Origin: Taxawa tesnikishii (nom. ined.)
Lineage: Eukaryota > Ascomycota > Dothideomycetes > Dothideales
NCBI GenBank assembly: GCA_030247885.1
Contig: JAPDRO010000014.1
Coordinates: 248,001 to 312,000, forward strand
Length of the DNA: 64,000 nt
Reading direction: 5' to 3'
Shown: positions 1-64,000 of the stretch, piece by piece
Layout of the letters: each line of letters starts with the position of its first letter
Position numbering within the stretch: the first letter of the stretch is position 1
Translations under genes and position numbers: made by a program
Notes under the pieces: generated by a model
What the model saw: the letters and a program-made list of their open reading frames with translations, nothing else
What the model was told of the DNA's origin: nothing
The model's database searches: none

Positions 1-695
1 CAACAACGGATGATGGCAGGGACGGTACCAAGGACAAGTAGACCGGGAGCTATGGCTGGCGTATGCAATGGCGATCTGTTGGCTTCTCCTAAACCGTACC
101 CAGTGTCGAGATTCAAGCTGCTAGCACGACCTGACGCAGCCGATCGCACCGAATGCACTGAACTGGCTCGTCCGTCCGACTTGTGTGATGAAGACCGCTC
201 CGTCATAGGGAAACCACCGAGGCCGCTGCTGCTCCTAGGTATGAAATCCACCGACGACCGAGAAGCATGAGCCCAATGGCCCTGGTTGGCGGACTCATCG
301 AATCGGACGCTGTTCGCACGAGAGGTCGCGCCTATCCGCCTCGGCTCCTCTTCAGCATCAAGGTGGAGGCTGCCGATAAGATTGCTCGAATCATCGTCGA
401 AGTTTTTGAATTGATCCTGTAGGGGTTTTGCAGGGGCGCTAAAATCGGACATGAGTTCAAGTGCAGCGTACAGAATCAGAAATACCCTACCCTGTTGTGG
501 TGTTCCACTCAGAACACTGGGAAATGGTGATGCGCCGCCCCATACGGACTTCATCCTGGCGTCGTCTTCTTGGCGTCGCTCGAGCCGAAGCAGTCTGTCT
601 GAGTGGTCCGACTGCACCTGTTGTAGGCGCAAGAGCTCGTTGTGTAAGCGCCAGGAGTCGCTTTGAGGTACGAAGGCAACACTTTGCGGGTCCAT
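1..695 (-). CDS. Conserved fungal protein of unknown function, N-terminal part (runs off left edge)
   Basis: Two exons are visible: 491-695 and 1-438, separated by a 52-nt GT-AG intron (439-490). The start is the ATG at 695 (MDPQSVAFVP). Residues 1-68 hold a charged, probably coiled-coil segment (RLHNELLRLQQVQ, RLLRLERRQEDDAR). Exon 2 is Ser-rich and disordered (SSSHKSDGRASSVHSVRS) and ends near PGLLVLGTVPAIIRC at the edge. I recognise this as a protein conserved in filamentous ascomycetes but cannot name a function. The frame slips by one base at the four-G run 422-425, just after the intron; both sides read as clean protein-like sequence, so an under-called base is the simplest explanation. 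It is divergent from ILV3. Confidence is high that this is a gene and low for its role. Confidence 0.7.
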   Translation of the reverse strand, partial: MDPQSVAFVPQSDSWRLHNELLRLQQVQSDHSDRLLRLERRQEDDARMKSVWGGASPFPSVLSGTPQQGRVFLILYAALELMSDFSAPAKPLQDQFKNFDDDSSNLIGSLHLDAEEEPRRIGATSRANSVRFDESANQGHWAHASRSSVDFIPRSSSGLGGFPMTERSSSHKSDGRASSVHSVRSAASGRASSLNLDTGYGLGEANRSPLHTPAIAPGLLVLGTVPAIIRC

Positions 696-1699
696 CGCAT
701 GCGGACCGCATCCGTTAGGACTCCCACGCTCCCTTGCAAGAGCCAGTCCGTTCTCGAGTGTTCGCGACACCTGCCAAATTGGCAATCTCCCCTCCGGGCC
801 TATAGCCTATTTCCCCTCTTCACCTCGAACGAGCCAACGTTATTTGCGGCGTCCGTACTCCCAGACACGAGTGCGTACTTTGTCCAATGCGAATAGTTAA
901 AGGCCGGGACAAAGACAAAGCCCTCAGGTGCAGCAACACGGTGGCCAAGACAACGATCGGAAGAAATCGAGTGTGGTCTTAGTGGAGGGGTCGCAGATGG
1001 AGAGACTGATTCAAGATCGGTATGTTGAAGAGGACTGATATTTCCTAATGGTGCAAGGAGGAAGAACGTCGTGTTTGGAAGATGTCCGGGTGGTGCGGTA
1101 GGCCCTCGATGGAGGTTTCGCAGACAATCAGGTAGTTTCGTAGCCTGTGGCAGGTAGTATTCAGTCTGGCAGTAAAAGGGCATTCGAAACCCACGAACGA
1201 TGACTGCATCAAAAGGACAGGGATCAACTGCGCTAACTCCGTCTGGCCGAAGTTCCGAAGCCGTTGTAAGCTGGAATGCACCACGCGTTACTCGAGTACT
1301 GGCCCTCACTCTTCAACGGGGCGACACGAACAGATGCCACCGGGCAAGTAAACCCCATCTGCAACAGCAACAAGGCGTCTGATTCGTCGTTCTATCCGTT
1401 GGTCCATACCGCCGGTTCTGCACGTCTCCTATACAGTTTGCTCGCGCAGCAACATGTAGGGTTGGTTATAGACGCGGTCTGGCGGCTGCTCTTCCGACGC
1501 GGTTAGCGTGCCCTTCTGAGCTAGGCGGCTAGGCCCCGCAATGACTCGCGTGGCGCGCAATGCACTTTTGTAATTACAGACAGTGCTTGGGCTCCGGTGT
1601 CGCCTCTCGCTGTGACTCCTTCCGTACGCCTTCTTCCCTCTTTCTCCTCCCTTCTTCTTCTCTCCCGCTACACGTCTTCTTGCTTGAGCGTGGGTCAGA
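696..1699. promoter_or_regulatory. Divergent intergenic region upstream of the left-edge gene and ILV3
   Basis: About 1 kb separates two divergent starts. The ILV3-proximal part (about 1620-1690) is strongly pyrimidine-rich on the plus strand, which is common just upstream of highly expressed ascomycete genes. A 169-codon minus-strand open frame (800-1309) crosses the middle, but it has no recognisable motif or compositional signal and is not called. No clear TATA box was seen. Confidence 0.4.
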
Positions 1700-3593
1700 A
1701 TGTTGTCGTCGCGCATTGGTACAAGAGCTGTGCGCCCAGCTTGGAGTTCGCGGACGCAATGGCGGGCTACGTACGTTCAAAAGCTCTCCTGCAAGGTACC
1801 GCTACTTACACCTCCTCAGGCGAGCCCTGTCCCAGACTGTTCAGCGCAGCTATGCTTCCACCGTCGACGAGTTGCTTGTCGGAAAGCAAGAGAACGTTCC
1901 CAAGGATGCGCTTAACAAGACCAGTCGTTTCATTACCCAGCCCATCTCCCAAGGCGCATCCCAGGCCATGCTGTACGCCACCGGCTTTGACGATAAGGAC
2001 ATGAGCAAGGCGCAGGTCGGTATTTCGTCTGTCTGGTACAACGGCAACCCCTGTAACATGCACCTGCTGGATCTGAACAACAAGGTCAACGAGGGCGTGA
2101 AAAGAGCAGGACTCAAGGGCATGCAGTTCAACACCATCGGTGTCAGTGACGGTATTTCCATGGGTACGAAGGGTATGCGCTACTCGTTGCAGTCGCGCGA
2201 CATCATCGCCGATTCCATCGAAACCGTCATGGGTGGCCAGTGGTACGACGCGAACATCAGTATCCCCGGTTGCGACAAGAACATGCCTGGCGTTATCATG
2301 GCTATGGGTCGCGTGAACAGGCCGTCCCTCATGGTGTATGGTGGTACAATCGCAGCTGGATGTGGTCAAATGCCCAAGAACGCCAAGCTCGATATCGTTT
2401 CGGCCTTCCAGGCGTACGGACAGTTCCTGACCGGCGAGATCAAGGAGGAGGAGCGGTCAGACATCATCAGGCACGCGTGCCCTGGAGCTGGTGCATGTGG
2501 TGGAATGTACACTGCGAACACCCTGGCATCGGTCATTGAGCTCATGGGCATGACCCTTCCTGGTTCTTCCTCCAACCCCGCAGAGTCCAAGGCAAAGCAG
2601 CTAGAGTGTCTTGCGGCAGGTGGCGCTATCAAGAACCTGTTGAAGGAGGACATTCGGCCGTCGGACATCCTGACTCGCCAGGCCTTCGAGAACGCCATGA
2701 TCGTCGTCAACATCACCGGTGGCTCGACCAATGCCGTCCTCCACCTGATCGCCATCGCCGACTCGGTTGGCATCAAGCTCGACATCGAGGACTTCCAGAA
2801 GGTCTCGGACCGCACCCCTTTCCTGGCCGACCTGAAGCCATCGGGCAAGTACGTCATGGCCGATCTCTACGACATCGGTGGTACGCCCGCTTTGCTCAAG
2901 TTCATGCTGAAGGAGGGTCTTATCGACGGTAGCCGTATAACCGTGACCGGTAAGACTATCAAGGAAAACCTCGAGAATGCACCGTCATTCCCCGAAGACC
3001 AGCAGATAATCCGTCCACTCAGCAACCCCATCAAGAAGACCGGCCACATTCAGATCTTGTACGGCAACATCGCGCCCGGTGGCAGTGTTGGCAAGATCAC
3101 CGGCAAGGAGGGCATCAAGTTCACCGGCAAGGCTGCCGTCTTCGACGAAGAAGATGCCTTCATCACCGCTCTGGAAAACGGCGAGTTCAAGAAGGGCGAG
3201 AAGCGCGTCGTCATCATCCGCTACACCGGCCCCAAGGGCGGACCCGGCATGCCCGAGATGCTCAAGCCCTCCTCCGCACTCATGGGCGCCGGCCTCGGAA
3301 ACGATATCGCACTTCTCACCGACGGACGTTTCAGCGGTGGCAGCCACGGCTTCCTGATCGGTCACATCGTGCCCGAGGCACAGGAGGGTGGCCCTATTGC
3401 CCTGGTCCAGGACGGCGATACCATCACCGTTGACGCCGAGACTAGGGTCATCAACACTGATGTTAGCGATGAGGAAATGCAGAAGAGGAAGCTGGAGTGG
3501 AAGGCTCCGCCGCTCAAATACCAGAAGGGCACTCTCTACAAGTACTCTAAGGCTGTGCAAGACGCCAGCCATGGCTGCATCACTGACGCTTGA
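1700..3593 (+). CDS. ILV3: Dihydroxy-acid dehydratase, mitochondrial
   Basis: This enzyme dehydrates 2,3-dihydroxy-isovalerate and 2,3-dihydroxy-3-methylvalerate in the mitochondrial matrix, the third step of valine and isoleucine synthesis. Exons are 1700-1770 and 1820-3593, giving 614 residues, the usual fungal length. The 49-nt intron (GTACGT...TCAG) joins an Arg/Ser-rich presequence ([15 protein letters not shown]) to [12 protein letters not shown]. The long frame could be read from farther upstream, but only the spliced start gives a mitochondrial presequence. Fe-S cluster and active-site motifs are present: CDKNMPG near residue 155 and [16 protein letters not shown] near residue 230. 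[11 protein letters not shown] near the C terminus is the other hallmark of the IlvD/Edd family. No break is seen in this gene. Confidence is very high. Confidence 0.97.
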
Positions 3594-4100
3594 TGGATGA
3601 AGTTGGCGGCGTAGTGTTGTCTGTATGCGTTGTATGTTACCGGTTTCTCGAGTTGCATTTGCACGGCGTGTGCGGTGTCTGGAGGTTCTCCCGTTTTGGG
3701 TTTGGATAGAGAATAGTCTATGTCCCTTGGGAAGACAAAAGTGAAAACGTACAGCGTTGTTCAATTCATTTTTTCCTGAATGATTGTCGTTGATGCTGTG
3801 GATTTTGTGAGTGGTAGAAGAGCTAGAACCCCGATTTGGGACCGACATTTCTTGGAGGAGAATTTTTTTACCCCTTGTTAAGCGGCGGAGTTGTTTTGGG
3901 CAGCACAAGATACGTCAAGCAAACCTCCCGCAGCAGTACTCCTACTACAATCACTGCACGTCGCTTGAGTACCATCGTTTCCTTCTATCGTCGCCCTCTT
4001 TCTCCCTCTGCCACATAATCTTCTCATCATATGCAACCAAAATACGTCTACAGTGGATTAATGCAACCCCACTCCTCGTCCTCTCTTTCAATCCCCTTTT
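3594..4100. other. Intergenic, between convergent genes
   Basis: This 507-bp stretch lies between the 3' ends of ILV3 and the FAD oxidoreductase and should carry both 3' UTRs. It contains a seven-T run near 3863 and T/C-rich sequence from 3960 to 4110. I see no gene in it. Confidence 0.6.
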
Positions 4101-5886
4101 TCAGTTCGGGAAGATGTTCGCCCATCCACCCTGCACGCACTGTCTGCTCGCAAACACCCTTCCCTGATGAATCCTGCACTGCGGATCATACTTTGCCTTG
4201 ACCTCGATAAGCCTCTCCACATTTTCGCCCCAAACCCTCCTGCCGCTCGCGTTGGGACTGATGTAGTTCGGATAGTCGGCCAGGAAGGGTCCTACGCTCT
4301 GTTGGTGCGAGTACGTCAGTGCGTTCAGCACGTCGTTCTCGGCTGATGTGACGGCATCGTCGGCCACTGAGGACCAGGCGGGGAGAAGAGCGTCTGATGC
4401 CCGGCAACGGAGTGGGGCCACGCGGTGGCTGAGTCGGAGGTGGGGAGGTGGCCGTTGAGGCCTGGAGACATGTACTGGAGAGCCCAGAGGGCGGATACGG
4501 GGTCTCGCCGCGTGCGAGCAGAGACGATACGTAGGAGGTGAGGGTTGCGCTCGCGTTGGCGAGGTAGGAGGCCGTTATTTCTGTGGTCTGGGGACCCCAG
4601 AAGCCGCGACGGAAGCCATAGGGGAACTATTGTTTAGGAAACAGGGTCAGTTTTGGGAGTGTTTGGTTGTTGGCAGAGTGGACTTACGAAGGTATCGATG
4701 ACCTGGAAGGCATCAGCGTAGGGAACCTGAATGGTGATGTTTTGCACGATGTCGAGGCCATGAAGCAAAGGCGTAAACGTCTTGTTGAAGGATGGTTGGG
4801 ATGGGTTATTGGGGTTTCCAAACCAGACACCAACGAGAAGTGTCTGTGTGCCTAGAGTTCCGTCGGCAAGGGGCACATAGCCCGTAGCGTAGTACATGAG
4901 GCTGAAAGGATCTGTGTGGTTGTTGAAGAAATCTACGGTGTTTTGACGGGCGACCGCGGTTGTGGAATTGGAAATGTACCACACACCAAAACGTGCGTCG
5001 GTGGGCTCGGCAGCGGCTTCCTGGTAGAAAGTCGTGACGATACCGAACTGACCTCCGCCGCCTTGTAGTGCCCAGAAGAGATCGGAGTACTTGTTCTTCG
5101 CGGTTGCCGTGACGATGCGGCCGTCCATCAGCACGACATCCATTGCGCGCAGTCTGTCGATGGCATACCCGTAGCTGAAGATGTTAGCTGGGAGTTCGTA
5201 TCACTCTTGTGGTGGTATGCTTACGCTCCGGCTAGGAACCCAATGCCACCGCCGGTGCTAAAACCGCCCGTGCCGACATTGCTCACCCTAGCACCAATGG
5301 GCGTATAACCAGTCCCATTGGTCGCTGTCTGCACCTGGCCCCCTGCAATGGTGAGTGCGTGTTCAGTTTGGGCAGTCGAGTAGGACTCACAGGTTGCTCC
5401 ACCTTGATAGCCTACAACAGTGTACGATTTGCCATCGATTACCTTGTTCTGCTCGATCGTCGTCTTGTTCATCCAGGTCAAATCAATGACCATGCCAGTC
5501 GAGCTGGACGCGTTGGTCTGACCATGTGCACCGCTCACGAAAGCAAGGTTGTTCCCCAAAGGAGTTTTGCATGACGCTTGTACAGCGTAGCTGACGTCTT
5601 GTGCTGTTACTGGGAAGATGACCACAGAGGCGTTCTTGCCGTATTGTGCGCCCTGAAAAAGAGATGAGTGGGTCGCCTTCCGAGATCCTGCGTGTTTTTA
5701 TCTCACCCAATAACGACCGGCATTGTATTGCTGGAGAGGTGATCCCAGGCAGGATATTGCTGCGCCGGAGGATAGCTTCGAAGCCAGCCATTTCAAACCC
5801 GTATCATGGTTCACGCAGTTGCCCTCTATGAGAGCAGAAGAGAAAGTGAGGAAGGAAAGAAACACCAACAGACCAGTTACCGCCAT
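4101..5886 (-). CDS. Secreted FAD-linked oxidoreductase, berberine-bridge-enzyme family
   Basis: Five exons are inferred: 5707-5886, 5391-5652, 5225-5342, 4688-5174 and 4101-4626, with introns of 48-61 nt. Phases agree throughout and give about 524 residues. The N terminus is a signal peptide (MAVTGLLVFLSFLTFSSA). An FAD-binding PCMH domain follows. It has the SGAHG motif, whose His would carry covalent FAD, then GGATW completed across intron 2, then GGGGQFGIVT. The berberine-like C-terminal segment ends YDPQCRIHQGRVF. The family oxidises diverse secondary metabolites or carbohydrates; the substrate is unknown. The last exon changes frame twice, at four-base runs 4499-4502 and 4380-4383. Family-like sequence continues in the new frame each time (PVSALWALQYMSPGLNG, then AWSSVADDAVTSAEND). 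Either the assembly under-calls these runs or this non-essential gene is decaying. Confidence 0.88.
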
Positions 5887-7216
5887 TGTGCGTGTTGTTT
5901 CGTGAGATGGTAGATGCGAGGTTGCTGGGAAGTGTGGAAACTATGTACCCGTACTTGCATTGCAACACTGCGACCCCTTGCTACGAACGGGTGGATGCCA
6001 TCGTCTAGAACATCCGATTATGGGTATAGTTCTGACTCGAAGGGAACCTCAGGCCGCCTGAATTACCAGCAATGCGAGTTGAGGCCGCAGCGATCGCCCA
6101 GACTAATTGCCCGAGGGAACAAGCTTCGCGAAGCGTGCCTTGCTGGAGACGGGGAATACCTGGTTTGGGGGCTGAACCTGCAGTGTAATATCCGAGCCAA
6201 CAGTATGCTCAAGAAAGAAGGTTTTTACCGATGTAAGGACATCCCTGCGCAGCACGCGTCTAGGGCTGGCTAACTCGCGATCGAGACACGGCCTCGCATG
6301 GATTTAATTTAGCATGGGGACCGAATGAAGTCTTGCCTCTGCGCAACGCATGCAGCGGGATACATGCCCGAAATGGTGATGCTGGCATACGCCCCTGCTT
6401 GACCGCTATGCTTACTGGCGCCAATAGTGTCAAGCACGCCTGGTGTATCGTAAGGCTTGAACCCGTCCAGACTTTCGCACTCTACCATGCGGCAGCACTT
6501 CTGCGTCCGCTAGTGCCGCAATTGAGTTTCAGGCCACGTCTTGTCACAGACGCACGCAGTGTGGAGGAGGGAAAACGGATGCGACGCAGCCGCCAACAGG
6601 CTCGTCCTGGGACCGAGCAAACGCGTTCGTCTGTTCTGTCCACTGATGTTGCACGACTCCGAAAACCGGAGACCAACAGCGACGGTTGTTTAGAACCAAC
6701 ATGTAGATACCCCGACGGGACTAGTCGGACCTTTTTCCTCCGCTAGCGGGAACCTCCCTGCAAGACAGATTGGTGGCTGAACGAAAAGACTGTGCCGGGT
6801 TACATGTCGCTGCTTCTTCCTGCGTGCCATGTGTTGAGGAGAAGGAGCAGCAACGTACACAAACGATGCGGTAAGATGCTGTATGCCCCTTTCCTTGGCA
6901 GCTGAGGTTGAGGACCAAGGCTGTGAGCGTTCAGCCACCACGCGTTCCGGGATTACAACTCCCGACTTCATTAATAACACCACACCGCAATATATACAGC
7001 CACATGCATCTAAACATCAAAGCCACGGATCGGGTAGCTTAACGACAGACGTCAGGGTTTAGCCTTGTCGCGAGGTGGTACGTGTACGGAAAGTATCACA
7101 ATCGCTAGAGAACCACGACCACGATTCAGAGCGCATCTGCCCAACAGCCCTACCCAACCCTAAGCAGCCCTAGCTAACAAAACCAACACCTCACTTGTTC
7201 CCCAATCTCAATCTCC
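5887..7216. other. Intergenic, 1.3 kb, no gene recognised
   Basis: Short open frames of 119 codons (5914-6273, plus) and 137 codons (6333-6746, plus) occur, but neither has recognisable motifs. The region should contain the promoter of the FAD oxidoreductase and the 3' UTR of the HMG-CoA reductase homologue. No repeats or RNA genes were seen. Confidence 0.5.
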
Positions 7217-8332
7217 TCACAACTTACTCCTGCCCCTTGCCAATCTCTCATGACTGCCAGCAAACGTGTCGTTCGCCACCACCGCAATTGTACTCAGATC
7301 CAATTTGAGCGCAAACGCCGCCACACTCTCCGCAAGCGCCCACTTCTTCCCCTCTCCCTTGCAACCCAGCAATTCCAGCGCCTGCGCCCGACTCGGATAC
7401 ACCGTGCCACCGCCGACCGTACCGACCGGCAAACTAGGCACGAACAAGCTGAGCGTGAGTTCCCTCGCCTCGGTATCGAAACCTGCCGTCAACTGCGTCC
7501 ATCCCGCCTCCAGCACGCTCGCAGCATCCTGCCCGCAAGCGATAAACATAGCCGCGAACACGTTCGCCGTGTTGATGTTGGAGCCTGCGATGCCGGCACG
7601 GATGGTGCCGTCCTGTGCGCCTAGGATGGTGTGGTAGATGCGTTCGGTGGAGAAGCCTAGGACGTGGCGGCAGGCGTCGTCGCTCAGCGTGCCCCAGGCG
7701 ATGACCTGGACCCCGCGCGTTTCGACCGTGTTCTGCGCCGACAGCTTCTTGTCCGAGGACAGCTGACCGTCGACGTCGCAGCCGCGAATGCGGAGTCCTT
7801 CGCCGCGGGTCGCGAGGAGTGCGTTGCAGGCGCGTTGCGACGCGATCGTCACCATGTTTTGTCCTGCAGCGTCGCCGCAGGTGTATTCCATCTTGACGTG
7901 AACATTGGGCCCGATGATGCGAGGAGTAATGCGGGTGAGTCCGCCGAAACGGGTCGTTTTTTCTGCTTCCGTGCGGAAGAATGTCTCATGGCTTGGGACC
8001 AGTTTGGAGGAATTGACTGCGTCTGAGGTGTTGCCGAAGCGGAACACGGGCGCGCGTGACATGCGTTCTTTCAAGGCTACGGCGCGGATGCCACAGCTTC
8101 GCTGAAATGCTTTGCAGCCACGGGAGCAGCTGACCACCAGCGTGGCTTCTGCAGTTGCGAGCGGCGCGTAGAAGGTGCCATGTTGGTTGTCACCGGAGAT
8201 TGCGAGCGGACCTGCGAGTCCCAGAGGGACCTGCGTGAAGTCGACGTGGTTTTCGATCTTGTATTCCGGCTCGGCCTGTGGAGGAGGGGTAGGAGACGCA
8301 ACTTGTTCTTCAACGTCCGTCTCTTCGGATTC
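7217..8332 (-). CDS. Soluble HMG-CoA reductase homologue with C-terminal SKL (5' end unresolved)
   Basis: The catalytic domain of class I HMG-CoA reductase, which makes mevalonate from HMG-CoA with NADPH, reads without interruption from 8332 to the TGA at 7217. All four catalytic positions are visible: Glu in PLATAEATLVV, Lys in SSDKKLSAQN, Asp in ACGQDAASVLEA and His in AGSHERL. The NADPH-site motif appears as CGDAAGQNM, and PSLPVGTVGGGT is also typical. The protein ends GRSKL, a canonical PTS1 peroxisomal signal. No sterol-sensing or membrane segments precede the domain; upstream is a short Pro/Glu-rich tract. An in-frame TGA lies directly upstream of 8332 and there is no in-frame ATG, so the start must lie in an upstream exon between about 8340 and 8700 that I could not fix. 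A possible intron there runs from GTATGT near 8442 to TTCCAG near 8385. The family call is firm; the start is not. Confidence 0.85.
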   Translation of the reverse strand, partial: ESEETDVEEQVASPTPPPQAEPEYKIENHVDFTQVPLGLAGPLAISGDNQHGTFYAPLATAEATLVVSCSRGCKAFQRSCGIRAVALKERMSRAPVFRFGNTSDAVNSSKLVPSHETFFRTEAEKTTRFGGLTRITPRIIGPNVHVKMEYTCGDAAGQNMVTIASQRACNALLATRGEGLRIRGCDVDGQLSSDKKLSAQNTVETRGVQVIAWGTLSDDACRHVLGFSTERIYHTILGAQDGTIRAGIAGSNINTANVFAAMFIACGQDAASVLEAGWTQLTAGFDTEARELTLSLFVPSLPVGTVGGGTVYPSRAQALELLGCKGEGKKWALAESVAAFALKLDLSTIAVVANDTFAGSHERLARGRSKL

Positions 8333-8753
8333 TCAGGCTGGTTGAGGTCGGTCGCATGAGGCGCGCTTGCGTCCGTTGTCAAGACTGGAAGAGAACAGTT
8401 GGATAGTCGACTGAACGGGGATGAGATGAATCACAAGACATACAAAAGGCGCACTGGGTATAATTCTAGTCCAACATGCTTCAAGTCTCGCAAATATGGC
8501 CGCATAGCCAGCCGCGACAGCCTCGTCGATGTAGCTGAATGAAAAGCTTGCTAGAAAGGGAAAGAAGAACTGAACGCCTGAATACATTGTCATGAAGGGC
8601 TAGACAGACACCGTGCTAGCTCCGTCACAGGTAAGTGACAGGCGCCAACGAGTTGGATGGGACGGAGTACAGCCAGCCTTGCGATAAGGAAACCGTGCAT
8701 ATGCATCATCACGAGTCAGAAACCTGAGCAACGCACCAGAGCTAGCCAGATGC
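8333..8753. other. Short gap holding the unresolved 5' end of the HMG-CoA reductase homologue
   Basis: This stretch should contain the missing first exon or exons and promoter of the HMG-CoA reductase homologue, and the 3' UTR of the RhoGAP gene, which lies upstream on the same strand. A minus-strand open frame from the ATG at 8593 shares the frame of the catalytic domain but ends in TGA before it. I could not connect the two convincingly. Confidence 0.4.
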
Positions 8754-11059
8754 TCAGTCTTCATCAAACAGCTGATACGTGTTTATCAAGATGGTGTCGA
8801 GGACCCTTGCTTGGAGACCTGCATCTGCAATGTGGTGTCCTGAGTGGGATCCCATCAAGCTAGGACTGGAGTACTCAGTCAGCCACACGTGCATCAAGCG
8901 AGCACCGCCACGTTCGAGTTGACTTACGCAAAACAGATGGCAAGATTCGCCGTCGACATACGGTTCGTAGCGGCGTGTTGTTGCACACGATCCAAGTGCT
9001 GCAGGACTGTCAGTTTTTCAGTTCTCAGCAATCAACATCACAAAACTCACCAGTACTAGTGCCCTTAGCGTCGCATAGTGCGCGTCCGGAAGACTGTTGA
9101 CGATTGCGTGCATAGTATCCCTACGAACTATTTCGTCTTCTATTCTAGCAGCTTCGATAAATTCACCGTATCTCTCGCGTGTCAACAAAGGATCTGGCAG
9201 GTCTCGGAAGAACTGCTTGAGGAGGCCAGCCACGGAGTTGACATCGTGGTAGAAGGCTGCGGGGTTTCGAAAATCCACCCTAGATGAGTCTGCACAGGTA
9301 AGCATCAACCCGAGAAGTGTAGCAGGACCACATTTTAACAAGGGAATCATGCGAAAATTGTCGAGTACGGTTACTTACCATGATCGAAGAGGGCCTTGAT
9401 TTGCTGGACGTGGTTGGCCGTACCACTCAGCCGGTAGATGCCCTCCACGTCCAAACCGAACTGGTCCACAGCCAGCATGCACTGATATACAACCATTGGG
9501 ACCGCACTACCATCCCTCCTAAACAGCTCTTCGAGACCCACTCCAAAGACAGGCTTGAGCGGTGGAGGGAGGTCCATGCCGCTCGGTGGTTGGGCAGCGG
9601 GTGGTCCATTGCCATGCATGACGCCCGTTGATTGCTGCGTAGGGTAACCGCGCATTGACGAGGCGCTAGTGGGATACGGTGGCGTATTGTACTGTGGTTG
9701 TGAAGGAGTCGACTGGTAAGATGGGCTCTGCGGTGAGGGTTGGCTATAAGCCTGGTTTTGCTGTGGCTGCGGAGGCGGCGGCTGCGGTTGCTGGTATGCG
9801 GATGCCGTGCTTGGATTATAAGAATGACGGCTGCCAGTGGAGCCATATTGTTGCTGTGGCTGTGGAGCAGCAAATGATGCAGCAGTTTGCGGTGGTGGCG
9901 TTTGCTGACGGGCTGCAGGTGCAAGAGCTGGGGTTTGCTGTTTGGGCATGAGCGTCGGATGCTGCTCGTAGCGGATGTCAGGATGCCTTGGTGGGATCTT
10001 CGAAACATGGCTCGTAATAAAGCTATGAAGATCCCTCTCGTTGTCGATATCGTAAACGACATCCCGAAGGCTACGTTGAGCCGATGGCAGACTATCAGGG
10101 TCTTGATTAATAGGACTGATGACCAGGCCATTTCCAAGCAGCAACTTCTCGTTGAAGGCCGCAAACTTCTGGAGTTGCAAGGTCAAGCCAGAGTCGCATT
10201 CAGCAATCAGCTCCTGCAACGCCTTAACTGCTTGAGGTCTTGAGGTATTTATCAGTTCCTCCCTTTGTGCCTTTGCGAGCTGCACTTTTGTTTGGTAATC
10301 CTGATCGGCGGCCTGTAACTTCCTAAGCAGATCCTCCTCGTATTGTGCTGCACTCTTGGGTCCTTTCAAGCCCATACGTCTGCTGCCCTTCACGTCACCA
10401 GTCCTCGCGCGATCATAGTCATCGGCCAAACTGTCGTACTTGACTTTGGCCTTCTCCATCAGACCCTCAGCATCGGAGGCCCTCTTCTCTGCATTCAGAC
10501 CCTCGTGCTTCCAATGTTTCCGCCCTCTCTCCATGTTGTTGCTCAGCTCGTGGAGATCTTCGTGCATTTGATGCAGTGACAGAGCAAACTGCATGCCATT
10601 TTCTGCCAACTTTTCGTGAACACGCAGGACCTCCTCGAGTTGTCGAACGTAGGATCCCTGCCTGGATTCAGGCCGGCGGATGCTGTCCTGAGTGGACTTG
10701 GCGAGGCGCTTGAGGCCATTCGCTTGGTCTTCCTCGATTGACGAGCGCTTCTTCAGGAAGGCAGCAAAGTCCTGTAGCTGTCAACGGGCCGCACGTGCTT
10801 CCATACTTCCATGTAACGTACGCGGGCGGATGCGACACTTTGCTTCAGGCGGTTGAGGAGGGTTGTAAGTCCGATCTGGTACAGTCAGCATTCCGAGACA
10901 GGTGTTCTCTTTCGGCTCGCATACATCCGAATACATGACATCGTCAACCTCCTTTGGCACGCCGTTCTGCGAAACAGATATGGTGGGCGTTCCTGGCTGG
11001 AAGACATTTGCAGCGACGCCGTCGCCGTTCGCTTCTTCGTCTGGGAATTCGCCGGGCAT
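8754..11059 (-). CDS. RGD1: F-BAR and RhoGAP domain protein, Rgd1 type
   Basis: Six exons: 10925-11059, 10822-10875, 9379-10771, 9051-9289, 8928-8998 and 8754-8865. Introns are 49-89 nt and phases agree, giving 667 residues, essentially the length of yeast Rgd1. An F-BAR domain (about residues 45-300, from IGLTTLLNRLKQS through the coiled helices) binds membrane phosphoinositides. A Pro/Gln-rich linker follows (about 320-460). The C-terminal RhoGAP domain starts at FGVGLEELF. Its arginine finger is in EGIYRLSG, and NRMSTANLAICFAPSLMG is completed across the last intron. The family accelerates GTP hydrolysis by Rho3/Rho4 and acts in polarity and the wall-integrity response. The start at 11059 gives MPGEFPDEEANGDG, an acidic N-terminal tail. 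No frame break is seen. Confidence 0.95.
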
Positions 11060-11414
11060 TGTGTCCTCTCGGTGTATGCGAGAGAGAAAGGGAGCAGGAG
11101 CGATTGGTGGTATGTGTGGAAGTGGTGGTGTACTGTAGCTAGGTGTGGAATGCAGCAGGTATTCGTATCCGCGTTTCGTGACTGCCCAGATCCAAGATTC
11201 GGGTGTCGGAACACCTCAGGGCTGCTCCGCCTCCGCAACGACGCAATCCCAGACGCAATCACATGTCGCATGTCGCCAAGACCGACGAGCTAGCAAAGAG
11301 CTTCCATCAATCATCCCTCTTTCTGCCCATCTTTCTACTTCTCAGACATACTCTTCCATTACACACCATTGCAGACATTATACCAATTGACCAGGCAGAG
11401 TCACATTGCGCACT
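11060..11414. promoter_or_regulatory. Divergent promoter region, RGD1 and the PNPOx-like gene
   Basis: The 355 bp between two divergent starts should hold both promoters. The plus-strand part from about 11290 is C/T-rich with CATC-type motifs. No TATA box or recognisable operator was seen. Confidence 0.45.
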
Positions 11415-12203
11415 ATGGCTGACGCACAACCCCTCTCACCTGGGAGACATCGAACAACACCCGGCCCCAAGTCTTCCGCTCTCTGCCGCCCGAAGTCGTC
11501 ACATGCCTCGAAAATGCTCGATTCGTATGTTCCTCGTAACCAGTTGAGCACCACGCGAATTCGAGAAGCTAACATCTCTCCAGCTTCACCTCGCAACCTG
11601 CACAGCCCTTCAACCGCACGTCAGTCTGATGAACTATACCTACCTAGACGCCACCACTCCCAGCATCCCCTCCTCCCTCCCATCAGGGCCCGTGATAATT
11701 ATGACGACAAACCCTTCAAGCCGAAAGACGCTCAACCTCCTCGAGAACCCCAATGTTTCACTGCTCGTGCACGACTGGGTCTCTCACCGGCCGCCAAACC
11801 AGCGCTCCACCTCGCCCGACGGACGGCGGAATCCGGCTAGGAGCTCGCTGGCGAGCTTGTTGATGGGAATGAACACGGCGGCAATGAGTTCGATTTCTGC
11901 GACAATCAATGGGACCGCACAGGTACTGTCGCAGGGCAGTGAGGAGGAAAAATGGTGCAAGGCAAGACACCTGGAGAACAACACGTTCGATGACGGACAG
12001 GAGACAGCCTCGAATTGACACGAACGCCCACAGCAGACGGAGGACAGGGAGATGGAGGGCGCGGCACGTTTATTGAGGATGAAGAGGTCAGGGTTGTGTT
12101 GGTCAGAATACAGGAGGGACGGATTGCGGATTGGAAGGGTGGCGTGAAGGACTGGGTGCTCGCGACCGACCACTCTGGGGAGAGTCTGGTGAACGGCGTT
12201 TAA
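11415..12203 (+). CDS. Pyridoxamine 5'-phosphate oxidase-like FMN-binding protein
   Basis: This matches the fungal PNPOx-like split-barrel family (yeast YLR456W/YPR172W type), which probably binds FMN; its substrate is unknown. Exons are 11415-11524 and 11584-12203 with a 59-nt intron (GTATGT...CCAG), about 243 residues. Landmarks are RSLPPEVVTCLENARF before the intron, then HLATCTALQPHVSLMNYTYL, VSLLVHDWVS, and near the C terminus EGRIADWKGGVKDWV, all typical of the family. The frame moves by one base at two places: the four-C run 11430-11433, just after the ATG, and around 11994-11996 (GACGGACAGG). Between them and after them the reading is clean. As elsewhere in the window, under-called bases are likelier than decay. 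Confidence 0.8.
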
Positions 12204-12682
12204 GAGTTGCATGTTGCATTGGCAACAAAGAGGAAAAAGAAAGAGAGAGAAACCAAAGCTGCGAGGCGGTCGCCTTTCGCACAACATTCTCAGGCTTCCT
12301 GCCACACGACGGCAACATATTCGGGTTTATATTTTGAAAACGAATACAACATCAACAGCCGCCCACAGCTACTAATCAAACAAAAGCTATGAACACCCGA
12401 ATATGCGATGTGCTTCGGGCCGCTCGCTCAGCCGTGAAGGCCGAGTCGGCGGACTCCTGGACCCCTCCGCTGATAAGGAACGTGGGGTAAGTAGCGGTAC
12501 GAGTACATAAAACACCACATGAAGCAAACATTTCGCTTGGCATTCTCCTATTAAACAACAACAGAAATGCTCTGTTGATTTACTGTTTCAAACCCAGCCA
12601 GAGAAAGTACGCTCCCCGTTCGCCATCAGCTTTGAACCGCATATGTTCCACTCAAGTACCCTATCCACACAAGCTCTCGGCC
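12204..12682. other. Intergenic
   Basis: This 479-bp stretch carries the 3' UTR of the PNPOx-like gene, with A-rich stretches at 12225-12250 and 12320-12390, and the former promoter of the oxygenase pseudogene. No gene was seen. Confidence 0.5.
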
Positions 12683-13143
12683 ATGGCCATTCAACACAGC
12701 ATCCCCATGGTGGACATCTCCCCGTTCCTCGATGTCTCATCCGCGCAATACGCACGCGATCAGGTCGTCGACGCCGTGCGGTCCGCATGTGAGAGTTACG
12801 GCTTCTTCCAGCTGGTTGGCCACTCCATCCTACTGGAACTCCAACGCAAGATTCTCGACTGTGGCAAGCAATTCTTCGCTCCAAGTGGATCCCTGTGCCG
12901 GCGATGGAAGACACGCTCGTGGTAAACGTGGGCGACATGTTGCATGCTTGGAGAGGTGGCAAATACCGCTCGGCGCGCCATCGCTTGCTCAACAACAACA
13001 AGAGGGATCGATATAGCGTGCCCTTCTTTTACGAGGGAACGATGAGTTCGCGGAATCCTTTTGCGCCTGATGAGACTGGACTGACGGTCGAGGAGCATAT
13101 TACGGCGATGTACAAGATGGCTTATGAGATGTCGAAGAACTGA
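12683..13143 (+). pseudogene. Isopenicillin-N-synthase-like 2-oxoglutarate/Fe(II) oxygenase with a large internal deletion
   Basis: The N-terminal DIOX_N segment starts at the ATG at 12683 (MAIQHSIPMVDISPFLD) and runs through SACESYGFFQLVGH to QFFAPS near 12885. It is followed at once by the C-terminal part of the same family. That part is WIPVPAMEDTLVVNVGDML, then RSARHRL with the third iron-ligand His, then RYSVPFFYEGT, ending at 13143. The middle of the fold, normally about 150-200 residues including the HxD iron ligands, is absent from the DNA. The two halves also lie in different frames across the junction near 12885-12890. No intron can explain this. An intact relative would be a 320-370 residue oxygenase; this copy cannot be active. 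A collapse in assembly is the alternative. Confidence 0.85.
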
Positions 13144-14664
13144 GGAGTTGCGGTCAGTGGTTAGATGCATGGCAATCCGATGGGGCCGACGACCTGTAGG
13201 TAAGGAGGTGCTTGAGGCCTCGACGTCCTGGGCTAGTGTTCCAGCACCACATCAGAGATATGCTGTTCGGCCGTGTGTTCCTACTCTGCATCGTATGGTG
13301 CATCTCAACCCGTCACGATCCAAGATCTCGAGCATTTTGTTCGTTGTCTTGATGTTCCACTTGTAGGGATCCAGGCCCTTGGGGTCGCTATTGGGTCACC
13401 TCTCTTTGCACCATGTTCTGCGACCCTCAGGATCAGGCACGTGCGGGCGCTAAAAGAGCTCCTGAACACACGTCAGCAGTCATAGCGCCCCATAAGTCTG
13501 GGAGGCGCTTCAGACTGGAGCGTGTCCGAGCGAAGCGGGATGTGCATACAACGAAGTTATACAAACACGTCTGCTGCTTACCTTTAGCTCTTGCCGCTCT
13601 TTTGCGAATCCTCAACACTTGGCGGCAGGATGTCCTTCACCTCCACTGTTAGCTTTGCTGGTGCCAGTCCAAGAAAGTTTACCGAGTGCCCGTCGTAGTG
13701 GTCTCCAATTGTTTACTGTACAGCAAATTCTGTGCCCTTACGGAATCACTCTTCGTTGCGGAACACTTCTTTTTTCCTCAGAACTTGGCTATTCTTATGC
13801 GGATTATACTGGTCGTAGAATTCCTCCTTCGCCACCTGCAGCAGACCTCTGGCTTTCAATCCGGATGCTCCAAATCATTTCTTGAGGGTGTATCCCGCTT
13901 CTCGTTCGTTACTTTCATGATTATGAAAGGATTGCACTCGTCGTTGGTCCAATCGAATGTGTATTGGACAGTCTCGTACAGTTAGTGAGAAGCGGAATCG
14001 TCTGGCAGCCGAAGGCACATCGTGATTAAAAGATTGCCACATAATAGCAGCACAGTCTAGAAAACGCAGCCCCTTCAGAGGAGGAGAGTCTTGGAGTATT
14101 GATCGAGGACGAAGAGACAGCCGTCTCCCTAGGGCTGGGCGCACGAATAGGGTCCACCGGTCCGGTCGTAGGACGCGGCTCCACAGTTTTAAGCATTTCG
14201 AAGCAGACTGCGGTTGAACGCTTGATTTGATGGAGCTGCTGAGAAAGATTGTCCAAGGCTGCTTCAGAAATAGCTTAGAGAGGGCCTCAAAAGCGGACCG
14301 TGGCGTGATGCAAGGCACTGAAAGAAGAATCTGTCAAGGAACTGTCGCGGTTGCTCTGGAGCTGCACCGGCAAGGTCCTTAACCGCGCGAAACCGGAAAG
14401 GATGTTGGATGTGGAAGCTAATGATTGCGAGGTGAAGTCGAGTTTAGCTTTAGGTTTGCCGCCAAGCGCGCTTGCGCTCGCGCTTGGTGTCTCCGGATTG
14501 ACAGCTTAACAGCTTAACCATCAACATCAGCATCCTTCCACGTCCTCATCTTTCTCTCCATCACGGCAGACTAACACAGGAGCGCACGACCAACACCGAC
14601 CCCAAAGCTCGATCGCTGTCCGACCAACAGAAGGTACCCGCCACGCTCCGTGCACGATTTTGCA
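13144..14664. other. Intergenic, 1.5 kb, no gene recognised
   Basis: Only short or compositionally random open frames occur; the longest is 147 codons, 13875-14318 on minus. Downstream of about 14500 the plus strand becomes rich in CATC/CACC motifs, typical of the leader of the next gene. No repeats or RNA genes were noticed. Confidence 0.5.
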
Positions 14665-15814
14665 ATGCCTCCCGGTACGTACATTACCATTTCTCATGGC
14701 AGCATCGCCTATTCTTCCTGATCGAGCATGTTATAACGCGACGGCACGCGCCCGACAATATCGCATAGGAGTCAAGGCCCTCTGTGTTACACGTGCGATA
14801 GTCAACACATCTGTTGACATCCGGGAACTGCGCTCGTGCTTGCATCACACCACTACAACCCCATTCGGAACAACAACACTGACATCTGTCTAGCGGACGC
14901 AACCATGAACACACCCCTCGCGCCCTCAGTCGAAAAAGCCTATTACCGCAAATGCATCGAGCTCAAGCGACGCCTGAACGAGGTCGAAGAAGCCAATGAC
15001 GCAGCAAGACTTCGCAAACTCAGGCTCAACCGCGCGATCATGAAAATGCGGCTGGAGCGGGCGTTCCTGCTCGAACAGCTGGCGAAGAGGATGGACCACA
15101 GCGGCGATGGATCAGACAGGGACTCAAGCCCACCTCCAACGGTATGAGGTTCCCGAGTTGCTTAAGTCAGTATGCGCATCTATTTTCCACTCTACGCAGT
15201 GCAACGTCAAAATGATACACAACATTTCACGAGGAGAAACAGAAACAGATGATCCCGTCCAGCCGCTCGATACCAAATTTCTTCTATCTGAATCTTGACA
15301 TGCCCGTCGGTCCGGATCGCTAGCAAGACACCGAAACTAACAGACGTTCCCAGCCACAAGCCGAGAAACCCTATCGTCCCAAGCGCCAGAACCGCCAACG
15401 ACAACTCTCCGGCGCAGGCGATCCATCATCCTCACACCCCCAGCATCTCATCTCCCACACATATCACCACAGGACACACCAGGCGTACCCCTATACCCGC
15501 ATTCCGCCGGCGCACCCGTCCCTCTCGAACCGCACGGCCGTCCCATTTACCCCAACGCCGCCGTTCCAGGCTACCCTTTCCCACCCGGCCAGTCTCCACC
15601 GCGCCAAAGACGTCCCAGTGGCGCTCAATCGTATGCGGCGGACTTTGCTCGAGGCGATCAAGACGCTGGCGAAGGCGTGACAGGCGAACACGTCGGCACG
15701 GGCGCTCACGTTACCTCGGTAAACGAAGAAAGGAGGGTCGAGGCCGGCAGTGAGATGCAAGAAGCACGGCCCGAGCAAAGGTTTTCGGGCGGTTTCACGG
15801 CCGTCAACAGATAG
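14665..15814 (+). CDS. INO80 complex subunit F (INO80F) domain protein
   Basis: A ten-base first exon (14665-14674, ATG CCT CCC G) is spliced by a 219-nt intron to 14894-15141. A 212-nt intron then leads to 15354-15814. The result is about 239 residues starting MPPADATMNTPLAPS. Residues 16-66 are the INO80F domain (AYYRKCIELKRRLNEVEEAN, then MRLERAFLLEQLAKR), a coiled-coil segment of a nuclear chromatin-remodelling subunit. EKPYRPKRQNR, a basic motif, begins the last exon, and a Pro-rich disordered tail follows. The frame moves by one base at the five-C run 15437-15441. Using the alternative acceptor at 15343 avoids the shift but loses the basic motif, so I prefer the first model. The fungal family is related to TFPT/INO80F. 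Confidence is good for the domain and moderate for the 3' exon. Confidence 0.82.
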
Positions 15815-15959
15815 TATGGATAGGTGTGAAAGAAAATGGGGGTTGGGGGGAGGGAGCGTAGCAACATAGCATGAGTATTCCTTGCTCGCTTGCCCGGTCT
15901 AATGCAGTGTATTGGTAGCAGCAGATGATCCGCCAAGCAGAAGCGTCATTCTCTCAACT

Positions 15960-17746
15960 CTAGATATCCAATTCGTTCAATCCGTCTCCTCTAGGGCCCT
16001 GATGTCTATACAACAGGCAGCCATCCTGGGTTCGTACATCAATACCCATGGCATCCGCAATCGCCTTGGCCTCGGCCTGCAATTTCTCGTAATCATTCGC
16101 CCATGACTCCGGGACCTCCGGGAACATGTTCCAGGAGCCCACCTTTGAGCCGTGGGAGTTGACTACCACGGATTTTTGCTCGTACGTTTCCTGATCCTTG
16201 GCCTGGAGGCTTTGCAGCAAATTCTCCCCGGCGAAAACCCAGCTGAGGAGGGCGTGGACCTGCCTAATGTGGTAACGCGGGCTGATGACGACGTCAGGTT
16301 CGAGGGGAAGGGGTGGTAAATTGTGGCGCTGCAGGGGCGGGATATGTTGTTGGATGTGGAGACGTATCGTTGCGCCCGAAGGCGCGCACGACTGACGTAG
16401 GCTGGGAGGTACCAATATTTGGCGGCGATGGTGAGCCATGCATCCGCTAATATCACACGCTCTTGTGGTGTCTTCGGCCAGGAAGCGAAGTGGTCCATGC
16501 TTGCTTGTGACGATGCATCTTGAATGATGCGAGGTTGGAGGGAGGTGGGGAGGTAACCCAAGATGCGGCTGAGGAGCGAAGAGCTGTTAGCTAATATCTC
16601 CGATGCGCCTGGGAGCTCCTCTGCTTTGCTATTCGGTTCTTCTGGAGACTTCGTCGGTTGAAGCGGCGGGCTCTCGGCGTAAAACATTCCCAGGTCGTAG
16701 GCGGCCTTGAAATGTCCAGACGCGGCTGCCTTGGTCACGTTGTACAGCCACCGGGATGTGTATTGTCTGCGCGCAGTGATGAAGTCCAGCTGTGCCTGGT
16801 AGTAATACGACTGCGGATCATCGAGATCCACACCTGTCTTGAATGCGTTGAACGCCTCCCTGAACTGGCGGCGCCTGAGGTAAAGGAGGCCTAATTCATT
16901 CCATGGGGAAGTGAGAGAGTCCAATGTTGCACTTTTGAGTACCTTTGTGGTCGCAAATGCCTCATCGCTTGCCTTCGCCATCTCCGTCGCACGCTCCAGG
17001 TATCTCGTTCCCTCCTCTTCGTCCCCCTATACATGGATAGCTTTGCTTGTACTACCAAGGCGCGAAGATCTTTCCCTTCTTTTACTAGCTTTTGCAACTG
17101 TTGGATCGCCTTGAGTACAGGTGCTGACCGAAGCGTACCGGCTGTGAGTAGGTCCTGGCGGAGAGCCCGGTCAACCAGTGAGAGAACAGAATTGGGGTCT
17201 CCAGTGGCAGCAGCTTCGTAGAGTATGTCGAATGCGCGCGCTTTGAGTTTGGATGAAGGGATATTTCGGAGAAAACGATAGGCAATATACATATCATTCG
17301 ATTGCGCCTCACCAGCTAGACGCGAGCATTGTCAGCACAGAAAGCAACTATGCGAAATGGGGCAGCAACTGACTCTCGACGGCCTGGCGGAATGCCTTGG
17401 TGTCTTCGCAGAGTTGCATGAAACGCTCCGGAGGAATAGAGATGAGTTTATCCCTTCTGAGTGTGTGGAGCCGGTCGCGATACAAAGTCAACTTGCTCAG
17501 GTAGCCTTCCAAACGCTTGCGTTCGTTCTGTTCGTCTATGAGATCCTCATCGTTGCGGCGCCGTCTTGCTCGGTTCTCCTTCAGCTGGGTGGAGGGAGCC
17601 CGCCATGGTACCCTCCTTTTCTTCGCATTGCTTGCGAAGCGCTTCTGCTGTGATGAGCGTAACCGGCTGCACGATGCGCAGGAGCTGGGGATGGTGGGCT
17701 CGAGGCTGGTGAGCAAATGAGCGGATGCCGAGAGACGATGGAGCAT
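15960..17746 (-). CDS. Mitochondrial TPR/Sel1-like repeat protein, function unknown
   Basis: Exons are 17374-17746 and 15960-17315, with a 58-nt intron (GTCAGT...CTAG), about 576 residues. The start at 17746 gives a Ser/Leu/Arg-rich presequence (MLHRLSASAHLLTSLEP, then QQKRFASNAKKRR), so import into mitochondria is likely. The body holds helical-repeat signatures: SPWNELGLLYLRRRQFREAF, then ASGHFKAAYDLGMFYAES, as in TPR or Sel1 repeats. I cannot assign a pathway. The frame moves by one base at the five-C run 17023-17027 (YRG to DEEEGTRYLERATEMA) and at the four-G run 16334-16337 (NNISRP to LQRHNLPPLPLEPD). Sequence is protein-like on both sides of each. Confidence 0.78.
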
Positions 17747-18223
17747 CAGCAGAGAGGTGAGCACTTGCGACCGGGTTGGGGGTGACGCTTTCTATACATG
17801 TACAGGTGGGTTGGTGAATGCACAGGTGGGTTGGTAGAATTGCGGAGATGGAGCTCTTGACATGCAAATTTGATGGGATTGATCGAGACTTTGCAAGCAG
17901 AATCCCATCAGATCTGCTCGGCTTTGCCGTCTGTAGCTCGACTTCCGCCGTCTTTGGGGGGTGTAGCGAGTATTGTTGCGAACAACAAAGCATGCGATGT
18001 AAGCACACTGCACACGACTGCCAGTGTGTATCGTTGACACAAGCCACTCGAGGCACAAGAGTCTTTTGGCATCGACCGCAGTAACAGGGGCACCAAGCAC
18101 ACGGCGCTTGCGGCTCGTTGATACAGGCCTGACTGACGCCTTGCAACGGCGATTGGTTGTCTGTCTCTGCTGACCGTTGGGAGGAGCCTTGACGACGTCT
18201 GGATTCGTCTTCGACCAGTCGTG

Positions 18224-18270
18224 CCTCCTCTCCCTCCTCTCCCTCCTCTCCCTCCTCCTCCTCCTCCTCC
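18224..18270. repeat. CT-rich minisatellite (CCTCCTCTC)n then (CTC)n
   Basis: About four copies of a nine-base unit are followed by about six CTC triplets. It lies in the divergent promoter region and is probably length-polymorphic. Confidence 0.8.
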
Positions 18271-18353
18271 GCCTTCTCTCGAGACAGAAAATCGAATAGA
18301 TGCAGTACGCCAAGGCCAAGATCTCGTCGCGTGCGTGCTCGATTGAGGCTCTC

Positions 18354-18378
18354 ATGTCTATGTCTATGTCTATGTCTT
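18354..18378. repeat. Hexanucleotide repeat (TATGTC)n
   Basis: About four tandem copies lie roughly 175 bp upstream of the small hydrophilic-protein start. Confidence 0.8.
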
Positions 18379-18549
18379 GCATGTGGATCTTCGACGTCAC
18401 ACAAACTTTCCCAAAATGACGTAGCGCCATCTCTTGATATATCAACCACGTGCAGTCTTTTGCCTTCATCTCAGCCGTCATTCACTCCTCTAAACCACTC
18501 GATCCTCTTCCTAGACCTTGCCATTCACACGAATAACCCAAAACTCATC

Positions 18550-18901
18550 ATGAACTCCCACTCGAAGACTCCAGGCGGCGCCGCAGCCAGCGACAAGTTC
18601 AACAAGCAGCAAGCTCAGGGTCCGTTACCCCCGATCCTCCCTCCTACCCCTCCGTCTATTCCTCAATTGATGTAGAGAGCCACTCCCTGACACAAGGACA
18701 GCCAAGGGCCTCGGCGCAGACAACGCCCCGGGTCACTCGGAAGGCTCAGCTCCAGGTGAAGCCCCAGTTGCTTCTGATTCCGGAAGCACCAACGTCGGTG
18801 TCCGCGGCGACCAGAACAACCCAGGCGAGAAGGGCATCTCCGGCGTGCCAGTCGACGCTGCACCAAGCAAGAGCGGTACTGGTGCCAACATGAGCCAGTA
18901 A
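18550..18901 (+). CDS. Small hydrophilic Gly/Ser-rich protein, possible hydrophilin
   Basis: Exons are 18550-18619 and 18702-18901 with an 82-nt intron (GTCCGT...ACAG), 89 residues. The protein lacks Cys, Trp and hydrophobic runs and is rich in Gly, Ala, Ser, Asn and Pro (GADNAPGHSEGSAPGEAP; GDQNNPGEKGISGVP). That composition is typical of stress-related hydrophilin or LEA-like proteins of filamentous fungi. No domain is recognisable. The spliced reading (QQAQAKGLGADN) is supported by phase and by protein-like sequence on both sides; unspliced reading stops soon after the donor. The functional suggestion is inference from composition only. Confidence 0.75.
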
Positions 18902-19835
18902 ACGCAGTAAATGGAAAGACGGAAGGACAACCCCACTCATGCTCTAGAGAGCAGTTAGGTCCCAGCCCATGGAAAGAAGTGGTGTTATGAAAGAAAGATA
19001 CCGCTTGAGGTTAACGGCATGATCTTTACGAAGATGTGATACAGTGGATGCCGCTGGTGGCCTGGATGTTATATGATGACGCTGTCCTTGAATGCAAAAG
19101 TACAATGCTGCATCATGAGCGGCTGTGAGCTTCAATCTCTGATGTCCCTTATGTCCTTCATATGCCTCACACGGCTCAACATCACATGTGCGCGAGGTCC
19201 CCCAACAGATCTCTTGTCCCGTAATCTTCAAACATCGTATCTGTTTACCGTCCCATTGGGTAAAGGCCATAGACTGGACCCTTTCCCTCACAACCACTCT
19301 TCACACATCATCATACCGCCCTCCGTGATCGAAACTCCTCTTAGCTTCATAAGCCAGTCTCTTGCCAACCTTTCCATCTCTCGCGAACGCCATCAACCGC
19401 ATCACAAACGTCTCAACTAAAAGCGTCTTACACTATACCTCTACCAGCGAAGAAGCGTCTGGCAAGCCGCCATCTTCCACCACACCGGATACTTGTCACC
19501 ACCATACGGCCCTTTTGTTCTTTACCCAGGTCGTCCACATAGCCATCTCGACCACGCTTACGGAGCGTTCGAAAGTGGTTCCTGGTTGACTAAGTCGTAT
19601 CGAACCAATAGCGACCTTCGGTCGGCGTCTCTGTTCATCTGCTGGCTCAACTTCATACAAGGAGTCTTACCTTCTCTGACTGCATTTGACTTCACTAACC
19701 CAGGACTCGCCTCTTGATTGTCAAAGCCGTCGACGGCCTCACTGCGTGCTCCAAAGAGCGACTTTCACGACCTTCCTTCTTCCGCGACAGGCCTTGGGCA
19801 GTTCCTCGGATTATCCGCATGCCGAACTTTTCGCC
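18902..19835. other. Intergenic, 0.9 kb
   Basis: This stretch holds the 3' UTR of the small hydrophilic gene and the leader of the next gene. C/T-rich sequence runs from 19200 to 19700 on plus. Open frames here are short and unconvincing. Confidence 0.5.
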
Positions 19836-22800
19836 ATGGATGATTCGTTTCGCAAAGGTGCAGAGATGCTCGCTTGGATTAACAATCTGCTCGCTCGGAA
19901 GGGCGATTCACAACAAGGGACCCCTCAACTAGAGCAGACTTCGCCTCAGCAGCCACACGAACCGACCGGAACAATGAACACTAAGATGGACTCCGAGAAG
20001 ACATCGGGCAAGCCGGAAGAGCAACAGCCCCCGACTCTAGCTGGTCCTGGCTCAACCCAACCGAGCCACAAGCGAGCAGCAACAGTCACGAGTCCATCGG
20101 CGAGCAGGGAAGCTTCGAAACGCATTCGGATAGAGAAACTGCTTGAAGCACAGAATAGCAGTATTGGGGGAAGGCCGGAGCAGAAAAGGCTGTTGAACCG
20201 CCGAGGGAACAGGAAATCGACTCATCTGATGAGGATAGCGCATCCGATGCTGGGTTCACTATCCAATCGCGAAGATTGACAGCCAAGAGCAGCACCACCA
20301 CCACCGCTTCTCCCAGCATACCATTTCCCGGATCTACCAAGCAGCAACTTAAGCCAGCGCGTCCCACAGCGAAACCATTGTCAAATCCTCTTCCAAGAAA
20401 GTCTAATACCCCGAGCAAGAACACAAGCACCAGGACGGCCAGCGAGAAGGAGTCTCCCGGTGTCGAAAGACAGAAGATCTACGAGCAGCTCAAGGCCACC
20501 GGCGGCAAAGTTCCCACCGCCCAAGAAAAAGAAGCCTTCATCCAGGATTTCATGCGCATGAAAAACGCGCAAAGGGATGCCCAAAAAGAAGCTCGAAAGA
20601 AAAGACCGCAACACCGTCAAAGGACTTGCCAAACCCCGCCACAACGGTGGCCCTGGTCTCTAACCAAACTGAAGATACGAATACCGTTATCATCCAGCCA
20701 GAACAGCTCGCCTCCCATCGCGACCGCAAAGCAGCCACAGCAACCACCTCACTCACCGCCAAATCCTCATCATACGTGCCTATAGTGCGCAGCACCAAAT
20801 CCAAACCATTCATCGAGGACAGCTCCGATGACGAGACCGCAACCGCCAAGCCTGCCGCAACCGCAAAGGCTCCTCAAGTCTCTGTCAAGGAAGAAGAGAA
20901 ACATAACCATGGGGCCCCGGATCCACTCTTACCTGGCGTCGATCCTTTTTAGACTCGGGCGCAGCATCTGAGGACTTCAAGCCGCAGATCGCTGCGCGTG
21001 TCCGCAACGGAGAGAAACAGTTCCGTCCCGTGTTGACAGCTTTCGAAGCCAGTAAGAATGCGGCCACGGTGAATAAGGAGGTTGAGGAGCCCGGTGTGAA
21101 GCACGAAGTGAAGGCCGACGTCGAGATGGAAGATGCAGAATCCATGCCTGACGGGATGTCAGATATGCCTGGTGGCGATGTAGAGAGAAGCGTCGCCTCC
21201 AGCGGACCGGGCGATGTGGGGCCAGAGACGTGGTGCTCTGCAGACGACAAGATTGGAACGGTCAGCTCTCTTCCAGATCTCTACAGTCACGAAGATCATC
21301 CAGCCCAAAGCCAGAACCGTGGTTCCCAGCAGCAGCGAGACGAAGGGGCGTTGACTCCAAGAAAGATCATCAGCATAGAAACCATCCCATTTCCGACTGC
21401 GCGGGTGACGAATATGGTGTCGCGGCAGCCTGCTCCGGTGGCGGAAGGTGAAAACCAGCAGAGAGCGCACGTAGCAAACATGAGCAGTACTCAGCAGCCT
21501 TCTATCTCGGCAACGAATTCAGTGCTACCACAGTCCACACTGATGACAGGCAACGAGACACAGCAGAGAATGTCTGTGGCAGACACGATACCTCTGGTAA
21601 AGGGCGAAGTGGACTTCGTCGATGACAGCGCTTATGGCACCCTGTCGGATGGCTCTCGAGTAAACTCATCTATAGAGGGGATAGAACATGCTGATGTGGA
21701 GTTCCCCGGCCTGTTTGTCTCTCCGGTTCCCGAAGAAAGGGCACAAACTAGGGAGGTTGACGAGGACGACGATGATGATGACGAGAATGAAACCGATGAT
21801 GGAACGGAAGATGAGGATGACTCGGACGAGGAAGGCGACAGCGACGAAGACCCCGACAGAGAACCGGACGAAGCTGAGAGCTCCCAGGTTCATCGGCAGG
21901 AGCTCCGTGCACAACGTTTGGAAAGACTGACATGGCACAAGATTACCGCCGGCAAGACCATTGTCCCTTTTCCGGACTACCGAACAGCGACGTACAATCC
22001 CAGTGCTAGCTCACAGATGACCCAGCCACCTGCGGGCCAGACCCGAGGGTTGCACTTGCCAGGATGGCGCCAGGATAGGGAGGAAAGATTGGGACCGAAT
22101 GCGGCAATACAGACTGCTGGTCCGGCAGCATTTCGACGCAATCTGAGCCCCAGGCGTGCCCTATCCCAGGTACAAGATGTCGGGCAGGATGCAAGAAAGC
22201 GAGGCGTAACCACTTCTGGGGAAGTGTCGGCGGCGGATGTTTCACACAACCATCAGCGTTCGGACGGTCACCCAACCGTGGGCGGCAAGACAATATCTCC
22301 CGCTCTCATGACGCAGTTGCTGAACCATATCCGCTCCACAGGGTCCGACGAAGAAAAGGAAGCCAATGCGGATGAGGAGGAAACGGAAGACTTAGAGCCG
22401 TACATGGAACCCGCACACTACCTCTCAAAATCAGACACCAGCTGCTTCATCTATCAAGTGCACCTACAGCAGTGGGATGAACCCTCAGAGCTGGACGAGG
22501 ACCGCGAGACGGTGATCTGCGGTCGCTACTGGAGCCTCTCAGACGCGAACGCCGCGGCCTGCGAGGAGCTCGCCCGCCCTCTCGGATCGTCCTCTGCACT
22601 CAGCTCTCCGCGCGGCAGCACCTCGTGGGATGAAGACAAGCACGGCATGAAGACGTTCACTTTCGAGTCCAGTAGCGGCCACGTGGTCAAGACCTGGGTG
22701 ACGCGGTACGTGCACGTTTTACGCCCGCGGGACGGAGTGGAGAAACGGGAGGTGCTGTGCATGCCGAAGAGGGTGTTCGAAGTATGGCAAAGGACGACCG

Positions 22801-23114
22801 TTGTGAGCGGAGAGGAGGGAAAACGGCAGAAGACTGTAACGGAGGAGAGGCTTGGAAGTCAATGGTATGCGACAATGGATCTGGCAAACAAGGCGGCTGG
22901 ACAGCGCATGGTGGAGTTGCTGGGCAAGCCCGACAGTCGCCGGATGGACGACATTGAGAAAACGGTGGAGGTGAGGCAGGAGGTGAATCGGACGCTTGAC
23001 AAGTTCAAACAGAACGGCGAACCCTTGAGCGTGGAGGTGGAACTGGACGGAGGGGCGCGTACGGTCGACGTTGAGGTGAAGGAAGTTGAGATTACGGGAC
23101 CTCGGAATCTCTAA
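19836..23114 (+). CDS. Large, mostly disordered nuclear-type protein of unknown function
   Basis: One gene of about 1,093 residues is read in successive frames, starting at the ATG at 19836 (MDDSFRKGAEMLAWINNLLA). It contains Ser/Thr/Lys-rich disorder with basic stretches (SHKRAATVTSPS, KRIRIEK). A short helical motif (KIYEQLKATGGKVPTAQEKE) and an acidic tract (EDDDDDDENETDDGTEDEDD, around residue 640) follow. A folded-looking C-terminal region of about 220 residues begins CFIYQVHLQQWDEPSE and ends EVEITGPRNL. The frame moves by one base at the five-G run 20166-20170, the five-A run 20583-20587 and the five-T run 20946-20950 (or the G run near 20911). Composition stays coherent across all three. 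No family was recognised; a nuclear location is inferred from the basic and acidic stretches. Confidence 0.75.
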
Positions 23115-23530
23115 CACGTGGGTCCTTCTCGTCGATGCAAGTATTTTCTGGACGGTGGGTGCTGTTCCAATCTTGGACGGCTAGCGTCCCGGCCTCGCCG
23201 TGTGATGACTACTGGTCAACGAGAAGGCTGTATAATACAGAATAGTGTACAATATCAGATCTGCCCAACACACGAATTCCCTCCACACATTCGCCTATGA
23301 AGGCCATCGCGGCTCCCACGATGCGCGCTATTGCTGTGCTGCATATGATGTGACGCCTTCAACTGAGAGCAGTGAGCAGGCCCTCCAGTGTCGGTGCAGG
23401 CAAGTATTCCAGGGCCCAACCCAAGATGCCAGCGAATCGCTCCCGGATTCTGCAACGGGCATCTGTCAACATACTAGAGCCGTATAGTGGACCTTTCCTA
23501 GCCACCAAGATATGACCATTGAACTCTGAC
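23115..23530. other. Intergenic, between convergent genes
   Basis: This 416-bp stretch should contain the two facing 3' UTRs. No gene or repeat was seen. Confidence 0.5.
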
Positions 23531-24074
23531 TCAAGGCGCCCTCGTTTTCAACTGCACGCCGTGCCACTTCTTGATCTCTTCTCCGAGCACGCTATTGACG
23601 AGCCGGTGTTGCTTGATAACTGGCAGGCCCTTGAATTTCTCAGACACGATATCGAGAGCGTACATTGAGCCGCAGCCGCCGCTGACGTCCTGGACCTGAA
23701 AACGAGTTGTCAACACGCCTTTCATGTCTCGTTGTCATCGAAGACGAGGAACGACGGGGGATGGGGGAGGAGTTTACCTCGAGTTTGCTGGGTTTCAGTT
23801 CGGACTTGATCAGGTTGAAGATGTGGAGCTCGCGCTCGTCGAGGTAGTCCGGTGGTTCCGGCCCACTACTGCTGCTGCTGCTGCTGCTGCTCTCCGAGTA
23901 AAAACGCCGCGCGACTGGCGGACGTGCGGCGCTTGGTGTCCGGAAGGTGAGAGATGCATTCGCAACCGCAGTGAAGCGGCCAAGACGCCTGGAAGCAGTG
24001 GAGGGACATGCTGAGGTCGACAGGACGGAGAGGGAACGGCTCGCTTGCCTTAATACGGCTCTTGATGGTGCCAT
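23531..24074 (-). CDS. BOL3: BolA-family protein, mitochondrial (Bol3 type)
   Basis: Exons are 23778-24074 and 23531-23695, with an 82-nt intron (GTAAAC...TCAG), 153 residues. The N terminus is a presequence rich in Arg, Ser and Ala (MAPSRAVLRQASRSL ... ARRFYS), followed by a nine-Ser tract encoded by CTG-type repeats. The BolA domain (about residues 75-150) has the hallmark SGGCGSMY with the Cys ligand and VIKQHRLVNSVLGEEIKKWHG with the invariant His. The GGCG form resembles human BOLA3 and yeast Bol3, which help transfer 4Fe-4S clusters to lipoate synthase and other late clients. Bol1 is the alternative. No frame break is seen. Confidence 0.9.
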
Positions 24075-25888
24075 TGCGGTGATTGTTGTGTATACAGATT
24101 ATCTTCGCGCAAGCTGCTGTTCATCTCCATCTTCTCTACATCGACATCATCGTCCGCCTAGCTGACCAATCAGTTCGATTCACTTTCCGCCCCGGATTAT
24201 GCATTCCCATGATTTCTGGCCATGCGCAAGCGAAGTCTCGGTTCGTCGGCGAGAAGCGAACCTCACATGGTCCGAACGATAAGTACAAAGGTACATCCAC
24301 CACCGTCAGCTAATTTTTGTTGAGAGAGGACAAGAGACGACCAGGCCAACAACACAGCACAACCCTTGCCCCTCATGCTCACCCCGCCCAGTCCAAGATT
24401 ACGGAGTCTTGCACCGTATTGCGGCATGAGGCGCCCTCTTGCAGTCTGCAGGGACCTCGTCTAAGCGCTCAGAAACAGCCTTTTCTTTCCTAGAGGAGGA
24501 AGAGAAACACAACCGGAGTCTACATGTATAGAGCACGGCCCCTGACGGTACAACTCATCGCGTTTCGGCACTCCTGGTGCCGGAGTATGTGTGTTGGGCG
24601 CCGCACGAGCGTAGTTCGCTTTCGCCCAACGCTACTACTCCCGACCGCCCGCCACCGCCTAAAGCTTCAGCGGAACGGACAGAGTACCTCGATTCCTGCA
24701 AGCTGTCTATCCGTGCCGTATACCGAAGTGTAACCCTGCATATACTGCACCGACGATCCTTCTTGACACGCGTAAGAGGAAAAGATATATCCAGCCATAG
24801 ACCCTTGGACCCTTGGATTCCTGCAGCCATCCTGATTGTGGGGATTTCACATGTCAGAGGGGAAAAATTCAAAGTATGCGGTGTCAAACGGGCCAGAGCA
24901 GCAAATGAACGCCATTTGGGTTTATCCAGAGTATTCGACTGAAGCACCGAGTCGCCAGCCACATTCCTCCTGCTCCACACGCCAATCAGCCAATTGTAAC
25001 GTGTCCGTGTTGAGGTATGGCGGACTCGGCCTCTGGTCCTTCCTACCATGGCTTGCGGTGCGCTGCGATAATGCAACAAGGACCCACAGGTGCATGGAGA
25101 GACCTGGAGACTCCGCATGAGGAGCGCATCAAGTCTCGTCAGCAACGACAGTGACGGCGGCCCGCTCTCGCACACGAGTGGTTACCATGTTGGCTCTTGC
25201 AACGTAGACGTCCCAGGAGAACTCCCAATCAACGATGGCAATACCACGACCCTGAGGATCTCAGGATCTGGTCAGGATCTGCTGCTGGCCCGCTCGACGA
25301 ATCTGGTTGGGGACGAGCGAACGTTTTTCTGCTATGCAGGGTTCGCACGCAATGCAAGCCACAAGCGTGTAATCACGGACGCTTTGGCCTTGTTTGTTAA
25401 CTCAGAAGGACCAAAGAGTGGGTAAGTGAAAGCGTGCACGAGCGCTGATGAAGGACACATTGTTGTTTCTTGGAATAGCAGCAGCGGAGCTGTCCGTATG
25501 GAAAAGCCGTAAACAGACGCTCTGTACGGGACGTTGCAACTCATCCGCCAACGGTCAGCATTGAATGTCGTGCTTGTACGTACACTAACGAAACTCTGAT
25601 AAGCATAATCGTCTATCTCAAGCAATATTAGACATGAAAACATATTGCATGAGCCTTCCAGCGGTTCTAGTAAGCATTCATGTCGATCAGCATATTAAAC
25701 TCCGAAAAGGATACGTACCACGTACGGGTGGAATGACTAGATTGACGAGAGCCCGTTCCATGTTTCATACCCACCGGGCAAGCGCCTTAAACTCACTCCT
25801 GGCGTTTTCGAGCCGAGTCCTGACTCGACCTTCCGGATGTAGAATGTACAAAACGACTCCATACGCCGAACATCTGTTGATTGTTCTT

Positions 25889-25963
25889 GCCGTCTAGACG
25901 TCCGATCAACCGTTCAGTCAGACGGTGAGAAGAACAAAATACGCGGTTGAACGTCTAGACGGC
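25889..25963. repeat. Imperfect inverted repeat (hairpin-forming)
   Basis: The arms 25889-25912 and 25944-25963 are complementary: GCCGTCTAGACGT plus TCAACCG on the left match CGGTTGA plus ACGTCTAGACGGC on the right. The left arm carries a four-base bulge. The loop is about 31 bases. Each arm also contains the self-palindrome CGTCTAGACG. No flanking target duplication was noticed. Confidence 0.75.
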
Positions 25964-26664
25964 GAGAGTGGTGTCGCACAGTTTTCCTTCTCGCCAACAG
26001 CAGCGATCTTGAGCACGTTTCGCTTCCAAAGCTGGGGATACTGGGACTGGCGTCGTAGCACAAATGAGCACGTACAACTGCTGTGCCTCGCCCAACGCTG
26101 CCGTAGGATCATCAGATTGCGGAGAACGCATAGAGAACGCATGGTGTACGACGCAGGCGTACGTCGTGAGCATGGGAGGCTGTTAAACGCAAGTACACCC
26201 CTCGATCCCTGACATTTGAATTGGAACTCCGGGGGATACAGAGTGCAGCATGTGATTGTACGCTTCTCGCGGCCATCGTCGTCATCTTCGTAGGATCGTA
26301 CATTCTCCAAGAGACTCTCAAAAGAAAGGAAGGCGAGAGGTGATCTTCCTGTTGGGAATGGTTTGCAGCGTTCGCCAGACTCTAACTTCATCAACTGGGC
26401 TTACAGGCTCCCGCGTTATGTGCAGAGCTTGCGTCAACTTTCATGGAGTCCCCGGACCCACTCGCATGATCTGCCGGAGTCAAAGGGTCCTGTATGGGTC
26501 GTGGCGATGGGGTTGTACTGTGAATTCGCTGCAGCACCCCACCTTGATGTCTACTGCAAGACTGCCCAGCGAAAAAGACAATGTGAGCCTCTTGTGTGAT
26601 GGAAGAGTCGGGGTGGAACGAAATAGGACGTTCCTTGGCTTTGGCGTGACTTGTGCGTGACTGC

Positions 26665-26725
26665 CAAGGGTACTTCGGTGGTACTTGGGGAGGTACTTCG
26701 GGTGTTTCTCTGTGAGGCTTTGGGG
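26665..26725. repeat. Short direct repeats GGTACTT and GTGAGGCTT
   Basis: Three copies of a GGTACTTSGG-like unit lie within about 45 bp, followed by two copies of GTGAGGCTT. It is a simple local duplication in non-coding sequence. Confidence 0.6.
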
Positions 26726-29700
26726 GTTCCCGTGAGGCTTGACCGAGACATATACTTTGGTACTCGACGATGGAGACCGACAATTGCCGGAGGGCAACTG
26801 TGGGGAAAGCGATGCCGTGATATCCAGAGAGTCCTGTGTCACCTTGAGGCTATCTTTCGTGGCGCATTGTTTACGTTCTAGATCTGTGCATTGGATGTGG
26901 ACGGTCGAACCAAAAACACAGGCAGCCATGCCTTGTGGACAGAGCCATTCGCTGACTTAACTCGTTTGCGAGACATGGATCTAGCCACTGGTTTTATGCT
27001 GTGTATCGTTCTTTTGCATGAGTGTGTTTCCCAAGAGGAGTAAAGCTCTCCGAGCCGGACCATTTGTGCTTTGTCTCTAGAGGGAGTAGTACGGTCACGT
27101 TCGTGTCAATGTGATAACCGGATGCCAAATTGTTGCGTGTTTGGGTAACGGAGCATCTTCCTTACTCTGAGGTGTAATGCTCACCTGATGTCTTGGTACG
27201 CAGGGAGTGCTGGCTTGTCAGTTATGAAACGACCCCACCACCGACATACTACCCCGGATCATGCGGAAGTCAGCTTGATGCTCGAGTCGTAATGGGATTG
27301 TCCTCAAACTCCACCCTTGATAGAGTATGTGCTATTGATATGCCACTGCTTCGTCGGAGTCCGAGTGTGAAGTGTGCTAGAGAGCCACTAGGTGCCAGCG
27401 GTGTCCATCCATCTGACTCTGTGCCTGAAAATCTCCGCAACAAAGATCCGGGGATCTCCAGTTAGCCCCTCATAGTGGCTCAGCGGGAAGCGAGGGGCGA
27501 ACAGATTCCGCGCGGAGAAAGATGAAGCGGCCTTGGAACCGAAGCGACGTTTGCAACCGCTATCCCTGTACATCCCAGTTTACAGCTGACTGGAGGTCTT
27601 GGTGGCTTGCTGTTGGCCTGCTCATTTGTGAACGACAAGCGCAGTCGTGCAGCGGCCAAGAATTGGCCACGTTCCGACAGTCTAGGAAACCTGTTCCCCG
27701 CGAGCTTCCGTCCAACTACCATATCGGTGATGATTGGAAGGAAATGGACTCGATATAGCGTGGCGCACGATAATCCATCTGCCTACTGTACCAACTGTCG
27801 CTAGCCGGTTCCATCGCCATGCCAATTGATTCAGAAAAAGAGGAACAGACGTTGCTTGTCTGTAGTCAGCTTCCACGTTTGGAATGGGTTTCTCGGGGAC
27901 CGTTGCAAACGAAAACACACACTGCAATCGGGCAATCCATCATGAGAAACAAGATGCGAAAAACTCTAGTGAGCAGTGTCCAATCGGTTTGTACCAAGCC
28001 CTCCTCCGGAACCGGTTTATGCGCGTATGATTGCACGAGTCGTGAGAGATCAGGCGCAGGATTGCAATAGCTTAAAGTTTCCCGGCTGCGCACATCTTAA
28101 GGTGTCAGCGGGCGCGCTTGCCTGTTAGTGCGAACTCGTGGGAGCAAAATGCGACTCAGCAACACTGTTGTCAAATGTTGTTGTTCGTATGGCGATTACA
28201 TCGAGAGATGGATCCATGCCATGGTTGAACATGAGCGTTTGCCAACTTTGCTATCGACGATGACCACCGCATCATCGCTGATGCTGAAGACACTCTCCTC
28301 CACTCTCCAAGAGATGCGAAGCCATCAAGGGGTGGACTGGTCACGAAGTTGTTGTTTGGGCCGGCTCGTGCATGATACCGCCAACTGCGAACTCCGCAGA
28401 CGGGGATGGAAATGTAAGCAACAGTAAACATGCGGTGAGCATGTCCGTGTCGCGCCAGAAGACGCGCCGCACGCATAGGTAGGTATTTTCTGTTGGGCGG
28501 GCTGGGACTGTTATAGTCAGGCCGTTTTGGGGGACGCGCTCACGGGCTGAAAACACCGATACGTAGCAGTCTACAGACGAAGTGGGTATGTCGCGTCTAC
28601 CCACGTCGTGTTTTCTCCAAAAGTACGCACCGACGAGAACCATGATGCCACACGCCGGCGACGGAGAGCGTCTCCCCTTACCTGCATCTACTGACAGCCA
28701 AGGAGCTCGTGGGGCTGCTCCTTCTGCAACACGCTGAGGCTCCATCGTTAGACCACAGTAGTGTCCATAATTCTACGCTAACTTGGACAACAGCATGGGC
28801 TCGAAAATCATCCGCGGCGGCCGTTCCCCGCGTGAAGCTCACCAAGACGAGAAAAGCTGAGATCCCCTTCGAGATTGGCCTTGAGAACGAGTGCTATGCT
28901 ATGCGTATCGTCTCGGTACATATTGATCATGTAAAATAGCAGTAGAGCAAACATGAAAATATAGACAAGTACCTGAGGTACGTACTCCGCGAAACCCTAA
29001 ACGCGGAGATTGGAGATGCGAAATTCATGGACACGAGCCGTCAAGAATTGTTGACGACGAAGCTGATGACGGTATGGATAGTATCGCTTGCGGCGGCTTC
29101 TCCAACCAAAACATGGACAGATTTTTAGTGCGAAAGTGGATAGCGCGGATTTTGCCCGTCAGCGGCTGCGATGCTCTGATTGGCGTGAGCTTCTTCACGT
29201 ACGTTTCCGACAGGAATGTCCATCCTGCGACCGGCCAACTCCCAGTCAACCGTGTCGAACGCCGCAACGCAAGCAAAACAGGGGGACAAATGGCGAGCTG
29301 CTGCAGGATGCATTTGTCGAGATGGCATCGAGATATTCGACCGCCACACAAACGGCTATCTCGAGTTGCTGGGGGCACAGGCTGTTAACGCTGCAGTGCA
29401 AGCAGAGGAAACGCAACGCAACGCAACGTTATCAATGATTTCGACGTGGGTATCTCTCGAGGCGTCCTGATCCGGGAAGGTCGGCTGTTGCCCCTAACCA
29501 CATGCGGAAATGGCCTATGGCTTGCTCACTGCACTAAGCATGCAGCCGGGGGATCCAAGTGCATGGTACTTCCGGTCTCACGCAAAGATTGTGATGATGT
29601 ATGTACCCATACCGAGAACTAACGGCGCAATCGTAGGCCAATTTCACACGAAATGAGCATGGGCAGGGTATCGCCTTGAGGGAGCTGCTGGCTTGCCCAG

Positions 29701-30984
29701 TTGCAGTCGCGAAACGCGCCAATCAAACGCATCTCACATTCCTGCGTTGCTGTGCGTTGCTGTGTGCTGCTCTGGGTTTGCTTTGCCTCAAACGTTTCCG
29801 GCAGCCGAAGCATCAAAAACCAAGATTTGCGGTACATCGGTAGTCTAGCGTGTCTCTGGCTGGCCCGCACGCATGTTGTATGTAGGTCGATCGCCGCGTG
29901 CAGATGAGGAGATGAAAAACTGGCATTCCGCACCTTCTCATGTTCCTGTGGCTCAGCAGTTGACAGTTGGTTGTCACGCCCTTGTACCTCTCGTGTACCC
30001 GTCGTCGTACCTGTCCTGGTCGCTACCAAGTACCAGTGTCTCTCGAGTGCTTGGGCCGTTGCCGCTCCGCCATCCGCCGGCCGTGTTAAAGCTGCTGGTC
30101 TCCCCAACAAGCGCGTACACTGCACTCGTCAGCGCCACCCATTTGCTTCCCTGCGCGTGCTTGTCAAACTCTGGGAGACTGTGCTGCTGCATGGGGGTGG
30201 GTCTGTCTATTATCGATCCCCATCCTGCCGCCGCCTGGTCCATCCGTGAGTCGCGCGTCCGCCCACCCGCTCATCGCGGCCTTCAACCCTCGACACCTCC
30301 CTCAACACAAACAGCCCACCTGAACACCCAAAATTCTAGGCCTCTGCCAGCCTGTACCACGCACGACCACATCTTTTATCACTAGCTCGACCCTCTTCCT
30401 TTGCAAACATCTCGACGCGTTTTGACTCGAAACTCTTTTTGCGATTGACCGAGCTTGTTCTGCGTGGTCATTGTTCTTTCTTTGACCCTAACGGCTGCTG
30501 CGCTGCTTGTTGCTTTTTGCAGGTACGCTCTCGGTTGTAACACACCCAGAGCCTGGATCCTGCCTCCCCCTACTACACACGACATCCTGCGATATCCTGC
30601 GCAACGCTCTGAACCACGATCGAATCGTGAACAGAGGGTCTTTTGACTAAGACGACCTCCTGCCTTTGCTCTCTGCGACCAATTCGACACAGGCCGGCTT
30701 TGACTAGCTGTCTCGCTCGACTGTCGCACCCTCAGCACCTACTACATCCGACAGCACTCCCCGCGCTCGTCTTGTCCGCCTAGTGCAGTGCAGACGTTTT
30801 CTTTCACTGCAGCGCTTTCATATCTTTCCGTAAGTCCCTCGTGTTTCACTCTCGTTGTCAGAGCTCGCCTTTACCGTGACACAATTACTAATGCCTCACC
30901 GGCGTGTGCAGGTTACTGTGCCTCAGCAACACCACCTTTTAATGCTCACTACCTCCTGACAACTTCGACACATTGACCGCCGAG

Positions 30985-33267
30985 ATGCCTTACACTCCTC
31001 CGTCTCAGCAGTCGCCTGCGTCCTCCAAGCCCACCAGCCCGGTCCTGAGCCGTGCATCCTCATACAGCAACGAGAACCCATACCTACGGTCACCTTCGTC
31101 GCCCAGGCCGAACCTGCCCCGCTCAACATCCTCCACTGCCTACCTCCAAAGGAGCCGGCGCGGTCCGACTGCACGATTCGACATGGCCTCTCCCATCTCC
31201 CCGGACGAGACAAAGACTGGCGCTACCCACATTGAGAACACACTCCCAGCAAATGGTAGCATCCGTCAGTCACCGCCTCCGTTGAACAATTTGTTGATTC
31301 CCACAGGAGCCATAATATCCCCTCCAGACTCGTCGGAGAACTCGGATGGCGATGAGCCAGCATCCATCTCGAGAGGAACGGACGTGCGGAAAACATGGAG
31401 CGAATTGCACGAGGCAGTCAGGTCAATTGAGTTGAAGAGGGAGCCGTCCCCGTACGGACTAACGGTGTTGCGTTCCGAACAGAGTCCAACTCTGAGCCAA
31501 CAACCACCATTACCTCCCCTACAGCCCTTACACCAGAAGCACGGAAGATTTCTCACTCGAGGTCTTCGACTGAGATAGTTGTTCCCAGTGGTGGTATGAG
31601 CCTATCGGAGTCGCCAATCCAGACATCGGACGACAGCGAAGATGATGAGTTGCGGACGAAGCCGCCTCTTGTACGGAAGAAGTCCGGGGAACTCGTCAAA
31701 CCTGCCCTGCGGCCTTCATCAAGACGTCGGTATTCCAGTATGCCAGGTACTCCCACATACTCCAAGTCGGTGCATTTCAACGACAACGGCAATCAAACTC
31801 GTCACTTCCTCCAGGTGGACAAGCCTATGGCTGTCAGTGCCGGCTCGTCTCCTGTCGAAACATACGAAAGCGAGACGGAATACCCATTCCAGGACCGTAC
31901 ACCTGGCAAGGTGGAGTGGGATATCAAGCTTACCAACTTCCCAGAGGACACACATGAGAGGCGGTGTCAAGTTATTCGTGTCGAGCGAATCTTCTTGTCT
32001 GCGGACAGCAAGAGTTTGATCGGCACCGTTGCAGTGGCTAACCTTGCCTTCCAAAAACTCGTGGTCGCTCGGTTTACTCTGGATTACTGGAAGACAACCT
32101 CTGAAATTGTTGCCGACTACAACACCGACGTGCGTCGGCAACAGCCGGCAGACGGACTGGACAGGTTCAACTTCAGTATCAGGCTCGCGGACCAGGCCAA
32201 CCTAGAGAACAAGACTCTTCTGCTCTGCATCAGATACAACGTCAACGGCCAGGACTACTGGGACAACAACAACAACATGAATTATCAAATCGACTTTGTG
32301 AAGAAGCACCAGCCCCAGAGCACTGGTCGCTCAATGCCTCACTCTACACTTGGAGCACGCCCACTTAATGCCATCCCTCGCAGCAGGCACTCTTACAGCG
32401 GTGGAAACACACCTCCCAACTCCAACAGTCGGGGACGCACACCTTCCATCGATGATGACTTCATGTCGCGATTCGATAACAGCAGTTCTGCATATCACTT
32501 CGGTTCACCGAAGCAACTCATTGGCGAGTCGGGCTTGTCTCCAGCGAACTCGATCAAGCTGAAGCCACGCTCTAAGAGAAGCAACCTTCCAGCGGAGTTG
32601 ACGCCACCAGCAAAGAGTCTCGGTGGACGATACGACTTCGGTGCGTCTCTGAGTGCTGCTTTAACCTCCGCTCAAGACTCCCTTGGCAGAGAAAGCGGGC
32701 TTATGGGAAAGAAGGCACCGCAGAGCAATTCCGGCTACTTCAATCATGAAGTCACCAAGCAAAAGCCTACTACCGTGGCGGAATCCCCCATTGCTATCAC
32801 TACGGATCGTCCGGCCATGGGATCCGACCAATACAAGGATCTGGTCCAGAAGTTCTGCTACGTAGGTTCCCGCAGTCCAACCAGGGGGTAGAGGACGTTG
32901 CTAATCGGCACGCCAGTTTACTCCATCGACTCCTGGCAAGGTTTCCCCTCTGGCTACTGCCTCCGGATCCCAGGTCTCGAACACGGATGGAGCCCAGGAC
33001 AACGAGTCTGTCTCGGACTACAGCCTGGGTACTGGATCCAGCACACCCACTCCGCCCCAACGCTCTTCACCCATGCTCGACGGCGCCAACGATCGATTTG
33101 CTCTGTCGTCGAGCATGAGTCCTTTCGCCTCGCGATCTGCATCTCCGGCTCCTGTTACCGGTCATGATATAAGCTCAATGTCTGTGAGCTTTGGATATCC
33201 TTATCGGTATAACATGCGAGACGGCTATCTGTCTGACTCGGTTACTCCAACTGCGATCCGTGGCTGA
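30985..33267 (+). CDS. Protein phosphatase 1 regulatory subunit, glycogen-targeting (Gac1/Pig type, CBM21)
   Basis: Exons are 30985-32861 and 32917-33267, with a 55-nt intron (GTAGGT...CCAG), about 742 residues. An RVxF-type PP1-docking motif, KSVHFN, lies near residue 265. A CBM21 domain follows at about 310-435 (WDIKLTNFP, VRVERIFLSAD variant, YWKTTSEIVADY, VNGQDYWDNNNNMNYQ). The rest is Ser/Pro-rich disorder typical of this family. Such proteins bring PP1 (Glc7) to glycogen and control glycogen synthase. The start at 30985 gives MPYTPPSQQSPAS. The frame moves by one base at the four-C run 31448-31451, after which EPTTTITSPTALTPEARK continues naturally. A long C/T-rich leader precedes the gene, suggesting upstream UTR introns. 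Confidence 0.92.
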
Positions 33268-34362
33268 GCTTCGATCTGATATTGCATCTACCACTCTTAC
33301 GGCAATACTACGCCAACTCTCAACTCATCACCAAGCTGTGACGACTCTGATGCGAGAGACGTCGGAGCACGAGATGTGAGTTCACGTCTTAAATGAGGAT
33401 ATGCTAGGGCGGACGCCTCAATGGCATTCTTCGATTGTTTGCTGCTTACAGTCCGCACTTGGCTTATCAATTGCACTTTGAGCGTTTTCTTTCTGTTTCT
33501 TCTCCTTGTGTCAGTCCTTTCCGCAAGGCGTTCAGGCTGTCTGCGAACATAGACTGGCCGGCTTCGTTTGCATTTCTCGGGCCTGCCCGTTTGCTCGCTC
33601 CACTCCATTTTACCTTGGGGGTCTTCTTGGGTTGGCGGTTTCGATAAAAAAAGTGCTTTCCTGCCAGTTGTTTATGGGTCTGTTTAATTTCCTAACATTG
33701 CAGTGAGTTTGGTATCTTGGCTTGAGCATTCGCGTACGGACTACAGTCCCCGCACCTCTGCTCCTCTTTTCCTACTTCTCTTTCGGAATCGCGGGTTCTG
33801 TGCATACCGGCTAGGTGGGGTTGGAAGTCGTTTACATCCGGCTACGACACATGGCGGTGGGTTCGTTCAGTACATCTTGTTGATGAGCGACGCGAGTTTA
33901 TGTGTTCTTTGAAGTGGGCTTGTCAATACAAACGATGGCACATTGCTACGCAGCATACAGTAGCGTAGTATAAATCTTGGAATCCAGAAACTACTACCTC
34001 AATCATCTTCCCTTTTTGGATGTCGATGTCGAACCATTGCACGATGAAGCTATGGCGTGATTTGGTACACGGTGCAACTACCAAGCGCAGACTCGTGTAG
34101 TGTATGCTTGGCGATTAGCGCTGGAGTCTATCGCATCGCATCCCTCCCTCTCACTCCACAAGCCAAACGAACACCAGAGCACCCCGCACGTTCTGCACTG
34201 GAAGACCCCGGTCGAAAGAGAAAGAAGTGATTTACTTGCCCGGGGCGGTTCGATCAATCGTTCAGGATCTCCTCCAAACGTGGGTCGTGCTGCAGACGGA
34301 CCCCCAGGCCAGCGGAATAGAGAAACAGGGGAACCAGGCAACATCCCTCCAGCAAGTGTACA
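33268..34362. other. Intergenic, 1.1 kb
   Basis: T/C-rich sequence from 33420 to 33800 fits the 3' UTR of the PP1 subunit gene. The last 300 bp should be the promoter of the EBP gene. No coding signal was recognised. Confidence 0.5.
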
Positions 34363-35300
<938 letters not shown>

Positions 35301-36576
35301 AGTATCCGACAAGAGAACTGCTAATGCGTTGGTAGTGTGCGATTACTTTGAGCTTCGCACCTTTAGGTTTTACAAGCATGTGTATTCCTCTCAATCACGG
35401 CACATCAGTGGGAGACCATGACTAGAACTTTGTGAAACATACAGCAGCCGCCTGCAGACTCTTTCGTTTGCGTCTAAAGCGCGGGTTGGATAATCATAAA
35501 AGAACAATGAGTTAACGCCACCTGCGAAGGAGTAGAAGCAACTCCGGACCATCGTTTGCACGTATAGATACTTGTAGTGAAACTTCAGTAAAGCTGAAAT
35601 GAAGCTTACACGTAGGTGAGCATGGGCAACTGTTCACTTCCGACTGTCGATGGATAAGAGTAGTAGTAGTGCGGCTCTGCTATCTGTTGTCGTAGCCCAT
35701 CGACTCGCGCGTGATAGTCCATCACAAGTAGGAAGTCAGCAGAGCGATCGACGTAGTGGTGGACAACCAGGCGGTCCTGCGTCCTGTCGGCGAGCAAAGT
35801 AGTAATACTCTTCGACTCATTCTCTAATGCGCATGACGTTACATTATCCGGCGTCGCCGCGATGCTACGCTCACGAGACAGTAGCTCGTTACTTTGGCAC
35901 GGACTGTACGATTGATCGAGAGCCAGAGGAGCACGTGTCCTCCAAAGGGCGCACAGAGCGTTCATGCAGAAGATGCAAAAAGAGCGCACAAAAGGGGGAT
36001 ACGTCCTCAATCTCATCACGGGACTGTTTGCAATAGGGTAAAAAGGAGACCAGCACGACCGCCACCCAACATTATGTCCAATGAAGGATTCATAATAAAA
36101 GTATATCGCGATATGAACCGCGTGTTCCCATGGCTCCGACAGCGGTGTGACACTGCTCCTTCCAGGGGGTATACAACCGAGTACAAGCCGAATCCAAGAC
36201 AGTACCCAAAACGCCGCGTCCTAATCTGATTCTCCCCGTTATCGATGCACAGTTGTTCGTAATGCCATACATATGCGGCAGCTGACCAAAGCCGAATCGA
36301 GCGCCCTTTCTGGCTAGGGCTGAGGTTCGCAGTCCTGAGATAGGCACAACGCTCCGGCTGCAGTTTTGGCAGCCTTCTTTTTGTGGAGGTCTGTCAGAGC
36401 CGGGTCGCCTGGAGCGCGAGAAGTGGTTAGACTCAAGAGGCAGACGTGAACCATAGCGCTCTTCTGGGCGCAGTCGTAGCCCTCGCGCATGGCTGGACAG
36501 TCGCAGCTTTGACGATCCTCCCCATACGGAGGGCCCCTAGAGGAGGGATTGTCCACCTCCTCTTGCCTGGACCTCG
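35301..36576. other. Intergenic, 1.3 kb, between convergent genes
   Basis: No gene was recognised. Open frames are short (137 codons at most) and lack motifs. It should contain the 3' UTRs of the EBP and capping-enzyme genes. Confidence 0.5.
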
Positions 36577-37855
36577 CTACTGTCGCCCATATTGCGCATG
36601 CTTCATCCTCTGATGCTCTTCCATCTGCCGTCTCTGCGCCTCCTTCTCCTCCGCCTCTCTTTTCTTCCAAGCGACGTTGATGGCCTTTGCCGCGTTCAGC
36701 AGATCCTGCTCGCTGATCGCATCGTCTATGCTCTCAAGCACGCTTTTGACGGTGCTGATGTGGTTCGCTTCCGTCTTGTCATCTCTGAACCTGGGACTTC
36801 CATCCGGCTCGCGCTTGTACCGCCAGCGCCCCTGTTCGTCTTTGTAGCACTCGATGATCCGCCCGTCCAGCATCTCCTCCATGCGCTTCATACTCTCCCA
36901 CTCGTCATCCGTGACGTACAGCGGGGCGAACTTCTCATTTCGGCCACCGCCATGGAAGACCAGGAGGTCGAATTCGGGACAGGCGTCGTAATCTGGCCCG
37001 CCGTCGTGTTCGGGGAACAGGCCGAGCTGGAGGCGGAAATCGATCGTGTTTTCGTGCGGCGGCTTCCACTTGATGATGTGCTGGTCCGTTCCCATTGTAT
37101 AGGGTGCCATGCGGCAGGTGAAGATCAGGCCGTCGTTGCCGTGTTTCAGCTTCGGGAGGACTTCCCGGAACATCATCTCGATACCGTACGCCTTTTCCAT
37201 CTTCTTCATCGTGACCTCAAACGGCTGGTTTTCTCGCTCCTGTGGGTATCTGGCTCAGCGTATTAGGATACTCGTGTCCCGAAATCTGGGCGAACTCTTT
37301 GGGGCCCACGTACCGACGTAGAAGATCGTGGTATGGCCTGAGGACGTTCTGAGCGCATTGGCCGAGCCGTTTGTCCAGCGTACGCTCGACGAGCGATCTG
37401 CCGTCGACGGCGAGGCAGTCAAAGATGAGGTAGCGCGGCACCAGCCTCCCGTCTATGTTGTCCTGCACCAGCTCTCCATCCAGCAGGGTCTCGCGATGGA
37501 AGGATTGGTCGCCCTGCTCAGGGATCGGGAAGTGGAACGCTTCATTTCGGATCTCGTAGTAGTGGTTCTTGCGGTCGATGAGGAAGTGGGCTTCCTGGTC
37601 GTGTTCGGGGATGTCGCCGGCGAAATAGGTCAGGTACAACAGGCAGCGAATACCATCGGTTTTTTCGCAGAGGTAGTAGTCCTGCCGCTGCAGTTCTTGT
37701 AGGTGATTGCGCGCGAAGCTCACGGGCTGCGCGCCTGGGAAGCTCTTGGTGCCGCGACCGAGCAAGTCGGCCACACGTGAGCGGTACATGTCCAGATCGG
37801 GCGCATTGTACTGTTCCGTGTTCGGTACTTGGTCGAGTTGGAGAAGAGAACTCAT
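36577..37855 (-). CDS. CEG1: mRNA guanylyltransferase (capping enzyme alpha subunit)
   Basis: Exons are 37310-37855 and 36577-37239, with a 70-nt intron (GTGGGC...ACAG), 402 residues. The enzyme transfers GMP to the diphosphate 5' end of nascent mRNA in the nucleus. The nucleotidyltransferase motif I is EKTDGIRCLLY with the catalytic Lys near residue 65. Motif III is YYEIRNE, IIIa is TLLDGELV, IV is GNDGLIFTCR and V is IIKWKPP. The C terminus is a basic, Gln/Glu-rich helix (KKREAEEKEAQRRQMEEHQR). The start at 37855 (MSSLLQLDQVPNTEQ) was chosen over the open frame farther upstream, which begins in the promoter. The donor GTGGGC is weaker than most here, but it alone keeps phase into ERENQPFEVTMKKME. 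No frame break is seen. Confidence 0.94.
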
Positions 37856-37913
37856 GGCGTGAGCATGCTGTGTTAGATGAATGCACAACGTGAGTACAAG
37901 CAAAGGTAAAGTA

Positions 37914-37944
37914 GCTATGGTGCTATGGTGCTATGGTGCTATGG
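37914..37944. repeat. Tandem repeat (TGCTATGG)n
   Basis: Almost four perfect copies lie about 60-90 bp upstream of the CEG1 start codon, inside its likely promoter or leader. Confidence 0.85.
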
Positions 37945-38449
37945 TACGGATGCGGCAGCCGGGGGACGGGGACGGGGAAGATTCAATCTTATCAGATCTG
38001 CACGGACAGATCTCGGCTCTCAATGGACTGCACTTCCATCTCTCACGTTCTTGGCTAGCAAGCTCGTCCAACATAGATCAACATACCACACGGTGATGTG
38101 GGTACAAGGCAAGGTTAAGCAAGGTTGAGCTTCACAACCAGGTGCTCTCGCTGCTGCGTTCGATAGGCAAAGCGCATCTTTGGTGCCACCTTCGTGCTGC
38201 TGCGCTCGAAATGTGTCAGGCCATGGCTGGATAGTGGCTTGCATACCTCCAGCTCATCCTACAACTCGGGACCTTTAAAGGCATTGGTGCAAGCCGTTGG
38301 CTGGTGGACATGGATCGCGGGCCCTACGCTCCGTCCACTTGCGCAGTGAGCCTGATCCCGTCCGTCGCTCAGCCTTGCATGTTCGGCACGAGGATGAGGC
38401 TGCTTCCCGTTGGCAAGGCGTCTTTTGAGCTGAGGCACAAGAGCAGCCT

Positions 38450-38455
38450 TATAAA
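38450..38455 (+). promoter_or_regulatory. TATA box of the SLATT gene
   Basis: TATAAA lies 73 bp upstream of the ATG at 38523. The spacing is plausible for a short-leader regulated gene. Confidence 0.5.
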
Positions 38456-38522
38456 GACCAGGTGTGCATAAAACGTGGTTCCGCCACCAGCAAGTCAGCC
38501 AGCGATCTCACATCTCCATCTC

Positions 38523-39488
38523 ATGAAAACATCTAGAGAGAAGTCTCACCCTGAAGCGTGTGGGAGGTATACAAGTCCGCAAAGCAATCCGAGCCCCGTG
38601 CCCATGGACGGAACGCAACGGGCCTGTGCAGATCCTCACTGCGAATTCCACACACTCATGGGCATTCAAGCATGCCCGAAGAAATATGCCCACAGCTGCG
38701 GTCAGTGCCACAGATCCGACCCGAACGACGAGAAGAATAGACACATCAACGTTGTCTTCAAGTTTTTGCCAGCAATATGTCTACCGAGCGACGACATCAC
38801 CATTCGTGACGGCGGCAGTTTCTATGTCCGCCTGAAGCGCGCATACCAATGGCATACAATCGAGTACGCTATCACCGCCACCCTTGCGAACGGCCTGCTC
38901 TGGTTGCAAATCATCTTCGGCGCCGCCCTCACCGCTCTCGGCAGCGTCAAAACGACACGAGCGAGCACCTCGATCATCATTCTGGGTGCGTTTCAGACAG
39001 TCATCGCAGGTCTACTGACCTACTTCAAAGGAAGGAACCAACCGCATCGCGCAAAGAGGTTCCGCGACGATCTTCGCAGATGCCTTGAGGAAGTCGAAAA
39101 CGTTCATGCTAAACTCAACGATGGCGATTCGACCTTGAAAGTAAGGGCGGAGTTTCAAAGGCTTCTGGATATGTACAAGGATGCACGCAAGACGGTCCGT
39201 TTCGTTGAACCTTTGGATGGTTTCTTTGCTTTTTGTCAGTGTGCTAATGTTTGGCTACAGGCCGAATCGAACGAACCGGAGATGTGGACGCAACCGAATG
39301 ACCTGGAACAGGGACGGACCAATGCAAGCAGGGGTCAGACTAGCGAGGGAGATGAGCAGCATGGCACTGGCAGTGTTCCTACACAGCAGAACTATTCGGG
39401 TCCAAGAACCGATCCTGTTGCGAATACGGCTCCTCCGTCTATGCATGGTAACAGCACGAATTCCCAAAACGACAGCCACACTGCATGA
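38523..39488 (+). CDS. SLATT-domain (fungal type) two-helix membrane protein
   Basis: The open frame from the ATG at 38523 encodes 321 residues. A Cys/His-containing N-terminal part (CADPHCEFHT, CGQCHRSD) is followed by two membrane helices: ATLANGLLWLQIIFGAALTA and STSIIILGAFQTVIAGLLTY. Then comes FKGRNQPHRAKRFRDDLRRC with a coiled helix. This is the SLATT_fungal pattern, the fungal branch of a 2TM effector family that accompanies nucleotide-signalling genes in bacteria; its fungal role is unknown. Bases 39195-39260 look like a 66-nt in-frame intron (GTCCGT, GCTAAT branch site, CTACAG). Splicing would give 299 residues and join RKT to AESNEPEMW. The C terminus is disordered and Thr/Asn/Ser-rich. 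A weaker alternative start is the GTG-begun extension to 38475. Confidence 0.85.
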   Translation: MKTSREKSHPEACGRYTSPQSNPSPVPMDGTQRACADPHCEFHTLMGIQACPKKYAHSCGQCHRSDPNDEKNRHINVVFKFLPAICLPSDDITIRDGGSFYVRLKRAYQWHTIEYAITATLANGLLWLQIIFGAALTALGSVKTTRASTSIIILGAFQTVIAGLLTYFKGRNQPHRAKRFRDDLRRCLEEVENVHAKLNDGDSTLKVRAEFQRLLDMYKDARKTVRFVEPLDGFFAFCQCANVWLQAESNEPEMWTQPNDLEQGRTNASRGQTSEGDEQHGTGSVPTQQNYSGPRTDPVANTAPPSMHGNSTNSQNDSHTA

Positions 39489-39743
39489 TTCAAAGCTCTC
39501 AGTTCAATTCTCATTGGATCCATCGATTTTCGTTCTTCCTGTGTGACTGTCATCGAGCTCCCTGTATCCGCTCGTATCGTACAGCACATGAATTTCCATT
39601 GACTCCCTTTCACGCTCACCAACCTTCTTCCTGCTCCCAGATCACACTATGAGTGTGATATAACCGAAGTCCCAATTTTCCTACTTCTCTTACGGCTCTG
39701 CAGACATTCTCCTTGCTCAACAACGGGCGTATCCAGCTCATTC

Positions 39744-41367
39744 TCACACCTCTGAAGCACCCGCACCACGTCCCCTGCTTCTTCCTCTCCCGCCTTTTCC
39801 ACCTCTACCTCTTCCACCGTTGCTCCTCGCCCTTCCTCCCCTTCCTCTTGCTCGCGAACTTCCTCTTCCTCTGCCGCGTCCTCGTCCAGACGCCTGTGGC
39901 TTGGCCACTTCACTTCCCTGCTCACCTTGTCCGGTCGTCGCATTCGCCTGCATTGCCGCCGGGACATCGTTCACCGTGGATATCGCAGTTGGAGCTGCGC
40001 CAGCTTGTGCATGTGTGGAGTTGCCTGCGGATGCCGCCTGAGGCGCGTTGCTTGGTGAGGCGGAGACGCCCGGTATTGGTGTGAGACGTCCTGCGCGCGC
40101 TCCAGCCTGCTGGCGTTGGCGTGTGAATAAGTCGGCCGCTATGATGGAGCCGGTGGAAGTGGGGGCTTGCTGGGCGTTTGGCGTGGTGATCCCGCCGGCG
40201 GCTGGCATGGCGGCGGGCTCGTCCGTCACAGGTGCTGCGTTGCCTTGTAATGCGGAGATCTCCTTGCCTGTCGGCGGATCTGGATCTAGGGGTCCCAGCA
40301 GGTGCGAGAGGTCTTCGCCACGGGTGGAGTTGGTTTTGTCGCCCGTTTGAACCGGCCTTCGTCGTCGATGTAGGCTTCACGCAAGTTCAGCAAGTCGAGA
40401 GGTCCGGAATCGAAGAAAGGGTCGCCGTATTCATCCAGCGGTTCCGTGCTTGGATCGACGTTCATAGCCAGTTGGTGCTCTTCACGCATCGTGTTGGAGC
40501 GCTGTAGAATTTTTCCTAAGACGGGTCAGTCAGCGAGTACAAACCCTTGCACGACCGGGAGACTGTTGATGATAATGGATTAGGAAAAGAACTTACGTGC
40601 CAGATCAGCACACCGCCTTCACGATTCATGCCCTTGATATACCGCTTCATCTCCTCAAGATCGGCATCGTTCATGAGGTCGAAATAGCCCTCGTTTGCGA
40701 CGTTCTTCAGGATCTTCTGATATTGCCATTTGCCGTCGGCGGTGGTGTAACCATAGGGGCGTCTGTCTTCAGTGGAGGACTGGTAGGACGCCGTGCCGGG
40801 CTTGAGTATACCCTCCTGGAAGCGCCACCAATCCATACTCATTTCCGGAAAGTACTTTTCCACGCTGTCCACGTTTCCATTCAAGTAGATTGAGTTGACG
40901 ACGGTAACCCTAAAGGTCGGCGGAGGTGGGTTATACTTCTTCTGCCAGAGTATGTTGAGCGTGCCAATCTTCTGGTCCAGCATCATGGTCGCTAGCTTCG
41001 CGGTCGAAGGTCCCTCGGGATATTCTGAGAGTTGCCTGTCCATGAACACATTTGCGCGACGCTGGAGACCTTCGTTTCCGAACAACAGGGCCAGAACATC
41101 TGGAGGGTTCTTTTGGCGTGCCATATGAATGAGCGGAGTCATCTGGTCCAGCTCTTTACTCAGGTCGACCGGAGGAAGGCGGAAGGCGCTTTTGTTGCGC
41201 AAGCTCTCATCCCAAGATGCGACAGCCTCGGCGATTTCGTCTTCTGTTGGGAAGGAGTCTGTGAAGGCCTGACCGGTGTCGAAAAGCTTTCTGGTGAACA
41301 AGGTCAGCACTTCTTTCACATCGGGAGCTGCCTCTTCGAAGATGTCTAGGAGGTGCTGCATTGTCAT
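39744..41367 (-). CDS. Unknown conserved-looking protein with RGG-rich C terminus
   Basis: Exons are 40597-41367 and 39744-40515, separated by an 81-nt intron (GTAAGT...TTAG), about 514 residues. The N-terminal 257 residues look globular (MTMQHLLDIFEEAAPDVKEV; ELDQMTPLIHMARQKNPP; KIGTLNILWQKKYNPPPP). The middle is acidic, then Ala/Pro/Thr-rich. The last 50 residues are Arg-Gly repeats (SGRGRGRGRGSSRARGRGG), an RNA-binding or methylation-type tail. The frame moves by one base at the five-T run 40510-40514, directly after the acceptor, and at the three-G run 40322-40324; both sides are coherent. I do not recognise the N-terminal family. RNA binding is inferred only from the RGG tail. Confidence 0.75.
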
Positions 41368-41957
41368 CGTGAATCACAGGACCCACGGTGATATGTGGTG
41401 AGTCGCGAGGTGAGATCAGAACCTCACGCGTAAGAAGAGATGGAGTGGGGTTGACGCGGTGGAAAAGAGAGTGGGATGAGCTGAGGGGGTTTCAAGGTAG
41501 GACAACAACAGCAGAAGACAATGCCAAGGAGGTGATAATACAGTCCGTTTCCTCAACAACACACAGAGAACCGCTAGAAACTAAGGGAAGTCATGGTGTC
41601 TTACTACTGTCGAAAACATCTGAAAGCCGCATGGATTACGGTCAATGTATACAATTTCATCGCCCTTTCGGACAGCATCTTGGAAGATGCCACCCCAATT
41701 TCAAGCACTGAGGCTGCCGCCTAATCCGCACTGTTGAAAGTCCAAACGGCAATCTTAGAAGCCCTCAGGCCTACCGCTGAGTGTCCTTGCGGGCACTGTG
41801 CGCGCCATCTCCCGCACGGGCAGCAAGGCCTAGATCGTGGTAGATCTCAGCTCGTCAGAACAAGCCCCAAACCGCATCTTGTTCCAAATGATGCCCGATC
41901 AGATATCACGTCTCTTCGGCTCGTTGAACAGCTGCCTCCTCTGCATCGGTCGGATGC
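41368..41957. other. Intergenic, 0.6 kb
   Basis: This stretch lies between two minus-strand genes. It should carry the promoter of the RGG-tailed gene and the 3' UTR of its upstream neighbour. No gene was seen. Confidence 0.5.
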
Positions 41958-43213
41958 TCATGCACCCAACATCTTCAACTGATAGTCCGACTCCATCGCT
42001 GCCTTGTTTTGCACGTCGCCAAGTAGCATCCCCTGTTCCTCATCGTCCCAGTGCTCGCTTGGCCAACCGGGGTGCTTGTTCCGCCGTGCCCTCCAGGATT
42101 CCAGATCTTGTGGCTCATCGTCCAGGAACCGAAAAAGCCGGTGTTCGTGGCTGGCGCTGCCGAAGCGCTCTGCTGGGTAGACATCATATTGGCGACTGGC
42201 GCTCGGAAGGCCGCGTTCATCGTTCCCTGGGGTAATTTGAGCCTGACTATGAGCGAAGGCCTTCTGTCCGGCGAGGTCACCGATGACGCTTGCTTGATGA
42301 CTTGCGGTGTGTTGATGGTAGAGATCGGCGGTCCCAAGGCCGGGCCATAGGGGTTGGGCATTAAATTTCCATGTTGAGCGTTCCAGGTCGCATTGCTCTG
42401 CCAGTCTTGATACCGATTGAAGTCTGCGGGCGCAGTGTAGGGATCTTTGGACCCAGGGACGAACGGCAAGAAACTGTGGTGCGATGCCAGATGGAGTCTG
42501 TTTGGGTTATCAATGTAAGAATGGTTGGCTCGAATATGCTGGAAAAACTTGTGAAACTGCTGGTGATTACTCTGTTGTAGCGAAGCGAATTTGGCCTGCT
42601 GGGGAGCTTTGAGATCTTGGGAGAGCTGGCCCCCATCTGGCAAATGAGCGGCATCACCGGTCGTTTGATGACCGCTCTGAATCAAGTCATTGATCGGTAT
42701 GATCGGTGCCCACAGTTTGTAGATATCCTCCCGTAAATCATCGGTCACCAAGCCACGGTACCATTCAGCCTTGTGTGATTGCTCGGTTTCAGTAACGTTG
42801 GTGCGGATGGCTTGATCCAGGACATGTCGAGCCGCTTCCACCCCGTGGTCACGAAAAGCTATCCGAGCAAGGTAAATGGCACGAGCGCAACGTGGGTGCA
42901 CGGTACGCTCACCGTCACTGCCTTTGAGGAATATCTGATCCAGGAACTGCTTTGGCGCGCTATTGACCATCCACTGGTGATAAATGCGTGCATATGTATC
43001 GCGCTGGAAATTCCGATGTATGTTGAACTTGAACTTGAGTCCTTTGGGAGTATTGTTTGCTGGTGAGATCTTGGACTGGCGGCACCAGTGGTATACGCAA
43101 CCCGCGATGCTGAAGATAAAGAGGCCCGGATCTCCCCGGTATAGAAACTCAATTTTGCGGACGTCGATAGGCTCATATCGACGGCCGGTGAGGCGATCGG
43201 TCGTCATTGACAT
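41958..43213 (-). CDS. Fungal protein of unknown function with conserved-type C-terminal motif
   Basis: A single exon of about 418 residues starts at the ATG at 43213 (MSMTTDRLTGRRYEPIDVRK). Residues 1-200 look folded (IEFLYRGDPGLFIFSIAGCV; KEFNIHRNF-like; KQFLDQIFLKGSDGE). Residues 200-380 are Gln/Asn/His/Pro-rich. The frame moves by one base at the three-C run 42047-42049. Thereafter it reads STGDDEEQGMLLGDVQNKAA and ends MESDYQLKMLGA at 41958. That ending resembles the Gln/Met-rich DYQLKLM-type tails of fungal regulatory proteins. No DNA-binding or catalytic domain was recognised. Confidence is good for the gene and low for the role. Confidence 0.7.
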
Positions 43214-44643
43214 CCTGTGGCCTTCATCGAAGTAGCGTAGTGTGGGGAAGAAGAGGGAGGAGGCGAGGGCCAGTCATTAAATACGGAGTCTGGTGAGTTG
43301 GAGGAAGAAACCTGCGCCATCTTTAGTCTTCACTTCGCCTGCAGACAGCGAACGGCAGCGGCAGCGGCAGCGGTTGAGAGAGGCTTTAGTAATATTGTTG
43401 TGAGGGAGAAGGCAGCAGAGTCAGCCATAGAACGAAGCTTTGGTAGGTAAGAAAAGAATCTTTAAAGGCAAAGTTTTCCCGGGTGAGCAAGCCTGGTTGC
43501 AGTGGCGTACAACAACGCAGGATGTTCTAGCATTCATTCGGATGTGAAACCCAGAAGAACATGGCATCGGGCTCAGTGGCCAGACTTTCTTAGAGGGCTG
43601 TGATATTGAGACAGCATAAACGTCCCTGACAAGCATGATTCTGCGCAGTAACATACTATTACAATACCAGACTCAAAAGCATCGGAAGCAGAGTAAACCA
43701 GACTGTCGACAACGATGTGTCTTTGGCGGTCCAGCTGTAATTGCGAACCACATAGCAGGAGGGCTTGCACCATCCTCATGGAACATTTTGTCTGACGAAC
43801 ACGAACCATAGCAACGCTAAATGAAGAAAGCAGCTGTAGCAAGATGAAGAACTAAACGAGATAACACTCACGTTAGTGTTTAGGCGGTCCCTTTCGGGCG
43901 GAGGGCCCCCTGATGGACGACCACGCTGGTCTGCGCTTTAACGTGTACCGCACGTAGTCGAACCTTTGCCTTGGCATAATGCTGTAAGATGGACATCGAA
44001 CTGACTTCGTAAGCAACTGCTTAGCTCTCTCCCTTGTCCGCCCTTTCGTTTGAGAACCGCGAATACTGCCGAGTGACTGCAGTCCCATTGCACCTCTTGT
44101 TAGAGCGCATAGACGACTATGTCGATGCCAACTTTACAATATCCGTAGTATAGCTCTCGACTGTTTTCTGACTCTCCTCCGTTGTTGCTGGGTCTGTACC
44201 ATCAATGGCTCGTCGATGAGCCGCTAAAACATTTTTGTCACCCAGCCACTACTGGATGCTGAATGTTCAGACATTCTCATAGGGAAGACACGAAGCTCAA
44301 GGAGAGAATTTTGAGAAGATTGATGTTGTCAGTAGAAAAGAGGCCCTTCAATTGCAAAGCCGAACTTGTCAGCCGCATGCAGGAAATCTCCCAGACCATA
44401 GTATGTTACAAGTGAAGCGTGCACAGCATGAGAGTAGAGAGTATGCGTACAGTGAGACCCCGAAAGCGCCATCGCCATGCCAAAACTCAGATGTCTAGAC
44501 CAAAGCCAGCAACCAGGACCGAGCCACACGTTTTGAACGCGCCTCATCCGAAGCCCCCGTCGCGCCATCCGCTCAGATACGTGTAAAGCAGGCCAAAGGG
44601 CCTGAGATAGGATTACAAGGAGGAAAAATCGCGATTAAGGGTA
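43214..44643. other. Intergenic, 1.4 kb, no gene recognised
   Basis: The first 150 bp hold a (GGCAGC) triplication near 43346-43368 and should be the promoter of the unknown gene upstream. Open frames of fewer than 90 codons occur without motifs. The rest should include the 3' UTR of TIM23. Confidence 0.5.
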
Positions 44644-45359
44644 TTAAAATAGGACCTTGCGCGCGAACTGAGTAGTGTCAGTAATTTATCGCATGATCCA
44701 GGGGCGCAGAAAGAACTTACGGCCCAAACACCGGCAGTGCCCGCCACCAAACCACCAGAGATCATCATAGGCTTCACACCTCTTGTGCTCTTGAAAAGCA
44801 TTCCACTGAGCGCACCGGCAACGATGCTGTTGGTAGCATCATGCTTGCCCCGGTAGTAACCGAGAGTCGAGTTGAATCCGTTGTACACCATGGCCAAAAC
44901 GCCTGCGGAGTTGCCCAAGAACGGCCCTCTCCTTGTGATGGCGTTGAGTGCAGAGTTGAGGCGAAGCTTTGGTGGTGCGCTGGCTGGTAGCCTGTTGAGA
45001 CCCTCGGCCAGACCCCAGGCACCTCCGATTGTAAGAGCTGACAAGTACGTGGCGCCAGTACCATAGCAGAGGTCGTCAGACCAGCCGCGCGAAGGGAGTG
45101 CTGAGCGGCCACCTTCGAGGTCTGAGAGGGCGGCATCGTCGAGCGAGAGGTAGTCGAGGGTGTCTTGATTCAAGCCGGCGAGAGGGTGAAGAGATGCGGG
45201 ATCGAAGGCGCCGGGAGCGTTGAGGAAGGATGACACGTCTTGCGCGTCAATCTGTTGCGGTGCGAAGACTGGTCCAGCTGGGTCTTGGATGGTTTCCGAC
45301 TGCGGTGATTGCGTAGTCTGCTGCGACTTGCGGCCAGAGAATGCGTCCCAGATAGACAT
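44644..45359 (-). CDS. TIM23: Mitochondrial inner-membrane translocase subunit Tim23
   Basis: Exons are 44721-45359 and 44644-44667, with a 53-nt intron (GTAAGT...CTCAG), 220 residues. The second exon is only 24 nt and encodes FARKVLF and stop; without splicing the frame would read a non-homologous tail. The N-terminal half is the acidic intermembrane-space receptor domain (LDYLSLDDAALSDLEG). Four membrane helices of the Tim17/22/23 fold follow (YLSALTIGGAWGLAEGL; GNSAGVLAMVYNGFNST; TNSIVAGALSGMLFKSTRG; MMISGGLVAGTAGVW). Tim23 forms the presequence import channel with Tim17 and Tim50. No frame break is seen. Confidence 0.95.
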
Positions 45360-45771
45360 TTTGTGCTGAGGAGTGTGTTATGGGGGTCTTTTGAATGAAC
45401 ACAGCGAGTGCGCCGGCCGCAACGGTGAGATGGAGGGAGAGATGGCGATGGGTTGGCAAGTTAGGGACAGCGTCGTGATTTTTCGGATCAGCCCTCACAA
45501 GGGGAGATGGAAGGCGCTCGGAAGTTGCCGTCATGACGTGGGGAAGTGCAAGAGAAAAAACGCGAGTCCGTATTGATGATCATACCAACCATATAACGGC
45601 AAAAGGAATCGAACCCGATCAGCACCAGAACAAACCTCTGGAGAAACGGGGAAGGAGACCAGAAGAAAGGAAAGATTGCTTTCGTCCATTCAACCCACTA
45701 TGCAAGTCTAAAGGCCAAAATCAGGTCATCTCGTGCTTATTTTTTTTTCCTCTTTCGACAAAGGCTTTAAC
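45360..45771. promoter_or_regulatory. Divergent promoter region, TIM23 and TRM732
   Basis: The 412 bp between two divergent housekeeping starts include a nine-T run near 45740-45748 shortly upstream of TRM732. No TATA box was seen. Confidence 0.45.
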
Positions 45772-48700
45772 ATGCTTGCCAACCAAGACTCTCGCCTCTT
45801 GCCGGAGCCTGTCATTCGCGAGGCTGCGAGGAAAGGTGTTGATGTGCTTCTTCAGGATATAACTAGCCCCTCTGTAAAGTAAGGATCATGAAGCTGCACG
45901 ACATGATGGTCTGTAGACTTTTCGTATCTGTTCTCGCTCTTGAACATCTGCGGAACTAACTGTTCTGCAGTGACTATCGGAACCTGCTAGACTCTGCTAT
46001 CCTGACAGTAAACTGTGCTGAGGTGACCGCCTCCCATAGAGCGGCTGCTGTCAACCTGCTGTGCGCCGCCATACAGAAATGTGTGGCATCACCCGAACAG
46101 GGGGTTCGCTCCCTCATCTGGGAAGATGGGGTTTGGATGCGTTGCTTCGAAGTTTTCCTCATGCAGCACAACAGCGCAAAACCTAAGTTTATGAGGCAAC
46201 TCCTGGTCACACTGGCAGCCATCCTTTCCAGAACAGAGCAAGCAGACGTAAGACATGGCATCCATGATCGGCTGTTGGAGAGGCTTCTCCGTTTATTGCT
46301 GGATCCTACCGGCCACTCACCCGTCAAACCTGCCATGCAAGCGTTGACGCATTTTCTCGCCAAAGACATCTTACCTTTCAGTGCATTGCAAAGCACGTTC
46401 TGTGGCCTCAAAGACGCTGAAGACCATAGATCCGGTTCCTCATCGCTGGAAGAAATTCTGAACATGTTGTTACACTGGGCCGTGTTCGAAGATCTTGCCC
46501 CTACCGTTGGACAATTACTGCCAGTGTTGCTCGACAAAGCCCAACAAGACGATTTGGCCAGATCCGGAGAGCGTCATGAGCAGGGCGCAAGCTCCTCTCC
46601 CGTTGCGCCTTGGATTCGACCTGTACTTGCACAGATATCTGGGAAACCCGAGTTACTGGAGTGTTTCCGTTACTACATATTCCCAAGTATCTTCAAGCGT
46701 GGACTCAGGGACTTTTGTTGTTTTCTTGGATATCTGGGTCTTGACCAGACCTTTGGGACCGCGAAGGAGAAAGCAATGCAACCGAGCCCGGCACCTCCGA
46801 TGCTCACAGAAGATGTCCTTTTCTGCGCTCTTTCCGTTGGGAAAGAAGCAGGCCTCGTTCTTGAAGTGGACGGTCGACAGCATAAGACTCTCCACATGTC
46901 TGATACCACATTGTATCTACCTGATACTTTGCTTGGCAAGCTTCTGTCGCAAAAGTCTGCAAATGCTAGACTTTCCGGTTTATCTCTACTGATCTCATCG
47001 ACCTCCGCCATTAAACCGTTAACGCCAGGCTCTCTTCGTGTTCTTAAGCAGCACTTGCCTCACCTACACGCAGAAACCGATGCTGGTTTCCGAAGCGAGC
47101 TGTTCACTATGACCAAGCGTCTTATAGAGCGACTTCGAGCAGCGACCGCGACATTAGCGAAGCACAACAAGCGCGCCAACGCTTCGGATATAGCGGCAGA
47201 GCTCAATCTACACAGGTCTTTTGTATCGTGGTACCTCAGTTTCTTGCGAATGGAGCTCAGACCTACCGCGAGCTACCAGCGTCACATCTCATCTCTCAAG
47301 TGCTTGACCATAGTCCTAAGATCCGGCCTAGATCCCTTTGTATCAGAAACACATTATTCCAAATCAGCTGGCGGAGAGATACGATGGCCTTTTCAGATCT
47401 CAGTAGCGGATCCAGGCACCGTTCAAACATTGATCGGCTTGCTTCTGGACCCGTTTGATGATGTCCGGCTCACATCGGCTGGCGTCCTGAAGATAGTCAA
47501 CAGTAGTACGGCATCGTTTGATGGTTCAACCCAAACAGCTGCCACAGACTACCAGCCCATGCTCAGAGCTTTGACTAGGGCAGAGCGCTCCATGATGACC
47601 TCTGGCAGAGCAGATCACGCCGATGGAGTAGCGCATGTTTATGCAATCCTGTTTCAGCGTTCATCCATGGAAACACAGTCTGACAAAGAGTGGTGGTTCT
47701 CCAAGACGAAGGTACTGGATCATCTCGTCACGAAGATTGAGAACACCACACGCATTGCAAGTGATGATCTCCTCACTGCAGTCAACGGCAATCCGCTACA
47801 TGGCTTGTTCTCAAGCGTTCGGTGGGTTCTCACAACTCGCTACCCAACTTGAATGCTAAAGTGTGTGAAGGTATATCCTCGAGCAACCTGGCTTCTACTC
47901 AGTAGTTGCGGCGGACAAGTCGAACTCGGTAGTCTGGCAGAGTCTACACCGTCGTCTATATCAATCTTTGCGGAACGTTTGGTCCTGCGTACATCCAATC
48001 CTCTGCAATGATGCACCAGAGGGATATACCCCGGATGAATTAGACGAGGAAGCCGATATCACCACTAAGGATGTCCTGAGTTATTGCTGGAGGGCTCTAA
48101 GAGAAGCAAGGTAAATACCAGAACCGAGGATGAGTACATTTATTAATTGGCTTAGCCTTCTTCTGCGCACTCTTGTAATGAGATGTCCTTTGGAAAGCAA
48201 TGATTCCGCGCTCATGACGGCTGATCAATTGCGAGAACTTGGTAATCTATGCTTTACTGAGTTGGCCGAACTGCGCCATCGTGGTGCCTTTTCCACCGTT
48301 GCGCAGACATTCGTGGCCTGCTGCAGCGTGTGTCGGAATGTTGAACAGTCTTCAGATGGCATTCTTAGTGACTGGTACAACGTAAGTGTACAAAGGTCCT
48401 GTGTATGCGTCCCCTTCTAACGCATCATTCAGCGGACGCTGCTATGCATCCAGAACAGAGCCACAATCAACACACGTCGTTCAGCAGGTATACCTTCTCT
48501 GATTACCGGAATACTCGCAGCCGAGGTAGCAGACGGACTGTTGTTTGGCAAGGCAATAACAGACCTTTCAAGCGAAGCTCGGAAGCCGGTTGTGGCTGGG
48601 TCCGACGAGGGCAGCGGTCTTCCACAGGTTCATGCCTTGAATTGTCTGAAAGACATCTTCAAGAACTCGAAGCTCGGCGAGCGCTCTCAGATCCATGTAG

Positions 48701-51013
48701 CTCCAGCACTCGATCTTGCAGCGGACTGCTTGTCATCTGATGTGTGAGTTGTTGTCGTACCCGTTCAGTAAGAGCTGAGTTAACGGACGTAGCTGGGCTG
48801 TCCGCAATTGCGGCTTGATGCTCTTCCGAGCTCTCATAGACCGCTTGCTAGGTACCAACGATGCTTATGACGAAGACGACGCACCGACACAAGCAGCCCT
48901 TTCCCATCTCGAGATTCCAAACCTCATGAATGTCATCATTCGGCTTCTCTCCCCAGAAATTTCAGCACACGGGCTTCAAGCATCCTCGAAAGGAACCGAA
49001 GCCGTATTCCCTGCGTTGCAATTGCTGCAGCGAGCGATGCCTCCAGCGGATCGTCTGCCCGAAGTGATGAAAGCGGTACTGCAGCTTACAGAGAGTCCAC
49101 AGTGGCATGTCAGAGACAAGGCTGCACGCACATATGCTTTGCTTGCTCAATTTAGGGAGCCACCAAGAGAAATTGAGAGATCGTTGGTACCGACATCGAG
49201 CAGCCAGAACTCTCTTCACGGTTCTTTGCTCTGTGCTAAGTACATTTTCCAGAAAGCTAGGAAGCATTTGACGGGGCAAGGCAAGTGTCATTCGCTTGGC
49301 TCTGGAACGTACTTTAACAGGTCATAGAACTACAAAGGATCGACGAGGTAATTCAAGAGGCAGCTCCATCCATGTTCCAAAGCAACGATTGCCCCTTCAC
49401 TAGGGCTGCTTTCGTCGAGCTAGACACAATGATTGCACAAGCGGCACTTCAACTGGGAATCGACCAAGGTAGGCTCAGGTGAAAAGCGGGTATGAGAAAG
49501 ACACGGCTAATTGCTGCAGCCCACAAAGTGGTCTACTGGGCTGAACTGGAGAATGGTGCCGTGAGCGGTCGTTTCGCAGAGCAGTCCGCCCTGCGACAGT
49601 CCCTGGCCCGCGCCACAATGCATTACCAAGGTTTCACACTCTCCCGTAATCCGCAGGCCGGTTACGCTTTCCGGCACCTGCTGCACCTGGCAATGCATGA
49701 TCCGGATGCCTGCATCGCAGGGCTTCGTGAGGCAGTTGCACTAATAAAGTCGTCGCCGCAATGGCGTGATTGGTCCGGCAGACAGTTGACCAAAATCTGT
49801 TTCAATCTTCTGCACGACCCGGAAGTCGACTTCGAGGTGAAGTCCGCCGCGCAGACTGTGCTGCTCGCCTTGCTTGATGTCGGTGACCCTGGCTTAACTG
49901 CTGCGACTCTTTTCCGCAACGAAGACAAGTTGCCGCAGACATGCGCCAGTGAGCCCCCACTCTATACCGAAGGAGCTCTGCAACTGGAAGGCGCATTCTT
50001 TGAGGCTAGATTGGGCGCCTCGACGGGATTGAGTCCAGTTCCGGAACTAATTCCTCGACTCCTCTCATGGATCTACAGGTTTACCAAGTCGCTGGATTAC
50101 GACAATGTGAGTGTTCACCGTACTAGTGAAGCTCGTCACGATGCTGATCCTCTCTTAGCCGCTTGACGCACGGATTGCTGCGGCTCAGGCTGTAAGGCAG
50201 TTAGATTCTAGCCTGTCCGCCTTAATAACTATGCCCGAACTGGCAGAATGCTTGCTGCGATTCTGCGTTGCCGTATACGACCTGACCGTGGATGACGACG
50301 ACGATGTTCGGAACATTGGAGCAAACGTAGCGTGTCGCGTTCTCTCCGCTGCTGGTATGCACACTGGAGGCAACGACATGGTGCCCTTGTTAGCTGGCGT
50401 ACGTCTTGCGGAATATATGGCCAAACGATTCCGAAAATGGGAGGGTCTAGCCCAGATCGCTCTGTCAAGACTAGTGGACAACAGTAACAATGATGGAAAT
50501 GTCACATCGGTTGAGGATCTCCTAGCAAAGGCGCGCAAACAAGATACCGCGCTCTTCATCCAGGAGAAACAGAACTTGTTCATCGATGAGGCTAGAGAAG
50601 CGAGGCTCTGGTCCAACGTGCTCCTCGCTCTCTCTGTCAAGGCAGTGTCTTCCCTTGCCGCAAGCAGTTTGACGGAGTGGACACTTGCCGGACTCGACGT
50701 ACTTAGGACCGCAGTTGAAGAAGAAGCGGACGGAGCGCTCGGGTGGACAAGGGATGCTGAAGTCTTCAAGATTGGCTTGCAAGTCATATACGCAGCGGAA
50801 GTCCTGATCTTACTGCGGGAGAAGACAAAGAAGGTTACTGTCGCTGGCTCGCAGATCAAGTTGAAGCTGTTGGGATTGCTGGAAGTAGGCCGGAAGAGTG
50901 AGATGAATATGCTTTGGCAGGAACAGATCGAGAAGGTGTTGGAGCGGGCAGTGATTAGGAGGTTGCGCAGGTTGGATGGTGCTCTGATGATGGCGTCATC
51001 GCGGATACAGTAG
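45772..51013 (+). CDS. TRM732: Trm732/THADA-type HEAT-repeat protein (tRNA 2'-O-methylation partner)
   Basis: Nine exons: 45772-45878, 45971-47821, 47871-48110, 48156-48381, 48433-48743, 48793-49284, 49321-49468, 49520-50106 and 50159-51013. The total is about 1,605 residues. The DUF2428 core includes RRSAGIPSLITGILAAE, then WAVRNCGLMLFRALIDRLLG completed across an intron. It continues as an all-helical HEAT array to VRNIGANVACRVLS and the end. Yeast Trm732 partners Trm7 for 2'-O-methylation of residue 32 in tRNA. The start at 45772 (MLANQDSRLLPEPVIREAAR) gives a shorter N terminus than some relatives, so an upstream exon is possible. Exon 6 needs one extra base at the four-G run 49273-49276 to read LTGARQ into VIELQRIDEV. 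That intron would be just 36 nt, which is unusual. Confidence 0.9.
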
Positions 51014-51249
51014 GTAGACAGGTGAAGTGAGCGTCGCTTGTTTACACTCGTCTTTCACAAACGCATTCAAATTTGATAGCATAAACGAGCTATCCGCAAC
51101 ATCCAAAAGCCCTCCCGCACTGTGTGAATGCAACAAAACGCTCCCTTCCCAATATCGGCCTCCTCAAGATTTCTTTCTCCATTCTCGCCTCTTCTACTGC
51201 TACACCAAATTCCTCGGAGTAGATCCTCCATTCCGCTAGTTCCTTCAAC

Positions 51250-51396
51250 ATGCGAGCCGTCCACGTCGTCGTCCTGATCGTCTTCCTGCTCATCGCCTGC
51301 GCGCTCCTGTTCTGGTTCTGGTTCACGCGCAGCATCAACAAGGACGTCGAGCGCACAATCAGGGCGCGCGAGGAACTCGGTACGGAAGGCGCTTGA
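51250..51396 (+). CDS. Tiny single-pass membrane protein (48 residues)
   Basis: The open frame from the ATG at 51250 encodes 48 residues. A hydrophobic helix (VVVLIVFLLIACALLFWFWF) is followed by a basic and acidic amphipathic tail (TRSINKDVERTIRAREELG). The strong membrane segment and charged tail look like a real short membrane protein rather than chance. The start context is AACATGC. It lies 240 bp downstream of TRM732. No homologue comes to mind, and no function can be given. Confidence 0.55.
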   Translation: MRAVHVVVLIVFLLIACALLFWFWFTRSINKDVERTIRAREELGTEGA

Positions 51397-51992
51397 TCAG
51401 CGGGAAACATGTAAGCCTTGGTTTGGTAGAAAACGAGGATCTTGGAAATGGGTTTTTTTGCTAAGTGCGGTTGAATGGTGGAATGCGGACGTGAACGGCA
51501 TGCACTGGCGTGGAGAGTTTCGAATAAGAAACGAGATGACGAGACGGAAAGTTTTGGGAGCACACCTCCTCCAAGGCTTATGACAGTGTGTAAACCCGGG
51601 CTCGTCTTTTCCGTATAGCTTGTGCGATGAGTGGCTGACTGACGCAGGTTTGTTAGGGTGGTAGGGATGCGTTGAGCGGTTGATTGCCCGTACGACAGGG
51701 ATCTTGAAGAAAGAAAAAGGCAAACGAGCAAATGATCTGCCTAGACTTTTTGATCTCGGCTGCAGTTTAGCACGCACCGCTCTTTAGCAAACAGATCCAC
51801 TACCTACGCATAGGTATAAAGCACAGATCTGCCATCTCTGAGCAGCGCAACTTAGCAATCACAATCCTAGTCCCTCTTGCACTTCCCGTGCTTCCAGTGT
51901 CAGCCCTTCCGCGTCTGCTGACAACCTTTTGTGTTAACCAAGCATACCAGCAGCATTAGCATCAGCATCTCACCTTCCCTGGGATCAAGAAC
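51397..51992. other. Intergenic, 0.6 kb
   Basis: A TATAAA at 51815-51820 lies about 170 bp upstream of the next start, followed by C/T-rich leader sequence with CAGCAT repeats near 51950. No other gene was seen. Confidence 0.5.
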
Positions 51993-52204
51993 ATGCCACC
52001 ATCACCGGCCCTCCGCCAGGCCTACAGCACCCCGTACGATTTCTCAGACATGGCTTATGCCGGCGAACAGGGATCTGCGATTGCAACAAGCTCTGGAAGT
52101 GGCAGGTCGGCTTGGCAGTTCCGCTGGCCGTCTTTGCGTTTCTGACGGTGCTGCTGTGTTGGCGTGCGTTGGAGAGACGGCGACCGGCGGCGCCAGCGAA
52201 ATGA
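51993..52204 (+). CDS. Small tail-anchored-type membrane protein (about 70 residues)
   Basis: Reading starts at the ATG at 51993 (MPPSPALRQAYSTPYDFSDM). It needs one extra base at the three-G run 52070-52072 to pass from AYAGEQG into ICDCNKLWKWQVGLAVPLAV, a membrane helix continuing FAFLTVLLCWRALERRR, and ends at 52204. Without the extra base the frame closes earlier in sequence lacking any hydrophobic segment. An N-out/C-in helix flanked by a basic ERRR tail is typical of small fungal membrane proteins. The family is unknown. The call depends on the window-wide pattern of under-called runs, hence the moderate confidence. Confidence 0.5.
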
Positions 52205-52505
52205 AAGAGTTCTTGGGAACGACCGGGTTGTGAAGATGGATAAAATGAAGCGTTGATGTGTTCCACGGGGAAAAACAAGACGACACAGAAAGAAGAACTT
52301 CGGATACTACGGAGATTCAACAAGGATATTGCTATCATTGTTGGGGAGAGGGAGAGTAAAAGACGAAGAAACGTGCATAGCGCATACACAACGCGGATTT
52401 TGCTTCTCCAACGCACTACTACCTTTGAATACAATCATGTGTGGCATCAACATAGATCTGCCTTTCCACTCACCAAACCATCCCCACTCTTCAAGGTTCC
52501 ATTTC
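52205..52505. other. Intergenic, between convergent genes
   Basis: This 301-bp stretch holds the facing 3' UTRs. No gene was seen. Confidence 0.5.
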
Positions 52506-53039
52506 TTACCGGACATCCAATCCCCTCGCGGTATTCAAAGCCTTGCCAGCGAACCAGAACAGTCTGATAACGGTCACGTTGCCAGCCCACCAAAGCACAC
52601 TCCTGACATAACTCGCCCTCTTTTCCTCAATCTGAGCGTACGCGAGCAGATACGCCGCCCTGACAAGCGTGTAGACCAGCCCGTACTTGTTCACCATGCC
52701 CTGATCCAGGCCCGCGAGCACGGCGAACACCATGCCCGCGGCAAAGAACGGAAAGTGCTCGACCGCGTTCTCGTGCGCCGCCTGCTGCCTTTCCAGCTTG
52801 TCCAATTGCCGCTGGGTCATCTTGCCGGAGCGCACGGCTTCGGGTCCGTACTTGCGTAGGTCGCCGCGGGGCGAGACGTTGTTGTCGATGCCCAGCATCA
52901 TCTTCTGGATCCGCGCCGAGCCGACGACGTAGGAGAGGAGGAAGTTGGCGATGATGAAATGCGAGGTGTAGGACGGGATTGGCGTCGGGGAGAGCGTCGG
53001 TGCGGCGCGGAGCCCGAGCCGTGTCAGGAGATCTGACAT
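52506..53039 (-). CDS. MAPEG-family membrane protein
   Basis: A single exon of 177 residues starts at the ATG at 53039 (MSDLLTRLGLRAAPTLS). An upstream in-frame extension was rejected because it runs into promoter sequence. The MAPEG signature is present: KLERQQAAHENAVEHFPFFA with the conserved Arg, Asn and Glu positions. Helices include FIIANFLLSYVVGSARIQ, AGMVFAVLAGLDQG and VYTLVRAAYLLAYAQ. The family groups glutathione- and eicosanoid-related membrane enzymes (mGST, LTC4 synthase). Fungal members of this short type are uncharacterised. No frame break is seen. Confidence 0.88.
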   Translation of the reverse strand: MSDLLTRLGLRAAPTLSPTPIPSYTSHFIIANFLLSYVVGSARIQKMMLGIDNNVSPRGDLRKYGPEAVRSGKMTQRQLDKLERQQAAHENAVEHFPFFAAGMVFAVLAGLDQGMVNKYGLVYTLVRAAYLLAYAQIEEKRASYVRSVLWWAGNVTVIRLFWFAGKALNTARGLDVR

Positions 53040-53460
53040 CTGGATGGGGTGGGTCAGTCCGGCCCGGTGAGACGGTAGGCAGATTGTGTGTCGGGTACGG
53101 CGTACATTGTTTGGTTGTCTAAGTACTGTATTGCATGTGATGGTGCGGTGGAAGATAGCTATACAGATGGCAGGTTTGAGGCGGAAGAGGGGAAGCTCGA
53201 GCTGTGGTCGATTGGCATGCTTCCTACTTGTCAACCAGCTCAAACGGCTGCCTGGACTCTGAGGCAATTCTGTTTCAAATCACATGCAATGGTTTGGCCT
53301 TTGGATGGCTTTTCTGTAAATTTCTGAACGTTGTTCTTGTACAGGAGGTGATGGTGTTGAGTACTTGGTTTCCATCTCGTGGCATGTAAGCGTACAGGTC
53401 ATAGCAATACCCCACCAGCCCCTTCTGAAGATACCGCTAGCAACATATGTTTTACATCCC
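53040..53460. other. Intergenic, 0.4 kb
   Basis: This stretch holds the promoter of the MAPEG gene and the 3' UTR of IPI3; both genes lie on minus. No gene or repeat was seen. Confidence 0.5.
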
Positions 53461-55342
53461 TTATCCCTTTACGCTATCCGTACTCCCCTCCTCCCCTTCG
53501 TCGTCGTTGTCGTCGTCGTCGACCTCCTCCTCCTCCTCCTCCTCCTCCTCCTCACCGCCACTACTCTCCGCGTACTCGCCCGTCTTCCCCAGGCGTTGCC
53601 AGGCCCTGTCACTCCTTTCAACACTGCGCGCCTCTCTCTCACTCCTCGCCTTCGCCTCCCTCCGCGTCTCCTTAACCAGCGTCTTTTTCTCCGCCCTCAG
53701 CCGTTCCATTTGCTCGAAACTCGCCCGCTGCACCCGGCGCAGCGCATCCAGCTCCTCGCGCAGCTGCGCATTCTGCTGTTCCAAGAGCAAGGTGGGTGTT
53801 GGGGACGAGGAACGCGGATCCAGAGCCATGAAATCCTCACTTTCTTCGGACGGGAAGGAGGGAAGGGGCCCGCTGCGACGGGGATGGGTGTTGTTGGAAG
53901 TGATGCTGGGTCCGACGCCGACGCCGACGCCGACGCCTGCGGTGAGGCTGCTGAGTTCATGCAGGCCGGCCTTTAGAAGAGAAGAGGGGAACACGGGGTG
54001 TGTGAGCGCGGATTCAAAGTCGAGGTGTCCTGCAGGAGCTGCGAAGAGCGGTTCCGAGGCGGAGAACGAGGGTAAGGGAAGTGTGGTGAGGGACTGTGTG
54101 GTTATGTTGTAAGCGCCAGGAACCAGGCCGTCCGTGCCGGCATCGAAGGCACCGAAGCGCGGTTTGGAGATTGCGTGGTGTTTTAGCGTTGGAGGTGTAG
54201 AAGAAAGGAGGCCTGAGACGGGCTGATAAACAATGTTGGTCACGGGCCCCGGAAGTGGTATTGAGGTCAGGTCGGAGGAGTAGCGTCCGGTACCTACATC
54301 CCATTGCAGGATTCTCCCGGATGAATGGCCGGTTAGAAGGGTGGTGCCGTCATAGCTGATGCTCATGCTCTGTGTCGATCCGACGTCTATCGGGGAGGCT
54401 TCCAGCGTGTCGCAGCGGGCGGCTGCACTGGTTTGTATGCTTGCGCCTCGTCGTGCAGTGCGCTTTGAATCGACTGTCCTTCGACAGGGGCGAAGCTCGC
54501 GCCGTAAAAGTCCAACATCTGTATGCTGCCGTCTTCGTAGCCAGTATAGAAAGCCCGATCGGCTGGATCGATGGTCAGACATTGCGGTATAGAGGGTAGC
54601 AGAATTGTCCGAAGAGCGTTTCCGGAGTGGTAGTCCCACACTATACACGTGCTATCTCGACTTGCAGATATTGCTATGTTGCAGAAGCTCGAGCTGTGGC
54701 CAAGCACCAAGGTGATAACTCCACCACGGTGCATCGAGAGCGTGTGCAAAGGCACATGTTGCGAAGGCTGGCCAGAGGTGTAGGTTGAGGAGAACGAGAG
54801 TAGCGAAGGAAGTGACCATACATGGACGTACGAGTCTTCTGAGCCCGAAAGAAGGAAGTTGGACGTTGGATCCACACCCAGCGTTGTTACGGGCTGTAGA
54901 TGTGCCTGCGATGTAGTGATTTGGCGACCAGTGCATACCTTTACAGGCGTTTTAGTAAAGACGTCGCGCGCAAGCAGAATTTGCTTCGGTATCAACGCAC
55001 CTCCCACAAGAATATCCTGCCCGTATCCGTTCCCAGAATAAGAACTGTATCCTCACAAGCCAGCGCAATGCATCTTACTCTTTCTGGAAAGGGCACGACA
55101 GCCTCCTGGTTCCCCTTGTCCCTGCTGTAAACATGCACAACGGCCTTTTCTGCCTGCGCGGCAAATATGTGCGATGCGCTCACGGCAAGACAGTTTTGCG
55201 GCGTTGCGCTCTTCTTGAAGAGAGCGCGCTGGGCGGTGTGAGGCTGGGCCTCGTAGACGAATACGGCGGCATCTTTGGCGACGTGCGTGTTCGTTGTCGT
55301 GTTTGGGGTGGATATGGAGGCGACGAAGTGCTCTTGGAGCAT
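53461..55342 (-). CDS. IPI3: Pre-rRNA-processing WD40 protein Ipi3 (WDR18)
   Basis: Exons are 55001-55342 and 53461-54938, with a 62-nt intron (GTGCGT...AAAG), about 606 residues. WD40 repeats begin near residue 30. They include FLWEVCTGRQITTSQAHLQP across the intron, SNFLLSGSEDSYVHVWSLPS, ISASRDSTCIVWDYHSG and ISYDGTTLLTGHSSGRILQW. The C terminus is a long coiled coil (QNAQLREELDALRRVQRASF) ending in a poly-Glu/Asp tail. Ipi3 works with Rix1, Ipi1 and Rea1 in 60S ribosomal subunit maturation and in pre-replicative complexes. The frame moves by one base at the three-G run 54417-54419 (KPVQPP to RCDTLEASPIDVG). GVGVGVGVG near 53911-53938 is a GCC/GAC triplet expansion. The start at 55342 (MLQEHFVASIS) fits the family. 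Confidence 0.92.
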
Positions 55343-55549
55343 CTTGGGAGCAAGAGAATTTCTGCCAGCGCAGTGAAAGGAACGTACCAATGAGCGATGG
55401 CTCGGGAGATTTGCCGACGGCCGATCTTTTCTGCTCGATCCGAAAACCCTGAAGAACTCTAAAAGGCGATGATATAATAATAACGGCGCAGAGGTAGGAG
55501 AATAGGAGGGCGAGAGATATAAGGATTCTGCTCTGCTATCCGATCGCAC
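55343..55549. promoter_or_regulatory. Short bidirectional promoter, IPI3 and the NIF3-like gene
   Basis: Only 207 bp separate the two start codons. AT-rich sequence with TATAAT-like elements lies at 55471-55484, and TATAAGG is at 55518-55524, about 26-32 bp upstream of the NIF3-like ATG. Shared regulation is plausible. Confidence 0.6.
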
Positions 55550-56566
55550 ATGTACATTATCTCGCGCATGTGGTCTGTTGCCAGGCGCATGTCAAGCCCA
55601 AGAGCCAGGATGTCGACCTCTGCTCCTGCTCATGTCCCGGCAGCAGCTCCGGTTCCGCCCCTCTATGCCCAGCCTCCACCACCATTGCCTCCGACTGTGG
55701 CCACGTTGACAGCCTTCCTGGCCTCTTTCTTCCCACTGAAACCAAAGGATGTCCCCTTTCGCTACCACATCCCGAGATCGCCGGGGGTTGAGTCGACGCC
55801 CGCGCCAAGGCTCGTTCGATGCGTTCTCAGCATCACACCAACCAGAGGCGTCTATGAGGCACTGCATCGCGGCTCAGATTCTCCGCCTCTGGCTTTCCTG
55901 CATCGGCCCTTCGGTTTGGACAGATGGAAAGTTCCGCGAGGCAGCACAGTTTTGAGTTCCCATGTCGGCTTCGATGAGGTGCTTACCACAGGCTGGAATA
56001 CCGCTCTCGCATCGCGCCTGGGGATAGATGTTGCAGACAGTGTGTGCCTACAAGGCTACAAGGGCGACCCGGAGCGACGCATTGGTCTTGTGGGAGGCGT
56101 TGACAGCAGCCTTGAGGATCTGATTGGCACCATTTCCCACGAATTCAGGTGCTCTCCAGAAGTTCACGGAGTGTCTGACGACGAGATCGTTTCGCAAAGG
56201 ATCACCGCTGTCGCCATCATGAACGCTTTTCACCCAGATGAGGTCAACAGAGTCATGGAAGCCGCTCACAAGAAAGGCTGGCTTCCATATGGTCCGACCG
56301 ATGGATCTACAGTCTTGTATCTCACCGGCCAACCACGAGAAGCCGGATTAGCTGCAACGCGAGAGAAAGGTATGAAGGTGATCTGCGTTGGGCACCGTGA
56401 GTGCGAACAATGGGGTATCAGCTATCTGGCCTCGCGGGTGCGGTCAGAATTTCCCATGATAGAAGTGGAAGAAATTCACGAAGAAGAGGAGAAGACCATT
56501 CGGCCACAGCGTCAATCAAAAGGACCAACAAATGCACCACCTGCCATACGAGGGCCTTCGGTATGA
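55550..56566 (+). CDS. NIF3/DUF34-like protein
   Basis: A single exon of 338 residues starts at 55550 (MYIISRMWSVARRM). Internal Met codons at the DNA for MSSPRAR and MSTSAPA are alternative starts, and the longer form could act as a presequence. Fungal NIF3-like landmarks are LAFLHRPFGLDRW, SSHVGFDEVLTTGWNTALAS and, near the C terminus, VICVGHRECEQWGISYLASR. NIF3/DUF34 proteins usually bind two metals through His/Asp/Glu; here the HHP motif is reduced to LHRP, as in fungal relatives I remember. The family is widely conserved but its reaction is unsettled. The C-terminal tail is acidic then basic. No frame break is seen. Confidence 0.72.
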   Translation: MYIISRMWSVARRMSSPRARMSTSAPAHVPAAAPVPPLYAQPPPPLPPTVATLTAFLASFFPLKPKDVPFRYHIPRSPGVESTPAPRLVRCVLSITPTRGVYEALHRGSDSPPLAFLHRPFGLDRWKVPRGSTVLSSHVGFDEVLTTGWNTALASRLGIDVADSVCLQGYKGDPERRIGLVGGVDSSLEDLIGTISHEFRCSPEVHGVSDDEIVSQRITAVAIMNAFHPDEVNRVMEAAHKKGWLPYGPTDGSTVLYLTGQPREAGLAATREKGMKVICVGHRECEQWGISYLASRVRSEFPMIEVEEIHEEEEKTIRPQRQSKGPTNAPPAIRGPSV

Positions 56567-58627
56567 AGGTTGATGGAAACAATACACTGAACCCCAAGGG
56601 AATCTCATCGGCTCGTCGGAGCTTGGAGCATGCGGAGATGGCCACCACGGCGACTATGCGCATTCGTACATCAATGCCAGAGAGTAGTTAACTGCCAAGG
56701 AGTTGAATGTTGCCCAGAACCTACCCGACATCACCAAACCGTTAACGTTCCCCTCATGGCGACACGTGGTGAAGCTCAACACCATTCCTCCTGGCACTGA
56801 AGCCCTCGTTATCAGACGATCATGCCACAACAGGTGGGTTCCGGAATAGGGGACGGCCTACCGTAAGGCATCGTCTACCTCTTCAGTTCTCATCTGTCCC
56901 AAAAGGAATTCGCTAGAAGCGGCATCACTCCGTTTCGTAGATCGCTTACCTACCGAAGAAGCACGTGGAGGGGACCTATGAAGGAAGACTGGCTGGCGTA
57001 CCGAATGATTGTGTCGAGCTCGTACTGTTCTCCGTTGACAACATCCTTCTCGGACGCTTGCCACTCAGAGGCGCGTGTTCTTCTGGCTGTGTTTCATTGC
57101 CAGCCCTGACGAGCGAGACATGGGCGGGAAGTACGTGAGAGCGGCGGCAAGGGCTTGCTAGATCGGGAAGCGGAAGGAGTAGCGATCGCGAAACGGTCGG
57201 CTTTGAGAGACCAGCAGGTCTCAGAGTGCGATGGACGACAAGCATGTTGAACTGAGTTGTGTCTTCACATCCCTGGTCGGGCTTCACCAAAACCACATGG
57301 TGTTACGACAGACAGCTGGATACTCATCGAAATTCTTGTGAAATAACCTTTCCTCCTTTCCAGGTTTAACTTGCTCTCAAAGGCATGGCTTGACAATTAA
57401 CCGGGTAAAGACAGTGTCTCCTAGTACTCCATCCACGCCACAATGTTTGCTAGTGCCTGTTAGCTCCTGGATCCGTGGAACGCCGACCCGGTGCTATCGT
57501 GTCTGGGCCGTCCGGTAGGGCCGAAGCTCCCGAAAGCGCGGTGTTGGTATGCTTCGTATGCCGAATTAACGTGCGGATGTCTACGACGTGCGCCGTCAGG
57601 CACGGTAGTTGACGTCTCAGCCACTGCTCGTGCTCCTTGTAACTGTTGATTAGTTGCAGTGGTATGTAACTATCCACTAGTAGCATGCGGAAGAAAGCTA
57701 ATTCCGAGAGCCGCGGTCAGGCGGCTATTCTCCGGCTACCAACGTACAGTGTCCTCGCGTTGAGGTGAATATCATAGCTTCGATCTAGACAATGGCGCAA
57801 ACGACGCTGATCATGCCAGAAACAGCAACCACTTTACCAAAGGCTGTCTAACAGACCCTGAAATCCACGTGTCGAGTATACAGCGCGCACTACTTAGCTC
57901 AACGAGAGGGTACCAAAAGATCAGCGACAGGCGCGGGCTATCGAGCGTTGCTTATGTTTCAGTGAATGTTTCAATGAAGACGTTGTGTGAAAGATGCTCA
58001 TGTTCTACGGTTGCGGAGACGTCAGGAACGAACGTCGAAGAATGCGAGGGAGGGCGGCAGAGCGCGACACGGACGTACCGGGATGCTTGACCGGCTCCAC
58101 CTCCCTTTCCCCAGCCACAGCCGCAGCCGCCTCCTCTGTCTCTCTCTCCCCCGACTGTTCTGTTTTGTCACTCCATATACCAGAACAGGACAGTAGCAGG
58201 GATTCAGGGCGGCATGTCTCACTCTTATCGCGACGCGGCTGGCACGAAAGGAATACGGTAGAAGATCAGATGGTTGAACACGGGGCGAGAACGTCCCTCC
58301 ACTTGAATTGGTCGCGATGGAGGCGTTCGGCCAAGATTCAGGTAGGTGTCGAGCCGCCAACGCTACCCATACGCGACTCCGAACTTTACTGCGCAGGAGG
58401 ATGGAGCGGCATTGGCAACGCGCTTTAGGTTTATGCTTCTCAGTCCGTCTATTGGCCGGGACGCTTGCGCGCACTACCTAAACAAATCACACCGGCAGCT
58501 GAAAGTCTATCCCGCACATGTTTATATCCATTCTCGTCCCACAGCGCGGCAAAGGATCGTCTGCCGGTCTTCTTTCTTCCCACACCCTTACCCATACCTC
58601 TGGATCCGGGGTACGCATTGACTCGAG
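56567..58627. other. Intergenic, 2.1 kb, no gene recognised
   Basis: Open frames reach only 150 codons (58022-58474, minus) and lack motifs. C/T-rich sequence at 58095-58160 may belong to a promoter. The first few hundred bases should be the 3' UTR of the NIF3-like gene. No repeats were noticed. Confidence 0.5.
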
Positions 58628-59778
58628 ATGGACTCCTCGTCTATTGTGCGTAGGGTGAATGTTCAGCTGTCTGTCATCTATGCCAGCTGCATCGCCTTCC
58701 TCGTCCTCTCATGGCTCTCAGTCGTGATGCGCGTCTACGTCCGGACGAGACTCATTCGCAGATTCGGGTACGATGATTGGACCATGCTGCTCACACTAGC
58801 CTGCTTTACTGCCACATGCGGCATCTCAATCACACTTGTGGAGCAGATTCGTGATCTGCTCAAGGGCACCAAACAACCAGATCCGGAATTCTTACGAATC
58901 GTATGACACCCTTTTTCCTCTTGTTCGTTGCCTATGCTGACATTTCGCAGGTGACACGCCTTGCTTCAGGATTATATGTCCTGACAATGGTCTTCCTCAA
59001 GATGTCTCTCGGCTTTTTCCTCCTCAAAATATTCACCATCGACAAGCCGAAACGGATCATCGTCATCGTCGTTGTCTGTGTTTGTTCCGTCTTCAGCCTC
59101 GTCTACTTCTTCTGGACCTTGATCGGCTGTGCCGCATCCGCGACTTTCTACCCGACAGGCGAAGTATGCCACTCAGTCACGGCGTACAGCCATTTCACGA
59201 CATTCTGGAACACCCTCAATGCCTCCACTGATCTCCTTTTCGCCCTACTGGCAACCTTGGCTATGTGGAACGTCAAACTGCCTCTTCTGGCAAAGATCTC
59301 TACTGGTGGACTGCTGGTTCTGGGCACTCTGGGCGGTATCGCGTCGCTTATCCGACTGGGTCTCCTGCTCAGACAGTCCAACCAAAGTAATCAGATAGTG
59401 CACTCTCTTCAAGCCGGATACTGGACCATCATCGAAGCCGGCATCGGCATCACAGTCGCCTCTCTAGCCACGCTGCGCCCGCTCTTCCGCTGCTGCATCG
59501 AACGGGCAAAGACCGGGCTCACCGGCCTCACTACAAACGTAGCGGCCGGGACTCGCGGGAGAAGTGGACGTCCTTCAATGGAGAACATCTATGAGCTGGA
59601 TGCTAGTGGCGCCAGTGTGAAGGTCGTGTCTGAGGCGACAAGCAAGGCGACTTCAACTGAGGATGATGTCGAGCTCGGACTGAAGGACGAGTCGGCGGTG
59701 AACAGCCGGCACGTCGGTAGTTGCCACAGCAGTATTAACTCTTCCGATACCCCGCGAATTCAGCACGAGCTTGAGTGA
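58628..59778 (+). CDS. Fungal rhodopsin-like (Pth11-related) seven-helix membrane protein
   Basis: Exons are 58628-58900 and 58951-59778, with a 50-nt intron (GTATGA...CGCAG), 366 residues. Seven membrane helices are visible, from VIYASCIAFLVLSWLSVVMR to GYWTIIEAGIGITVASLATL. The conserved FGYDDWTML after helix 1 and LRPLFRC after helix 7 mark the fungal integral-membrane 'rhodopsin' family (PF20684), to which Pth11-like receptors are related. An extracellular Cys pair (IGCAA, GEVCHS) is present. The cytosolic tail is acidic and Ser-rich. A signalling role is inferred from the family. The start at 58628 (MDSSSIVRRVNVQLS) fits relatives. No frame break is seen. Confidence 0.9.
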
Positions 59779-60481
59779 GCATACGACGGCATCGAACGCC
59801 TGATGATGAAGTCTACAGCATGAGGAGGCTCGCAACCCTTCGCCTTCCCACACCAAAGTCGCTCAGGGAAACCCTAGATGGCGCCATGGCGCACAAAGTT
59901 ACTCTCGCCCAGATCTTGAGGTGACAGAGACCAACAAGGCTTTAAACGCATTGGTGGAAGCACGTTCTCAATCCCACCAGTATGGATCGCATTGACATGC
60001 GCCAGCGGAAGGAAGACGGTGCGAGCAGGACGCGAACGGGAAGAGATCGACAAGATGTCTGTAAAGGTTCCCATAGAGAAGGCAACGGGTGGTGAAGAGT
60101 ATAGGGGAGGGATGATAAGGTTGATCATGGCGTTGGCGGAAGTCAAGCTTTCGGATGGCGTGGATCCCGGCGTCATTCCGAAGCTCAAGAAAGGCCCTGC
60201 CGCGGAGGAGATTCCCACCAACATTATCTCATTGCTCTGCGAATGCGACAGGGTACGATTGCTGAACGGTCCTTTGCCCGATTTTGCCCGGCAAGAGGTT
60301 ATTATGACTTCAGCGGTTCCAATTTGGTTGTTTTTGTACAAATATTATGTATGCCATGACCGAAGCTCCATTGTTCTTGCATTTCGCCTCGCCTCCCTAC
60401 CATTGCTGATTTTGTCCTGTATTGTCCTTTTTCTCTTTTCGAGACCAACAGACGTTGCGTGCTTCGTCAATCGGTCACAGC
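59779..60481. other. Intergenic, 0.7 kb, with open frames on both strands
   Basis: A 155-codon minus-strand frame (59874-60341) and a 174-codon plus-strand frame (59992-60516) overlap. Neither has recognised motifs. The minus-strand frame reads rather protein-like but has no visible neighbours or introns, so it is left uncalled. The last 150 bp are T/C-rich, typical of a promoter for the carrier gene. Confidence 0.4.
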
Positions 60482-61935
60482 ATGAGACGCAGGGACGAAT
60501 ACTCCAGCCACAGTAGTGATGATACTGCGGTCCAGCCTTCCGATGTCGAAAAGGCACAACCACAATCGCAACCACGATCACAACCACAATGCAGGAAAGC
60601 TCGCGGGCTCTCGCCAGAGGGGACAGATCGCAAGGTCACTCTCAAAGAGCGTATCGTACAGTAGGTGTATTTCGCCTCATCTCACTCTGCTTAACGTCCT
60701 TCCATCTAAACTGGCGCTGCATTGGAACATCCTGACCTGCGTACCACCTATTTGCGCTTCTGTAGCGCTAATACAGAGGTTTGTATAGTTTTACATGGGC
60801 CTGGTTTACTCTTACCATGTCGACGGGGGCTTCGCTCTCCTCCTGGACGTGACACCGAATCGCTTCCCGGGCCTGACAACTATCGGCAAGGTCGTCTACA
60901 TCTTCGACCTCGTGCTCTTCGTCCTCCTCTGCGCCGCCATCACGACCCGCTTCATATTCAAACCAGGCGCTCTCCCCGCTCTCTTAAACACCCCCAGGAA
61001 TCCCTCTTCTTCGGTACCTTTTGGTTGTCAATGCCCACCATCATCGCAGGCATGAACAACTACGGCGTCTCGACCATCGGCGCAGGGGGCGAATGGCTGG
61101 TTGTGACGATACGAGTGCTGTTCTGGATATACGTCGCCTGCACGCTGCTCGTCGCGCTGTTCCAGTACTGGTACCTCTTCACGGCCAAGGAAATGACCAT
61201 TCACAGTATGATGCCTTCGTGGATCCTTCCGATATTCCCACAGATGTTGAGCGGCACTGTCGCGTCTGTCATCGCCAGCAATCAGCCCCCGGCTCAACGC
61301 TTGCCCATCATCGTCGCCGGCGTCACCTGTCAGGGTCTCGGCATGATGGTGAGTTTCATGCTGTATGGCATCTACATCGGCCGTTTGATGCAGGACGGAC
61401 TGCCTGCGCCGAGCATGCGGCCGGGTATGTTCATCGCAGTCGGCCCACCAGCGTTCACAGCGTTGGCTCTTATCGGAATGAGCAACGCCCTACCGCAGGG
61501 TTACGGGTACTTTGCCGCGCATCCGATGGCGGTTGATGTGTTACAGCCATTAGCGTTGTGGGTCGCAATCTTCCTCTGGGCTCTGGCCTTTTGGTTCTTC
61601 AGCATCGCGGTGGTCAGCCTCTTGCAGGGTATCAAGGAAATGTCGTTCAGTCTGGTCCTGTAAGTGCCTGATATCGTACCGTGCTTTGGCAGTCTCGAGC
61701 TGATCTCTGGCGGACAAGCTGGGCATGTGTTTTTCCGAACATTGGTTTCACGATCTCGACGATTGTTATTGGTGAACAGTTGCAGAGTAACGGTATACGA
61801 TGGGTAGGGACGGCGATGACCCTCCTCATCGCTGCAACGTGGCTCCTCGTCATTTCGCTGCATGCGAAAGCACTTTTGACGAAGCGTATCATGATGCCTG
61901 GAATTGATGAAGACAAGGGAGAGGAGAACGAGTAG
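60482..61935 (+). CDS. C4-dicarboxylate/malate carrier, Mae1 (TDT/SLAC1) family
   Basis: Exons are 60482-60660, 60789-61659 and 61719-61935, giving about 422 residues in phase. A hydrophilic Gln/Ser-rich N-terminus leads to KERIVH|FTWAWFTLTMSTGG across the first intron, a hallmark of TDT transporters. About ten helices follow, with FWLSMPTIIAGMNNYGV, PMAVDVLQPLALWVAIFLWA and, after the last intron, WACVFPNIGFTISTIVIGEQ. S. pombe Mae1 takes up malate and related acids at the plasma membrane; sulfite exporters belong to the same family. The frame moves by one base at the five-G run 60825-60829 (MSTG to GFALLLDVTPNR) and the five-C run 60991-60995 (LLNTP to QESLFFGTFW). The exact substrate is unknown. 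Confidence 0.9.
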
Positions 61936-63230
61936 CCCGTCTGAGAAGATTTCGATACTGAGGCCATGGCATGGATACGGCCTACAGTCTCTGGCATGGA
62001 AGGTTTTCCTAGTACTTCGAACCCGCAACAGCTGGACAAGGTCGACACTTCGCCACGTAACCAAGTGTGTGTAGTGCTTCCAAACACTGTGCACCACTGG
62101 CACTGTTCCTGGTTCAAATTCTTCCTAGGTGAGAGCTTGATCGCCTCGAGCCTTCGGAATCAGGAGTGTCGCCCCCGAGTAGATGGCTGTTGAGTAGATG
62201 AGCCAGACCCAGAGCGTGCAAACGGACTTTTACGACATTCGACCAGGAGCAACTGAAAGCTTAGGACTCCGTTCGCTTCGGCTTCCTATTCGCGCTCCTC
62301 TAAAGTCATGTGTCACGATTGTACTGATCAGACGGACAGTCTGGATTCCGTGAGTAATACTAAACCAGGCGAGTAGGCTCTAAAGGACAAGTAGCTAAAT
62401 CTAAATCGTACGAACGTCTGCCCCGAAAAGGGTGATATCTGCATCTTGGGAACCATCTTGAAACCATGAAAAGGTCGCTATGTGATTGAGGCTGGCCCTA
62501 TGGGACGTCGAAGTACAAGGAAGCTGTTCCTAATGGCCGCGGATGCGCTTGGAGAAACTCCGAACACAGAACGATACGAACTTTACGAGTCACGTGAGAT
62601 CTGCAGCATGCACTGTTGGAACACATTCAGAATGGATACGAGTTATGCACAGATGGCCAGTTCTGTTGCATCTGCGTTCCGATACAGATTATGCGCAAAG
62701 GGCTGCAACATAGCACACGAGCATGGACGCGTTCAACGACGCGTCACGCGTGTTTGGCCCCCGCCCCGCACCCGCGCCTTTCCTCCTCTGTCTCCATCTC
62801 TGGTTTTGCCTTGCAATCCTTTTTCCATCCTCATCATCAAGTACCAACACTGCTGCCCTTCCAATGCCTGTCTTGCAATGGGTCGACCAAACCAAATCAT
62901 AAAATTGGAGAGATATAGGCGGCAATGTATTTCTTGGCAAGCCTCCGAGTCAGGATTGGCGCTCGGTCCCGCATCGCTGCCTATACCAAACCCCTTTCAC
63001 TTGGTTACATCTCACGTTGGATGATCATGTAGGCTTCCATGCGGCAAGCCCTCACTGCATGCTGCAAAGATGTGCTGACGAGGGGAATATAAGTACGCCC
63101 ATTACTCCGTCTTCTCCTCTTCTTCTCCCATCACGCCCCGCCAACTCTTTGTCTTGTCACTGCTGCACATAATCGTCAATCACCAGTTCAGAACGTTTGC
63201 ACTCCTCCACCCTTTATTCTGTATAGAACC
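61936..63230. other. Intergenic, 1.3 kb
   Basis: No gene was recognised; a 180-codon plus-strand frame (62482-63024) lacks motifs. The region includes the 3' UTR of the carrier. C/T-rich sequence from 62760 to 62900 and a TATAAG at 63089-63094, about 140 bp upstream of the next ATG, suggest the promoter of the right-edge gene. Confidence 0.5.
63089..63094 (+). promoter_or_regulatory. TATA-like element of the right-edge gene
   Basis: TATAAG is followed by a C/T-rich stretch (63105-63150) before the ATG at 63231. This layout is common in ascomycete promoters. Confidence 0.45.
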
Positions 63231-64000
63231 ATGTCTTCTCAAGTTGAAAGTGTTAGCCCAATCGCTCTTCCTCCGCTTCCTGCCGAGCACGCTGAGTGGA
63301 TTCGGTATGTGGATTCGCATCCGGACAAATCCATGCACGATTTGCTCGCTCCCTACAAAGAGTACGATTCCAGACTCAGGGAAATATTCGCTCAACAACC
63401 CGACCACCCTGCAATTGCGAGACCCAACGTGGTTCCTCTCTTCGCAGGAAGCCAACAAGATGTCAAGATCCGAGCGCGCAACCTGTCTGCCGAATCAGAA
63501 GAAGAGCGCCAGCGCTATCTGATGCCGCTCAACAAGGCTGATCGCAAGCCCAATGGAGCCCCGGCTGTTGTCCAATCCCTACAAGAATTCCAGACGAACT
63601 TCCAGCTGTTTTCCGAATCCTCTCTTGTCGACATGGACTGGTCTAACGTCGTTGTCGCCGGCAGTGCTGTTGTCACTTCCCTACTTCCCGTCCCGCCTGC
63701 ATACAACACTTCCAAGCGCGCTCTCCGAGAGTATTACCACCAGAAATTCGCACCGGCATCCGATGTTGACCTCTTTCTCTATAACATGACCGAAGAACAA
63801 GCCGTGGAAAAGATCAAGCAGATCGAACAACGCATCAGGGATTCGATATTGACTGAAACGACGACCGTCCGTACCAAAAACGCCATCACGATTGCCTCCC
63901 AGTATCCCACGAGGCATGTCCAGATTGTGCTCCGCATCTATCGATCTATATCAGAGATCCTTACAGGATTTGATGTCGATTGTAGTTGTGCCGCCTTCGA
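63231..64000 (+). CDS. Large conserved fungal protein, N-terminal part (runs off right edge)
   Basis: An uninterrupted frame runs from the ATG at 63231 (MSSQVESVSPIALPPLPAEH) to the window end, 256 residues with no intron. The opening 140 residues look helical (EHAEWIRYVDSHPDKSMHDL). Then comes WSNVVVAGSAVVTSLLPVP, and later KRALREYYHQKFAPASDVDL. A helical stretch (EEQAVEKIKQIEQRIRDSIL) follows, then ITIASQYPTRHVQIVLRIYR and GFDVDCSCAAF. I remember this N-terminal region from long fungal proteins often annotated for ankyrin repeats farther on; those repeats would lie outside the window. The GS...DVDLFLY arrangement recalls a nucleotidyltransferase fold. Coding status is certain from length and composition; the role is unknown. 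Confidence 0.85.
   Translation, partial: MSSQVESVSPIALPPLPAEHAEWIRYVDSHPDKSMHDLLAPYKEYDSRLREIFAQQPDHPAIARPNVVPLFAGSQQDVKIRARNLSAESEEERQRYLMPLNKADRKPNGAPAVVQSLQEFQTNFQLFSESSLVDMDWSNVVVAGSAVVTSLLPVPPAYNTSKRALREYYHQKFAPASDVDLFLYNMTEEQAVEKIKQIEQRIRDSILTETTTVRTKNAITIASQYPTRHVQIVLRIYRSISEILTGFDVDCSCAAF

Follow-up and report, generated by a model that had tools for sequence, protein, structure and literature searches.

The shortening of homopolymers in assembled genomes is already well known and, as an artefact, is of low biological interest. In the nanopore-only assembly of yeast prior to polishing, the available part of the source (PMC5466710) records 128,050 deletions, of which 79,152 fall in homopolymers, against 7,735 insertions, and 429 genes free of indels. 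Homopolymer frameshifts in conserved genes are likewise described, in the available part of PMC7500977, for long-read-only assemblies of the fungus Drechmeria coniospora. Errors can also lean toward insertions when R9 reads from nanopore are used, or after later polishing, according to the same portions of the two sources (PMC5466710, PMC7500977).

The window analyzed here, that is, the whole stretch of 64,000 nucleotides of Taxawa tesnikishii, is held in an assembly of 29,367,862 bases (29.37 Mb) in 34 contigs. Its frame changes are very probably assembly errors, produced by residual one-base shortening of homopolymers in a long-read assembly. As far as the available text of PMC5466710 permits the comparison, the yeast assembly is alike in that one-base deletions, concentrated in homopolymers, break the frames of genes (most of them, in the yeast) and deletions far outnumber insertions, a pattern that is known here from the assembled letters alone. 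The density of slips is far lower than in the yeast assembly before polishing, and the present assembly has therefore probably been partly polished. Drechmeria coniospora, within the available account (PMC7500977), offers a parallel in the form of another filamentous fungus with a highly contiguous assembly and homopolymer frameshifts in conserved genes; the two differ in that polishing added more insertions there, whereas missing-base slips predominate here.

The window encodes fungal domains (SLATT_fungal and Fung_rhodopsin) and contains short GT-AG introns, which together identify the DNA as fungal, probably from a filamentous ascomycete. ARAGORN found no tRNA genes in it. A search of three pieces of unnamed genes against the PDB returned no useful relative, with a single weak match to a repeat protein, and eight pieces searched against NCBIfam gave nothing useful beyond one weak match.

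The earlier note on this DNA had attributed one missing base to each of 19 runs of identical bases and to a GG pair, and all 20 were found where it had placed them. Each was submitted to a three-frame coding test, in which 150 bases on either side were scored on both strands, with the gene strand being picked by eye afterwards, from the open frames. A clear frame change, one base short and flanked on either side by DNA that scored positive for coding, was present at eight of the 20 sites (marked as clear in Table 1), and three others (11430, 17023, and 31448) were weak, albeit in the right direction. The sites at 4380 and 4499 share a net shift of two between their flanking pieces, which is not separable into two sites. 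Five (15437, 42047, 49273, 52070, and 60825) are situated at the ends of genes or in DNA with a weak coding signal, where a change of frame is unreadable, while the frame is unchanged at 422, and 40510 falls within a canonical intron. The earlier observation is confirmed in part. The runs at the listed sites are 2–5 bases long, in some cases just 2–3, and all four letters occur among them. At 1576 control positions in the coding DNA of the window and 16 other loci, selected at more than 170 bases from the slips and introns called by the frame model, which biases the control toward no change, the same test returned no change at 1544, 15 missing-base changes, and 17 extra-base changes. The assembled letters carry slips at eight of the 20 listed sites, or perhaps 13, if the weak sites and the net two-base change are included, and the list is looser than it was presented to be, given that it includes some introns and some untestable or unsupported places.

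Table 1. Coordinates of the frame slips, introns, and related features, given in window positions unless an assembly locus is stated.
Feature	Position	Strand	Evidence or remark
Window	G000:C6:248001-312000
Berberine-bridge-type gene, two listed sites	4380..4502	-	Net two-base frame change only
Weak slip	11430..11433	+	Right direction according to the open frames; both coding scores negative
Clear slip at a GG pair, adjoining the PNPOx_N-like piece 11548-12015	11995..11996	+	Three-frame test
Clear slip, unnamed gene (pieces between 15963 and 17026)	16334..16337	-	Three-frame test
Slip or GT-AG intron 17027-17085	17023..17027	-	Three-frame test, frame model, intron scan
Gene with three slips	19836-23114	+	Frame model span
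First clear slip of this gene, G run	20166..20170	+	Three-frame test; model slip at 20166
Second clear slip of this gene, A run	20583..20587	+	Three-frame test; model slip at 20601
Third clear slip of this gene, T run	20946..20950	+	Three-frame test; model slip at 20948
Weak slip upstream of the CBM21-domain gene	31448..31451	+	Scores -1.6 and 0.4
Clear slip, unnamed gene (pieces between 39747 and 41373)	40322..40324	-	Three-frame test; model slip at 40346
Canonical intron containing 40510-40514	40502..40596	-	Good donor, branch-like, and acceptor sequence; model intron
Probable slip zone in TRM732, additional to the listed sites	47768..47850	+	Inferred from frame change
Candidate GT-AG introns, TRM732	48111-48155, 48382-48432, 48744-48792	+	Intron scan, DUF2428 order, C-terminal domain
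Clear slip, IPI3 orthologue	54417..54419	-	phmmer of separate pieces, three-frame test, model slip at 54412
Clear slip, SLAC1-type transporter	60991..60995	+	Pfam PF03595, three-frame test
Sampled locus L010	G000:C5:500001-510000		26% G+C; the other 15 sampled loci 40-56%

In some genes of the window, homology continues across the change of frame. For the IPI3 orthologue, phmmer matched the piece upstream to positions 112–253 of the solved IPI3 chain 8ptw_CT and the piece downstream to positions 274–340. The frames of the two pieces are offset by one missing base, and the slip must fall, from the limits of these matches, in the interval from about 54494 to 54402. In the SLAC1-type transporter, the piece 60789-61052 covers positions 14–75 of the PF03595 profile, and the piece 60710-61660 covers positions 60–280 in another frame, although the frame model missed this slip. 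These are the two window genes in which homology crosses a slip, and the figure of at least 12 conserved genes that had been said to be affected is not demonstrated. Of the two orthologues put forward previously as conserved genes, TRM732 is a weak example at its listed site, 49273, which is located past the last matched domain position (about 49243).

The structure of the TRM732 orthologue can be followed further upstream. The DUF2428 domain runs in order across three pieces in the same frame, with the C-terminal domain in a fourth, and the candidate introns between these domain pieces, of which 48111-48155 has a low score (5.7) in the intron scan, mean that no slip is needed over 48111..48792. 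The frame does change between the piece 45960-47849 and the piece 47768-47902, and an 80-base candidate intron (47861-47940) lies directly ahead of the DUF2428 match. Together, these features make it probable that the gene carries an extra slip at 47768-47850 in addition to this putative intron.

The other window sites are less fully anchored by homology. No Pfam family was found for the gene with three slips, and its span, of 3279 bases, is already a multiple of three, which contradicts the assertion that the coding lengths become so only after one base is added per site. The slip called by the model for the site at 16334 is at 16293, 41 bases off, and the upstream coding score is negative at 17023. 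At 11995, which the frame model missed, Pfam matches one side only, with the next piece (11994-12200) having no match, and the CBM_21 match (Pfam) is in the piece 31431-32888, on one side only of the listed site at 31448. In the berberine-bridge-type gene (4101-5886, minus strand), the BBE match is C-terminal, in 4104-4574, and here, at 4394, the model calls a slip that belongs to the other class. A good candidate intron (4627-4687) connects the piece lying upstream, and the upstream pieces that were searched had no Pfam match.

Beyond individual sites, a frame model that allowed for introns and for slips in both directions, and was supplied with no information on runs, was applied to the window and to a further 16 loci of 10 kb each (224 kb in total). 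Long open frames, drawn from the window and from 15 of these loci, served to train its coding part, and some shadow frames stayed among them; its splice-site weights were preset, untrained values, and it was used with shorter introns, an earlier version having over-used long ones. The locus L010 was kept out of the training and included in the slip and run counts. With the strictest prior, the model called 25 missing-base and four extra-base slips (binomial p = 1e-4), that is, 29 slips in about 100 kb of modelled coding DNA. This disproportion is 19:1 in the 16 loci (p = 4e-5) and 6:3 in the window, and at least one missing-base slip was called in 11 of the 16 loci. Under two looser priors, the overall counts were 33:9 and 34:11, and those of the window, 7:5 and 8:6.

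The missing-base slips also cluster near the runs. A run of four or more bases was present within 15 bases of 17 of the 25, in comparison with 22.3% of random coding positions (p = 1.4e-6), and within 8 bases of 12 of the 25, in comparison with 13.7%; the remaining eight had no such run inside 15 bases. Among the four extra-base slips, one had a run of this size inside 15 bases. The opposite-class slips called by the model at 8332 and 17553 may each correspond to two missing bases or to gene borders.

When the model was trained on Escherichia coli K-12 and applied to 150 kb of this genome, with introns off, it called 45 slips, 24 missing-base and 21 extra-base (38 and 32 at a looser prior), which indicates that it has no strong one-way bias. 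All 45 are no more than 50 bases away from the annotated end of a gene, which means that the model jumps between neighbouring genes, producing false slips at their borders. Part of the 29 fungal slips could be false jumps of this type, and some window genes were merged by the model, such as the rhodopsin-type and SLAC1-type genes.

Conserved families on other contigs carry slips in the same direction. Searches of the whole assembly for the TCP1/CCT, HSP70, and actin families returned 24, 20, and 23 matches, respectively, and these 67 matches form 36 neighbouring pairs within 400 bases. An intron could fit in 31 of these pairs, which are therefore uninformative, and the other five abut or overlap. 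One of these five zero-gap pairs stays in frame; the frame changes in the other four (one of the TCP1 type, one of the HSP70 type, and two of the actin type), each time in the missing-base direction. Three of these four junctions have a run of four or more bases, while at the fourth, the matches overlap by 73 bases, so that the slip is not placeable on a run.

Long runs are also scarce in the sampled DNA. In the 224 kb, where the longest run is of nine bases, there are five G/C runs of six or more, against 31.8 expected under a second-order Markov null (ratio 0.16), and 35 A/T runs of this length, against 58.6 (ratio 0.60), whereas the same ratios in E. coli K-12 are 0.75 and 0.94, respectively. 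Given that A/T runs of seven or more are also few in E. coli (ratio 0.33), natural causes could explain some of the deficit in A/T runs. The modelled non-coding fungal DNA contains 32 A/T and four G/C runs of six or more, and the depletion of long runs, which is strong for G/C and moderate for A/T, extends over both the coding and the non-coding DNA.

One alternative, which is compatible with assembly error and may account for some of the listed slips, albeit with less than even likelihood, is that they represent normal short introns, the ends of genes, or frames that were misread, with no base missing. This is consistent with the location of 40510 in an intron, the intact frame at 422, the intron alternative available at 17023, and the fit of the breaks in TRM732 from 48111 to 48792 to three GT-AG introns. 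It leaves the eight clear sites unexplained, however, together with the zero-gap changes in the TCP1, HSP70, and actin families and the one-sided count of the model. Assembly error would account for these observations, and the under-calling of homopolymers that had been proposed as the cause is upheld by the one-way slips near the runs, the scarcity of long runs, and the slips in conserved families elsewhere.

The explanations in which the short runs are real fare far worse. That the genes are pseudogenes, decaying in this strain, is highly improbable; the broken frames themselves, and nothing else, speak for it, while the slips are mostly one-sided, and decay was rejected on the basis of the like slips found in conserved chaperone- and actin-family genes elsewhere, in agreement with the prior judgment that genuine decay was implausible. 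Programmed -1 ribosomal frameshifting, or transcriptional slippage at the homopolymers, is even less probable. A -1 slip would indeed compensate for the eight clear slips, given their direction, and 17 of the 25 missing-base slips of the model are near runs, but slippage normally requires either a longer run or a heptamer accompanied by a stimulator, and the listed runs are of 2–5 bases, in all four letters. The restoration of frames by such a process at short runs throughout the genome, including members of the chaperonin, HSP70, and actin families, is scarcely credible. Neither gene decay nor translational frameshifting would predict the scarcity of runs outside the genes, which counts against both, and frameshifting, for which this scarcity would need a separate cause, was rejected mainly for this reason.

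Under the preferred explanation of assembly error, the loss would have arisen during base-calling or in the consensus, rather than in the organism, and the contiguity of the assembly, together with the type of error, points to nanopore as the platform. A long-read assembly, most likely nanopore, prepared without adequate short-read polishing, would retain a residual rate of homopolymer runs that lose one base, genome-wide, and each shortened run inside an exon would shift the reading frame in one way. For the users of this assembly, automated gene models will hold false introns, splits, and truncations, as anticipated in the earlier note, and counts of pseudogenes or lost genes are untrustworthy prior to polishing.

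The locus of low G+C content (L010) represents a further observation on the runs. It contains eight A/T runs of six or more, against 21.8 expected under a first-order null (none of 200 simulations as low) and 12.9 under the second-order null (16 of 200 simulations as low). AT-rich islands of this type may represent RIP-altered or centromeric DNA.
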